Below are positions 1 through 64,000 of a stretch of 64,000 nt of DNA, in pieces. Made by a program: the position numbers and the translations under genes. Every line of letters starts with the position of its first letter. Positions within the stretch are counted from its first letter, which is position 1. A model generated the notes under the pieces. The model did no database searches and had not been told where the DNA came from. It saw only the letters and a list, made by a program, of their open reading frames with translations. Source of the stretch: Limnomonas spitsbergensis (Eukaryota > Chlorophyta > Chlorophyceae > Chlamydomonadales); contig JAYJMM010000041.1 in assembly GCA_037349105.1 (NCBI GenBank), positions 2,666,001 to 2,730,000 of the forward strand. The letters are read 5' to 3'.

Positions 1-150
1 CAGGTACGCCCTGCCTCCAACCGACCCGCCCTCCCTCCCTCCACGATGTACTCTTCTACATGGCAGGTACACCCTGCCTCCAACCGACCCACCCTCCCTC
101 CCACCCTGTACATTCCCATGGGGCGGGTAGGCCCTGCCTCTGACCATCCT
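1..150. repeat. Three-copy 63-bp tandem repeat at the left edge
   Basis: Units beginning near 1, 64 and 127 share the string GCCTCCAACCGACC or a close variant. The repeat sits where the next TBC exon is expected (minus strand), and the minus strand reads an AG acceptor-like GGAGGCAG in each unit. It may therefore be an echo of a junction just outside the window, but no exon is proven here. Confidence 0.55.
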
Positions 151-424
151 CAGGCAGCCTGAGAGGGCTGGTCATACAACCCTCCCTCCCTTAACATCTA
201 TAACACACACTTTGGTAGTTCTCCGTCTCCTCTGTGAAAAGTGCACGTCCCTCCTCACCTCCCCCCCCTCTCCCTCCCCTCGCCTCCTCCCCCCCCCCAC
301 ACATCCTCCTCCCTTCCCTTCTTCCCTCCCTACACCCTGGACACGCACAACCCATATTCCGTTGGCTCTCCGCCTCCTTTGGAACCAATGTCAAGACGTG
401 CTGATACCCCCTACGTGTCCCATT

Positions 425-600
425 AAAGCGAATGCAGGACTCACGTTTCTGCGGTCCTCCGCCTCTTCTTACTCTCAAGCCATCGTGTCAATAAGAGCAC
501 ATCCCCACTGCCCCCCCCCCCCCCCCCCTCCAACGAATGCAGGATTCGCGTTTCTGCGGTCCTCCGCCTCTTTTTACTCTCAAGCCATCGTGTCAATAAG
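425..600. repeat. Two extra copies of the TBC exon 7 donor junction
   Basis: At about 430-480 and 541-592 the minus strand repeats the end of exon 7 (GAGGCGGAG..CGCAGAAAC) followed by the donor GTGAGT (decayed to GCGAAT in one). The real junction is at 647. Weaker fragments of the same segment lie near 215-245 and 365-385. The acceptor side of exon 7 is echoed at 1030-1086. Confidence 0.8.
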
Positions 601-646
601 AGCACATCCCCACTGCCCCCCCCCCTCCAACGAATGCAGGACTCAC

Positions 647-3600
647 GTTTCTGTGGTTCTCCGCCTCCTCCGAGTCTCCAGTAAAGAAGTGCATGTCTGG
701 GTGTGTGCGCATCACATCACGCTCCACCTGCGTCATGACCTCAAAGTCCTGAAAGCAGGTGCACAATGGCAAAAAAATGAACAACACAGGGAAGAGTTGA
801 GCGCAAGGGTTTAAAGCACCTTCAATCTAAGCAAATAAACAAAACGGGAGAGAGTGGAGCGCAAATGAAGACAGGGGAAAAAGTGCATGTCTGGGTGCTT
901 GCGCATCCCATCCAGTGACACTTTTCGTGACTACAGCAATTCATTCCTCTGCGCCATACTGCATCCCGCTGATGTGCGTCGGCCGCAGGCGCGACTATTT
1001 ATGCCAAGGGTTTAGGGTTTAGGGTTTATGAGCACTGATCACATCCTGCGCCACCTGCGCCATGACCTCAAAGTCCTGCAGCTCGCGGCACAGCGGCACA
1101 ACATATTTGGAGAGTGCTGTGCAAATGACACACGGGTGTCGAGGCCACAGGGTTTCAGGGCTCAGTTCCTTGAGCTTCACATTTGGCCCTTCACCACCAC
1201 AATCTCTCCAGTGAGTGGCCAGGATATCAAAAACATGTGCTTAGGGTTTATGGTTTAGGGTTCAGGCAGGCCTAGTGTCGTGGGGTCCCCCCTTTTTGAG
1301 CGTGCCAATTGTACTGCTTAAGTAAGAAAACGAGATGTGTGGCTGGTGGTGGGTTCACACCTCTCATACCACCAGGTTCATGCCATCCCACACCTCCCTC
1401 ACACCTGGAAGTACACATTCCATTGGCTACTCTGCTCGAGGGACAGCGGGTGGTCGTCAGACGTGACATCCCTCGCCTGCAGGGGGTCCACCACCTGATC
1501 ACCAGAGGGACAGGAGGGGAGGGGGGGGGGGGGTGAGGGGGGCAGAGGAGAGGATCAGGGACAGCGGGTGGTCGTCAGACGTGACATCCCTGGCCTGGGG
1601 GGCCGATCAGGGGGACAGGAGGGGAGAGGGGGGGGGGGTAGGTCAGGGTATTGAATGTGGAGAGAGGTTACAATAAAAAAACTGTTGAATGTAGGAGTGC
1701 TTTGAAAAGTGCTCATAGCGGGGAGGGGATGACATCCCTAGTCTGCAGGGGGCCCTCAGCCTGATCAAATGGGAAAGGAGGGGAAAGGGGGGGGGGTGGG
1801 GGGCAGAGGAGAGGATCACAAACAACTTGTAGCGTAGGAGGAGTGGCACGGCCTGCGCCTGCAGGGGGTCCACCACCTGAACACTGGGTGCGAGAGAGGG
1901 TGGGGGTCAGGATATTGAATGAGGGGAGGGGTTAACATGGAAACTCATGGTTGAATGTAGCAGTGCTTTGTGAAGGTGCTCATAGCGGGGAGGGGATGAC
2001 ACACCCTGTGGCTGCAGGGGTCCACCTCTTGGTCTCAGGGGACAGGAGGAGAGGGTGGGGGGCAGGTCGGGATAGTGAATGAGGAGAAGTTCTAATGAAA
2101 AATCGCTGTTCAATGTAGCAGTGCTTTGTAAAAGTGCTCAAGGCGGGGAGGGGATGACACACCCTGTGGCTGCAGCTGGTCCACCACCTAGTGACAGGGG
2201 ACAGGAGGGGAGGGGGGCAGAGGAGATGATCACATTGGACAGGAAAGGGGTGGGGGGGGGGGCAGAGGAGAGGATCACATGGGAAACTACCGTTCAAAGA
2301 AGGTCACAAACTACTCGGAGTGGAGGAGGGGGTGTCACGGCCTGCGCAGGGGGTCCCCCGCCTGGTCACAGGGTGCGGGAGAGGGGGGAAGGGGGGGCAG
2401 GAGAGCATGGATGAATATTCATTACCCCGAGTCGCTGCCTACCTACAATGCGGACAGCATGCCCTGCGCCACTAACATACCTTCCTGAGGGTCCTTGGTA
2501 GAGCCCAAGTGCCGCCGGCAGAACCCGACCTTAACCCCGAGCCCACACCCGCTGCTTGCCTGCAGTGCGACATGCTCCCTCAAAGGCTTCCTCAGCACCC
2601 CCTCCTGCGGGCCCCTCAGCCGGTGAGCGCAGCTCTCCTTCAGGACCTGATGTGAACCCTGAGCCGACGCCTACCTGCAGTGTGTCAGTCTCGCCATGCA
2701 CCCCTAGGGCGTTCGCCTGCAAGCACCTCGTCGCCTCCAATAAAGAGGTGGAGCCGCCTGCAGATGCACGCTTGGGGTCCAGCATCAGCTCCTGGAGGGG
2801 AGGGTGAAAGGAGGGGGGGGGTAAGAATGGGAGGGTGAGAGGTGAGAGGGGTGAAAGGGGAGGGGAGGGTGAGAGGGGGGTGATGGGGAGGGGTGAGTGG
2901 GGGAGGGGTGAGAGGGGGCGGGGGGGGGTGAGAGGGGGCGGGGAGGGTTGAGAAGGGGTGATGAGGGTGAGAGGGGGTGTAATGGGGAGGGGCGCAGAGT
3001 GGAGGGAGCTTCAGACCCTGGAAGTGGGCGGGGAGCAGTGTGTCCACGTGCGGGTGTGTGTGTGTTCCCCTCCCCTTTCTTTTCTCTTTCCCCTCTCCTT
3101 CCAGAACACACGTGTACTTCTCTTTTCTTCCTCGGCTTCCTCAGCACCCCCTCTTTGGGGTCCATCACAAAGTAAGAATATAACCCATGCGTGTGTGTTT
3201 GTGTGTGTGTGTGTGTGTGGCATGCAAGCTGAGGCCACTACCAGGTCATCACAAAGGGTAACCTACCGGTATAACCCAGGGGGCAGGACAGCGCAGAACA
3301 GAAACAATGGATTTCCCTCCAGGTTTTTACTTCTTGCTTTAACTCAAGCCTTCCTAAAGGCTGAAAGTCGAGGCTTTTATTCAGGCTGTTTCTCAAGCTT
3401 TCAGGTCAGGCTTAGTTATGGCTCAGTCATGGCTTTAAAGCTGTGTGGAGGTTACCGATAGCCTTGAAACTCTACACAATGCTGGAGTCCCAATAGCCTG
3501 GCGCGATGAGACCCACACCGCTCAAAAAAGTCGTACTGTCCCTTGTGCGCGCCTTAGCCAAATAATATAATTTGTGTGTACGCATCGTTCCGGTAATATC

Positions 3601-6600
3601 TTTTCCCTGCATGATTTAAACTACAATTCATATTTCACCCACACGTACAGCTGAGACTCACATTGCAGAACACTTGGTACTGCGTCCGCTTAGCCAGGGC
3701 CCTGGCCTAAACCCTAAACCCAAACTTACATCACAGAACACGTGGTACTGCGTCCGCCGCTTAGCTAGGGCCCTGGCCCACTCATCAGGGCTGGGAGGCA
3801 GGTAGCCGAGTAGCAGCTGCAGGGGCAGGGAGGGGGGGCGTGGGGTGGGCCAGAATGACATTGAGTTGATAGATTCAGCCGACAAGGGCCAAGACTCAGG
3901 CTGATAGGGAAGCAGGAAGCCGAGTGGCAGCTGCATGGGCAGGGAGGTGGGGGAGGGATGGGCCAGAATGACATTGAGTTGATAGATTCAGCCGACAAGG
4001 GCCAAGACTCAGGCTGATAGGGAAGCAGGTAGCCGAGTAGCAGCTGCAGGGGCAGGGAGGGGGGCGTGGGGTGGGCCAGAATGACATTGAGTTGATAGAT
4101 TCAGCGGACAAGGGCCAAGACTCAGGCTGATAGGGAAGCAGGTAGCCGAGTAGCAGCTGCAGGGGCAGGGAGGGGGGCGTGGGGTGGGCCAGAATGACAT
4201 TGAGTTGATAGATTCAGCCGACAAGGGCCAAGACTCAGGCTGATAGAGAAGCAGGAAGCCGAGTAGCAGCTGCAGGGGCAGGGAGGGGGGCGTGGGGTGG
4301 GCCAGAATGACATTGAGTTGATAGATTCAGCCGACAAGGGCCAAGACTCAGGCTGATAGGGAAGCAGTGAGCTGAGCAGCAGCTGCAGGGGCAGGGAGGG
4401 GGGCGTGGGGTGGGCCAGAATGACATTGAGTTGATAGATTCAGCCGACAAGGGCCAAGACTCAGGCTGATAGGGAAGCAGGAAGCCGAGTAGCAGCTGCA
4501 GGGGCAGGGAGGGGGGCGTGGGGTGGGCCAGAATGACATTTGAGTTGATAGATTCAGCGGACAAGGGCCAAGACTCAGGCTGATAGGGAAGCAGGTAGCC
4601 GAGTGGCAGCTGCAGGGCCAGGGAGGGGGGCGTGGGGTGGGCCAGAATGACATTGAGTTGATAGATTCAGCGGACAAGGGCCAAGACTCAGGCTGATAGG
4701 GAAGCAGGTGGCCGGGTGGCAGCTGCAGGGGCAGGGAGGGGGACGTGGGGTGGGCCAGAATGACATTGAGTTGATAGATTCAGCCGACAAGGGCCAAGAC
4801 TCAGGCTGATAGGGAAGCAGGATGCCGAGTAGCAGTTGCAGGGGCAGGGAGGGGGGCGTGGGGTGGGCCAGAATGACATTGAGTTGATAGATTCAGCCGA
4901 CAAGGGCCAAGACTCAGGCTGATAGGGAAGCAGGAAGCTGAGCAGCAGCTGCAGGGGCAGGGAGGGGGGCGTGGGGTGGGCCAGAATGACATTGAGTTGA
5001 TAGATTCAGCCGACAAGGGCCAAGACTCAGGCTGATAGGGGAGCAGGAAGCTGAGTGGCAGCTGCAGGGGCAGGGAGGGGGGCGTGGGGTGGGCCAGAAT
5101 GACATTGAGTTGATAGATTCAGCGGACAAGGGCCAAGACTCAGGCTGATAGGGAAGCAGGAAGCCGAGTGGCAGCTGCAGGGCCAGGGAGGGGGGCGTGG
5201 GGTGGGCCAGAATGACATTGAGTTGATAGATTCAGCGGACAAGGGCCAAGACTCAGGCTGATAGGGAAGCAGGTAGCTGAGTGGCAGCTGCAGGGCCAGG
5301 GAGGGGGGCGTGTGGTGGGCCAGAATGACATCGAGTTGATAGATTCGGCCGACAAGGGCCAAGACTCAGGCTGATAGGGAAGCAGGAAGCCGAGTGGCAG
5401 CTGCAGGGGCAGGGAGGGGGGCGTGGGGTGCGCCAGAATGACATTGAGTTGATAGATTCAGCGGACAAGGGCCAAGACTCAGGCTGATAGGGAAGCAGGT
5501 GGCCGAGTGGCAGCTGCAGGGGCAGGGAGGGGGGCGTGGGGTGGGCCAGAATGACATTGAGTTGATAGATTCAGCCGACAAGGGCCAAGACTCAGGCTGA
5601 TAGGGAAGCAGGAAGCCGAGTAGCAGCTGCAGGGGCATGGAGGGGGGTGTGGGGTGGGCCAGAATGACATTGAGTTGATAGATTCAGCCGACAAGGGCCA
5701 AGACTCAGGCTGATAGAGAAGCAGGTAGCCGAGTGGCAGCTGCAGGGCCAGGGAGGGGGGCGTGGGGTGGGCCAGAATGACATTGAGTTGATAGATTCAG
5801 CCGACAAGGGCCAAGACTCAGGCTGATAGGGAAGCAGGAAGCCGAGTAGCAGCTGCAGGGGCAGGGAGGGGGGCGTGGGGTGGGCTAGAATGACATTGAG
5901 TTGATAGATTCAGCGGACAAGGGCCAAGACTCAGGCTGATAGGGAAGCAGGTGGCCGAGTAGCAGTTGCAGGGGCAGGGAGGGGGGCGTGGGGTGGGCCA
6001 GAATGACATTGAGTTGATAGATTCAGCCGACAAGGGCCAAGACTCAGGCTGATAGGGAAGCAGGAAGCCGAGTAGCAGCTGCAGGGCCAGGGAGGGGGGC
6101 GTGGGGTGGGCCAGAATGACATTGAGTTGATAGATTCAGCGGACAAGGGCCAAGACTCAGGCTGATAGGGAAGCAGGAAGCCGAGTAGCAGCTGCAGGGG
6201 CAGGGAGGGGGGCGTGGGGTGGGCTAGAATGACATTGAGTTGATAGATTCAGCCGACAAGGGCCAAGACTCAGGCTGATAGGGATGCAGGTGGCCGGATG
6301 GCAGCTGCAGGGGCAGGGAGGGGGGCGTGGGGTGGGCCAGAATGACATTGAGTTGATAGATTCAGCCGACAAGGGCCAAGACTCAGGCTGATAGGGAAGC
6401 AGGAAGCCGAGTAGCAGCTGCAGGGGCAGGGAGGGGGGCGTGGGGTGGGCCAGAATGACATTGAGTTGATAGATTCAGCGGACAAGGGCAAAGACTCAGG
6501 CTGATAGGGAAGCAGGAAGCTGTGTAGCAGCTGCAGGGGCAGGGAGGGGGGCGTGGGGTGGGCCAGAATGACATTGAGTTGATAGATTCAGCGGACAAGG

Positions 6601-9600
6601 GCCAAGACTCAGGCTGATAGGGAAGCAGGAAGCCGAGTAGCAGCTGCAGGGGCAGGTAGGGGGGGCGTGGGGTGGGCCAGCATGACATTGATGACCATGT
6701 CTGAACCTATTAGATCTTTGTTAGATCTTTGTTAGATCCAGGTCAGATCCACATCAGGTCAGGGAAGATCTCTAATCCTCCACCCACCCACCTTCCTATT
6801 ACAGCTCTGAGGTCATCATTGTACCGGCGAGTCAGATCAGATCCAGGTCAGATCCAGGTAAGATTCACATCAGGTCAGGGAGGATCTCCAATCCTCCACC
6901 CACCCACCTTCCAATTACAGCTGTGAGGTCACTCTTGTCCCGGCAGGTCAGATCAGATCCAGGATTTGTCAAAGATGGTTTAGGTCGGGGTTGAGTCAGC
7001 TCCAGGTTATTATCCAGGTCAGGCCTGTGTAAACAATTCCGCAGAAAAGCCTCCCCAATTCTTAAGACCCCTTTGGGGTGCTTGGGCCTGCATGGTCGGC
7101 CCTGACCATGCAAAATCTTGGGCTTCCAAGGTCCAGGTCAGATCTCCATTCCCCCGCCAACCAACTTCCACATTACTGCTTGCAGATTATTTTTGTCCAA
7201 TCCAGTCAGATCAGATCCAGGTCAGATCTAATTTGGGTCGGATCCAGGCCAGATCTCCATCCTTACCTTCCATGTCACTGCCCGCAGATTGTCCTTGTCC
7301 GGGATCCCATGGAAAGCCAGCCTCCTGAGCGCATGCATGTTGATGCACGAACCTGCCAGCTCCTGCGGGAGGGAAAATATCGGTGTTAAGGGATAAAGGG
7401 GATAAGATCGGCGTTAACAGCAGAAAAAGCTGAGCGCTGCCAATTCCGCAACGGATGCAGGTTGATTCACGAACCCGCCAGCTTATGCGGGAGGAAAAAT
7501 ATCAGCGTTAATAGCAAAGAAAACTGGGCGCTACCCATGCCGCAACATATGCGGGTTGATGCACGAACCCGCCACACCTGCGGGAGGAATCAAATCGGCG
7601 TTCAATTACCGACATGGCCTCAGGGAGGGACATGAATTCGCAATCTCCTGCGAGGGCTAGGACTCATTTTCAACAGCTGAGCGCTGCCCATGCCGCAACA
7701 GATGCAGGTTGATGCAAGAACCCGCCAGCTCCTGCGGGAGGGTGCAGTCACCTCTAATCTAGAAGGCGAGGGGTGCAGCCACAAGACCAGCCGCCCGTCC
7801 CAGGCTTCTAGCAGTGCCCCAAGTACCCTCCTAGACCAGCCACACTAATCTTCTTGCCTGCTTAAAGCGTTGGACCCGCTGTTTCTCTGCACATTTAGAT
7901 AGCGAGGGTGCAGCCACTTCTAAGGCCCCCTGTCCCAGGCTTCTAGCAGTGCCCCAATGGCCCCGTTAGGCAAGCCACACTAATCTTCTTGCCTGCTTGA
8001 AGCGTTGGACCCGCTGTTTCTCTACACATTTAGATAGCGAGGGTGCAGCCACTACTAAGGCCCCCTGGCGCAGGCTTCTAGCAGTGCCCCATTGCCCTGC
8101 TAGGTAAGCCACACTAATCCTCTTGCCTGTTTGAAGCGTTGGACCCGCTGCGCCTCAGGTTCCGCCAGGGCAGAGGAGAGGGACGTGCTGTGCTCTAGCG
8201 GGCTCGACCTATACCGCACAAGAAGAATGAGGGAGGGGAGGTCGGCGATGCAGGGGGCATTAAGGGCCATGAGGATAGCAAAACCATGCTCTGATGATGC
8301 AGAGGATAGGGACGTGATGTGCTTTAGCGGGCTCGGCCTAAACCGCACGAGAAGGAGGAGGGGCGGTCAACGAAGCATGGCGGGCCACAGGGGGGACAGC
8401 AAAATCATGCTTTGATAATGCAGGGGAGAGGGACGTGCTGCAATCAGGCGGGCTCGGCCTATACTCCACGGGAGGGAGGGGAGGTCAGAGTAACAGGCAG
8501 CGTGAGGGGCCACAGGAGGGTGAGCATAATCATGCTCTGATAATGCAGAGGAAAAGGTGCTGCACGCAGGCCAGCGCCTCAACCCCACAGGAGGGAGGGG
8601 AGGTCAGCGAAACATGGGGGTGTGAGGGGCCACAGGAGGTTATCGAAATCATGCTCTGCATAATGTGCAGTCACAGAAATCTTTGAGGCAATGAGTGCAA
8701 GGGAGGAAGGGTGCGAAAAGGTTGGCACAGCCTGGAACAGAGGGTGAGTAAAAGCCGTGGAAATGAGTGCAAGGGAGGAAGGGTGTGCAGAAGCAGGGAG
8801 GGGGAGGGGGATATTATTCCGGGTCTCTCTTCGTGTTTCCTCTGGCAGGAGGGCTGACAGGAGGGCTGACCTTAAGTCTAAGAGCATACGAGCTCCATCC
8901 ATCACCATGTGCCTGGACCCCTTCCGCTGATTGCGGCCTGCACTGTAGATTTGCTTTAATTTCCCTCATACGGTAATCAATAATGTTTCGGGCTGAGGAA
9001 CATATGAAGATACTAAGAATCGATTGTCGACACCAGTTTTCAGTCAGAAATTGAGTGTTTTGGGGCCCTGAGTGCATTGAATTGAAACATTTGTTCACAC
9101 CCGAGGGAAGGTAATTAAATGGACGGCATCTTAATACTTTTTAAATAACACGTAGCCATACCGGTATTTCCAAAGTATTTTTTCCTACTCCCCATGATAT
9201 TGCCCTAGGGGCTGCCTATGCACTAAGGCAGCATATGACAGTGCCACGCTCTTCTGCTGAGTGCGGCCAGCACAACAGGCCGTTATTAACTGTCTTGACT
9301 CGCATGCTCACCAGGCATGAGTGGCTGCAAGTTAAGGGTTCAGGGTCCAGGGTTAAGGGTTCGCTACTTGTTGTAGGGTATCTAAACTATATTGTCGACG
9401 TTTACGCCCATGAGGAATGGGAGCCTGCATGCCAGGGTTGTTGCGATAGCTTCTGTTTATGCATTGATGCTTCAATGGTTGTCAAGAAGGCCAAAGACAG
9501 GATTGAAAGCATGAGCAAAGTATGGGCCTTAGCACTGGGGTCTGACTATGAATGCCTTTTAAACCCGGTGGAGAGAGGAATGCCTTTTTAAATCTTGAGT

Positions 9601-10436
9601 CCCGTCCATCTTAGTTGCTACCCCTCGGGAATGAATCACTTGTTTCATGAACTGTCGTGTTAAGCGTGTACAATTGACGGAAACACTCGAATTCTGACTG
9701 AAACTGGCATTGACGATCAATAATATCTTGTGTCTTCATGCATCTCTTGCCCCAAGCAAAGTTCATAATGGGGTAGGCCAAAGCACATGTACAGAGCTGG
9801 TAGAGGGGATTTGTTTCATGTTCAAAAGCACCGGTGGGCAAAGGAGTATCTCAACCTCTGACCTCACCGGAATAAAGGAAAGCCTTTTAAACCGAGCTGG
9901 TAAGGATCGCGCCAGCTCCCCGACTGTGACATCTCAATCCCTAACATGATTCAAAAGGCATGACTGATTTACGTATTCAAGAGTTGACCGGACAGTTCAT
10001 GGTGCCTGGCCATATCGTGTAAGCCTCCAGTTGTGTGCGAGATCAGTGGGGAGCTGTCATGCCTAGTCGCAAACTCAGCTCTGCATGGTATGTGCTGCTG
10101 GCGCCCCTGACACATTAAGTAAACCATGTGTGATTGTCGGTGTGAACATAGACAGTAATAGATAGGCATGAGAGCCGTCAGACTGTACCTGCCGAGGGCG
10201 CTGTTGGAGAGGGCACTGGTGAAGGAGCTGACCAGGTGGGCCAGGGGGGGCTGGGCAGGGTGGTCGCTCCCCCTGCCATCATCGCTGCCAAGGCCCGAAG
10301 ATGAACTGGTCGGCCTCTTGACCTGCTGCAGCTGCTGCTGTTGGTGTCCCTGTTGTTGTGCTTGCTGTTGTAGATTCTCCAGGCCACGCTGGACCGAGCT
10401 GACGAGGCTCGCTGCGAACGTATTTGCGTATTGCAT
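647..10436 (-). CDS. TBC-domain Rab GTPase-activating protein (TBC1D13/plant TBC type), 3' end outside window
   Basis: Seven exons join in phase on the minus strand: 10436-10189, 8208-8127, 7362-7267, 3816-3730, 2791-2675, 1494-1405 and 748-647, giving residues 1-274. The gene continues past the left edge. The family activates GTP hydrolysis on Rab GTPases in membrane traffic. Exon 1 starts with Met and is Gln/Ser-rich. Exons 2-4 read RVQRFKQ, then ALRRLAFHGIPD and LLLGYLPPSPDEWARALAKR, the classic start of a TBC domain. Exon 6 carries DHPLSLEQSSQWN. Exon 7 carries VERDVMRTHPDMHFF with the arginine finger (Arg254 of the V-x-x-D-x-x-R motif). The YxQ glutamine finger should lie in the next exon, off the window. 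The exon 2 donor is GC (CAG|GCAAGA). Its acceptor could be after position 8209 or about 23 bases further in; both keep phase. Family assignment is by recalled similarity; the exon joins are seen directly. Confidence 0.9.
1550..2400. repeat. About six degraded copies of the TBC exon 6 acceptor junction
   Basis: Copies at about 1556-1615, 1725-1775, 1850-1885, 1985-2035, 2145-2200 and 2335-2375 repeat the 5' end of exon 6 (real acceptor after 1495). Each keeps parts of GTGGTGGACCCCCTGCAGGC read on the minus strand and the preceding CAG. G-runs and a GTTGAATG-containing filler separate them. Confidence 0.75.
3779..6690. repeat. 113-bp minisatellite, about 25 copies, carrying the TBC exon 4 acceptor
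   Basis: Units of 113 bp run head to tail with few differences (for example GGCCAGAATGACATTGAGTT in nearly every unit). The unit nearest the gene merges into real exon 4: on the minus strand each unit contains a pyrimidine tract, CCCCTGCAG and CTGCTACTCGGCT, the same acceptor and first bases as exon 4 at 3816. ORFs reading through it on the minus strand are by-products, since 113 is not a multiple of three. The array fills most of intron 3. Confidence 0.92.
6725..6965. repeat. Echoes of the TBC exon 3 donor with AGATCCAGGTC repeats
   Basis: Two long copies at about 6760-6860 and 6870-6965, and a third near 7165-7255, repeat the exon 3 end (real donor at 7266) joined to tandem TCAGATCCAGG motifs. 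The string CACCCACCCACCTTCC precedes the first two. Confidence 0.7.
7440..7760. repeat. Three echoes of the TBC exon 3 acceptor
   Basis: Copies at about 7445-7505, 7535-7600 and 7690-7745 repeat GCAGGTTGATGCACGAACC and the CTCCTGCGGGAGG acceptor region found at the real exon boundary (7363). Divergence is roughly 10-20 percent by eye. Confidence 0.85.
7746..8130. repeat. 130-bp tandem repeat carrying the GC-type donor of TBC exon 2
   Basis: Two full units (about 7760-7900 and 7900-8035) precede the junction unit. Each contains TTGCCTG followed by AAGCGTTGGACCCGCTG, which on the minus strand is the end of exon 2 followed by the GC donor (CAG|GCAAGA). The non-consensus GC is retained in every copy. 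Confidence 0.85.
8155..8660. repeat. Roughly 130-bp tandem repeat of the TBC exon 2 acceptor side
   Basis: The junction unit at 8160-8280 is followed by units at about 8290-8410, 8410-8535 and 8535-8660. All share GAGAGGGACGTGCTG or variants, GCGGGCTCGGCC and GGAGGGGAGGTCAG. They mirror the start of exon 2 and its upstream intron. Confidence 0.85.
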
Positions 10437-10463
10437 TCAAGATGGCAGGCCTGACGAGCTCAT
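10437..10463 (-). CDS. Eight-codon upstream ORF touching the TBC gene start
   Basis: An ATG at 10463 opens an 8-codon frame (MSSSGLPS) whose TGA at 10439-10437 is immediately followed by the ATG of the TBC gene at 10436, in the same frame. Such a stop-start arrangement could lower or gate initiation at the main ATG. Whether the transcript starts upstream of it is unknown, so a functional role is inference. Confidence 0.35.
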   Translation of the reverse strand: MSSSGLPS

Positions 10464-10970
10464 TGTGTGAGAAAAATGTGTCGGTGAAATGCTAAAGCGG
10501 TGAGTGGAGAGGGCTGGAGGGGATAGGGTAGAGACGCTGTCGACTATTGCTTATAGCTGTCTAGTTAGCTGGCCATGGATCAACCCTTTTTCTCGACGAA
10601 GAAGCAAGTATGTTAGTTTGGCAATCACGAGAGAGTGTCCAATGCTGTTATAACGCAAGATCCCTCGTCTCAAACTGTTTTTGATTTGTGTCAAAAAGTG
10701 TGGGGTGGTTTTGGCAAAACGTTCGCGATTGTTTTGCTGTATCGCTCTTGTACCCGTCCAAGCTCTGGCAAGAACTCAAAACATATTATCAGATCCCTTA
10801 GCTAAGGCCTCTCTTCCATTTTCAAAAAACACCGCCCTCGGGTGCAATCCCCTCAGTGATCATTCAGCACATTCCTGCTAGGCATCGTCGGTCCATCGCC
10901 GCACCATACTGTACAGCTATAAAGCTCTGGAAATCTGGGTTTCGGCATTTGAAACGGAGCACTCAGAAAG
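10437..10970. promoter_or_regulatory. Head-to-head promoter interval between the TBC and RBBP5 genes
   Basis: The TBC start codon (10436, minus) and the RBBP5 start codon (10971, plus) are only 534 bases apart and diverge, so both promoters must fit in this interval unless further 5' non-coding exons exist. It contains no minisatellite and no CCCTAAA tract, unlike almost all other non-coding DNA here, which suggests constraint. Weak TATA-like strings occur (for example TATAAC near 10649 and TATAAA near 10918), but no motif is strong enough to name. Confidence 0.5.
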
Positions 10971-13900
10971 ATGAATCGGAGGTTGCTCGGTGAGATCTTC
11001 GCGGGCAAGGATGCTTTCCAAAGCAAGTCGTTTTAGTTGCCACAAGCAACACATCTGCATCGAAAGCTACTGCAGAGTAGCATGGAGCCTGCCTTGCCCA
11101 CGTCCACTCCATTCAGTACACCCCCTCTCCATGCCTTGTTACCTCTGATTTGCATCTGAGCCATACCAGCCCCACAAAGTATTGCCATGGATATAACAGT
11201 CCTCCATATTTGATTGATCTCTGCACATGCCTGTGAAATGGTCATGTGCCCATGTCCACGGTGTTCCTCATGTGCAACTTAACGACACATCCATGTGCAT
11301 GCCCGTGTTGCATGTCAAGAATACGTCCATGAACCTGTCTGTATCACATATATCCTGTGCTGCATTTAAAAGTGTTTCCTGTTAATTTCTCAATTTGCAC
11401 CGGTTTCTTGTCCGATATTCCTGGCTGTCTAGAGTGCTCAGCTGACACACACGACCCTGCAACACCAGGGCCATGCGCCATGCAACCCTGCATGTCCATG
11501 ACAATGCGCCTTGGAATTATGTAATTGTATGCACCATGCAGAGCTCCTCACATGCCCAGGGCAAGTAAACAGTGCTGTGCCGATTACGGTCCTTACATAA
11601 CTGAATTACGTAGCTGAGTTTCAGTCACCGTAATTTCAAGGCAAAGTCAGCTACTATACCCCCAAGGGACCGTAATTACTTACACAATTTCTGAATTATG
11701 GCACAATTGCAGGGCACTGGAAATAAACCATGCCCGTCTTAAATGTGATTTTCAAGCGAGCGGTGCAGCTTGTGTCCATGCTGTTGCACCATTGCACAAA
11801 GAAACAAGCACTCAAACTCACACACGGAAACAAACACACACCTGTCCAATATTTTGTGCCATAAATAGTGTCCCCTCTCCATGGATTGCATGCATCATGC
11901 AATTCCATCCCTGCTGTCCATTTCTGTTTTTTGCATTTGTTGTTCTTTTCATTTCTGGGCCAAAGCGTCCAACCCTAGGCCTTCACAGAGTGTGCATGTA
12001 ATTATTACCTCAAATCAATCCCCAAAGGCGTGGCCTGTTACAAGGGGCCTGTTTAAGGGGGTGTTGCGTTGTCCGTGTTGCTTGGCTCCTGCTAGATCTC
12101 TTTCCAGATGGCAGTGCGCTGCCTATGTTGCCCCTGGCAGTTGCATTATGACACCGCTTGACGTGTAAGACACAAAATAAAAGCAAAGTAGGCGATATCA
12201 CTCTGGGCGTTTCCTTCTGGCTGGGCTTTGGCAGCTGCTACGGCAAATGTCCGAAGCTTGTCCTTCTAATCTATATCTGCAGCTCCGACCCCTTTAGTCC
12301 CCCCCCCTTAGCTGGCGCCCGGCGGACTTAACCCCGCAACTCACAGCCCGGCGGACCTAACCCCGCAACTCACATGCTCATCGTAAATCACAGCCAGTTC
12401 AGTCAATTTCTGCACACACTAAACTATAAACGGTGAGCCCTTGAGCCCAACCCTCACCCTAGTACAGGCAAAAAACCCTTCGTTTTAAACCATAGGCCTT
12501 ACCTGCACCCTGGTGCATGCGCAGACCCCTTTATACTGCATCATGATTCATGAAGCCTTGGGCTTAATCCTACTTCTGGTACTTGCGCAGACCCATTCCA
12601 GTCCGTGGAGCTTCCGGAGATCGTGGAAGAGTTCCTTTCCTACGGGCAGACAACAGCCATCGCATTCAACCGCCGCGGGACGCTCCTCGCTTGTAAGGGC
12701 TCAGCAGATTTCCTTCGTTTGTTGAAGGGGTGGGCTCATATGTTAATGGCGCGTGGCTGCCAAAGGGCGCATGGCTGCCAATGGGCGCATGGCTGTCCAT
12801 GGGCGCATGGCTGTCCATGGGCGCATGGCTGTCCATGGACGCATGGCTGTCCATGGACGCATGGCTGTCCATGGGCGCATGGCTGTCCATAGGCGCATGG
12901 CTGCCCATGGGCGCATGGCCGCCAATGGGTGCATGGCTGCCAATGGGCCCAATGCTGCCCATGGGTGCTTGGGACTCGTCAGCCCACATGGCATGCCGAC
13001 ATCGATATGCTTATTTTGCTGATAAGGCTCGCCGGCTTTCTTCCTATTTGAAGACACGTGCCTGCGGGCACCCGCCAAATCGATCAAAGGAGCATTAAAA
13101 TATCCTTTACCTTCATTTGGTGCATGCTGCCCTCCCTCCCTCCTCCCTTCAACAGCTCACGTTAACCGCTCGTGGCATCTTGGCTTCTTGCTCATGGTTC
13201 TCTTAAGCTCTCCTTCCTGCCCCCCTCTCTCTTAAATCGCTGACATTATCCTTAGCGCACGACTTCTTTCATTTGTCATTTCATGCATGCTGCCCTCCTC
13301 CTTTGAATCGCTCAGAAACCTCACCTGCCTTCTCTCTCATACTTTTTGTAAGCTCTCCTCCCGGCCCCCTCTCTCTATACCGGATGAAAAAATCCACGCA
13401 TGACTAATTCTTCCATCATTTGACGATGCTGCCCTCCCTCCCTCCCTCCCTCCCTCCCTCCCTCCCTCCCTCCCTCCCTCCCTCCTCCCTTTCCTCAACA
13501 AAGCGGGCACTGCCGACGGGACGATAGTGGTCTGGGACTTTGGCACAAAAGGCGTCGCCAAGTTGTATTCTGGCCACACGTAAGTTCGGGCGTGCCAGGT
13601 TTTGCGATATCAAGGGTTGAAGGTTTGCACTGCTAACCCTAAACCTGAACCGTGTGGGACTTACTTTAGCGCCAAGTGCATGCTAAGGTATTTGCTGAGC
13701 ACACTGAATTATGGGGTCTATACTGTTTACCAAAGCTTTTCAACGACACAGTCATTCAGAGGCGGTGTAAGTAGTCACCGCCCCTTGCTGGTAAGGGTAG
13801 CTGAATCCGCCTTGGGATTACGGTGATTGGGACTCGGCAATGTAATTCAGCCACCGTAATGTCTGATTGGCACAGCACTGCTGTACACCCTAGACCCTTG

Positions 13901-16900
13901 ACCGTCTGAGGGGCATCGCAAATATATGTGCTGGGCATGCATGAGTGCCATGATGGCCTTTTTAATGTGATTGTCGAAGCCCTGCAAAAAGTTTGGTGTC
14001 TTTCACACCAAGGGCGTCGCGTTCATTTTGCAGGGCTTACACAGGCATTGCAATGCCTGAACCCCTAAGGTTTTAGGGTTTTTGGGGTTAAGGTTTTGCC
14101 GGACCTGGTTTGAAGTGTACAGCGTGACCTCTGCACCTGTTCAGTGGTTGGCCGATCTCAAGTCCTGTGCGCTCTCTGGGTGTATACTCCACACCTCCAG
14201 TACTTTGCAGGAGCAACGCACCCTTCAAGTTTGATCCTTACACCGGGAAGTGGTTGGTTTCAAATCCCGTACGCTCTGTCAGGGCCTGATGTACTGACTG
14301 TACGGAACGTGAAGTTTGTACTGACTGTATGGAATGTGAAGTCTGAAAGGGAATCCTGGAATGGTGTTCCAGGATTCCCTTTTAGACTTCACATTCCGCT
14401 AAAATAAAAACATATAATTTTTTTACAAATTGTTCAAGAAGAGTTAATGAATATCTGATTTATATTATAAAAAAATAGTTATTTACTTTAAAAGTTTATT
14501 TATAAATTTAAACATTTTACAAACAATAAAATATTTTTAAAAAACACGACTTTTTCGTATCCTTCTTTATTTGTCTTACCCCCCTTGCTTCATAAGATTT
14601 TTTTTTAATTAAAATAAAGGGCAATCTTAATCTCTCGTTTACCTTCTTTTTGCAGTTCAATTTTGTCAAGTAAAGTATGAATTTTAAATAGATAGTTATT
14701 TAGAAGTTTTTTTAAAGGAAAAACTTGCATAGTAATTGAATTTTTTAAATTATTATATATATTTTTTTTGGAAGCTTGTGGTTATGTTTTTCCTGCCCAC
14801 ATGCACGGCAGCGCAGAAGTGCTGGTTTCTATCTTGTGGTCTGTCCTGTACTCCTGCCGGACTGACAACTGGTTTTAAACTACCAAAGGCCCAAGTGCTG
14901 TCTTGTGATCTGTCCTGTACTCCTGCCGGACAGCCGGCTGGTTCTGAACTACTGAAGGCCTAAGGGCTGTCTCGTCATCAGTTATGAAGAAATTCGAAAG
15001 AAAGAAGGAAACCTGCGCCCTGTGGGAGGCGTGAGAGTTAAGGAAACAACGCAGCCTGGGCGATAGCCACATCCGCGCCGCTACCGTAACTGAAGGACTT
15101 GAGAATGAATAGCTGTGTTACGTTCCTGCCTGCCTGCTTCCTGCCTGCTTCCTGCCTACTCCTTCCTGCCTGCTTCCTGTCTGTTGCCTGTCTTCCTGCT
15201 GCCTGCCTTCCTGCTTTCTGCTGCCTGCCTTCCTGCTGCCTGCTGCCTGCCTGCTGCTTCCTGCCTGCTGCCTGCCTGCTGCCTCCTGCCCCTTGCATGC
15301 TGCCTGCCTTCCTGCTGCCTGCTGCCTGCCTGCTGCTTCCTGCCTGCTTCCTGCCTGCTGCCTCCTGCCCCTTGCACGCTGCCTGCCTTCCTGCTGCCTG
15401 CTGCCTGCCTTCCTGCCTACTGCCTGCTGCTTCCTGCCCGCTGCCTCCTCCTTCCTGTCTGCTGCCTGCCTGCCTGCTTCCTGCCTGCTTCTTGCCTTCC
15501 TGCTGCCTGCCTGCTGTCTTCCTGCTGCCTGCTTCCTGCCTGCTGCCTGCCTTCCTGTTGCCTTCCTTCCTGCTTCCTGCTCCCTGCCTGCTGCCTTCCG
15601 TCCTGCTGCCTGCTTCCTGCCTACTGCCTGCCTTCCTGCTGCCTGCCTTCCTGCTGCCTGCTTCCTGCCTGCTGCCTGCTATCATGCTGCCTGCTGCCTG
15701 CTTCATGCCTGCTGTCTGTCTTCCTGCTTCCTTCCTGTTTCCTTCCTGCTTCCTGCCTACTGCCTGCCTTCCTGCTGCCTGCTGCATGCCTTCATGCTGC
15801 CTGCTGCCTGCCTTCCTGCTGCCTGCTTCCTGCCTACTGCCTGCCTTCCTGCTGCCTGCCTTCCTGCTGCCTGCTTCCTGCCTGCTGCCTGCTATCATGC
15901 TGCCTGCTGCCTGCTTCATGCCTGCTGTCTGTCTTCCTGCTTCCTTCCTGCTTCCTTCCTGCTTCCTGCCTACTGCCTGCCTTCCTGCTGCATGCTGCCT
16001 GCCTACTGCCTGCCTTCCTGCTGCCTGCTGCCTGCCTGCCTACTGCCTGCCTTCCTGCTGCATGCTGCCTGCCTACTGCCTGCCTTCCTGCTGCCTGCTG
16101 CATGCCTTCATGCTGCCTGCTGCCTGCCTTCCTGTTGTCTGCTTTCTGCCTGCTGCCTGCCTTCCTGCTGTCTGTTTCCTGCCTACTGTCTGCCTTCCTG
16201 CTGTCTGCTTCCTGTCTGTTGCCTGCCTTCCTGCTGCCTGCCTTCCTGCTGTCTGCTTCCTGTTGCATGCTGCCTGCCTTCCTGCTGCCTTCCTTCCTGC
16301 TGTCTGCTTCCTGTTGCCTGCTGCCTGCCTTCCTGCTGCCTGTTTCCTGCCTGCTTCTTGCTGCCTGCTGCCTGCTTCCTGCCTGCTTCCCGCCTTTCTG
16401 CTGCCTGCTTCCTGCCTGCTGCCTTCCTTCCTGTTGTCTGCTGCTTCCTGCCTGCTGCCTGCCTTCCTGCTGCCTGCTGCCTGCCTTCCTGCCCTCATGT
16501 TGCTTCCTTCCTGCTGCTTCCTGCCTGCTGCCTGCCTTCCTACTGCATGCTGCCTGCCTGCTGCCTGCCTTTCTGCTTCCTGCCTGCTGCCTGTCTTCCT
16601 GCCTGCTGCCTGCCTTCCTGCTGCCTGCTTCCTGCCTGCTGCCTGCCTTCCTGCTGCCTGACCTCCTGCCCTCCTGCTGCTTCCTTCCTGCTGCTGCCTG
16701 TCTGCTGCCTGACTTCCTGCTGCCTGCTGCCTGCTGCCTGCCTGCCTACCTGCTTCTGGCCTTCCTGTTCCCTCCTGCCTGCTCCCTGCCTGCCTGCTGC
16801 TTCCTGCCTGCCGGTGTTTAAGCAGTAAGGACTGTTGCATGCTATGCGCTGCCAACCAGGAATGCAGTACTGATGGCTCTGGTATGTACTAATGCTATGT

Positions 16901-19900
16901 TTAAATGTGCTGCCTACTGTTCATGAACTACTGACATCTGTTTTGCGTTTTGTCCTGCCCAACGCAGGTCCTCAGTCTCAAGCGTCTGCTGGTCCCGGGA
17001 TGGCCGACACATGCTCTCAGGTTCCCTAGACAACTCAATAATCCTATGGGACGTGTTGTCAGGCAGCCAGGTAAACACAATGTGATCTTGACTCTTGACC
17101 ATGAAGCCTGAAGCCTCGGCTAGGCAAGGCTGGGTGTGATCAGCCTATGGGACGTGTTGTCAGGCAGCCAGGTAAGGACAATATGATCTTGAATCTTGAC
17201 CATGAAGCCTGATGCCTCTGCCTGGCAAGGCTAGGTTTGATCAGCCTATGCTGCTTGTTGACAGGCCGCCAGGTAGAGCAAGAGGATCCTCACTCTGGGC
17301 CATCAGGCCTGAATCCCCAGATAGGGAAGGATAAGTTTGATCATATTTTGTGGATATGTTGTCAGGCAGCCAGGTGAAAGCAAGATGATCCTGATGCTTG
17401 GCCATGAAGCCTGAATCCCCTGCTACTCAGCTAGGGGAATACGTTTGACCAGCCTTAACTGCTTGTTGCCAGGCAGCCGGGTAAGAGCAAGATCACCATG
17501 GATCTTGACCCGAATGCCCTGAGCCACCAGCCAGGTAAAGAGAAGTTCAATCATCTGTTTTAGACGTGCTGCTAGGCAGCCTGATATAGGCAAAATTATC
17601 TTGGCTCTTGACCCTAAGGCCTGAACCCTGAGCCATGTAGGAACTGTTTCATCATCCTATGCGGCGACATTATACCTGATACGTTATGCCTAAAACCTTC
17701 AACCCTAAACCTTAAACCCTAAGCCGCAAACCTTAAACCCTAAACCTGAAACCTGAAACCTTAAACCCTAAATCCTAAACCTCAAACCCTATGCATTATA
17801 CCTTATGGGCCATAAGTTATGGCTTATACCTTATACCCTACACCCCTGTGCCCTACCGTTTCCTACCTCTTATGCCCAACGCCCAATGTCCTCCCCCGTT
17901 CCCTGCCTATGCCCTATGTCTCCAATTCCCTACTTCCTCCCCCGTTTCATGTCTCTTCTGCTCAATGCCCTATGTCCCTGTGTCCACTGCTTCCCTAGGT
18001 CATCAAGGTAGTGTTGCCCTCAGCCGTGTCCCAAGTCAGCCTCACACCCAGGCCACCTTACCTTTGTGTGGCCAGCCTGTCAGACGGGACGTCACCGATC
18101 AAGGTGGACCTGAGCAACGGGAGCCAGCAGACATTGCCCACATTAGGTGAGAAAAGGAACATCAACGAAGTCAACAAATATGAAAGACCAGAGCCGGGGG
18201 ATGAATGGGGTAGGCTGAAGGGCCATGATTCCTAACAATCTGAAAGGACTGTAAATAGCTTTTCTGATGAGCCAGCAGAGACTTCTCAAGAGAGAAAGAA
18301 AACTACGCCCCCCCTGGGGCGTGCGGGTTAAGGGAATAGCGCAGCTCGGGGCCGAAGCCACGAAGACTTCTCAGCCACTAAGCCAGCAGAGACAACCGAT
18401 ATCATAACTTGTGATCAACGCTCCTTGGAAGCTGTGCTTGGGGATTTGCGGGTGGACCTTTCAAATGAGGGCTGCCCACCTTTTGAGATTCGTACGGGAC
18501 GGGCTTTAATCAACCTGAACTGCCGGCATGCGTCCTCTCCTCCTGTAGTTTACAATTACACCCCTCTTCCCGTTCAGGGGAGGTCGAGGGCGCCCCTGGC
18601 TTGGTCGCGCTGCTGAGTAAAGGCGGGGACATGGTGCTGCTGGGGCAGTCCAAGGGGGGTCTCCTGGCGCTGCTGGATCTGACCACCCTGAGATGCCTCG
18701 ACATACTTAAGGTTGGTGGACGCACATGTGGGCATGTGCAGATGGTTGTATGTGCATGTGTGTCTGCGAGGCACGCCTGCTGCTATTTGTGCGAAGTGTC
18801 GCTGGACCTGAGCACCCTGCGATACCTCGTAATACCAAGGTGCGTGGACGCGCATGGGGCCAAGGCCAGGTGTGTGCAGTGCACACACCCAAGACTGTGC
18901 ACATGTTTGTATTCGCGTATGTGTGTGCGTGGCGAACCTGCTGTTTATTTGTGATTCATGCCGCTGGACCTGACCCCCCTGCGGCGCCTCGACATACTCT
19001 GAAGGTGGGTGGGTGTTTGTACATGTGTCTACATGGAACACATGGATGTTGCACATATCTCCCTCTAGTTCATGGATTAGCCCTCAACCCCCAGCCCTCA
19101 ACCCCCAGCCCTCAACCCCCAGCCCTCAACACCCAGCCCTCAACACCCAGCCCTCAACACCCAGCCCTCAACACCCAGCCCTCAACACCCAGCCCTCAAC
19201 ACCCAGCCCTCAACCCCCAGCCCTCAACCCCCAGCCCTCAACCCCCAGCCCTCAACCCCCAGCCCTCAACCCCCAGCCCTCAACCTCCAGCCCTCAACCC
19301 CCAGCCCTCAACACCCAGCCCTCAACCCCCAGCCCTCAACCCCCAGCCCTCAACCCCCAGCCCTCAACACCCAGCCCTCAACACCCAGCCCTCAACCCCC
19401 ATCCCTCAACACCCAGCCCTCAACCCCCAGCCCTCAACCCCCAGACCTCAACCCCCAGCCCTCAACCCCCAGCCCTCAACCCCCAGCCCTCAACCCCCAG
19501 CCCTCAACCCCCAGCCCTCAACCCCCAGCCCTCAACCCCCAGCCCTCAACCCCCAGCCCTCAACCCCCAGCCCTCAATCCCCAGCCCTCAACCCCCAGCC
19601 CTCAACCCCCAGCCCTCACCCCCCAGCCCTCAACCCCGACTCCCCAATAGGTGCCCAGCGCTGCATGTATCTCCAGCCTGGTTAAGGGTTTGCCCCAAAA
19701 TCCGAATCCCTCAAACCCACTAGGTGCCCAGCGCTGCATGTATCTCAAGCTTAGTTTGGGGTTTGGCCCTAAACCCGAATCCCTCAAACCCTCAAACCAC
19801 CTCGGTGCCCAGTGCTGCACGTATCTGTAGCCTGGTCCTGAACCCTAAACCCTAAGACCCAACGCCTGCCTAGGTGCCCAGTGATGCACGTATCTGTAGC

Positions 19901-22900
19901 CCGATCCTGAACCCTGAACCCTGAACCCTAGACCCTAATCCCCCAATCCTGCCTAGGTGCCCAGTGCTGCACGTATCTCTAGCCTGGTCCTGAATCGCAA
20001 GGGCACACTGCTGCTAGCCAACTGCCACGACCGGTGCATTCGGCTGCTGGAGGTGCAGCCCAGGAGTAGCCTGCCAGAGGATTCCCAACGGGGATATGAT
20101 GAGCAGCAGGTGGTAGCAGCGCTTGCACAACCCAAGGTGAGGGGACGGTTAAGGGGATTCCCAACGGGGATATGATGGACAGGCAGGTGGTAGCAGCGCT
20201 TGCACAAACCCAGGTGTGCGGTTGTTTGAGTTGGAGGGCGTGGCCAGAGGGTATGCCGGATGGCAGAAGGTGAGGGGCGTTTAGCTAGTTAGGGTGGGGA
20301 GGTGCTGCGGAAGGCCCTTTGTGGCATGAACCCTAAACTCTTAACCCTAAACCTTAAGGGGCATGAACCCCAAACCCTAAACCCTAAGGGACATGAACCC
20401 TAAACCCTAAGGAGCATCAACCCTAAACCCTAAGGGGCATGGGCCAAAACCCTTAACCTTAAGGGGCATGTACCCCGAACCCTAAACCCTAAGGGGCATG
20501 AAACCTAAACCCTTAACCCTAGAGCCCTTTGCGACATGTGCCGTATACCCTAGGGGCATGAACCCTAAACCCTTAACCCTTAACCCATAACTCGTTACCC
20601 TGAAGACGAGCCCAGGAGGGAGGGTGTTGAATAGAGCAGCCCCACTGAAAGTGTATCTTGCACCAGAACCTGGTCTTGGCTGTGAAAGCGCCTACACCTC
20701 CTCCCAGCTTTAATCTCAAGGCTTGTAGGAGGGAGCGCCTGGTAATAAAGGTTCCGTGGCCCTTAACCCTCCTTGGCCTCCCCCCGTACCCCTGCCCCTC
20801 TTACATACTCCCTCTGACCCTCTACAGGATGTTCCTGTTCCAACCTTGATCACACACCCATTCTCCTGGCCCATGTCCTGGCCCACCCACCTTAACGCCC
20901 CCCCCCCCCCCCTTTCTGGCCTATGTCCTTGCCCATGCACCTTTCCGCAGCCTGATCCAAATGTCAGGCGATTAAGCTGCAGACACAAAGCACCTTGCAG
21001 AGGCCCCCCTACCCCCTCGGCCCCTCAGAGCTCACATTCGACATTCAAACGTCCAGGCAGTTAAACGACCCTTCAGAGCTCATATTAGACATCCCTGGCA
21101 GATAATCCCCCGGAATCCCCCCTCCTACCCCCGATCAGATGGCATAGGACTCCGGGACTTCCCTAGAACATCATGCACCCCTGTTCCTTTACCCCCCTCC
21201 TCCCCCCCTCCTCCCTGCCCTTGCAGTGCCCCTCCCATCCCCTCTTCGATGGCCCCGGTTTGCTGTCCCATGTGCGGGACTTCCAGAACGTCGTGGAGCG
21301 CTGCTCCTGGCGCTCCTGCTGCTTCAGGTATGGGGTTCACACCTAGTTTTTACCCCAAGCTAAGAGTTCAGGTATGGGGTAATGTGGTTCACCCCTAGCT
21401 TGTACCACCACCCTAGCTCCTTCACCACCCCCAAGCTAAGGGTTCAGGGTGTCAGGTTATGGCTCAGGCGCCCCTGCTGCTTCGGGTACAGGGTTCACCC
21501 CCCAGATTAAGGTTCATTTCCAGGTAATGGGTTTCACCCCTAGCCCCTATCGTGTACCCCAAGCGAAGGGTTCAGGGTTTGAGTGTTATGGCTCAGGCGC
21601 TCCTGCTGCTTCAGGTACGTGGTTCACCCCCCAGCTTAGGGTTCAGGGTGCGAGCCTATACCCACTCATACCCATTCATACTCCCTCATACCCACTCATA
21701 CTCCCTCCTACCCACTCTTACTCCCTCACACCCACTCACACTCCCTCATACCCACTCATACTCCCTCACACCCACTCACACTCCCTCATACCCACTCATA
21801 CTCCCTCACACCCACTCACACTCCCTCATACCCACTCACACTCCCTCATACCCACTCATACTCCCTCATACCCACTCATACTCACTCACACCCACTCACA
21901 CTCCCTCATACCCATTCATACTCCCTCATACCCACTCATACTCCCTCAAACCCACTCATACTCCCTCATACTCCCTCATACCCACTCATACTCCTTCATA
22001 CCCGCTCACACCCACTCATTCTCCCTCATCCCACTCATACTCCCTCATACTCCCTCATACTCCTTCATACCCACTCATACTCCCTCATACTCCCTCATAC
22101 TCCCTCATACTCCCTCATAACCACTCATACCCACTCATACTCCTTCATAACCATTCATACTCCCGCATAACCACTCATACCCCCGCCTCCTGTCTCCTCC
22201 TTGTACAGCAGCGACAGTGAACATGTGATTGGCGCATCTGCCAGCAAGGCAGAGCACCACCTCTACATCTGGAACCGGATATACGGGAACATGGAGCGCA
22301 TCCTGGAGGGTGAGGTGCAGGGTTGAAGGGGTATTGGGTTTAGGGGTAAAGGGTTGGGGTTTGGAGCGCATCCTGGAGGTTAAGGGGTATAAGGTTGGGG
22401 TTTGGAGCGCATCATGTGTAATCCCTGTTTCGATATGGAGCGCATCCTGGAGGGTGAGGTGTAGGGTTGAAGGTGTAGGGGTATAGGGTTGGGATTTGGA
22501 GCGCATCCTGTGTAATCCCTGTTTCAACATAGAGCTCGCCTTGGAGTTGAGGTCGAGAGATGAGACATGGAGTGAATCCTGGAGGTGGAGATTGAGGGTT
22601 CAGGTTGAGAGCAAGTCCTGGAGGGTGAGAGAAACTGAAAAAGTGAAAACTGTTCTGGGTTAAAGGATTTTAGATGGTCGCGATATATTTGATTTGCCCG
22701 CGGGTCTGTACAACTATCTAAGTGTGTGTCGCCCTCATGGCAAACTATCGACCAAGACTCGTAATTTCCGTCTGAGAACTGGCGTCTTCAATCAATAATT
22801 AGTACGGTACATTCAAGGATCACAAAACAACAGTAATGATGAGGAAGGCAAAGCAAATCTACGGGACCGGTAATCCAAATCTGGGAGGGCAAGAAAACAG

Positions 22901-25900
22901 CGATTCACGCTTGAGCGCTGTAAGTAAGATATCTAATACTACCCATCCCCCTCACACCAGGGGGTGGCCCCCGGACCCCCAAGCAGAAGGGCAGTGTCCC
23001 CCCGTCCCCCCCCCCCCATCTTGCGAGGCTTTTCCGCGCCTCGTGGTAAACAGTTACCTCAGAATTGGTCGAAAAATCATGACGTGGTTACATCAGGGTA
23101 TTATTGCTTCCTTCACACAAATCACTTTTTTGCTTCATTCCTAGTCCCTGCAGATGGGCCCAAAAGCAGTAGCTTGCCGCGCCTTGTGGTAAAAAGTCAC
23201 CTCAGAATTGGTCAAAAATCAAGGGCAATAGAAGTGTTAAAATCAGTGATTTACCGATTCCTAAAAACAATCACTGCTTCACATTCTTCCCAGTCCCTGC
23301 AGAGGGGCCGAAAGGCAGTGGCTTGACAGCTTGTAAGTACAGGATATTGAGTATCATAATAGCTTAACGTGCGGACGGCACCCCCCCCTCTATACCTTGC
23401 TTCCACTGGCAGGCCCCAAGGAGGGCGCCTTGGCTGTGGCCTGGCACCCGCTGCGATCTGTTCTGGTCAGCGTGTCTGGTGGTGGGCGCGTGATGTGCTG
23501 GGCCCGCATCTACAGGTGAAGGGGGGGTAGGGGGCGGGTGGAGGAATGTGTGACCTGGCACCCGCTGCGATCTGTTCTGGTCAGCGTGTCTGGTGGTGGG
23601 CACGTGATGTGCGTTGGGCACGGACCTACAGATGGGGGGAAGAGTTGAGAACTGGAGTGGCATCACCAATGGCTTCCAGGATTGATCAAATGCACCCTTT
23701 TACGACTTGGTCACGGCTTGGCGTTTAGGCTTATGCGACAGAGGCCATGAGCTTGTGCATGGTCATTGGAAAAGCAGAGAAGCTATTTTGTCTGGGGAAA
23801 TCTTCTGGGCGTTTCTTTGTGTGCATGATAAAATAGGAATTGCCCCCCCCCCTCCATTCCCTGCCATAAGAAAGGGATTATGCCTTGTTGCCTGACCTTA
23901 TCTTGACATTTCTCCCCTCCCTGTCGTGAGAACTGGAGCGCCTGGCCGTCAGGCCTCATGCATGTTGTCTCCCTGCCTGCAAAAAAACTAAACCTTCAAA
24001 ACCCTTAACCCTCCCTGCCTGCAGTGAGAACTGGAGCGCCTTTGCGCCGGACTTCCTTGAGCTGGAGGAGAACCTGGAGTACGTGGAGCGAGAGGATGAG
24101 TTTGACTGGAACACGCCGGTGAGCCTTCTCTATCCCTCTTCCTCTTTACGTCCCAACCTTAAGCTGTGTTTCTTTTAGCGGGCACCAGCCCACCCGTAGG
24201 GGGCTGCCCGGCGGCGACCACGGGCCCATATGGGGACAAAATCTTGACCGACCTATGGCCGGTGGCCCGAGCAGCAAGACTTGCTGCACCTGATGTAGCT
24301 GAATTGTAGCTGATATGCGTCAAAAGAAACGCCCGACTTCAGCCCCCCTCGTTTTATGGAGAAAGCGGACGCCGGTGAGTCTTTTTCATCTCCCCCCCCC
24401 ATCACGTCCTCAACCCTAAAGACACATCCGCTGGTGTGGAGGGAGCGAGCTTTGGCGCTGTGTTGTAGGGCTTGCTGAACCCGAAACCCGAAACCCTTTC
24501 CAGGTACCCTGTTCGGAGTTTTTAACTGACTGCCGTGTGTTCTTCGGTTGTAGGGAGCCGTAGGGTAGGGTTTGCTGAACCCTGAAACCTGCCCCTGGAC
24601 CCTTTACCCACGACGGAGACGTTAACCGAGTGCGATGTGCTGCAGGGTGCTATGGCCACGACCACCCCCGCCGACGCCGGGCAAGCATCAGCTTCGAAGG
24701 TTGCGGCCACTGTGGCTGCTGCTGCAGCTGCTGGCGCCTCGCCAGTGGCCAACGGCAAAGCCTGCGCGGAAAACGGGGCAACAGCGGCGGCTGCGTCTGA
24801 TCCGCAGGCTATGGCCGTAGACACTGCTGTAAAGGGTGCTGGGGTGCCTGCCGCCACCGTCGCCGCCAGCACCGCAGCACCCACGGCTGTCGTATCTGAT
24901 CCGCATGCTATGGCCATGGACACTGCTGTTAAGGATGAGGTGTCTGCTGTCAGCACTGCGGTGCCTGCGGCCGCGGACGCGACTGCCGTGTCTGATGTGC
25001 AGGCCATGGCTGAGGATACTGTGGCGGTGTCAGGTGTCGCAGAAGCCGCTGCAGGTGTTTCAGCCCCCACGGCTGTGGCAGCGGAAGGAGTGATGGACCC
25101 TGCCGCTAGTGGTGCTGCCACTGACGGGACTGTTGCGGACGCTGCTGTTGATGTTGCAGTTCCTGCAGCTGCGGTAGATGCTGCTCCAGCTGCTGGCATG
25201 ACAGTTGCGAACACTGGTGCCGATGCCTCTGCTCCTGCGGCTGCGCCTGCTTCTGCACCTGCTCCTGCGGCAGCGGCGACGCTAGATACTGCGGCGGCTA
25301 CGGCGGCGGTAGATGCTTGTGTTGCTGCTGCCGATATGACTGTTGCGGATATTGCTGCGCCTGGTCCTGCTCCAGCTTCGGTGAGGATAGATGCTTCTGC
25401 TGCTGTTGCTGCTGCTGACACTACTGTTGCGAAGACAGTTGCGGCTGCGGCAGCTGGTTGTGATATGACTGCCGTTGCTGCTGATATGACTGCTGCGGCT
25501 GGCGGTGGTGCTGCGGCCGCTGCTGGCTTGACTGCTGCAGCTGGTAGTGCCACTGCTGCCACTGGGGCATCAGACCTGCCGGAGGTGCGTTTGGGGTAGG
25601 GTATGACTCCCCTGGCTCTGGCAAGACATGACCCTTCATCGTACTTCATAATACAAAGTACAACAAGGCAGTACGTTATTGTGTAAGGTTTATCATTTGG
25701 GTGTGGGGAAGACACAGGTTCCAGATTACCTTCGTGACGGATCCAGCTTCAGCTACATTTCAGCTACGCGTCGACTTACAATTGCACCGCCCCACACACC
25801 CTAACAAGAGGTCCCGCCGTGCAGCCGAATGGACTTCTGGCGAACCTGGCCCTTTTGAAAATGTATATTGGGTGAACAGGTTGGCGCCTGAACCCTGAAC

Positions 25901-28016
25901 CCTAAACCCACATTTCACTGAAAACTTCCACCATCTGTACCAGGCCGGTCAGGGGTGGGATGCACTTTCTTTTGTGGATGCTTTTGTAGACTTAATTGAG
26001 GGCTAGTTGCTAGAGGAGCTCAGTTGCCGTCCGACTTGTTTGCCTACCCGGCTTCTCCTTTCATTCCTTTTGTTTGTGTTCCCTCTTCCTTTTAGTTTTT
26101 ATTTTCTCTGATCAGTTGGGCGCCCACTTGGCCGAGCCTTCTTGTGCATGGCCCAGAGGTGTAACGTCATTTACATTCCACTGATCCTGTGTGCATTTAT
26201 CACATTTCTGCTCAGGTGCATGAGGGGAGGGAGGTGTTTGTGTAGGGTTTAGGGAGCCGTGTGCATGGGTTCAGAGAGTTGTTTTTTCCCTGCTGCTTGG
26301 AAGGGTGTTTGGGTTGTAGGGCGACACAAGTCAGGGTTCAAAGTGTTGTGTGGCATTCACTCCTCGTGGATGAGCTTCGTTGCGTCAAGTTCAGGTGGGC
26401 AATGTTGAGGAGGGAGTTTTTTTAGGCAGGCTGAGAGAATTGCTGAGTTGTGCTCAGTTTGAGGACGTGGGGAAGGCAGTCTGTGCAAAATTTGAAACCC
26501 TAAAACCTACAATTAGGGAGACGCGCATTCCGTTTTTCTAGCGCCTGAGACGTGCGCTGTTATTTTGCGCAGGTGGATGATGACGAGGACGGCGAGGAGG
26601 GCATTGTCGACATCCTGACCCGCGAGCAGCAGCATTACTTCAGCAGTGATGACGAGGAGGAGCTCCAGAACCAGTTGCACCATTTGCCGGCGGTGAGCGC
26701 GCGGGCGCTAGTTCAGGGTTAGGGCTTGATACCCTAAGGTTTTAGGGTCTAAAACCCTTCACCCGAAATCCTAAAACCTAAACCAGGTGCACCACTTGCC
26801 GGCGGTGAGCGCATGGGTGCTCCTGATTGAGCGCTTCGTGGGTCTCACCTCCGGGTCTTCCCCCTGGGTTTTGGTGAATCTGTTTTCTTGGGGGCCTCGT
26901 TTAGAAAACAATGAGTACCGGTATTTATGATGGGAGGATAATAAAACAGGGAGAGCAATCTACGGTATCTAGCCCTTGAATGTGTCTGTGCGTCCGCTGC
27001 AGGCTAAAACCCTGACCCTGCCGCGTCTCCTCCCTAAACCCTCAAATCTGACCCTGCCAGGGTCTCCTCCCAGTTTCCTGGTTTCGGAGAATTTGTTGTT
27101 GTGGGGGGGGAAAGTCTCGGTGGAAAGGAATCCCGGATCTATGTTGGAATCCCGGATGAACGATGGAATCCCAGATCTACGTTGGAATCCCGGATCTACG
27201 GTGGAATCCCGGATCTACGATGGAATCCCGGATCTATGATGGAATCCCGGATCTACGTTGGAATCCCGGATCTATGTTGGAATCCCGGATCTACGATGGA
27301 ATCCCGGATCCACGATGGAATCGAATCTACGATGGAATCCCGGATCTACGATGGAATCCCGGATCTACGTTGGAATCCCGGATCTACGATGGGAAGATAC
27401 GCAAGAGGGAGAGCACCGGAGCACCCTAGCTCAAAACACAGAAATGTGTTGGTGTGCCCAGGTGTAACACCAAGGTGTAACCCCAAGGTGTAATCCCAAG
27501 GTGTAACCCCAAGGTGTAACCCCAGCCTTGGAACTCGAGAACTCTGACGACGTAGGTGATTCAAGAGGACGAGAGCCAGCAGGTTGAGCGGCTTCGGAAG
27601 ACGCTGACGATGCGCTGATGGAGGATGCATGTATTAATCCTAAACCCTCAGTCCCTCACCCTCACCCTGCAGGGGATTGAAGAGGACATGAAGCCTGCTG
27701 ATGAAGCAGTTGTGGAGGATGCTGACGATGCGCTTTTGGGGGAAGCAGGTCCTGAACCCTAAACCCTTTACCCACAACCCATGCCCTGCAGGTAATTGAG
27801 GAGGATGTTAAGGCCGCCGACGAATCGGCTGTGGACGACGCTGAGGATGCGCTGATGGAGGAGGCGGACGGGATCAAGGAGGAGGGCGACGAGCAGGAGG
27901 ATGTTAAGATGGAGCAGGAGGAGGAGGAGGAGGAGGAGATGGAAGAGATGATGGAGGAGCAGGTCAAGCCAGAGAGGCGGAAGCCGGGAAGGAAGCCCAA
28001 GTTGGCAAGGCGCTAG
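10971..28016 (+). CDS. RBBP5: RBBP5/Swd1 homologue, WD40 core subunit of the COMPASS H3K4 methyltransferase
   Basis: Fourteen exons join in phase: 10971-10989, 12591-12692, 13504-13579, 16968-17070, 17999-18146, 18578-18711, 19957-20136, 21227-21327, 22209-22309, 23413-23515, 24025-24118, 24646-25584, 26573-26692 and 27792-28016 (TAG). They total 2445 bases, 814 residues. Residues 1-355 form the seven-blade WD40 propeller: [62 protein letters not shown] and [19 protein letters not shown]. Residues 356-387 hold [19 protein letters not shown] and EREDEFD, the hinge and acidic segment that binds ASH2 in the complex. A 313-residue Ala/Val/Thr-rich exon follows (388-700), then an acidic segment (701-740) and an acidic tail ending in an AT-hook-like RRKPGRKPK. 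Spacing and wording are closest to plant RBL proteins. The 19-base first exon (MNRRLL plus one base) is chosen because it supplies Met, phase and a consensus donor. The protein acts in the nucleus. Confidence 0.93.
11571..11725 (+). mobile_element. Small MITE-like element
   Basis: The element begins CAGTGCTGTGCCGATTACGG and ends GCAGGGCACTGG, imperfect terminal inverted repeats starting with CAG as in hAT-type elements. Internal CCGTAATT motifs face each other. A related copy lies inverted at 13775-13885 and a decayed third near 53630-53690. It sits in RBBP5 intron 1. Confidence 0.5.
12728..12975. repeat. 18-bp minisatellite in RBBP5 intron 2
   Basis: About 13 copies of a unit like ATGGGCGCATGGCTGTCC. 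Because 18 is a multiple of three several frames stay open on both strands, producing spurious MGAWLS-type and MDSHAP-type ORFs. A CCCT tetranucleotide run follows at 13433-13487. Confidence 0.95.
13775..13885 (-). mobile_element. Second copy of the MITE-like element
   Basis: Read on the minus strand it starts CAGTGCTGTGCCAATCAG and shares CACCGTAAT and GATTCAGCTAC-like motifs with 11571-11680. It lies in RBBP5 intron 3. Confidence 0.45.
14331..14397. repeat. Near-perfect 31-bp stem hairpin
   Basis: GGAATGTGAAGTCTGAAAGG at the left is matched in inverted order by CCTTTTAGACTTCACATTCC at the right, with a loop of about five bases near 14364 and a single G/T-type mismatch. A half-copy (GGAACGTGAAGT) lies just upstream at 14303. 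The hairpin directly abuts the AT-rich island. Confidence 0.9.
14399..14770. other. AT-rich island inside a GC-rich intron, possible organelle-DNA insertion
   Basis: Composition shifts abruptly to about 80 percent A+T with long A and T runs (for example TTTATTTATAAATTTAAAC), unlike anything else in the window. No ORF of note or tRNA was seen. Plastid or mitochondrial origin is the natural guess, but I recognise no organelle gene in it. Confidence 0.6.
15115..16820. repeat. 1.7-kb CTGCCTGC-type minisatellite in RBBP5 intron 3
   Basis: A higher-order array of CTGCCTTC, CTGCTGCC and CTTCCTGC words with occasional CATGC variants. It lacks stop codons in all three plus frames for most of its length, so the Leu/Pro/Cys/Ala-rich ORFs there (up to 568 codons) are artefacts. 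The region is flanked by the real exons 3 and 4. Confidence 0.95.
17144..17680. repeat. About six echoes of the RBBP5 exon 4 donor, period near 101 bp
   Basis: Downstream of the real junction (17070/17071) the segment CCTATGGGACGTGTTGTCAG-GCAGCCAG|GTAA plus about 75 intron bases is repeated, starting near 17144, 17245, 17345, 17450, 17555 and a fragment at 17655. The first copy is almost identical; later ones decay progressively with distance. Several keep a usable GTAAG or GTGAA donor. Confidence 0.93.
18785..19015. repeat. Two echoes of the RBBP5 exon 6 donor
   Basis: CTGGACCTGAGCACCCTGCG (18801) and CTGGACCTGACCCCCCTGCG (18964) repeat the exon 6 end (CTGGATCTGACCACCCTGAG), each followed by AAGGTG and a GT-rich intron start like the real one at 18712. 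Confidence 0.9.
19075..19640. repeat. 14-bp minisatellite (CCCTCAACCCCCAG) in RBBP5 intron 6
   Basis: About 40 copies of CCCTCAACCCCCAG or CCCTCAACACCCAG. The Pro/Ser/Asn-rich ORFs across it are by-products. It is followed by the exon 7 acceptor echoes. Confidence 0.96.
19645..19956. repeat. Four echoes of the RBBP5 exon 7 acceptor with telomere-like filler
   Basis: TAGGTGCCCAGCGCTGCATG or a close variant occurs near 19649, 19721, 19802 and 19871 before the true TAG|GTGCCCAGTGCTGCAC at 19957. Each echo follows the exon for about 30 bases and then switches to CCTGAACCCTAAACCCT-like sequence where the real exon continues. Confidence 0.93.
20150..20220. repeat. One echo of the RBBP5 exon 7 donor
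   Basis: Sixty-odd bases starting GGGATTCCCAACGGGGATAT repeat the end of exon 7 (20080-20140) with a second GTG donor after CAAACCCAG. Downstream, 20325-20600 holds a tandem of GGGCATGAACCCTAAACCCT units. Confidence 0.9.
21330..21640. repeat. Echoes of the RBBP5 exon 8 donor
   Basis: CTCCTGCTGCTTCAG|GTA of the real junction (21327) recurs as CCCCTGCTGCTTCGGGTA near 21471 and CTCCTGCTGCTTCAGGTA near 21600, each followed by GGTTCACCCC as in the real intron. Confidence 0.92.
21655..22190. repeat. 10/20-bp minisatellite (CTCCCTCATACCCACTCATA)
   Basis: About 50 ten-base half units alternate CTCCCTCATA and CCCACTCATA. The His/Ser/Pro-rich ORFs across it are by-products. It ends just before the exon 9 acceptor. 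Confidence 0.96.
22345..22600. repeat. Four or five echoes of the RBBP5 exon 9 donor
   Basis: GGAGCGCATCCTGGAGG followed by GTGAGGT or GTTAAGG recurs near 22361, 22402 (partial), 22437, 22498 (partial) and 22568 after the real junction at 22309. Confidence 0.9.
23145..23330. repeat. Two echoes of the RBBP5 exon 10 acceptor
   Basis: AGTCCCTGCAGATGGGCCC (23144) and AGTCCCTGCAGAGGGGCCG (23291), each followed by AAAGGCAGTGGCTTG-like sequence, mirror the acceptor and start of exon 10 at 23413. The two echo units share about 110 further bases (CCTCAGAATTGGTC). Confidence 0.8.
23550..23640. repeat. Long echo of the 3' two-thirds of RBBP5 exon 10
   Basis: About 80 bases from GTGACCTGGCACCCGCTGCG onward repeat exon 10 to its end at about 95 percent identity, including the CTACAG before the donor, but the copy has GAT where the real site has GTG. 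It could not serve as a donor unchanged. Confidence 0.92.
25926..26190 (+). mobile_element. Non-LTR retrotransposon 3' end within RBBP5 intron 12
   Basis: Codons 25926-26006 read [20 protein letters not shown] and end in TAG. The same terminal motif is seen at 30.4 kb and 49.8 kb. The untranslated tail to about 26190 ends with the dispersed GTTGGGCGCCCAC..GGCCGAGC..GTAACGTCATT block. Only the last coding bases are left, a 5' truncation typical of LINEs. Confidence 0.65.
26785..26830. repeat. Echo of the RBBP5 exon 13 donor
   Basis: CACCACTTGCCGGCGGTGAG repeats the exon 13 end and donor of 26680-26698 about 105 bases downstream. The gap is filled with CCCTAAGGTTTTAGGG-like telomeric sequence. 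Confidence 0.9.
27120..27400. repeat. 19-bp minisatellite (TGGAATCCCGGATCTACGA)
   Basis: About 14 copies in RBBP5 intron 13, all of the type GGAATCCCGGATCTACGATG with T/A variation. ORFs of the [14 protein letters not shown] type are by-products. Confidence 0.95.
27555..27760. repeat. Two echoes of the RBBP5 exon 14 acceptor side
   Basis: The segments 27557-27630 and 27671-27752 both resemble the start of exon 14 (acceptor AG, then ATTGAGGAGGAT and GACGATGCGCTGATGGAGGA). The second stays open for 25 acidic codons but lacks a good donor. I treat both as echoes rather than exons; alternative use of the second is possible. Confidence 0.75.
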
Positions 28017-28730
28017 GAAGGATTGTGTGTGTGGGTAGGGGGGGGCTGATTGGAGAACTGATGATGGTTGAGAATTCGTCTTTGCGAAGGAAGCTATGGA
28101 TGCTCTGAGAGGGGGGGCTGATTGGGAAATCTTGGCTCGTTGGGATTTTGTCTCCGGACCGGGCGGAAGGTTCATGCACGTTGCTGGCCGTGGCAGTCTA
28201 TCAAGCAAAGGTGTGGCGGCGCACTGGGGGGCATCTATTTTTCGGGCACAAGACGACCTTAAGCGGGCCGCCATATGATGTGTGAGGATAAAACGTGCAC
28301 CAGTCTGCAGCCAAAGGCCCAAGTGGCCTAGCCGGCTGACCGTTGGGCCTCCGAGGATGGAAGGTAACTGAAGTATGAGAAATCAAGTATGGTGCAACCC
28401 CAAACAACTTGAAAGTGCATGGTTGCTGGAATTGAGCCTAGTCATTCCCTACCAGCCCCATGTGGCCGAGCGTTCAGCAGAGCATAGCGGGTATGCACTG
28501 TTATAAAAACAAATTGAAAGTGTGAATGAACTCTCGTCCCACGCTCAAAGTTCGGCCGCGTGGGCGCCCAACTGTTCAGAAAGGAGAAAAGATGAAACCG
28601 AAAAGAAGAGGGGGGAAAAGGAACGAAAGGAAAGGCCGAGAAGGCAAAGAAGACCAAGTCTGACACCTGAGTTCCACTAAAGACTAGCCCTCAGCATAGC
28701 CTCAAAAAGAAGAAAAGTCAACAAAAATCG
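28017..28730. other. RBBP5 3' flank
   Basis: The 3' untranslated end of RBBP5 is presumably at its start; no poly(A) signal was pinned down. A dispersed repeat copy (type B, CATTCCCTACCAGCCCCATG then TGGCCGAGCGTTCAGCAG) lies at 28440-28505 and an inverted type A copy at 28530-28575. No gene seen. Confidence 0.5.
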
Positions 28731-28732
28731 TG

Positions 28733-30025
28733 GGGATGTTTGCCACCTTTCCCGGGTTTCTCTTTTGGTGTATTTTCTTTTCTTGAACCCTTCGCTCTTT
28801 TTCAGGGTTGTTTTCTTTCGGGTGCGAACAACCATCGGCGTGTCAGTGCGATAACGCACGGTCTGCAACAACTTTTTCTGACATCGGCAGGTATCGAACT
28901 CGCGACCTCCGCTTGGTTAGTATCGGCGGTGCTAGGTTGTAAGCGACTGACACCAGTACGGCATTAGTCACGGACGATTACGTAAGGTGGGTGGCGGGCG
29001 AGAAATGTCATCGCCGCCCGGCCAAAAAGCTGTTCGAATACATATCGCCTACACCCGACGTTGGGTACAATGGAATCGCATTGCTTATCCGCTGCTTTTG
29101 ATCGAGGCCGCGCTTGCGGCGGAACACTTCGTGGCAACCCACCCCTTGCTTGGCCTGCGGAGCGTCGTGAGCCGTTGCTTCGGCATAGTAGGTTTGGTGA
29201 CCGTGTTTTCTCTTTAGGGATCTCCTGTATGGGAGACTGTAAAAAAAGTGTGCCTAGAAAAAAAAGTGATTAAAAAACAAAAAAACAAAAGAAAAGACGC
29301 GCAACAGAACCTACTATTCCGGCCTGGACGGCTCACGACGCTCAGCAGGCACCCGGCAGGCAATCAAAAGATGCGCATTGACAATGTGATTCTAATGCAC
29401 TCAACGTCGGGTGTAGGCGATATGTATTTGAAAAGTTATTGCAGTCGCTGCGAATTGGGGGCCGATGACATCTCTCGCCGGCCAACCACCCATGCTACAT
29501 ACCGAAACGAGTGGCGACGCTCGGCATGCACGGCCTTTGTTGCAACGCAGTGTTCCGCCGCAAGTGCGCCCTCGATCGAAATCAGCGCATTAGCAATTTG
29601 GTTATATTGTACTCAACGTCGGGTGTAGGCGATGTGTATTCGAAAAGCAATCGCACATTATGCGCTGCGCGGCGATGACGTCGCTCACCGGCCACCTACC
29701 CAAACTAACTGCCCGTGAGTAATGCCGTACAGGTGTCAGTCGCTTATTGCCTTGCACAGTCGAGACTGATCAAGCGAAGGTCGCGAGTTCGATACCTGCT
29801 GGTTGCAGAAATAATTATTGCAGACCGTGCGTGTTATTGCACTGACACGTCGATGGTTGTTCAACCCTGAAAGAGTGCGAAGGGTTCAAGAAAAAGAAAA
29901 GACACAAAAAGAAACCCGGGGAAGGTGGCAAAGATCCCCACCCTTTTTTCTTTTTTTAGTCACTTTTTTTTAGGCACACTTTTTTTACAGTCTCCCATGA
30001 AGGAGATCCCTAAAAACAAGCGTAT
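28733..30025. mobile_element. Composite inverted-repeat element with tRNA-like B-box segments
   Basis: Three blocks occur twice in opposite orientation: A (28733-28990) versus A' (29700-29945), B (28990-29210) versus B' (29495-29690, with a further partial copy at 29310-29490), and C (29208-29275) versus C' (29950-30022). The order is A-B-C-B'-A'-C', not a simple palindrome. A and A' hold GCGAGTTCGATACCTGC, a Pol III B-box-like string, with TTGCAGACCGTGCG beyond it. No transposase or integrase ORF was seen, so this is a foldback or SINE-composite type of element. Confidence 0.7.
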
Positions 30026-30119
30026 CCCACCCCTGCTTGGCCGCGAGGGCGCCCCACTGATCATGTGCCTGCGTTTTGGTTGCGCCATAATTTCCTGTTG
30101 TTTCTTTTCTCCTTTTCCC

Positions 30120-30330
30120 TCCTTTCTGACAGTGGGACGCTGACGCAGCCGAATCTTTTGAGCATGGCCCATACGTCTTTAGATTCCGGTAGTTGGATTG
30201 GGGATTAGGTCTTTTTGTTTTGTTTTTGAGGGGGTCTCTTTCCTCTCTCTCTTTAGTTTCCAACCTTACTGTTGGACGCTGGCGCGGCCGAGCTTTGCAG
30301 CATGCCCCAGTGGTGTGACGCCATTGACTG
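30120..30330 (+). repeat. Dispersed type A 3'-tail repeats
   Basis: Two tails, about 30128-30180 and 30262-30325, match the block GACGCTGRCGCRGCCGAGC..CATGCCCCAGTGGTGTGACG. Other copies are at 26107-26180, 41912-41965, 50060-50120, 50801-50865, 50958-51005 and, inverted, 28530-28575 and 46632-46690. They appear to be the 3' ends of a LINE family. Confidence 0.65.
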
Positions 30331-30387
30331 ATCATAAGGGAGAAGAGAGGAAACTAAAGAAGGGGCCAAGGAAAAGGACCAAAGGGG

Positions 30388-30930
30388 AAGGCCGGAAAGG
30401 CAAACGACACTGGCGCCTCAGAATCCCTAGAGACTTACCCTCAACAATGCCCACAGCACAGTCCACAAAAGCAAGTGCATCCCACCCCTGCTCAGCCTGG
30501 TACAGCTGGTGGAAGTTAGTGGCAGCGCCCGGAGGACCTGCCCCCCCCCGCACCCGTAACTGCTCCCTGAAACTAGGACACTGGAAGCTCACATGTAACG
30601 CATCCTCCACCTGCTCGCTATTCCCCCGTGCCCAACACCGCTGGCAGCAGCAGCCTCTCGCCGCTGACCTTTGCGCCGTCCTCTGGTATCAGCCGTGCTG
30701 ATCGTGCCGAGCCGCAGTCGCAAATTCATGCGCACACAAGCACACTCCCTCTGGCTAGTGCGATTCCAGGCTTGCACCAGCACGGCAAGGATATGGGTGA
30801 ATCCCGATATGCGTGCATGCGTACGTGACATGCCATTCACACCCGAGGCCATATGGACTCCCGAAAAGGCATGAAACGAACGTAGTTTAGACAGACTAAG
30901 GCTGTAGCTGAAGCACCCTATCACCTAAAT
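30388..30930 (-). mobile_element. Non-LTR retrotransposon ORF2 C-terminal remnant
   Basis: The minus strand reads EDALHVSFQCPSFREQLRVR and NFHQLYQAEQGWDALAFVD, the C-terminal Cys/His knuckle and tail of LINE-type ORF2 proteins. At least one frameshift upstream of the knuckle (near 30610-30660) breaks the frame. It shares its end with the fragments at 25926 and 49680. No reverse transcriptase core is left. Confidence 0.65.
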
Positions 30931-30987
30931 AGTGCAGGACTTCCCCACCTGTTCCGAGGGGATGGTCAGGCCCCTGGCAGCTGAACC

Positions 30988-31196
30988 ATGAGAACCAGCT
31001 GGAGCCCCCGCCCGCGCTTGTGGATGGCGTTAGCGCAGAGGAGACGCCTGCCGCCGCCGCCGTCGCTGCGCCAGGCTGGCACGAGTAGCAGACTAGCAGT
31101 CAAAGCCGAACGGCGCTGTGCCATGGCTGGTGTCATCAGAGCGCCTCCGGGTATGCGGGATGAGCAGCTCCTCACTGCGGTGGGTGCTTGGCTCAG
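30988..31196 (+). CDS. Candidate exon of an unidentified gene
   Basis: An ORF reading ...GVIRAPPGMRDEQLLTAVGA ends at a consensus-like donor (CTCAG|GTAGGC at 31196/31197). The support is indirect: the end of this segment is repeated downstream like other junctions here (GCTGGCCTCAGGTAGGCCCT near 31232, weaker copies near 31285, 31335, 31385 and 32500). I do not recognise the product. Confidence 0.3.
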
Positions 31197-31548
31197 GTAG
31201 GCCCTGATCAGGGAAAAGGGGTGAAGGTGCATGCTGGCCTCAGGTAGGCCCTGATCAGGGGTAAGGGTTAAGGTGAAGGTGCACGCTGGCATCAGAAATG
31301 CCTTGTTGAAGGGTTTATGGTGAGGGTGCGTACTGGCCTCAGACAAGCACCGATCAGGGTGAAAGGATGAGGGATATGGTGCTGGCCTTAGACAATGTTT
31401 TTTGGGGGGTTTCATGATGAGGGTTGTCAGTACTGTATGTGAAGGCAGATGAAGAAGATGGAGTCAGGAGCAGCAGCAGCAACAACAGCTTCAACAGCAG
31501 GAACAACACTGACGGCAGAGACTGAAAAATCCGGCGGCGGCAGCATCA

Positions 31549-31869
31549 GTGAAAACACTCTTGCGGCAAGCAACAGCCACTGCGGCTGCACCATCATGCG
31601 GGGCTGGCAACAGCATGGGTGCCAGCGGCACTGCGCTGCCCGCCATGCAGGACAGCAGGGATTCCAGTTTCGTCATATCCGGCCTACCAGAGGGTGGTTT
31701 GGTTCAGTTGGCAGGCGAGGGTGCCACCATCTGGGATGATATGTCCCCTGCAGAGCTGTCGGCACAGCATGAGCTCTGGCCCAAGTTTCAGTTCGCTAAG
31801 GAGATGAAGTTCATGGCGTTTTTCACACGTGCTTGGCTCTTTGTCGATGGGGTGGAGGTGGCCGCATGA
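31549..31869 (+). CDS. Unidentified 106-codon ORF
   Basis: After an Ala-rich start it reads FVISGLPEGG, GATIWDDMSP and AKEMKFMAFFTRAWLFVDG before TGA at 31867. The frame is open upstream to about 31512. Composition is protein-like and not repeat-derived, so it may be a terminal exon, perhaps of the same gene as the candidate exon at 30988. No family recognised. Confidence 0.35.
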   Translation: MKTLLRQATATAAAPSCGAGNSMGASGTALPAMQDSRDSSFVISGLPEGGLVQLAGEGATIWDDMSPAELSAQHELWPKFQFAKEMKFMAFFTRAWLFVDGVEVAA

Positions 31870-33509
31870 CTTATGCTTCATTTGCCAGTTTAATGGGGAG
31901 CTTTGATTGAAAGTCCTTGATGGGATGACTATCCCCTTGCTGAGCACAATTCCTATCTCTGGTCTCCATGCGTTTTCATGATCGTTTATAAATCACGAAT
32001 GCAACATTGAAATGGCTCACTTACATAAGTTGTTCATATGGTACTCATCTCCATGGCTCATACACAAAGTTCACACTGTTAAAAAACTTAAATGTTTAAA
32101 CGCTTTACTGTTTTGAGTTACGCGTCACACAGTTTCTCACGTAGTTCACACATTTTAAAAAACTTCAACTCACTCAAGGTTCGCTCTCGTATCATACCGT
32201 TCTTACACTTATACAATATCACAAAAGCTTTATTGTTTCCTTTTTAATTTTCCTAGGAGGCGTCCAACCGAACTCTTTGCACCCACGTCATGTTTTATGG
32301 CTGGGGCTAATCCTCTGCACTATGGGGTTCATTCCCACGCTACTGCTCGGTGGTTGTGTGTTGGTTGCTTGCCCAGGGGGTCAATGGTTTTCGCTCGCTG
32401 TCCTAGCGTTTTTCGTGCTTGAACAGGTTTACGGGCACAAGTCCCACGCATCAAATGTGATGCCCCGCTGGACTGTAAAACCTTGACATAACATGTGCGC
32501 ACAGGCCTCAGACAGGCCCTGGTTCAGGGATGGTGGATTAAGGTTTAGGGGTGTAGGAGTACAGACCTCGACCTGGCACCATGCACTTGAAACCTCTTCA
32601 GCACAGACAGGCTTTGCGTACCAGCCATGGGAGGAGGGCAAGCAAGCAAGCGCTCGGGTCTGGCTGGTCGCCCATATGCGGTGGTGGCTTGAGGAGTTGA
32701 GCTAACTGGTTTGAGTCAGAGGATGTGGACACAACGGTGACAAATTTGCATTATGCTAGCTCCTTGGCACCCCCCTCACCATACCTCTTCACCCCCCTCT
32801 TTATCCGGTGAGCAGCTATGATCTGCCCCCTCCCTCCCCTCCTCCCAAACAGTTTCCCCCCAAAATCTTTTGGCCGTCCACACTGTCTCCGCCCTTTCAC
32901 TCTGTTAGTGGTCTATGCCTGCTCCTCCTTGAAGTGGGCGGTCCAGCGGGTATACACTGTTCTAATCCTGTCCCATGTCTTGGTCAAAAGATCAATACCC
33001 CTACACAGCGAGGGGGGGGGGGCAGAAAAGAAATCAGGGACCCCATCCCCCGTAATACTCCAAAACTCAGCCGTTTGACATCCATGGGAGTTGCACCTAA
33101 GGACTTTTGGGAAGATATCTCGGCTTTAAGAAGAAAACAAACGTTTTTTTGAGGGACTTGACCCCCCCCCCTCCTAGTTTGACATGAATCTGGTACTTTA
33201 CCTTGACCGTTGACCTTGCATAGGGGGTCGTTGGAAAGCCCTGGTCCTTTCCTATGCAGTAAAATCGTCATATCATGCAGTTTTCTCGGGGCTGAGATGT
33301 TATTCGCAAAATAACTTTTGTAAAATCTACGAAATCCTTATTGTTTGGCTCTCTGTACGTGCATGATCCATGGCATCAATTTTTATTTCAATTGGAGAAA
33401 CTTTATTTTTTACTCAGTCAGTCACATACACATTTACCCCCCTAATAGTATCCCTTACGTTACACTACGCTTCACACGGGAATAATGTGCTACTTCCGTA
33501 GTCGGTCTG
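31870..33509. other. No gene recognised
   Basis: Contains an AT-richer stretch (31975-32240), a weak echo of the 31196 junction near 32500, a partial type B repeat near 32935-32960 and C-runs. Short ORFs show no family signature. Confidence 0.4.
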
Positions 33510-34103
33510 CTAGGGAGAATAACAGAACGATACGGTATGCAGAAATGATATACACAGCAAGGAAGAATGCACAAAAGAAATGAAACAGGCGGCTGGAAAG
33601 AGCGCTGTGAAGATCTCCCGTACAGAACTCCAACCTTCGCCATTCTTCCTCCATCTCACGCCTCGTGGAACAGGGGTGGAGGAACTTTCAGAGGAACTTT
33701 CGAAAACATTCGTATATTTCCTCCGCACTTGTTTCCTCCACCAATCAGAATCGGGCTGTAAGCCGCTGCGGCGCTGCCAGCCCTGGAAGTACACACTATC
33801 GGTGTTGGATTTGCCTACTTTTTGCCTGTCCAGCATGTGCAATTGCTGGTCACCAGTCTGGTTTTGAAGTCTTCGTGGCTCGATTTCTGTCTCGCTTTCC
33901 TCCTCTCCAGTGCTGGGTATCGCAGGGTTTGCGAAAGGCCAGTACGAGCCGTATTTTGACGGTTCTGGAGCGATGGCCACTGAGATGTCGCTGTTGCCGG
34001 TGTACGGCATTTCAAATCCCGTGTCCCTCAAGCCACGCTCAGGCGTTTTCTTCCTTTCTTTCTTTCTCAATTTTGCAGCTCGTTTAGCCACTCCGTGAGC
34101 CAT
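33510..34103 (-). CDS. Unidentified 197-codon ORF, basic N-terminus
   Basis: Reads MAHGVAKRAAKLRKKERKKT at the start, then a polar middle and SSSESSSTPVPRG, and ends with hydrophobic residues that may be non-coding. It overlaps in another frame the end of the 48-codon ORF at 34067-34213. The overlap and the lack of splice signals suggest a remnant of a mobile element or of an old gene with a frameshift. Not recognised. Confidence 0.35.
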   Translation of the reverse strand: MAHGVAKRAAKLRKKERKKTPERGLRDTGFEMPYTGNSDISVAIAPEPSKYGSYWPFANPAIPSTGEEESETEIEPRRLQNQTGDQQLHMLDRQKVGKSNTDSVYFQGWQRRSGLQPDSDWWRKQVRRKYTNVFESSSESSSTPVPRGVRWRKNGEGWSSVREIFTALFPAACFISFVHSSLLCISFLHTVSFCYSP

Positions 34104-34213
34104 CTCATTCCCAATGTCTTCGTTGTGCGCCTCTTCACTTTGTAGAACTCAACCGTTACTCCTTCGTATTGCAGATCTGTCAGTTGGCCGGTGATCAGCT
34201 CCAGCAGGTCCAT
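34067..34213 (-). CDS. Short ORF with coding-like sequence, likely fragment
   Basis: From the ATG at 34213 it reads MDLLELITGQLTDLQYEGVT and TKTLGMRWLTEWLNELQN to TGA at 34069-34067. The frame is open upstream to about 34282, where LCTKCDDCFGPPC shows clustered cysteines. It may be continuous with the 33510-34103 ORF through a frameshift. No family assigned. Confidence 0.35.
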   Translation of the reverse strand: MDLLELITGQLTDLQYEGVTVEFYKVKRRTTKTLGMRWLTEWLNELQN

Positions 34214-34282
34214 GTGCTTGAGAGCGGAGAGACATGGGGGACCAAAGCAATCATCGCATTTGGTACAAAGTGGAAGCGCTAT

Positions 34283-36775
34283 CCACCGCTATTTTAGTAT
34301 ATTTCTTCGTTAGGGTTCCGTAGATCCCCGCCAATTCAGCTATGTTGATGGTGTCAAGGTTGCACAATACGGCACAACCTGTTTCGTATCCGGAGCAGAT
34401 TGCTGCTCCGCTCCGGATACGGCAATACTGCTCCGATCCGGCTCACCAATCACCATGCAGGAATGTATTTGCAGCCCTTCCGGGCGACATGACAGGCCAT
34501 GCATCCCATGCACACGAGCTGCTTAGACGCCTTTGGGGGCGGCTTCAGCAACCACGCGATATTACATATACACAACATGTCCGATAGAACTGAGGACATC
34601 GCTGACGTTCCAGACAGATTCGTTAATAACCTCGGGAAATAAAACGCTAAACCCCTTTAGTTGACCCGTACAAGTTGTCTTCCAATACGCGATGGCGTTG
34701 CAAACAATGCAAGCTAAAGTTGTATGGCTCCGGTATGACAAAGCCTTAAGCCCATTGCAACACAGGGACAAGGAAAGATGTCTGCGATCAATCAATCGGC
34801 TGTTTTAAGGAACAACGAACTCCGAAAAGAACGAAACACGTCTGCGCCTAATAAACGGTTTCCGAGCTATATTAGAATCGTCAGATCTATCAGCAATTCA
34901 GCACTTGACGAGCTAAGAAAACCCAGCCTTCACCCGGGGAACCCTGAGCCAAAGTCGCAAAATTCTGCAAACCGACGGTATCAGGCGAGGTTGCAGATTT
35001 GAAGGGCAAATGGGACATTTGAGGGGATAGTAGTTATGCATGAACCTGGGGTTGTTCGTTGTTTTTTTGTTTGGACTGTTCAGGAGTTGGGCACTGCATC
35101 AATCATTGGCTGTTTTGCCACAGCATGTTGCATGGTCCAAGTCCTAACTAATATGCATGCATGCATGCTGCATGGATGCATGGTTACTTTGGGGCCAGTA
35201 GGGGGGGCATCTGGGCATGCATGGGGGCTGCCTGCTGGCCTGCAACCATTTTCATGTCTTTGTATGCTAGTATGTGAGCCATAATGTGCCTAAAACAAGT
35301 TTTTGACTGCAAAGTACTGATACTCCGAGCCCGCCGTATCGAAGCGGAGCGGAGCGGACCGGAGCAGAAGCGTGTCCGGATTGTGCTACCTTGGATGGTG
35401 TCTATGGGGCCTTAACCTGCCGGGTGAATGGTGAGGTCTTGCTATCCTGGTGGGGCAATCGGCATGTGTTGGCCTGCGCCAGACAGTTGTCCTTCCCTGT
35501 CCCCCGGGAGGCTGATTTCGATGCAGCTACCGTCAGTGTAGGCTATTTTTCTCCATTCATGCATCAGAGCACTCTTCTCTTAAAACCAGTCTATCTAGGC
35601 AGTCTTCTTCTTGCATGGCCTCGTCGAGGTCTGGGACTCCAGGGATGTCTGAGTCTTTGGGGGCATGCAGGAATGCTCTTAACCCTTGGATGTCGTTGTC
35701 ATGCTCATTTTGTGCATTGCCTGCCTTCTCGAGCGTATGGGTGTCTTTCTTACTGGTTTCCACCCTCCTGGCTGTTCCAGGTATTCATCAGCTTCAGGGG
35801 ACCCTTAGCCTCGGGGTGTGGAGTTGCCTGTCTGAGCGCTCTGCGGAGTTTGTTGACAAGGTGTTCACTGGGTGGGGACTGGGGAGTCTCGGCGTGAGAG
35901 CTGTGTGGGGACAGTCTCTGCTACGATTTAGGTTGTTAGTCGTGCCTGCCTCGTATTTTCAATTATTACAATGTCCATGTGGCATTTAGGTAGTGGCTGC
36001 GGGTATTTTTCTCCCTGAGTCCACTGCTGCTCTTTCCTGATTGGGAATGAGGAGCCTTGAGTGTTTCCGAGCCTAGTGCAATACTGTGGGTATTTGTCCA
36101 GCCATGCCTGGTAGGCAGGCCTGCCAGGCGATTTTATCTTCTATACACGACTGTCGTTGTTGGTGCCCTTGTCATGTGTGCAGGCTATATAGCCCACCTG
36201 ACCGCTTTGTCGAGGGAGGGGTCGTCCCGTTTAGGGGACGCGTGTGAGGACCCGGTCCATCTGTGTTTGTAGGCGTCTGTGTGCCCCAAAGGCTTGGTCT
36301 CGTGGGTGATTGCTCCATTAGGTGACAGTGTGTCCATCTACATTGAGCGGGCTGGAGCTCATTTTGCAACCGATGCAATTATGTTTTAGCACAAAACGCT
36401 AGTCAGCCGGCCGCTGGCCAAGCGATAGCAAGCTGGTTAGCTAGGCAGTCGTTTGGACTTCGGATATGGTCCTGCGGTGTGGCAGGAGGGACGGCACACT
36501 TTGATACAGAAGCCAAGCATTGCTTAAGTACAGCCTCTAGTGTTGAATGCCTCGCCAACTACGACCGGCACAGACAGTAGTTTGGACTTCGGAAAGCTCT
36601 TTTGTTGTCGCGGGGTTGTACACCGTGATATGGTCGGTGACGCAGCGACACAGGAAGTAAGACTGAAAGCATTGCACGGCAGATGCTTCAACACTGGCAT
36701 ACAGGAAGCAATGCCCGGTAGATACTGCCAAACGAGCAGGAGTTGCCACGCAAAATGCGAACGACACAAATGAGC
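34283..36775. other. No gene recognised
   Basis: Holds small palindromes around CTCCGGATACG (34390-34440 and 35330-35375, related to each other), GCATGCATGCATGC near 35155, and ORFs on both strands without family signatures. The TTTGGACTTCGG string at 36447 and 36577 marks a local duplication. Confidence 0.4.
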
Positions 36776-37311
36776 CGGCAGGGCCTCTAGGCGGCTTCTT
36801 TGATGGGGGTGCTGGAAGAGCTGGAGAAGTGCCGGGCTGTGGTGGGCCTCCATAGCCTCCAGGGGGTGGTGCACTGCCAAGGGGATGAGCTGCGCACCAG
36901 GAGACAGAAAAGGAGAGGGATCCGGAAATGAGGAAGGAAAGGAACAAAACCACCGGTACACATTTTTCAGTCTGGATTGCAGTGTGGGTTTCATTGAGAG
37001 TTTCACCATCGTACTGATTTAGGGTGTGGCTTTCAACGTGGGTTTCAGTGTGGATTTCAGTGTGGAATTTACAGCCTCAAAAGCCTCACCTGAGTGGGTG
37101 GCGTGTTCTACGGGCCTGCCTCTGGGAAGCGTGCCTCGAACAAGGCCTTGGTGGCTCCAAACATCTCGTCCAGATCATGCTTAGAAATGCCGTCATCGTG
37201 TCCGATCACCCGGCCGCAGTAGCTGAGCGTGTCAGTTGTGTGGGCAGAAGATATGCCCTTGTGTGTGTGCCTGACAGCGTGAGGGGGGGGGAGACGAATG
37301 AGGAAGCATGA
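36776..37311 (-). pseudogene. Partial duplicate of the GRDP gene (last two exons and the intron between)
   Basis: This segment is a diverged copy of 43316-43800. The copy of exon 5 (37270-37090) keeps its length of 181 bases, both splice sites and most residues, but the Tyr codon of the EAGPYNPPPTQ motif has become TAG. The copy of exon 6 starts at 36889 after the same GCGCAG acceptor, reads about 35 matching residues (LLQLFQHPHQRSRLEALPA) and then breaks off. The intron between is also shared, with its repeated GTGTGGGTTTCA motif. No upstream exons were found nearby, so I read it as a dead segmental duplicate. Confidence 0.8.
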
Positions 37312-37387
37312 GCTAGGTCAAAATTCTGACCAGGCGTTACACGGCGTAGATGCGGCCGACAAGAGCTGGGCTAGTAAAAGTTTTAAA

Positions 37388-37750
37388 GGAAGCACACTCC
37401 TGCCCACACTCCAGCCCACACTCCTGCTCACACTCATGCCCACACTCATGCTCACACTCCTGCCCACACTCCAGTTCACACTACTGCTCACACTCCTGTC
37501 CATACTCCTACTCACACTCCTACTCACACTCCAGCCCACAATCATGCTCACACTCCTGCTCACACCCCTGTCCACACTCATGTTCACACTCATGTCCACA
37601 CTCCTGCTCACACTCATGTCCACACTCATGCTCACACTCCTTCTCACACTCCCACTCACACTCCTGCTCACACTCCTGTCCACACACCTACTCACACTCC
37701 TGCTCACATTCCTGTCCACACTCCTGTCCACACTCCAGCCCACACGCATG
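37388..37750. repeat. 12-bp minisatellite (CACACTCCTGCT)
   Basis: About 30 copies of CACACTCCTGCT/CACACTCATGTC. Multiple open frames on both strands (CSHSCPHS and SVSRSVD types) are by-products. 37770-38750 downstream shows no recognised gene. Confidence 0.95.
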
Positions 37751-38751
37751 CATTGTGAGCCCACCTACTAACCCAGATCAACATGTGTTCCTCCACTCAT
37801 CCACACCAGCAGGTGCCCTTCCACTCACCGAAGCTAACAGCCTGGACTGTCATGCCCTCATGATGAGTCCTTCAAGGTGGGACAGTGCGCTTGTTCCTGT
37901 TCATGAGCATGTATATGGTATGAAAAAGATGTGGATAATTGGATATGCTCAAAATACTGGGCCTACACGTATTTACATGATTCTCATTGAATCAATACTC
38001 CTTAGACTCCTGCTACTGGGGTTCCCTATGCGGATAGGCGAGCAAGGTGCATGCCAAGTTTGGTTTGTATTTCATCGCGGCATCAGGATATGGCCGAAGG
38101 GTTTGCCTCGAGAGTCCTAGGGCAAATTAGTTACGGATGCAATTTAAGTACTGAGGTATCTTCATGACGTCAACATCAAAGTATCTCAACATGCGCTCTG
38201 CTGAACCTGATGTGAGCATTCGGCAAAGAAGGCGTAGCCAGGCACAGTACTCCCCTTCCACCCACATGTTGATGAGAGCTGAAAGCCACCATGGAGGCAT
38301 GGCGTTCCCAAAATGCCAAATATAAGACTGTACTTTGAAAAGGGCATGCACTGGCCCATGTTGGTGATGTGCATATAATATGATATGCTGAACCTTATGT
38401 AATGTTGGGATGCTGCTGCATATGCTGCTGTGCTGCTGAGCCTAGGCGAACAACGGACCATGTGACCCAACCATGCATGCACTCATGCAGCCGTAAGTCA
38501 ACCCCCGAATGGAACTTCATCCCGAATGTAACTTCAACCCAAAGAGACAAGTAAATAAAGGTGCTGCTGCGCAGCACAAAAAACGGCAGAGCAGTCCGGT
38601 ATGTGACTTTTCAGAGGGCAGGCGTAGGTCTGACAGGAATAACCTTAATAAATACAGCCGGTTAATTTGCGATGTGGCGCATAAAGTTTCCGGGACGTTC
38701 CAGAAACATCGGGCTGACGGACTGACTGACTGACTGACTGACAACAAGATA

Positions 38752-39654
38752 TTGCACAAGGCATCCTCACGCACACTACCCTCCACTCCGCAGCCGCACC
38801 GTTTACCAGAGGGGCCCCTACGCCACATGGCCATCACCCTTAAATCCATGGGACCCCTTACTCTCCCCCCATCTCACCCTACTCCTCTACCCCCCACTAT
38901 TTCTGCCCTCATTACCTCTCTTTCCCCATTACACTTGCCATCCCCCCAAATCAGCCTCCTAGCTTGGCCAACACATCCCTCTGTCTCCCCAAATCCCCAT
39001 ACACACATTTTCCCTTTACCCCCAGTCCGCACGCTCACAGCCATCCTCAACACCCCCGCCACCACTTACCAACACACCATGCACTTGGCCTACATCACTG
39101 AGGCTTTCGGAGACAGTCTTCAGTCTTCACACTCCTCATCCTCCCTTCTCCCAAATCCTCACCACGTTACACAACACTCTTGCCAGCGTTTGGTCACTCC
39201 CCATCCCCAATCTCCTCAGTCCTCAAGGAACCCATGTGGAGAGCGGCAGTCAACTCCCTTCCAGGTGCCCACTTCCACCCCTGGACCTGTCCTCGCTGCA
39301 CTCCCCATGCCCGGGTTCCCCACCCCCCAAACCCATACCCTTTGGGAGTGTCCAGCGGCCGTTTCAGTTCGAGAGGAGCTCATCACAGCCGGGATCCCAA
39401 ACGTCCTCCTTACGAAGTCCTCCATCTGGCTTCTAAGCCCCCCCCATACCGGGTTTGATGCCGATAGTGTGGTCCATCATCTGTGTAGCTGCCTTAGATG
39501 CTATGGACTACGGACGGAGGTCTGCTTGGGCGCTTCACTATCAAGACCCGGCGCTCCCCACCCTCCCTCCAGCCCGCCGGTCAGCTATTCGTTTCTGGTG
39601 CACATTAGCAGATTGTGTTGAGGACTTGCCTCCTAGTGTCCTCAGCTTTTCTTA
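38752..39654 (+). mobile_element. Frameshifted retrotransposon ORF2 C-terminus, second family
   Basis: A 289-codon ORF contains TPQTHTLWECPAAVSVREEL, the C-terminal knuckle of LINE-like ORF2, and IWLLSPPHTGFDADSV. The matching continuation VWSIICVAALDAMDYGRRSA with PARRSAIRFWCTLAD is in a different frame (39455-39655), so a frameshift lies near 39460. It is followed by a 3' region of GGCTCTTGGTTCTGG repeats. Confidence 0.6.
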
Positions 39655-39699
39655 GCACCCCGGTCTTGGGGTTGGTAACTTCCCGTCTAGCCTCGCTTT

Positions 39700-40400
39700 C
39701 AGGGTACTGTAGTACGTCCTTGCTTGCCGGGGCCTGGTTTGGGTTGTTAGGAGGTTCCGGGTTCGCCCCCTGGGGTTGGGTTGTCCCTGTCCTTGGCTGG
39801 ACTTTGGCTTCTGCTCTTGGGTTTGATTTTTGGCTCCGGGTTCCCCCTTCTGGCTGTGACGCTTGGCTTCGGGTTCTGGGCTCGGGTTCTAGCTCCAGTT
39901 CTGGCTTCCGCTGGCTTTTGATCCTGGCTCCTGGTTCTGGTTTCTGCTAGCTTTTGACCCTGGCTCTTGGTTCTGGTTTCTGCTGACATTTGACCCTGGC
40001 TCTTGGTTCTGGCTTCCGCTGACTTTTGGCCCTGGCTCCTGGTTCTGGTTTCTGCTGGCTTTTTAACCTGGCTCCTAGTTCTGACTTCTGCTGACTTTTG
40101 ACTCTGGCTCTTGGTTCTCGCTTCTGCTGGCTTTTGGCCCTGGCTCTTGCTTCCTGGTTTCTGGCTTTGCTTCTGGTTTCCGCTTCAGGCTCTTGGTTTT
40201 GGGGTCTCCGTTTGGCTGTTCGCTTCTTGGTCCTGTTTTGTCCGTTCGGTGTTTTCTGAGTTGGGTCCTCGTCTGTCCGTGTTTGCTTTTTGTGGGTCGC
40301 TTGTCGTTTTCCGTTGGTAGTGGTGGTTTGGTTTGTTTGTGTCTCCGGTCTCTGTTTTGTCCTCGTTCTCTGGTTTCTCTCCGGTTCGCTCTGCCTGGTC
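39700..40400. repeat. Degenerate CTTTTGACCCTGGCTCTTGG repeat
   Basis: Roughly 40-bp units with TGGCTCCTGGTTCTGG and TTCTGCTGGCTTTTG, decaying rightward. On the minus strand they give a Lys/Arg/Gln/Glu-rich 206-codon ORF (39947-40567), which I do not accept as a gene. Probably the 3' part of the element at 38752-39654. Confidence 0.7.
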
Positions 40401-42395
40401 CTTTCGTAAAAGGCTGTGGGTGGCTGCGTCAACTTAGCAACAACAACTGACAGACGGATACGGGGTGACTCTGGGGCTTCGCCCCCGCGACCTTCGGCCG
40501 CCCGGGGGGGCTCTGCCGAAAAACGTTTTCTTTTAGGAAAACACCAGGAAACCGTCGTAATTTCCAACCAAAGATTTTTTGGGGGGGAATGCCAAGCAAT
40601 GCGCGCCCGGGGCGCGAATGGAGGCGTTCACCTCGCGCGAAATTCAACCGCCAAATGACGGCCAAGGCACAGGGCTATCCGAGTATCCGACGAACAAACT
40701 TTCGAGGCCAAAGACATGGCACGGAGGAAGAATTCGCGCTGAACGTGGCGGGCGAAATCCAGGGTTTTAACTTGGCTGTTCGCGAAACCAACACGCTGCG
40801 AAGACACGTTTCGATGACAGGGAGAACACTAGTAGTAGTCAAGGGACTTCGGGCATCAAGGATTCGGCAAGAAAGCACAGGCCGACATGGGCTGCTTGCT
40901 CGCAGCTGCAAAGTTCAAAAGCATGCTGTACGGAGCAGGCGGGGGGGGGGAGAGCTTGGAGAGGAGCAAGGTAAGCCATAAAGCCACACACTCAGGACAG
41001 TTGGCGCAACCATTGGGGAGTGTGCAGCAGAGGCGACGCGGGATAGCAGTCATCAGGGCGCACAATCACAAAAGGGCGATAGGAGGCTCAAGCAGAGCCC
41101 CCCGATGGAGGCTGAATGAAGACGACGCCACCTCATGCATGCTGTCCCCAGTTCTGCACCTTCCCACTCTGCTGCACAGCCATCATCGAAGCTCAAGAAC
41201 GATAGGGAACTTATGAATGGAGGCGGGCATGAAGGCAATTCCACAAGAGGGCGACATGGGCTGCCACCACATGGCGGACGGGCGTCTAGCGACACAGGAA
41301 ATGCATTAGGTCCGTCTGCTGGGAGCATGCCCAGAGGTGTATCGTCTTTCACGATATTTAGTTGCTTCAAAGAGTTTCAGGGATGTCGACCAAGTTGAGA
41401 CCACAGCGCCTCTGCTGCGGGTGACACAAGACCACACTGAAAACAATGTGTCTGGAGTACAGCGGGCAGTTTCGAGGCCAGTGCACCCCTGCCGCTCCTC
41501 AGGAAGAAAAATGTTTTGTTCCCTCCAAAACCCAGATTGCGTCAAGACAGCGGCCAGCTGTGCAGGCACAGGAATTGGGACTTTAAAACTGACACAGGAA
41601 ACATACTACAGTCCGCGGTACCAGGGGTACACTGGCGGTACAATCCCTTCTGTCCCTGAAATCTCCGATGCACAGGCATGATCGACCCATGCTTCATGGA
41701 GGTAGACCGAGGAAATGCCACAACAGCCGGCGATATGGGCTGCGACCACATGGCAGACGTACGTCTCGAGGCCTCGCAACACCGATAATGCATGAGGTGC
41801 GTGGGCGGGTATGAAGGGGTCAGGGTGGAGCTATATAGGGTCTGTCAGGAAGCCCGTTCCGAATGATGGACGGGCTGCGGCCGGCCCGGAAGTACTTGCA
41901 TTGTCCCGAGTTCTGTTGGGCGCCCTTGTGGCGGCGCAATCTGAGCATGGCCCAGGGGTGCCATGATCATGAACACATCCCGTGGGAAAGAGAAGTAGAG
42001 GAGACAGCCGCTCCAGCACTCAGGACAAACACCGGTTGGTCTCTGCAACCTGACAAGCGCGGGGCAGCACACCTCGCTTGCCCAGAGCTTGGCAACCGGT
42101 GATCTGCATGAGTCTGATGTCCAGGATGCCAAGGGCACCAGCAGCAGCAGCTTAATGAAAAACAATAGAGGCACAAATATAGATTTCCATTCACCGGGCT
42201 GTACCGGTATTTGAGGGGGGCAGGAACCTGGTGATCTGTACAGGCAGGGGGGGGGGGAGCCAGTGAGGGGCAGTGGCGGTTCATGGGCCCTCCAAAGTGG
42301 CGCGCGCTAAGTAAAAATACAGGCGGGCATGTCCTATTGTAAAAAAATAGAGAAAACATGCGTCACGGTTCCGGTAGTTACCGTCAGTTTATTTA
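40400..42395. other. No gene recognised; dispersed repeats
   Basis: Short ORFs without family signatures. 41225-41310 and 41695-41790 are diverged copies of each other (GGGCTGCCACCACATGGC). 41998-42210 is a dispersed repeat matching 44325-44600. A type A repeat is at 41912-41965. Confidence 0.45.
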
Positions 42396-45300
42396 TCAAC
42401 CGCCGCATCCTCCTCCCCCGCCGTCTCCGCCGCATCCTCCTCCTCCACCCCCACCACACGCCCCCCCACCACACATACTAGCGCCGGCGTCCTGACCATT
42501 TGCATTCACGCCGACCCACTGGTCGCAGGCATCCGCGCTACTCCAGGCACCCGGGTCGCTGCTGGCCGCAGCACCGACGTCAGAGGAAAACTCCGGCGAT
42601 GCCGCGACAGCCGCAAGTTCCGTGCCCTCTGCCGGCGCCGAATCCGACGCGGCCACTGCTGCATCCGCGCTCGCACCCGGATTTCCCGGGTAAGCCCCAC
42701 CGCAGCAACCCCAGTAGCCAATGCTTGTTGGCAGCAGGATGGGCAGCATGGCCATGTCGTACGGGGCGTACCGCTGACTCCGGCAGCAGCAGCCGCCGCT
42801 TGCAGCATCCCGGGAGCAACCCGGGCAGTGCGCTGAGGGCGCGTAGCCAAAGCTGGCGCGTGCAGGCCTGCCCGCTGCAACAGACGCCGCATCCGCGGGG
42901 ACGCCGACTGCCATGCCACCGGTGAGCTCGCTACGCATGCCCCACGCTGGGAGCTGCCGAACAGCGAACTCCTCCCAAAATATATGGTCCATGTGGAGCG
43001 GGAGATGCTTGAAGCGTGTGAACTTGAGGCCGCGGCTGAAGGTGCCGTGGATGGAAGTGCGCCGTTGGGCGGGCGTCAGCGGTGCGTTGGCGTCTCTGCT
43101 GGGTCCGAAGCAGCTGCAGAGGCAGGAGACCTCGCGGCTGTAATAGTGGGCTTCAGAGGACAGCAGCCATGCTAGATAGACCGCATGCCCCCCCACTGGA
43201 CACAGCGGTGCGGGGGGGGCCGCCACGGCCCCTTTGATCTCGCCAAGGCTGCCTTGCGCAGGGGTTGCGGGAAAGTCCGCAGCGCTGCTCAGCTGGACTG
43301 CGGCCTTGGCGGCAGCGGCTTGAGCCGGCAGGGCTTCCAGACGGCTCCTCTGGTGGGGGTGCTGGAAGAGCTGGAGAAGTGCCGGGCCGAGGTGAGCCTC
43401 AAGGGGGTGGCGCACTGCCAAGGGGATGAGCTGCGCACCAGGAGGCAACTAATTATCTGTACACATTTTTCAGTCTGGATTATAGTGTGGGTTTCACTGA
43501 AGGTTTCAATGCTGATTCTGGTGTGGATTTCATCGTGGGTTTCAGTGTGAATTTCAGTGTGAAATGTACAGCCTGAAAAGCCTCACCTGAGTGGGTGGCG
43601 GGTTGTACGGTCCTGCCTCTGGGAAGCGTGCCTCAAACAAGGCCTTGGTGGCTCCAAACATCTCGTCCAGGTCATGCTTAGCAATGCCGTCATCGTGTCC
43701 GATCACCCGGCCGCAGTAGCTGAGCATGTCAGCTGTGTAGGCAGAAGATATGCCCATGTGTGTGTGCCTGACAGCGGGAGGGCGGGGAAGATGAGGGAGG
43801 AAACAGGAGTTTGGTCAAAATCCTGACCAGACTTTTCACGGCGTAGATGCGGCCGACAAGAGGTGGTATCGGAAAAGTTCCCAAGGAAAAACAGATCCTC
43901 TGTATACGAGGGGGGGTATGTTCATCTAAGGCATATGACAGTTAAAAAATAAAATACCAGAGGCATGCCGTCCCTCCCATCAGTTCTAGCAAGCACGAGC
44001 GCAGCATCGGCGTGTTCGCTCACGCTGTCAAGCTGATTTTTATGTTTGCTAGGGGAAGGGCATGTGCTTCCTTCCGGCCCTTTTAGGTTAAAACCAAATA
44101 TTTGAGTGGTTTTCAGTATGAAACCAAACTTAGTTTAAAAGTCATTCTGGGCAAACCAACTCGTGACAATCAATACCTTAAATTACGTTTTTAGAATGAC
44201 ACCAAAAGCAAAAGAAACCAAATGACACTGACAGTGCGGTAGACACACTTGTTTAGTTTTGTTATTTACTGGTATATTTTTCGAGCCTTCCCGCACACCC
44301 GGAAACTAGAATTGAAGATATGCCTTCACAGCCCCTCCAGCACTCAGGCCAAACACCAGTTGGCCCCTGCAAACTGATAAGCACGGGGCGGCACACCTGG
44401 CTTGTCCAGAGTCTGGCAACCGGTGATCTGCATGACTCCCATGCAGAGCAATTGGACCGATTAAGCCTTTCCGTTAATCTGCTGCTGCTGGTGCCCTTGG
44501 CATCATCATCCGATGTCAATGATGCCAAGGGCACCAGCAGCAGCAGCTTAACGGGAAACAATAGTGGCACACACATAGATTTACATTCACCGGAACCCTC
44601 AACACAACAGCTAAAAGAGTGGGAAACACGCTAACAGATTCAAATTCAATAGAATCATAATCACCACAAGAGGTCGATATCCATCAAACCCAGGGCACCG
44701 GCATCAGCTTCAGGAAGAAAAATAAACGCAAACTGATTCACATTCGACGGAATCCTCACCACATCAGGTCGAGGCCCATCCTGGTTGACCCTGAACCCTG
44801 AACAAACTTCCCCTTCAACATATCCTCACCACATCAGATCAATGTCCATCATGGGCACCAGGGTCATCCCAGGATTCTCCTTCATCAGCTGCAGGAACAT
44901 GTAATACCTGCAAGCATTTGAACCAAAAGTGTGAAGACGTAGGTGAAGATAAAGGTTTGTCTAGAGTTAGGGTTTGGGGTTTCAGACTGGGCAGATAGCT
45001 GGAGGCTTGCGGCCGAGCAGGGCGTCTCTCCTCCTTGGCTCAAGCTCAGGACCTAGGGGGGCAAATGAACAGACACAGGCCCAAAAAGCATGGCTGGATA
45101 AACATGGGGCCTCCAACCAAAGGCAGGTCAAAAATAATTTCAGGCTGGTGAATTGAGCCAGTGCCTCGGGGCTGATAGCTGGGAAAGGGCCTGCCAAAGG
45201 TGCTCTTGTACGCATGATCTACCCGCCCAGCACCCTTCAGTCCTTGACCCTAGGTTATTGGCCCCAGAACCCAAGGTTCATAACTAACCTTTGATCACAC

Positions 45301-48300
45301 TTGACCTTTCACCCAAACCCTAGGTTATCAACATTTGACCCTGAGCCCTCAACCCTGACCCCCGCCTGTCCAACGCCGCCTCCAGGAAGGGTCTCTCCAG
45401 GTAACCCTTTTCCCGGTCAAACCCAATCATAGTCAAACCCTAATCACATTCAAGCCCTAACCTTACCTTTCCAACGCGGCCTCCAGGAATGGTCTCTCCA
45501 GGTAGCAAGGGCGCATCAAGCTGTGCAAGAAGGCTGCCTGGCGGGCCATGGCGCCCAGCAGCTCCCCCATCAGCTGGCTGCGGTTGCTGCTCTGCTGCTC
45601 TACCTTCAACGTGTTGTACGGCCTGGGGGGGAAGAAAGGCTCAGGGGCGCCCTGGCCTCGCGCCGGCCGGACCGGCCAGGACTTCCGGACTTGCTCCCTC
45701 CACAGCTCCTTTGTGAGCGCTTCGCAGGCGCCAATCCCGACATGTGTGTACGTGAGTCCCGGCGTTGACATGGTGCCGTTGGTGAAAGCGAAGGGCCCCG
45801 GGCTGCAGGTCTGATAGCAAAGTGGCAGCGGCGTTCGGCCGGCCTGATTCTTTCGCCTGTGAAGAGTGTGATCGGACATTGCTGCATCAGTGTTGGTGGT
45901 TCCGGTGCTTCAGCTACAATTCCGCTACAACTTACGAGCCATGCACGGCTTCAAGTCTGTCTGTTCAAACATAGGCTGCAAGGCTGCGACACACCGGCAG
46001 TCAACCCTGTTCATGTCACAGGGATTCAGCTACATGTCAGCTACACATCAGCTACATGTCAGCTACATCAGGGGTAGAACCCGGTGCTGACATTGGCCCT
46101 AGACCTATACACAAGCAGTAGTCATTGCTTATCATGGGAACTAGTCTCTATGATTGCGTACTACGATGATTGCGTACTAGTAGATAGTTAGATACCTGTG
46201 GGCAACCTAACGATGTTGCAACAACATTTCGCCCCCTGCGCGGATATGGCTACGGCCCCAAGCAGCGTTGTGTCCTTAACTTCCACGCCCAAATAGGGCG
46301 TAGCTATCGTTCTTTCACCCCCTGAATAATTTCACAGAGTTTCTCCGCGCGTGCTGAGTGTGATATAGCTCCCCAACAGGCCAGAGGCAAGGCCAGCCAT
46401 GGAAGGGAACAGCAACAAGCAGCACAGACTCTTTCAGAATACTCCAGCAACGTTTGCACCCCCTGGTTTGCACGGTGTCTATCCGGTAGTGTTTCGTGTC
46501 ATAATAACTTATGTTGGGAAGCGTACTGTTGCCGCCAGAGTCTCTGGTTACGGAGGGATTGTAATTCGTTTAAGGGTTCAGGGATGTGGGCCTAGAAACC
46601 CTATACCCCGGCTAACCTGTGGCAGGTAAATGACGTTACACCTCTGGACCCTGCTCAACAACAAAGCTCGGCCACGGCCAGGGTTGTAATCCAAACCGGC
46701 GGTGCCTACCCAGTTTCGAAATTCACAAACAATTATCCCTTCCGATGTCAGGGTGAATCAGCTACAGCATGTCAGCTACAGCATATCAGCTACAACATGT
46801 CAGATACAGCATGTCAGATTGTCAGATACAGCATGTCAGCTACAAAATGTCAGCTACCAATGTCAGCTACAGCATGGTGTCAGGCCTGCTGCCGGCCCAG
46901 CATACGGTGCATACCTCAGCTTGACACTCCATGACCACAAGGCATACAAATTACTTTTATGACGCCTCAGTAGCAATCATCGGTGTCTTTCAATGATTTA
47001 GAACCGGTGCATACTCGCTGGGCCCTGCCGAAGGCTCAGCCGCGTGGGGCTGGTAGGGAATGACTAGGCTAAATTCCAGCTACCATGCACAGCCACGACC
47101 ATAGTGCAGCCGTGTCACCCTCCTGTGAAGGGGCAGGAACATGGAACCCGGCGGTCCAGGCAGGGGGAGAGAGACGATGGTATGGCGGGTTCAATCCCAC
47201 AACCTTCGGATCTGGATGCCACCAGCATTTTACCACTGGACCATTTCCCCTTTCAAGTAAGTTGACGACTCAATAGCACCACGCCAACCCGGCAGGATAG
47301 CCTACCTTGATGTTGGGGTCGACACCAGGCGAGGGAACGTGTCAAGGCCGCCTCCATAAACAAGTTATTTGCAGTATTGCGTGTAGGCTTGGGGGTTCAG
47401 GCGGTGGACGAGCCATACGTAAGCCACGTCCAATGGCGGCACCAGATTCGGCAGATGGGAGGATCCTTTTGCAGAGGCCAGCAGGGGCAGCCAGACTTTC
47501 TCGTACCGGCGGACGGCCTCTATGGCGTAGGGGCCGGAGTAAAGGCCACCCTGTGGAGTGGAGTTTGAGGGGAGTGATAATGAGGACAGCTGTGCTGGTT
47601 TTAGTTTGCCTTGGTTAAATCATAGCCTACAGCTGGAGGGGCTCGAGGGGTGCAGCCGGCCCGGCTGCACCACTACAGCCCCTCCAAGCCGCCAGCCCCA
47701 GGCTGGTCAAGGTGTGGTCCTAAACATCGGCTCAGTGTTGATTGGCGCCCAAACCTGAGGTGGTTAGAAGCGCACTGACATCAACTCTGGAAGGCTGCAT
47801 GGTAGAGAAGGTGAGGCAAGCTTCGCTGCTTTCCTTTCTTCCGGGGTTTAGAGCCCTTGCATGAAGAAATTCACATTTCCTCAGTCACTCAAATCGACAT
47901 ACGGTAGCAAGAGAAGCGTCAGTAGGTACTGGCGTACTGCATGGACACATTCAATTTCCTACAGGTTTCCTTTAGGCCCCGGTGTAAAATTAAAAAAAAG
48001 GGGTCGGTCAGACTATCGCGTTTGGTGACTTGCGTTTGACATTCATGATCGGAAATAGCCTATCAGAAGATACGGGCGCAGTTGATTCCATTTGAACATA
48101 ACAATGTTTTATCCAAACGCTAACCCCCCCCCTGCGTTTCGCGTCTGCGTTTGCGTTTGGAAGTCCAAACGCAACCTCAAACGCAACGCAGTCTGAACTC
48201 CCCCTAACACACATACTAACATACTGGTATGCAACGTAAGCAGAATGTGCCGTATTAAATCACATTCGTGATTTCGTGAATTTGTCCGAAATGGAGTACA

Positions 48301-48530
48301 TTTTCGGCGCATGCAGCTGAGCGCTGCATGTCGCACCCGAGGGCCGAGCGAGTGTGTCACATCACGCAAAATGAACCACTGATAGTCTCGTGTTCCAATG
48401 CAGTTAGGTCGTGCTAGCTGGTACAGATTCCACTTACATTCGGCCAGCAGTCCACAGCATTCAGGAGGACCGTGAGTTGCTGTGCGTGTGATATGAGGTC
48501 CACGTCGATTCTGGGAGGGAAATCCCCCAT
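42396..48530 (-). CDS. Glycine-rich-domain-containing protein (GRDP/DUF1399), with one in-frame TAA
   Basis: Six exons join in phase: 48530-48438, 47550-47306, 45802-45467, 44907-44830, 43767-43587 and 43430-42396 (TGA), 1968 bases. Exon 1 reads IDVDLISHAQQLTVLLNAVD. Exon 2 carries RRYEKVWLPLLA and VPPLDVAYVWLVHRLNP. Exon 3 ends in ARQAAFLHSLMRPCYLERPF. Exons 4-5 give MMDIDLMWHTHMG and DMLSYCGRVIGHDD. These are the two repeated (D)xxxxWxxH..L blocks of plant and stramenopile GRDP proteins. The 344-residue last exon has cysteine pairs in its middle and ends in a Gly/Cys-rich tail typical of the family. Plant members are linked to stress responses; the biochemical role is not settled. Oddity: codon 93 (47367-47365) is TAA although the phase resumes perfectly through the following good donor. 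It is either a base error, a recent null mutation, or readthrough. The Met at 48530 follows an AG, so a further 5' exon is possible. Confidence 0.86.
44325..44600. repeat. Dispersed repeat with an internal foldback, in GRDP intron 4
   Basis: Shares CCAGCACTCAGG, GGCAACCGGTGATCTGCATG and ATTCACCGG with 41998-42210. Inside, CTGCTGCTGGTGCCCTTGGC (44481) is faced by GCCAAGGGCACCAGCAGCAG (44524), a hairpin of about 30 bp. The copy at 41998 has only one arm, so the foldback arose or was lost locally. Confidence 0.75.
44655..44800. repeat. Two echoes of the GRDP exon 4 donor
   Basis: AGGTCGATATCCATCA near 44669 and AGGTCGAGGCCCATCCTGG near 44767 mirror AGATCAATGTCCATCATGGG at the real exon 4 end (44830). 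The second is followed by CCCTGAACCCTGAAC filler. Confidence 0.75.
45360..45410. repeat. Echo of the GRDP exon 3 donor
   Basis: TCCAACGCCGCCTCCAGGAA and GGTCTCTCCAGGTA repeat the exon 3 end at 45470-45505 with a few changes. Read on the minus strand the copy lacks the GTAAGG donor. Confidence 0.85.
46020..46075. repeat. CAGCTACATGT short tandem repeat
   Basis: Tandem TCAGCTACATG units. The same word recurs in a longer array at 46745-46880 (AGCTACAGCATGTC), near 25748 and near 52487, so it is a dispersed simple motif. Confidence 0.75.
46745..46880. repeat. CAGCTACAGCATGT short tandem repeat
   Basis: Eight or nine units of about 14-15 bases built on GTCAGCTACAGCAT, in GRDP intron 2. No function seen. 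Confidence 0.8.
47175..47257 (-). tRNA. tRNA-like sequence, probably a pseudogene or SINE head
   Basis: On the minus strand it reads GGGGAAATGGTCCAGTGG (good A box), a short CTGG/CCAG anticodon-like hairpin with a 6-base loop, then ATCCGAAGGTTGTGGG and a T-arm-like GTGGG/CCCGC stem with a 6-base loop instead of TTCGAAT. The 3' acceptor strand does not pair with GGGGAAA. It is therefore degenerate, and I would not count it as a working tRNA. Confidence 0.3.
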
Positions 48531-49654
48531 CTGCCTCCGTAAGAAAGATAGAAACGCTGCAGCGTAGATTCAAGATTAAGGCTTTTGTGAGAATGAGGGG
48601 GGGAGGGGTCGCGTTGCTTGAGAAGAAAGGGACATGTGAGATGAAAAACTACTCACAACATTTGGACGTGAGACCGATGGTGTGACCCCCCTGGTGTGAA
48701 CATGTGTGACGGGAACGGTTGGGAAATTATTAAGTCATTCAGAAATGTGCACGTCAAGCGAGCATTAATCGATCCACATTCTGACATCAGGCACTTGACA
48801 TTGCATTTTGCAAAGTCATTGTTAAGTCCAAAGAAAATAAAAGATTCTGCATTTGCAAGACAAGCTACGTCTTTTTCAAGCTGGTGCGAATCAGATTGGA
48901 ATTGTGCGGAATTTGCAAATGCTATTCCTGTTGAGATCAAAATCATAGCCATTTCCGTGACGCTACCTTCAAAGTGTCGGGGAAAGTTCGTGACTTCGTT
49001 TGGACTGGTGCGCCGGTGGACCGGAAGCCAGAATGGTGCGCCGGTGTGGATGTAGTGGATGTGGGCCTGCAATGGAATAATTGGTCGTCAAACGACCGGT
49101 AAGAAGAGGTGCCAACCTGCGATGCAACGACCCACCCTAATTGAAACACGATTTGCGGGGAATGTAAAACCTCAATTCACTGCAGATTATTGAAAGCGAG
49201 TGCTGACCTATAATGTAGAATCGTGTGCTAACAAATCAGCCAGCTCAATAAAGAAAGAACCCAAACGATGTCGTGTACATACGGTAGTACCTGGAGCTGT
49301 ACACAATGTCAGAATGTTGATTAATGTGTGAAATACCCTGGGCATATACACGGTTTCGAAGGATTGCAAGGAATAAGGCTATTCCCTCAGGATAACTGAA
49401 GTGTACTGCAAGCCACGTATCAGAATACTTGCTACGCATAGCAACATCTGCTACGCACGCATGCATCGCATATATAATGGCAGCACGTACCGGTATCGCA
49501 ACATTTTCCACATATTACCAAGCCATGCATTGCCACAACAGCCCAGTCTACCATGCATCGCATCATCACCAGTCCACCATTCCTGGCACTGCCACCACCC
49601 ACGTGCCCATGTTTGCTCGGATTTCACAACCTGACGTACCGGTGCGTTTTTTAT
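48531..49654. other. No gene recognised upstream of the GRDP start
   Basis: This stretch should hold the GRDP promoter or further 5' exons. ORFs on both strands between 48650 and 49150 lack a family signature. Imperfect mirror strings TGGTGCGCCGGTG occur at 49006 and 49033. Confidence 0.4.
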
Positions 49655-50120
49655 TTGATTCAGACTCACGTGGCTGCTGTCACCTGGGGAGATGGCGAGC
49701 ATGTGGAAGGTGCGCCGCATGTCTGCTTCCAGTGCCCTAGCATGAAGGAGAGGCTTAGGGAGAGAGGTTGGACAACCCCCCTGCAGGGCGCCACAGACTT
49801 TCAACAGTTGTACCGGGACGGGCTTAGTTGGCTACTTGGGTGTGAGGCTCTGACTTTCGTTGAGGACGTAGTAGGCATTCTTGAGGCATAGTTTGTTGCT
49901 TTTCTTTGCCCTCTTGAGGAATAGGCTTGAGAGGGGCAGGGTACTTCGGGCTGCCTATTCCTTGGTTTGGGGTGGGGTGGGGGGTATTTGTGTCTCCTAT
50001 GTCTTCTTCTCCTTCTTTCCCTCTTACTACCTTCAGTTTCTTTTCTTTATCCCTACAGAACAGTTGGGCGCCCATACCTGCGGCCGAGCCCAGCGTTGTT
50101 ATGTCATTGACCTGCCATGA
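49655..50120 (+). mobile_element. Non-LTR retrotransposon 3' end
   Basis: Codons to 49890 read EGAPHVCFQCPSMKERLRER, TDFQQLYRDG and ALTFVEDVVGILEA, the same C-terminal knuckle and tail as at 30.4 kb and 25.9 kb. The tail ends in a type A block at 50060-50120. 5'-truncated. Confidence 0.7.
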
Positions 50121-52083
50121 ACACCAGCTAATAATCGATCCTCTCTCTCCCCCCGTCTACACTACCGGGTTCCATGTTCCCGCCCCCCTCGCATACCGGT
50201 TGGTCGGGTAGGAGGATGGCATGGCGCTGCACTATGGCCCTGGCTGTGCATGGTACCTGAAATTGAGCTCAGTCATTTCCTACCAGCTCCACGAGTCCAC
50301 GTGGCCGAGCGTTAGTTCAGCGGGACCCAGCAGGAGGTGGATCCAACTGTCAGGGAGCTGGAACTTGGAAAATCTGGCAGTAGTCCTTGCATGTCCCAGA
50401 GGAAGCAAGGAAAGAGGCTGGGACTGTGGGAGTTTGAAGACAGAGCCCCATAATCAGTTAATCACATATCAGCATTAGGCAAACCACATGCCCACAATGA
50501 CTGCGAGTTCAACCGCAGGCGGGCGATGTTATTCCAGGAACAGTCCATACCGGTAGCACTTTATTGCCTTGTCACACTTAATCTCATACTTTAGGGCCCT
50601 CAGTTTTGTTTGCTCCCAACCATACAGTTGGGCGTACAGGGCATGCGGCGGGACCCGGGAGGGCGCAGCCCAGGTAAGCCTGGCCTGCGTACCCTTCTGG
50701 CCCAGTGTGTCCTACCCTTCACTTTATTCCCCACTTTTCCTCATTTTTTGTCCTGCCCCCTTCTGTGTTTCTTTCCATCTATCCTATTAACGCTTTTGTT
50801 AGGCGCCCACGCGACCGAGCCTTTTTCGAGCTGGGCCCAGAGGTGCAACGTCATTAACCCTTTGTGATCGTGTTCTTGTTGTTTGGTGGGTGAACCTGCT
50901 ATCCTTTATTTCCTCTTGTGCCCTCTCTCTTGACGTTCCTAGCTGACTTTTTGTTTTGCCGACGTGGCCGAGCTTCATTTCAGCATGGCCCAGAGTAGTA
51001 ACTTCTTCTGAACGTTCTTAGTGAACAGGTTTTTCTGCCCCTTTTTGTTTCTCTCTTGCTTTCTGGTCGAAGGCTTGAGAGGGGCGGGGTGATACTTCAA
51101 TTACTTTTTCCTTTTTGGGGGTTGTTTTTTTCTTTAGCTAAGGGTAGCGAGCTTCCCCGTGGCCTTTGTAATTTCTTCTTACCCATCTCAACTTTGGTTC
51201 GGTCCTGAATTATACGAATATATAAGATGTACTTCCCAAAAACCATGTCGCACCAGCGTTATCTTTTATTTCCCTAACATACATACCGCACCCGCACCAT
51301 GATACCACCGTTTCCAACCCAGCACAGAAGACCAACGATTTTGATTGAAAGGGCTCCTAGATCAGGTAGTGAGAACAGGAAGGACAGCTTGTATACAAAT
51401 AAATGGTGTGCTTGTGCCAGTGCAGAATGACTAAATGATCCTTGTTCGCCAGTCTGTCAATCATGCCATGTCCACCAAAATTTAAATAGACGCGTGGGTC
51501 GAGAGTCCACAACTAAGTATTTATTTTGAGCATTCACACTTTCAAGTTGCTTGGGGTTGCCCTGATCCGTTACATATAGGGCGTATCCATAGATATGGCG
51601 TAACGTCATTACCCTATGCCGTTAGACCTCTGGCCGATCCATGCTGAAGCTGTTGCACCTCCGCCTCATCCACGAAAAGCCCAACTTGATGCCCAGCTGA
51701 ATCAATTGCAAGCAAACACTGTGTTGGATTCCTGAGCGAGGGCCAGTGCGAAGTGCCAAAGCCCTGCCTCCTTGCAGTTTTACCGGTCCAATTCAAAGCC
51801 AACGATCTCCACATGTACAGAATCACGACATCACGCCTCCGTTTCGCTTGGCAAATAAACAATTCGAGGAAGAAGCGTGACCAGGAGACACGCCCCATTA
51901 GGGGTTATACAGCCATATAGCGCATGGGCCCAGGTCAACTCTGCACTGCGCTCCCCCCCACACACCGGAGGAGGGGACGCAGCTGCACCATGGCAAAAGG
52001 ATGCGAGCCTATCGTTACAAGGACCCTGCTTGGCGCCCATTTGGACGGACTGTTAAGATGGCCTGCGCTTTGAATCCGACGGC
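50121..52083. other. Retrotransposon tails and PHT4 3' flank
   Basis: A type B tail lies at 50255-50345 and type A tails at 50801-50865 and 50958-51005. The interval otherwise holds T-rich sequence and short ORFs without family signature. The PHT4 3' untranslated end must lie at the right side, just below 52084. Confidence 0.45.
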
Positions 52084-55000
52084 CTATGCAAACACTCTCT
52101 CTCCCGTGCACATCATATTCCATGCTACCGTCCCGACCACATACAACGCAGCCGTCAGCAAGAACACCGAACTGAACGACTGTGTGGCCTCCACTATGAA
52201 GCCGACAGCCGTCACGCCGATGATGCCGGAGAGAGATCCGAACGTGTTGCACAGCCCAAACATCTTGCCTGCAAAGAGGAGTAGGTGGAGAGTTGCAAGG
52301 CTAATGAGTGATGATCACTAAGCAGTGCTTCTTTCCCCCCCGGCTACAAGTCCTGTTTCGACAAGCCGCCCCTGCGGCCGCCGAAGGCCCAATTAGGACC
52401 GATCCAGGACCGACGTACGAACGGTAGTCAAGGCTGCATGGCTTGCGTCAACTGGGGTCCACGGCCAGAGGCCAGAGTATAGCTGACATGTAGCTGAGTC
52501 ACGAAAAAGAAACGCTGATGATCAGATGCTGGAAATAGGGAGAGCCAGACGTGCTGCAGACGTCTAACGTCTTGCCTGCAACGAGGCGGGTTCATAACTG
52601 AGGTCCAGGTGCAGTATACTAATATAAAGTGAAAGATAAGGGGGGGCCTTGCCGTAGATTTACTTTGCCTTCCCACATAATTAACGTTGTTTGGGGTCGA
52701 GGTATCTATGGAAAGCATTAGTATCGACTGCCGCTGCCAGCTTCCAGTCTGAAATGAAGATTTTTGGTGGAGATTTGCCTCGAGGGCAGCCTTAAAAGCA
52801 ATCGATTTTCATATATGAAGGAAGGAAAGTCAAATCTCCGGAGCACTTTCGTACAAGTCTGGACTCTTTCGTCATCTTTATGAAGGTTACCGCATTTTAG
52901 TCAGAGACTACACCAGTATGCGGTAACCTTCATACCAAGGGTGAGCCAAAAGCGTGTTGAAGAGACCAAATATCTGGCCTGCTGTGAACCCACAACCTGC
53001 AGGGTCGGGGACAGTGCTGTTGCAATTGCGCCGTAATTCAGAATCTATGCAAAGTGGTCACGGTCTCGTACCGTAGAATCGGATAGGGTTCGTGCACCCC
53101 TACTCTGCATATTATAAATCACCGCGCGTAAAAACACATGACGCTGTGCACGCGCAGCTGGTTTTCGTTTTTAATGGTTAAAAATCTATATTGCGCACCC
53201 AGTCCGAAAGACATAAATGAAGGTCAACGCAGTGTTTTGGGGCAGTCGTAATGTCAACTCCGTGCAGCGCTTACAGCCACTATGTATTAATATACTGCTA
53301 ATCACCTCAATCAGAAACCTAGTTTGACGCATGAAAGGACAGTACACGGTCAGCAATCAATGAACCTATGTCGAATCAATCAGTCGCACGCTAGCGCGCG
53401 GCTTCTTTAATACCGGTACCGGTAGTTGGTGCTGGAAAAAGTACGCGCCCCCCCCCCCAAATAGTTGGTTTGGTCTTTGACAGAGTGGCAGCGCACCCCT
53501 GATGTGAATTGATATGTTATCGCGCATCAACTCCTCGCACCCCCAAACAATATTATTTCTTAACTGAGTCAGACCGGTTCTACTGTGCTGGTAAAAGTAT
53601 AATTTGTATTGCAATGATGGTGGCTAAAACTCAGCTACGGTACGTAATCCAACCACCGTGTGGGCCGACATCGACACAGCACTGGTTGTGGGTCAGCAAT
53701 GCTGACTCAGCATCACATGGTTCCCAAGCCACCACAGCGGCAAGCTGTCATGTGGCCTTGATGGAAGCCACACACATGAAAAATGAACTTGCAAGCACCC
53801 TCCTGCCTACCCCCAGTCCTCCCTCACGCGACCTTGCCCACCCGCTGTCCGCCCGTCTCCTTCCAGTATCCACCCAACCACAGCCATCCCCACCATGGTA
53901 GCACGATACGGCATGATACAGCGCAATACGGCACATGTTCAGCTGGATGGTATTACCAAGTGCCTCGATACGGAACAGGTTCAGCCGGATTGTGCTACCA
54001 TGATCCCCACACCTCGGCCCATACCACGTTGTTTCCTCAACCCTCACGCCCCTGCGGGTATAGTTTGAATTATTTCTATCATCCACTCTATCATCCCCAC
54101 TATGCCTACCTACCTGCGTGGCGAGGCGCGATGTCCGACATGTTGGCCACAAATCCAGCCTGGCCGAGAGAGGTCGTTCCCAGGGCCACTGTCAGGACAC
54201 GCCAGAGAGAAGGCAAAGTAACATATAATATCGACATGTTGGCCACAAATCCAGCCTGGCCGAGAGAGGTCGTTCCCAGGGCCACTGTCAGGACACGCCA
54301 GAGAGAAGGCAAATTAAAATTTGATATCAACATGTTGGCCACAAATCCAGCTTGGCCGAGAGAGGTCGTTCCCAGGGCCACAGCCAGGACATATAACAAA
54401 GAGAAAAGGGCACATGGACACAAAAGATAAAGGTCATCGCAACAGTTTATATTGGAAAATGACGAAGCTCCAGCTTGATTGAAAGAGGTCGTTTCCAGGG
54501 CCACGGCCGGGCCCCCCCCTAGACCCTTAACCCTAAACCCAACACCTGCCTGTGGCATTGCGTTGCCAAGTAAGGATGTGGACCCATGGCAACAGGTGTG
54601 AGATGGAAGTTCCCTCTACCTTGCATCCCTCTACATCTCTCGCCTCACCCGTCATGGCTGAAACCGCTTGCCCGGGCGACAACCCCGGCTGTGCCAGCAC
54701 CATCAGCGCCACCGCAGGCACCAAGAAAGCCACAGACTGCAGTCTCTTGCGCACCTTAACACACATAGGTTTCAGGGATAGGGCATAGGGTTCAATATTT
54801 TTCACGAATGACAGTTTTTCTGCACCTACGCACATGCTGTGAGGGCCTATACTACAGAGCTTAGGGTTTGTTATTTGCCTCTGATGGCAGCCTCTTTAAC
54901 GCCTGAAGTCAAGCTTGCCTAGAGTCTATGCTAGAAGCATGACGAACACACAAACAAATCCACTGATTGGAGCCTCTTGCACAAGGAAACTACGGTATAC

Positions 55001-58000
55001 TTGTTTTAGGGCTGCAACTTGCACTGTTCAGAGAGCAAGGTTTTAGGGAAGCACACGATGCGAATCTGGCCGAAATCTCATGTGGTGAATAATCGGTCTC
55101 ACTCAACGGACCAGGAAAAGCAGCGTCCGTTTAAAGGGGGCTGCAAGCTGAAGCAAAACAGAATCCTATCATGGGTTATGAATGTTTTTACACGCTGAGC
55201 GCATGCAGCCTCAACATGCTGCCCTATCATGTCAAGGGCAACAAACTGCGCCTATACAAGCGCTCAGAGCCCCTTAGTTGCGCGTCCTTGTTTCTCACCG
55301 TCGTGACATCGACACCTCTTGCAATGAGTGAGTCTGCCAACACTCCCGATGCGCTGCTTCCACACGCCATGACTAGCCAGGGCAGGAAGGAGAGCAGGCT
55401 GGAGGAGCGCATGTCAAAACCCATGGCCTGCCGATCAGGAAACAGTGGGGCAAAGGATTAGGGTGGGGGGAGAGGAGGACATGTCGAACAACATGGTCTG
55501 TGAATCGGAGAGAGGTAGGAGCGGGGGAAACATGTCAGGCAGGGGGAGGGAGAGGCGGCTAAAGGAGCGCATACCGAACGCCATGGCCTGTGCATGGGGA
55601 GCAGGGGAGGGGTAGGATGGACAGTTACCACGACACCAGATCGGGCTAGGCAGCAAGGGGTGGAGAACAGCATTGAACGACTGGTCAGTATATTATTTTT
55701 GGGACTGGTCGTGCGTGCACCTCTGCTGAGATACAGGGTTTGCTGTTGATGTTCGAGTTGTCCCGCGCTCACGTTTCTTGGTGGGGAGGAGAGTGAAGCA
55801 AAGTTGTTGTCTTCAAAGTGTTATTCCAGTGACCCCAAGCCTGTTTAGACAGGGCTGGGCAAGGATGACCAGGGGGAAGCTAAGGCAACACACATTCGAG
55901 AAGAGAGCCTGGCAAGTCACATCGATGGAACGCGAGTCTTTGGGCAGCAGGGTCGTGCTGACATAACTATCTAACTAATGGTTGTGTGGACAGCTGGGCC
56001 TTGCGCACCGCATTGAAGTAGGTGGGCATCCAGTTGAGGTAGATGAAGTATCCCCAGTGGTTGACGATGTTGACGATGATGATGGCCCAGGTGGCGCGAC
56101 TGGAGAGGAGCTCACGCACCTGAGGAATGAATGAATGGGAGTGATGGGGACAGAAGGGGGGGTGGGGGGGCATCATTTAGGGTTTAGGGTTCAGGGTTTA
56201 GCGCTGAAATGGTTGACGATGATGATGGCCCAGGTAGCTCGGCTCGAGAGGACCTCACGCACCTTAGGGATGAATGGGGGGAAGGCGGGGGGGAGGCAGA
56301 GCTTAGAGCTGAGCTTTGATTAGGCGGGCGATGAGGTTCATGGCAAGGTTGCGCAGCTGATGAGGGAGGGAGGGAAGTGAGGCGAAGGGGCCAGGGGGGG
56401 GGGGGGGGGGGGGCAAATCTTAGGGCTTAGCATTGAAGGGCGTACACGGGTTTGTACAACAAAAACGCAGCTGGAGTGGCTGGGCAGCACGGGTGGTAGC
56501 CAATGCAATCAAGTGCATCTTACTCCTCATATGGCGCAAAAGGAGTTCAGGAAACAAAAACACGAGACGTCTTAAGCCGCGGCCTAAGAATTCCCCTACC
56601 CAACACGCTGCCAACTCTCAACAGAGCAGTCTTCCCTTCCTTCTTTCTTCGTTTCTTCCTTCCTCTTTACTGTCCTCCTCTCAGGGAGGATCACAGCTGA
56701 AGGGGCCCTTGTCCCGTGAATGTGGTAAGCGTTGCGGCCAGCGCCAGGAAGTCCCTCCTGCTCGAATTCGAAACGCTGAGATGCAGCCCCAGCCCCCTCG
56801 GCTCCGGCCCAGTGCTGCCCTGCTTCTGTACCCCTCCACCCATCACATCAAGGAGCGCATTTCTCTTCATTTATTTGCATTCCTAAACAAGCGCAAAAAT
56901 GTGACACCGGAAAAAGACTGCCGTGGTTCCTTGACGCCCCGGCGCGTCCCTCGGGACGTGATTTTTACCCTTACGTGCGACCACTCACCCCAATGTCTGG
57001 GGGGGTCGCCGCCGCTGCGCCGTCACCACCCCTCTGGTAGCTCGCCCCCCCGCTAGTGCTGCCTGAGGGAGATCTGCAGTAGCAGTGACACGCTTCAGGG
57101 TTCAGGGTTCAGGGTTCAAGGTTCGTGGTGTATGCTTTATACCTCAGGGTTCATGGTTGCAGGTTTTAAATATTCAGGGATCATGCTTCAGGATTTATCG
57201 TCCATGGCTCGTGGTTCATGGCTTCGAGGGCTTGGGGGTTTGTACTGAAAGTGCACGGTCAAGCAATGAAATCGTTTATATAATTACATGTTATCTGCAC
57301 CACAAACTAGAGGCCTGGTCGCTGGGGGCATCTTGTTTGGGTGTGTGGGTGGGGGCCGTTGCCGTCCAGAACGCAAACATCAGTACAGGCTTACTTATTC
57401 GTATCATTCGTGTATCACCATATGCTGAGGTCAGAGTCTTACGCAGAGGCCTGGCTCCCGATACAACCTGACGCCCTCAAACCTAAACCCTAAAACCTGA
57501 GGCCCCAAACCATCAACCCTGTGGCTCTGAATATAAAGGGGCTCCGGTTTGCGTGTGTGGCTCACGTCCTGGTTTGGGAGTGTCTCACCTAAAGCTCAGA
57601 CCGGATGTCTCGGACCCTGCATTGGCCGCTGTGCCAGGAAGCTCTTGTTTAGGCGCGTGGTTGGGCACCGTTGCCATCCAGAAGGCCAGCAGCGGGATGC
57701 CCAACATCCCAAATATGAGGAACAGGGACCGCCAGCCCAGAGTGAGCAGCAGGATGGGTGACAGGAGCAGTCCCAGCAGGTTGCCTGAAGGAGAGAGATG
57801 AGGGTTAGTGGTCCAAGATAAGAACTCCCTTGCCAGCAAGGCTAAGGAGGGTAGAATGGTGGGGTGGGGGGTGGGTGAGGGTGGGGTGGGGGTGGGTGGG
57901 TGCCTTGGGTGGGGTGGGGGAAGGGGGGGCAGAGGGATAGGGGGTGCAGGGGGAAGAAGGAGGGAGAAGGCGGGTAAGGAGTGAAAGGCCGGGTAGGGAG

Positions 58001-61000
58001 GGGGGCATGGCTGCATCACGGTCATGGATGTGCATGGTACCTGGAATTGAGTTTGCTCACCCCCAGCCAACCCGACCAACCCCACGCGGCCGAGTGTTCA
58101 GCAGGGCCCAGCGGGTATGCTTGGTTCTAAACATGTTCTTCGGGCCCTGTACTAGTTGTTTGTGAAAAGATAGCCCTCTGAGGGGGCCAAAGTTGGTGGC
58201 AAGACCAGCCCCAGAGGGAGGGAGGGAGGGAGGGCAGGAGGGAGGGAGGGAGGTTGGGACAAGCTGCACGTACTGTAGGTCTGGATATAGCTGCTTCTAA
58301 TATATCCGTCGCACCTTAAAAGAAGCCTGAGAAGGTGAGGCCCATCTTTAAGGACCTGACCTGACAAAGTGTGGTTGGCAGCCATCCAATGACTGGGAAG
58401 TTAGGGTTGGCTCAGGGTTCAGGGCCTCAGGTCATGGTGAAGACCTTCGTACAATCCAGAGAGGGCCAGGCATAGGGTTGAGGACCTTCGCCATGACTGG
58501 TGGACAGCTATGCAATGACAGGGAACATAGGGTTGGGTTTAGGCTAAATCCTGAACCCCTAAACCCCAAACCCTAAAACCTAAATCCAATAACAGGGGAC
58601 ATGGGGTTGGGCCAAGATTCAGGGCCTCAGGCCCTTGTGCAAGGAGCACAGAGCACGCCTGCTGCACCAACATACCATCCAGAGACGTCCAGGTCTGGTG
58701 TAAAGACTTTGACTTCATGACATGTGGTCAACAGCCGTCCAATGACAGGGGGATTGGTTAATTCAGGATACAGGGCCTCAGGTCAGGGCGAATGGAGTAC
58801 AGAGCTCGTATGCTGCACCTCTAAAAGATTAGGATAAAACCAGGCCTAGCACGAAGGAATTGACCTCACGAGATGTGGTTGGAGAGGACTTAAGGCTGTT
58901 TCAGGGTTTATAGCCTCAAGGTTGAGAGCCTTGGGGTTTAGAGCCTCAGGGTTCAGAGGATCAGGGTTAAGAGCCTCAGGGTTTAGAGCCTAAGGAATTA
59001 GAGCCTCAGGGTTTAGAGGCTCAGGGTTCAGGGCGTCAGGTCAGGACAAAAGGCCTTCATTGAATCAGAAGAAGGCCTTCATTGAATCAGAAGAAGGCCT
59101 TCATTGAATCATTAGAAGGCCTTCATTGAATCAGAAGAAGGCCTTCATTGAATCAGAAGAAGGCCTTCATTGAATCAGAAGAGGGCCTTCATTGAATCAG
59201 AAGAAGGCCTTCACTGAATCAGAAGAGGGCCTTCATTGAATCAGAAGAAGGCCTTCATTGAATCAGAAGAAGGCCTGCATTGAATCAGAAGAAGGCCTTC
59301 ATTGAATCAGAAGAAGGCCTTCATTGAATCAGAAGAAGGCCTTCATTGAATCAGAAGAAGGCCTTCATTGAATCAGAAGAAGGCCTTTATGGAATCAGAA
59401 GAAGGCCTTGATTGAATCAGAAGAAGGCCTTGATTGAATCAGAAGAATGCCTTCATTGAATCAGAAGAAGGCCTTCATTGAATCAGAAGGAGGCCTTCAT
59501 TGAATCAGAAGGAGGCCTTCATTGAATCAAAAGAAGGCCTTCATTGAATCAGAAGGAGGCCTTCATTGAATCAGAAGAAGGCCTTCATTGAATCAGAAGA
59601 AGGCCTTCATTGAATCAGAAGAAGGCCTTCATTGAATCAGAAGAAGGCCTTCATTGAATCAGAAGAAGGCCTTCATTGAATCAGAAGAAGGCCTTCATTG
59701 AATCAGAAGAAGGCCTTTATGGAATCAGAAGAAGGCCTTCATTGAATCAGAAGAAGGCCTTCATTGAATCAGAAGAAGGCCTTCATTGAATCAGAAGGAG
59801 GCCTTCATTGAATCAGAAGGAGGCCTTCATTGAAGCAAAAGAAGGCCTTCATTGAATCAGAAGAAGGCCTTCATTGAATCAGAAGAAGGCCTTCATTGAA
59901 TCAGAAGAAGGCCTTCATTGAATCAGAAGAAGGCCTTCATTGAATCAGATGAAGGCCTTCATTGAATCAGAAGAAGGCCTTCATTGAATCATTAGAAGGC
60001 CTTCATTGAATCAGAAGAAGGCCTTCATTGAATCAGAAGAAGGCCTTCATTGAATCAGAAGAAGGCCTTCATTGAATCAGAAGAAGGCCTTCATTGAATC
60101 AGAAGAAGGCCTTTATGGAATCAGAAGAAGGCCTTCATTGAATCAGAAGAAGGCCTTCATTGAATCAGAAGAAGGCCTTCATTGAATCAGAAGGAGGCCT
60201 TCATTGAATCAGAAGGAGGCCTTCATTGAATCAGAAGAAGGCCTTCATTGAATCAGAAGAAGGCCTTCATTGAATCAGAAGAAGGCCTTCATTGAATCAG
60301 AAGAAGGCCTTCATTGAATCAGAAGAAGGCCTTCATTGAATCAGAAGAAGGCCTTCATTGAATCAGAAGAAGGCCTTCATTGAATCAGAAGAAGGCCTTC
60401 ATTGAATCAGAAGAAGGCCTTCATTGAATCAGAAGAAGGCCTTCATTGAATCAGAAGAAGGCCTTCATTGAATCAGAAGAAAGCCTTCATTGAATCAGAA
60501 GAAGGCCTTCATTGAATTAGAAGAAGGCCAGGCCTAGCTCGAGTGAGGTGGTCCCGCTAGGGAATGTGCAACAGGACTGATTTAGAGAGGCGACAGCTGC
60601 TTTAGCATCGACTGCCACAGCTCGACACTACCCGAGGGTATAGGATGCTTCAGCACTGTCCAACGCTGCTCAGCGCTGCTGGCCGCACCTCCGTGGAAAC
60701 TCTAAACCCTTTTGGCCGCAACTTGGTGGAAACCTGTACCCTACATCCTTTTGGCCGCACCTCTGTAGAAACCCTAAACCCTTTGGGCCAAACATAAGTG
60801 GAAACCCTATACCCTAAACCCTTTTGGCCGCACCTCTGTGGAAACCCTATACCCTTAACCCTTTTGGCCGCACCTCTGTGGAAACCCTTAACCCTAAACG
60901 CTTTTGGCCGCACCTCCGTGGAAACCCTTAACCCTAAACGCTTTTGGCCGCACCTCCGTGGAAACCCTTAACCCTAAACGCTTTTGGCCGCACCTCCGTG

Positions 61001-64000
61001 GAAACCCTTAACCCTAAACGCTTTTGGCCGCACCTCCGTGGAAACCCTTAACCTTAAACGCTTTTGGCCGCACCTCTGTGGAAACCCTTAACCCTAAACG
61101 CTTTTGGCCGCACCTCCGTGGAAACCCTTAACCCTAAACGCTTTTGGCCGCACCTCTGTGGAAACCCTTAACCCTAAACGCTTTTGGCCGCACCTCCGTG
61201 GAAACCCTTAACCCTAAACGCTTTTGGCCGCACCTCCGTGGAAACCCTTAACCCTAAACCCTTTTGGCCGCACCTCCGTGGAAACCCTTAACCCTAAACG
61301 CTTTTGGCCGCACCTCCGTGGAAACCCTTAACCCTAAACGCTTTTGGCCGCACCTCCGTGGAAACCCTTAACCCTAAACGCTTTTGGCCGCACCTCTGTG
61401 GAAACCCTTAACCCTAAACGCTTTTGGCCGCACCTCCGTGGAAACCCTTAACCCTAAACGCTTTTGGCCGCACCTCCGTGGAAACCCTTAACCCTAAACC
61501 CTTTTGGCCGCACCTCCGTGGAAACCCTTAACCCTAAACGCTTTTGGCCGCACCTCCGTGGAAACCCTTAACCCTAAACGCTTTTGGCCGCACCTCCGTG
61601 GAAACCCTTAACCCTAAACGCTTTTGGCCGCACCTCCGTGGAAACCCTTAACCCTAAACGCTTTTGGCCGCACCTCTGTGGAAACCCTTAACCCTAAACC
61701 CTTTTGGCCGCACCTCCGTGGAAACCCTTAACCCTAAACGCTTTTGGCCGCACCTCCGTGGAAACCCTTAACCCTAAACGCTTTTGGCCGCACCTCTGTG
61801 GAAACCCTTAACCCTAAACGCTTTTGGCCGCACCTCTGTGGAAACCCTTAACCCTTAACCCTTTTGACCGCACCTCCGTGGAAACCCTTAACCCTAAACG
61901 CTTTTGGCCGCACCTCCGTGGAAACCCTTAACCCTAAACGCTTTTGGCCGCACCTCTGTGGAAACCCTATACCCTAAACGCTTTTGGCCGCACCTCCTTG
62001 GAAACCCTTAACCCTAAACGCTTTTGGCCGCACCTCCGTGGAAACCCTTAACCCTAAACGCTTTTGGCCGCACCTCCGTGGAAACCCTTAACCCTAAACG
62101 CTTTTGGCCGCACCTCCGTGGAAACCCTTAACCCTAAACGCTTTTGGCCGCACCTCCGTGGAAACCCTATACCCTAAACGCTTTTGGCCGCACCTCCGTG
62201 GAAACCCTTAACCCTAAACGCTTTTGGCCGCACCTCCGTGGAAACCCTTAACCCTAAACGCTTTTGGCCGCACCTCTGTGGAAACCCTTAACCCTAAACG
62301 CTTTTGGCCGCACCTCCGTGGAAACCCTTAACCCTAAACCCTTTTGGCCGCACCTCCGTGGAAACCCTTAACCCTAAACGCTTTTGGCCGCACCTCCGTG
62401 GAAACCTGAGAATGCAAGGCCTAGGGCTCGGGACCTGGACTCCTTAGGGATGTGGGTGGCCAGCAGGTTGTTCATGGTGGGCAGCGCAACGCCCTCTCCC
62501 AAGCCCTGCGTGATGTAGGGTGAAAGCAAGTGGCTGCTCATAATGAGTAGGTGGTGGGTGGCCAGCAGGTTGTTCATGGTGGGCAGCGCAACGCCCTCTC
62601 CCAAGCCCTGCGTGATGTAGGGTGAAAGCAAGTGGCTGCTCATAATGGGCAGGTGGTGGGTGGTCAGCAGGTTGTTCATGGTGGGCAGCGCAACGCCCTC
62701 TCCCAAGCCCTGCGTGATGTAGGGTGAAAGCAAGTGGCTGCTCATAATGGGCAGGCGGTGGGTGGTCAGCAGGTTGTTCATGGTGGGCAGCGCAACGCCC
62801 TCTCCCAAGCCCTGCGTGATGTAGGGTGAAAGCAAGTCGCTGCTCATAATGGGTAGGTGGTGGGTGGCCAGCAGGTTGTTCATGGTGGGCAGCGCAACGC
62901 CCTCTCCCAAGCCCTGCGTGATGTAGGGTGAAAGCAAGTGGCTGCTCATAATGGGCAGGTGGTGGGTGGTCAGCAGGTTGTTCATGGTGGGCAGCGCAAC
63001 GCCCTCTCCCAAGCCCTGCGTGATGTAGGGTGAAGGCAAGTGGCTGTTCATAATGGGCAGGTGGTGGGTGGCCAGCAGGTTGTTCTTGGTGGGCAGCGCC
63101 ACGCCCTCTCCCAAGTCCTGCGTGGTGTAAGGCGATCGCATGTGGCTGTTCATAATGGGCAGGCGGTAGGTGGCCAGCAGGTTGTTCATGGTGGGCAGCG
63201 CCACGCCCTCTCCCAGGCCCTGCGCGGTGTAGGCTTCTTGTTATCAAGTCAATGTTATCACCCGTAGCCATAGCGCAGGGTGAATGTAAACTAATTAGGT
63301 TGCATGGCTGTCCATGACGCGCTGGATAGGGGGGGCAGCAGGTACTTCAAGTCGGGCATGCACCCTGCAACCATCAACACGAGCGCTGTCAGGCCGGTAG
63401 CCCCGGCAACAGCCCATTCCCTTTCACACACCGATCACCACCGTGCCCCTTGCCGCCAACATCACGAGAACGGGAGCAGGAAGCGCGTGTCCGATTGCAC
63501 GCAGCGACACCATCTGACCACCACATATCTTCCTGCCTGGACTGTGTCAACTGTCACACCGGCAGCCCCAGCAACACCCTATATCCTCCACGCACCGCTC
63601 GACACCGCGCCCCCCCCATACCGCCAACATCACAATAACGGGAACGAGAAGCGCGTGTACGATTGTACGCTGCAACAACATCTATACCATCTGACCACCA
63701 CGCATCTTCCTGCCCGGACTGCGTCAACACTCAGGCCAGCGGCCCCAGCAGCAAACCTCGTCCCCTTACTCGCCACTCAGCTATTTTGGACAGGCCATCT
63801 GCTCCAGCAGCACCCCTTCTGTCCCCCCCTCCCAATACCTAAAGGATTGACTTAAGCACAGGCAGTCATGGAATCAACCAATCCTGTATTTCTGTCTTCT
63901 GGAGTTCCACCCTCCCTTTTTACACGCCACTCACCACCATACACCTTGCTGCCAGTATGGCAGGCACCGTAAGGCCAGCTGCCCCAGCTGCGCCTCTCAT
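52084..64000 (-). CDS. PHT4: PHT4/SLC17-type anion (phosphate) transporter, 5' end outside window
   Basis: Nine exons join in phase on the minus strand: 64000-63935 (partial), 62505-62406, 57784-57589, 57073-56989, 56119-56009, 55427-55299, 54754-54649, 54188-54114 and 52268-52084 (TAG). The protein is a major-facilitator transporter; plant PHT4 members move inorganic phosphate or other anions across plastid or Golgi membranes. Diagnostic stretches are ILAARCMV-GLGEGVALPTMNNL, RSRALGLAFSG, LTLGWRSLFLIFGMLG, WAIIIVNIVNHWGYFIYLNW, SLLSFLPWLVMA and, in the last exon, GLCNTFGSLSGIIGV with LYVVGTVAWNMM. The cytoplasmic loop exon 57073-56989 is Gly/Ser-rich and the least certain. N-terminal helices and any plastid transit peptide lie beyond the right edge. 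Which substrate is carried cannot be told. Intron 2 (62405-57785) is 4.6 kb of minisatellites. Confidence 0.92.
52540..52995. repeat. Two echoes of the PHT4 last-exon acceptor
   Basis: ACGTGCTGCAGACGTCTAAC then TCTTGCCTGCAACGAGG (52549-52588), and GCGTGTTGAAGAGACCAAAT then ATCTGGCCTGC (52951-52984), mirror ACGTGTTGCACAGCCCAAAC plus ATCTTGCCTGCAAAGAGG at the real junction (52242-52279). Confidence 0.8.
54234..54520. repeat. Three echoes of PHT4 exon 8 acceptor
   Basis: Units starting near 54234 and 54328 repeat ACATGTTGGCCACAAATCCA through GGGCCACTGTCAGGACA and the following intron bases; a third, shorter one is at 54465-54510. Each keeps the acceptor CAG on the minus strand, so four acceptors compete. 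The outermost merges into CCCTTAACCCTAAACCC. Confidence 0.93.
55475..55600. repeat. Two echoes of PHT4 exon 6 acceptor
   Basis: GACATGTCGAACAACATGGTCTG (55479 onward, first part GAGGAGGACATG) and GAGCGCATACCGAACGCCAT (55566) mirror GAGCGCATGTCAAAACCCAT at the real exon start (55427). Both keep a CAG- or CAC-type acceptor remnant. Confidence 0.82.
56205..56275. repeat. Echo of PHT4 exon 5 acceptor
   Basis: About 60 bases, GACGATGATGATGGCCCAGG onward to CTCACGCACCTTAGGGATGA, repeat exon 5 and its upstream intron (56060-56135). A telomere-like TTTAGGGTTTAGGG stretch lies between copy and original. Confidence 0.9.
57310..57380. repeat. Echo of PHT4 exon 3 near its donor end
   Basis: CTTGTTTGGGTGTGTGGGTG then CCGTTGCCGTCCAGAACGC mirror CTTGTTTAGGCGCGTGGTTG and CCGTTGCCATCCAGAAGGC inside exon 3 (57648-57687). 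It lies 300 bases downstream of the gene's real donor. Confidence 0.82.
58030..58130 (+). repeat. Dispersed type B repeat with a Pol III A-box-like core
   Basis: ATGGTACCTGGAATTGAG, then CCACGCGGCCGAGTGTTCAG and GGGCCCAGCGGGTATGC. Other copies are at 28440-28505, 50255-50345, a fragment near 32935, and inverted near 47035-47080. The TGGCCGAGCG core resembles a tRNA A box, suggesting a SINE or LINE tail. Confidence 0.65.
58320..59040. repeat. Degenerate tandem repeats in PHT4 intron 2
   Basis: Units of roughly 130 bases with GTCCAATGACAGGG and CAGGGCCTCAGGTCA, then 15-base units GTTTAGAGCCTCAGG at 58910-59035. They lead directly into the 22-bp array. Confidence 0.75.
59041..60530. repeat. 22-bp minisatellite (AAGGCCTTCATTGAATCAGA-AG), about 67 copies
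   Basis: Nearly uniform 22-base units containing AAGGCCTT and TTGAATCA with a few variant units (GGAGG, TTTATGG, ATTAG) that themselves recur in order, showing that blocks of several units were duplicated together. Confidence 0.97.
60680..62405. repeat. 40-bp minisatellite with a telomere-like half, about 43 copies
   Basis: Units read CTTTTGGCCGCACCTCCGTG then GAAACCCTTAACCCTAAACG, so half of each unit is a CCCTTAACCCTAAA telomere-like string. The right-most unit abuts the PHT4 exon 2 donor: the first intron bases GTTTCCACGGAGGTGCGG (minus) are the unit itself. Confidence 0.97.
62461..63235. repeat. 102-bp array: PHT4 exon 2 acceptor region in 8 copies
   Basis: Copies start near 62461, 62563, 62665, 62767, 62869, 62971, 63073 and 63175. 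Each holds, on the minus strand, an acceptor-like CAG followed by GGCTTGGGAGAGGGCGT and codons for GEGVALPTMNNLLATH. Only the lowest copy continues into the rest of exon 2 and its donor. Since 102 is 34 codons the frame stays open through the array (275 codons). Confidence 0.96.
63375..63785. repeat. Three echoes of the PHT4 exon at the right edge
   Basis: Segments at about 63380-63480, 63545-63650 and 63715-63780 repeat CAGGCCGGTAGCCCCGGCAA-like sequence and, in the first two, CACCGTGCCCCTTGCCGCC-like sequence. They correspond to AAGGCCAGCTGCCCCAGCTG and CACCATACACCTTGCTGCC of the real exon (63935-64000). Confidence 0.75.

Follow-up and report, generated by a model that had tools for sequence, protein, structure and literature searches.

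The exon-edge copies that lie within introns of Limnomonas spitsbergensis are best read, with a probability of roughly 0.63, as mainly a by-product of frequent short direct duplication (probably through break repair) combined with purifying selection, any bias toward splice junctions being modest at most. The copies are local and in direct orientation, they are about as dense in deep intron as at exon edges, and they are nearly absent from exon interiors. Simulations that place duplications at random can account for much of the pattern, and a modest junction bias in duplication is possible. The window analyzed here is a stretch of 64,000 nucleotides (contig JAYJMM010000041.1, positions 2,666,001 to 2,730,000), for which an earlier note had described splice junctions echoed in tandem inside their own introns.

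Exon-edge copies in the window

A 60-mer centred on each of the 29 exon edges listed in the earlier note was aligned within 1.2 kb on each side, and the control for that edge was the highest score among 20 distant stretches of 1.2 kb. A direct copy of the edge, on one side only, scoring at least 20 and above the best control, is present at 27 of the 29 junctions; the score is at least 24 at 20 of the 29. The side opposite the copy scores no more than 14.5 at the 27 echoed junctions, slightly exceeding its own control maximum at 52268 (14.5 vs 14.0) and 27792 (14.0 vs 13.7). Reverse-complement matches of at least 24 were found at none of the 29 junctions, and no distant control reached that score (0/29). 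The echoes are therefore real at 27 of the listed junctions, whereas 23413 (12.0 against a control maximum of 14.0) and 24118 (14.0 against 14.0) lack a copy above control.

In RBBP5, with exons set from the reading frame and homologues, each of the ten edges that have a copy is matched on its intron side. This result agrees with the claim that echoes lie on the intron side only. The proposed range of one to about 25 copies agrees with TRF, which reports 25.6, 7.7 and 3.7 copies in three of the arrays in Table 1. A Pfam search of four open reading frames from the window found no family.

Table 1. Echoed exon edges and associated arrays in the window (probe scores out of 60; left and right refer to the side of the edge)
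Feature	Position	Strand	Basis
Putative TBC exon (name from the earlier note)	3730..3816	-	Strand from splice motifs; probes 26/60 left of 3730, 47.5/60 right of 3816
25.6-copy array, period 113, units include the 3816 exon edge	3793..6691	-	TRF; 25 copies found by edge probe
Array across the 8127 edge, period 135	7790..8150	-	TRF; 44/60 left
Intronic array next to the 8208 edge, period 121, edge copies inside	8277..8665	-	TRF; 41/60 right; copies at 99 and 220 bp
RBBP5 exon, donor edge echoed	16968..17070	+	Frame, homologues; 49/60 right, control maximum 12
Donor-edge array at 17070, period 101, 3.7 copies	17043..17415	+	TRF; copies 73, 174, 281 and 492 bp from edge
RBBP5 exon, donor edge echoed downstream	18579..18711	+	Frame, homologues; 28.5/60 right
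Acceptor-edge array across the true acceptor 19957, period 83	19837..19994	+	TRF; 42/60 left
Donor-edge copies of 22309, period 94	22383..22553	+	TRF; 39/60 right
End of exon 23413-23515 with donor, plus one copy, period 114	23435..23657	+	TRF; alignment spans -81..+7 at 0.89 identity
Putative GRDP edge (name from the earlier note), copy to the left	45467	-	28.8/60, control maximum 12.4
Array at the 54188 edge, period 96; putative PHT4 (name from the earlier note)	54136..54391	-	TRF; 60/60 right
Array at the 62505 edge, period 102, 7.7 copies; putative PHT4 (name from the earlier note)	62452..63233	-	TRF; 60/60 right

Copies in a wider sample of introns

The wider sample comprises 306 introns from 16 dynein genes and RBBP5, and is dynein-heavy (299/306). 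Junctions were set by spliced protein alignment run with hand-set scores, PWM scoring having split exons too much; RBBP5 exons were set by hand, and the automatic model of this gene, which contained spurious introns, was discarded. Introns shorter than 80 bp were dropped, as were those backed by fewer than three reference alignments or whose local match was weak, except for six introns of a first 180-intron set, which had its own criteria. Copies were sought with a 40-bp probe at a threshold of 20/40 in the probe's own intron and, as a control, in one random intron of another gene per edge. Scoring was limited to probes that were no more than 40% masked and lay within the nearer half of the intron. 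Repeats with a period of 30 or less were excluded from masked counts and from all array calls, and exon-only hits were excluded as well. Arrays were tallied from our own alignment, a blastn self-search with low gap costs having missed clear cases. The 223 arrays have identities of 0.60–1.0 (median 0.76) and median shifts of 98 at donors, 114 at acceptors and 57 in the interior; 83 are spaced, and donor-touching arrays outnumber acceptor-touching ones (75 vs 45). The clean set, with a period of at least 50 and an identity of at least 0.75, retains 104 arrays and leaves out 119.

The pattern is genomic. Sixteen of the 17 sampled genes contain arrays that touch an exon edge; the remaining gene, a dynein gene with 29 introns, has none. 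In this sample the frequency given by the earlier note, which saw copies at nearly every exon edge, does not hold: the junction probe has a direct copy in its own intron in about 20% of donor and 15% of acceptor cases (range 15–21%). With the 60-mer, a copy scoring at least 24 is present at 153 of 620 edges, a set that includes 22 window edges preselected as echoed. Matches in another gene's intron amount to 0–0.3% for junction probes and 0–1% overall.

A concentration of copies at the junctions, which the earlier note had implied, is not supported, deep-intron density being similar or higher. Deep-intron probes have a copy in 15% of cases after masking of short-period repeats and in 24–27% unmasked. 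The masked frequencies are 0.183 at the donor edge vs 0.148 deep, and 0.125 at the acceptor edge vs 0.154 deep; the unmasked ones are 0.194 vs 0.240 and 0.131 vs 0.266. By the earlier note's own standard, comparison with random intron positions, these densities speak against a process that starts at splice junctions. Clean events cover the donor (0.106–0.121) and deep intron (0.115–0.121) to a similar extent. Exon positions at least 80 bases from an edge are almost never copied (2/711 and 0/718 probes), in agreement with the statement that exon interiors are not duplicated, and inverted local copies never exceed 1.2% of probes, whatever the offset (threshold 20/40).

The nearest copy is also the best preserved in 41 cases and not in 9, among 57 edges with at least two copies in a partly preselected set, as had been noticed before. 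Any local duplication process is expected to give this pattern, and the identity gradient was rejected as proof of junction-seeded copies.

Random-placement simulations

The simulations use unit lengths, rates and ages of our choice and contain no short-period repeats; the ranges quoted span every setting run. The masked comparison is the closer one because the simulated introns lack short-period repeats. The observed masked edge/deep ratio is 1.24 for donors, above the simulated 0.70–0.93, and 0.81 for acceptors, inside the simulated 0.67–0.95. Under random placement the edge should carry fewer copies than deep intron, so the masked donor value stands above the null; flat coverage alone was rejected as evidence against junction bias, since the null itself predicts this dip. 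The masked flank/deep ratios (0.86 and 0.93) exceed the simulated 0.49–0.69.

Of the 104 clean duplications, 75 (72%) touch an exon edge, against 38–50% simulated; at an identity of at least 0.9 the count is 17 of 24, against 36–48%. Easier detection beside a frozen exon was rejected as the whole explanation, since recent clean events also show the edge excess. For 180 introns, the donor, acceptor and interior counts are 40, 24 and 54 of 118 (0.34, 0.20 and 0.46), against simulated shares of 0.26–0.28, 0.24–0.27 and 0.42–0.48; with unit lengths taken from interior arrays, the simulated donor and acceptor shares are 0.15–0.18 and 0.14–0.15 vs 0.33 and 0.19 observed. Spaced events make up 70 of the 104 clean ones, against 13–15% in simulations limited to contiguous copies. 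The set of runs that includes the interior-array unit lengths over-predicts copies of wholly exonic source (0.02–0.06 per side vs 0.008–0.017 observed).

Origin of the copies

We propose that introns keep gaining short direct duplications along their length, with periods mostly of tens of bases to ~150, and that some units overlap an exon edge and would leave decoy splice sites inside the intron. A duplication spanning the edge would alter neither the outer exon copy nor its splice site, and the message would survive if the exon-proximal site is used, as it probably is. Echoes would be confined to the intron side because an edge-crossing duplication leaves the outer exon copy intact under selection. 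Duplications wholly within exons would be removed by selection, and an exon copy held fixed by selection would keep the edge pair recognizable for longer. Repair of staggered breaks or nearby nicks by fill-in and end joining may be the origin of the duplications, and filler would often separate the copies.

The earlier note placed the start of the process at splice junctions. A mutational process tied to junctions (R-loops, spliceosome-bound sites or replication-transcription conflict), acting on top of a background of intronic duplication, is conceivable but doubtful. The masked donor ratio and the excess of edge-touching clean duplications sustain this idea, as do the limits of the spaced copies: 17 of 27 at donors end no more than 14 bp from the splice site (+0..+14), and 13 of 23 at acceptors begin at -20..0. 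Two sharp examples span -42..+9 and -42..+7 at 0.96 identity. It fares worse in that copies in deep intron are as many as at the edge, acceptors fall within the null, and breakpoints at +45..+60 (4.0 per kb) are as dense as at 0..+15 (4.2 per kb, the highest donor bin; 1.0–2.9 beyond 60). Moreover, in one simulation run 17 of 29 spaced copies have their donor end near the site (6/27, 6/23 and 15/41 in the three others), and the intron flank of donor copies is alignable too in 14 of 31 cases from an incomplete, blastn-based set. The narrower proposal that exon edges with their splice sites are a preferred substrate, ~50 bp (some 45 exonic and 3–14 intronic) being copied a short way into the intron, seems unlikely; if true, introns would enlarge from both ends and decoy splice sites would be seeded.

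It is quite improbable that the copies are retained for function, for instance to regulate splicing by serving as decoy or backup sites. Echo sites are often intact (GT in 23/29 and AG in 18/28 of the clean edge copies that could be placed), but this intactness appears to be what sequence identity alone would give, and copies without splice sites are equally dense in deep intron. There is no clear frame preference either, the shift being divisible by three in 30/71 donor, 15/42 acceptor and 36/103 interior cases (18/36 clean donor events). An assembly or polishing artefact might be suspected, tandem arrays being a classic source of assembly problems. Such an artefact is hardly credible here because the assembly is described as PacBio-based (L50 33 kb, 63x) and polished with Illumina reads (PMC11228838). 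The copies also differ among themselves, as the range of array identities indicates.

Comparison with known systems

In intronic minisatellites, units of tens of bases are repeated in tandem within an intron, and a case is reportedly on record in C. elegans. The arrays described here share such units and differ from minisatellites in that some units contain an exon edge.

Short direct duplication with purifying selection, our preferred reading, has a close parallel in break repair, where overhangs or nearby nicks are described to yield small tandem duplications, short and direct, sometimes with additional mutation (PMC8355091). Direct orientation is what we find, and in 140 of the 223 arrays units of tens of bases are adjacent or separated by short filler (spacer of at most 10 bp). 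Spacers between copies are seen in the alignments. Unlike the duplications described in that source, those found here are many, of a range of ages and distributed along the sampled introns of one genome; many periods exceed 100 bp, and their repair origin is a proposal.

For the potato RdRp gene a duplicated intron-exon border, splice signals included, is described, with mention of an 83-bp tandem duplication inside an intron (PMC4974935); Drosophila cases are described as well (PMC2891723). Unlike those cases as described, no new intron arises here: edge copies sit within an existing intron, which grows, and the outer splice sites probably stay in use, judging from reading frame and homology. 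Introner elements (PMC9860276) are likewise repeated sequence associated with introns, but the copies found here are confined to one intron, and similar sequence at many loci was not detected with one random other-gene intron per edge. The earlier note was right that neither AGGT-type intron gain nor introners fits, since the copies lie inside existing introns and are local to one.

Significance

Local direct arrays cover 27.8% of the 165,091 intron bases and short-period repeats 20% (two classes that may overlap). Much of the sampled intron sequence thus comes from local duplication, consistent with the claim that the process enlarges introns. Many copies retain an intact splice site, which makes this genome a natural experiment in spliceosomal choice between near-identical sites. 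A preference for the closest sites is reported, operating across the exon with large flanking introns and across the intron with short ones (PMC9225289). Full-length transcripts (IsoSeq) have been published for Limnomonas spitsbergensis and could show which of the copies are spliced.

Echoes at exon edges in the window

Self-comparison and TRF reveal tandem arrays that cover exon edges in the window. The earlier note had claimed that such edges, in four genes labelled TBC, RBBP5, GRDP and PHT4, recur with their donor or acceptor as extra copies (echoes) in the adjoining intron. When a 60-mer at each of 29 listed junctions was scored against 20 distant controls, this held for 27, which reached at least 20 on one side and exceeded the controls (at least 24 in 20 of the 29), and failed for 23413 and 24118. 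The opposite side scored at most 14.5, and no inverted match of 24 or more was found with these probes at the 29 junctions. RBBP5 exon boundaries were fixed from the reading frame and homologues; for RBBP5 and the dynein query, the best matches are green algal where matches carry names.

Beyond the sampled genes, copy density was measured along the window, in 4-kb blocks: copies are found for 0.17–0.91 of probes at 1–28 kb, for 0–0.11 at 28–52 kb, where the two GRDP edges lie, and for 0.09, 0.34 and 0.87 of probes in the final three. Other features of the window are collected below; inverted local copies involve 0–0.03 of probes in the remaining blocks.

Additional features of the window
Position	Strand	Observation	Assignment
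24646–25587		Long alanine-rich reading frame inside RBBP5; no Pfam match	
28001–32000		Inverted local copies, 0.30 of probes	Possibly foldback or mobile sequence
36527–37076	minus	Reading frame (ORF list) like 42399–43448	Perhaps a mobile-element copy
42399–43448	minus	Reading frame (ORF list) like 36527–37076; no match in Pfam scan	Perhaps a mobile-element copy
56001–60000		Inverted local copies, 0.24 of probes	Possibly foldback or mobile sequence
60001–64000		Inverted local copies, 0.13 of probes	Possibly foldback or mobile sequence

Limnomonas spitsbergensis is an Arctic snow alga with a published genome of 124 contigs, 260,248,090 bases and 54.15% GC, assembled from PacBio reads (L50 33 kb, 63x) with Illumina polishing (PMC11228838). 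The window very probably derives from this assembly; if so, the echoes persist in long-read data, where the earlier note had allowed that they might vanish.

A wider sample of introns

Eighty-nine dynein AAA_6 matches were grouped into 16 loci, 280 kb were retrieved, and gene models were built by spliced protein-to-DNA alignment using homologues and in-genome paralogues. The resulting dynein-heavy sample comprises 306 introns (299 dynein, 7 RBBP5; median length 440 bp). Edge-touching arrays are present in 16 of the 17 genes; the exception is a dynein gene whose 29 introns carry five interior arrays. Altogether, 223 arrays occupy 179 introns, 75 touching the donor edge, 45 the acceptor edge and 103 neither, and another gene's introns attain the same array score in only 4 of 306 comparisons. 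Among 620 edges, 22 of them preselected window edges, 57 have two or more copies; the nearest copy outscores the farthest in 41 and falls below it in 9, bearing out the claim that nearest copies are better preserved, an advantage predicted by any local duplication process, wherever begun.

Array shifts are divisible by three in 30/71 donor (clean set, 18/36), 15/42 acceptor and 36/103 interior arrays, suggesting that multiples of three are somewhat common at donors but not at acceptors or in interiors. In sense orientation, the 299 dynein introns contain 119 copies of the telomere-like CCCTAAA (16 expected) and 32 of TTTAGGG (10 expected), an orientation bias; 58 of the 306 introns hold CCCTAAA, and neither motif occurs in the sampled exons.

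Copy density and random placement

The earlier note had proposed a process initiated at splice junctions; the other reading weighed is random short duplication followed by selection. Copies of 40-bp probes (threshold 20/40) were sought in their own intron with short-period repeats masked. Donor −10 has a copy fraction of 0.211, the donor itself 0.203 and the acceptor 0.152, against 0.148 and 0.154 in deep intron (100–200 bp from donor or acceptor, respectively). Unmasked, deep intron (0.240 and 0.266) exceeds the donor (0.194) and acceptor (0.131) edges. An earlier run of 180 introns gave much the same picture, except that the donor peak stood out more clearly (0.20 at −10 versus 0.10–0.17 deep). 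Exon positions at least 80 bases from an edge have copies in 2/711 and 0/718 probes, a randomly picked intron of another gene matches 0–0.3% of junction probes, and inverted copies reach at most 1.2% at any offset.

Our null allows for interior duplications that cover two intron stretches, an exon copy frozen by selection, and introns that were shorter before duplication. Random placement yields edge/deep ratios of 0.70–0.93 (donor) and 0.67–0.95 (acceptor); those observed are 1.24 and 0.81 masked, and 0.81 and 0.49 unmasked. Simulated introns lack short-period repeats and so are better compared with the masked values, in which acceptor edges agree with the null and donor edges lie some 1.3 to 1.8 times above it. 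Flank/deep ratios are 0.86 and 0.93 (masked), against 0.49–0.69 simulated. Donor, acceptor and interior array shares in the first 180 introns (0.34/0.20/0.46) are resembled by one simulation set (0.26–0.28/0.24–0.27/0.42–0.48), whereas simulations with interior-array unit lengths give lower donor and acceptor shares (0.15–0.18 and 0.14–0.15).

Clean duplications and a possible junction bias

A modest bias of duplication toward splice junctions is a serious rival to random placement. Among 104 clean duplications (period at least 50, identity at least 0.75), 75 reach an edge (39 donor, 36 acceptor) versus 38–50% in simulations, as do 17 of the 24 with identity of at least 0.9 versus 36–48%. A spacer longer than 10 bp separates the copies in 70 of the 104, against the 13–15% of contiguous-copy-only simulations; such spacers must often arise during duplication or through subsequent change. 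The ends of these spaced copies gather near splice sites, 17/27 donor copies ending within 14 bp past the site and 13/23 acceptor copies starting within 20 bp ahead of it, but one random-placement simulation also yields 17/29 such donor ends (6/27, 6/23 and 15/41 in three others). Breakpoints speak against the bias: donor density is nearly as high at +45..+60 (4.0 per kb) as at 0..+15 (4.2), with 1.0–2.9 beyond 60, and acceptor density is lower at 0..15 (3.0) than at 30–45 and 130–160 (4.0–4.1). In three donor examples, the exon parts are 95–100% identical and the adjoining flanks are unmatched without gaps; one of them aligns on into the intron when gaps are admitted (−42..+116, identity 0.70).

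Origin of the echoes and splice-site choice

The most likely source of the echoes is short direct duplication when staggered breaks or nearby nicks are repaired, such repair being a known origin of small tandem duplications, some with additional mutation (PMC8355091). The open-access literature covers these and intron gain by tandem duplication in general; junction echoes inside introns are not described in the titles and abstracts surveyed, which is no proof of absence, nor in the passages surveyed of a study of Chlamydomonas introns (PMC8226300).

A duplication across an edge would keep the outer copy, the frame and the true splice site intact, and echoes would lie on the intron side because selection tolerates edge duplications that spare all three. 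Selection against upstream acceptors would be consistent with the smaller number of arrays at acceptors than at donors, although the clean set differs little between edges. Echo splice sites are mostly intact (GT 23/29, AG 18/28), so the spliceosome presumably picks the exon-proximal site in most cases. Where flanking introns are large, splice sites are reported to pair across the exon (PMC9225289).
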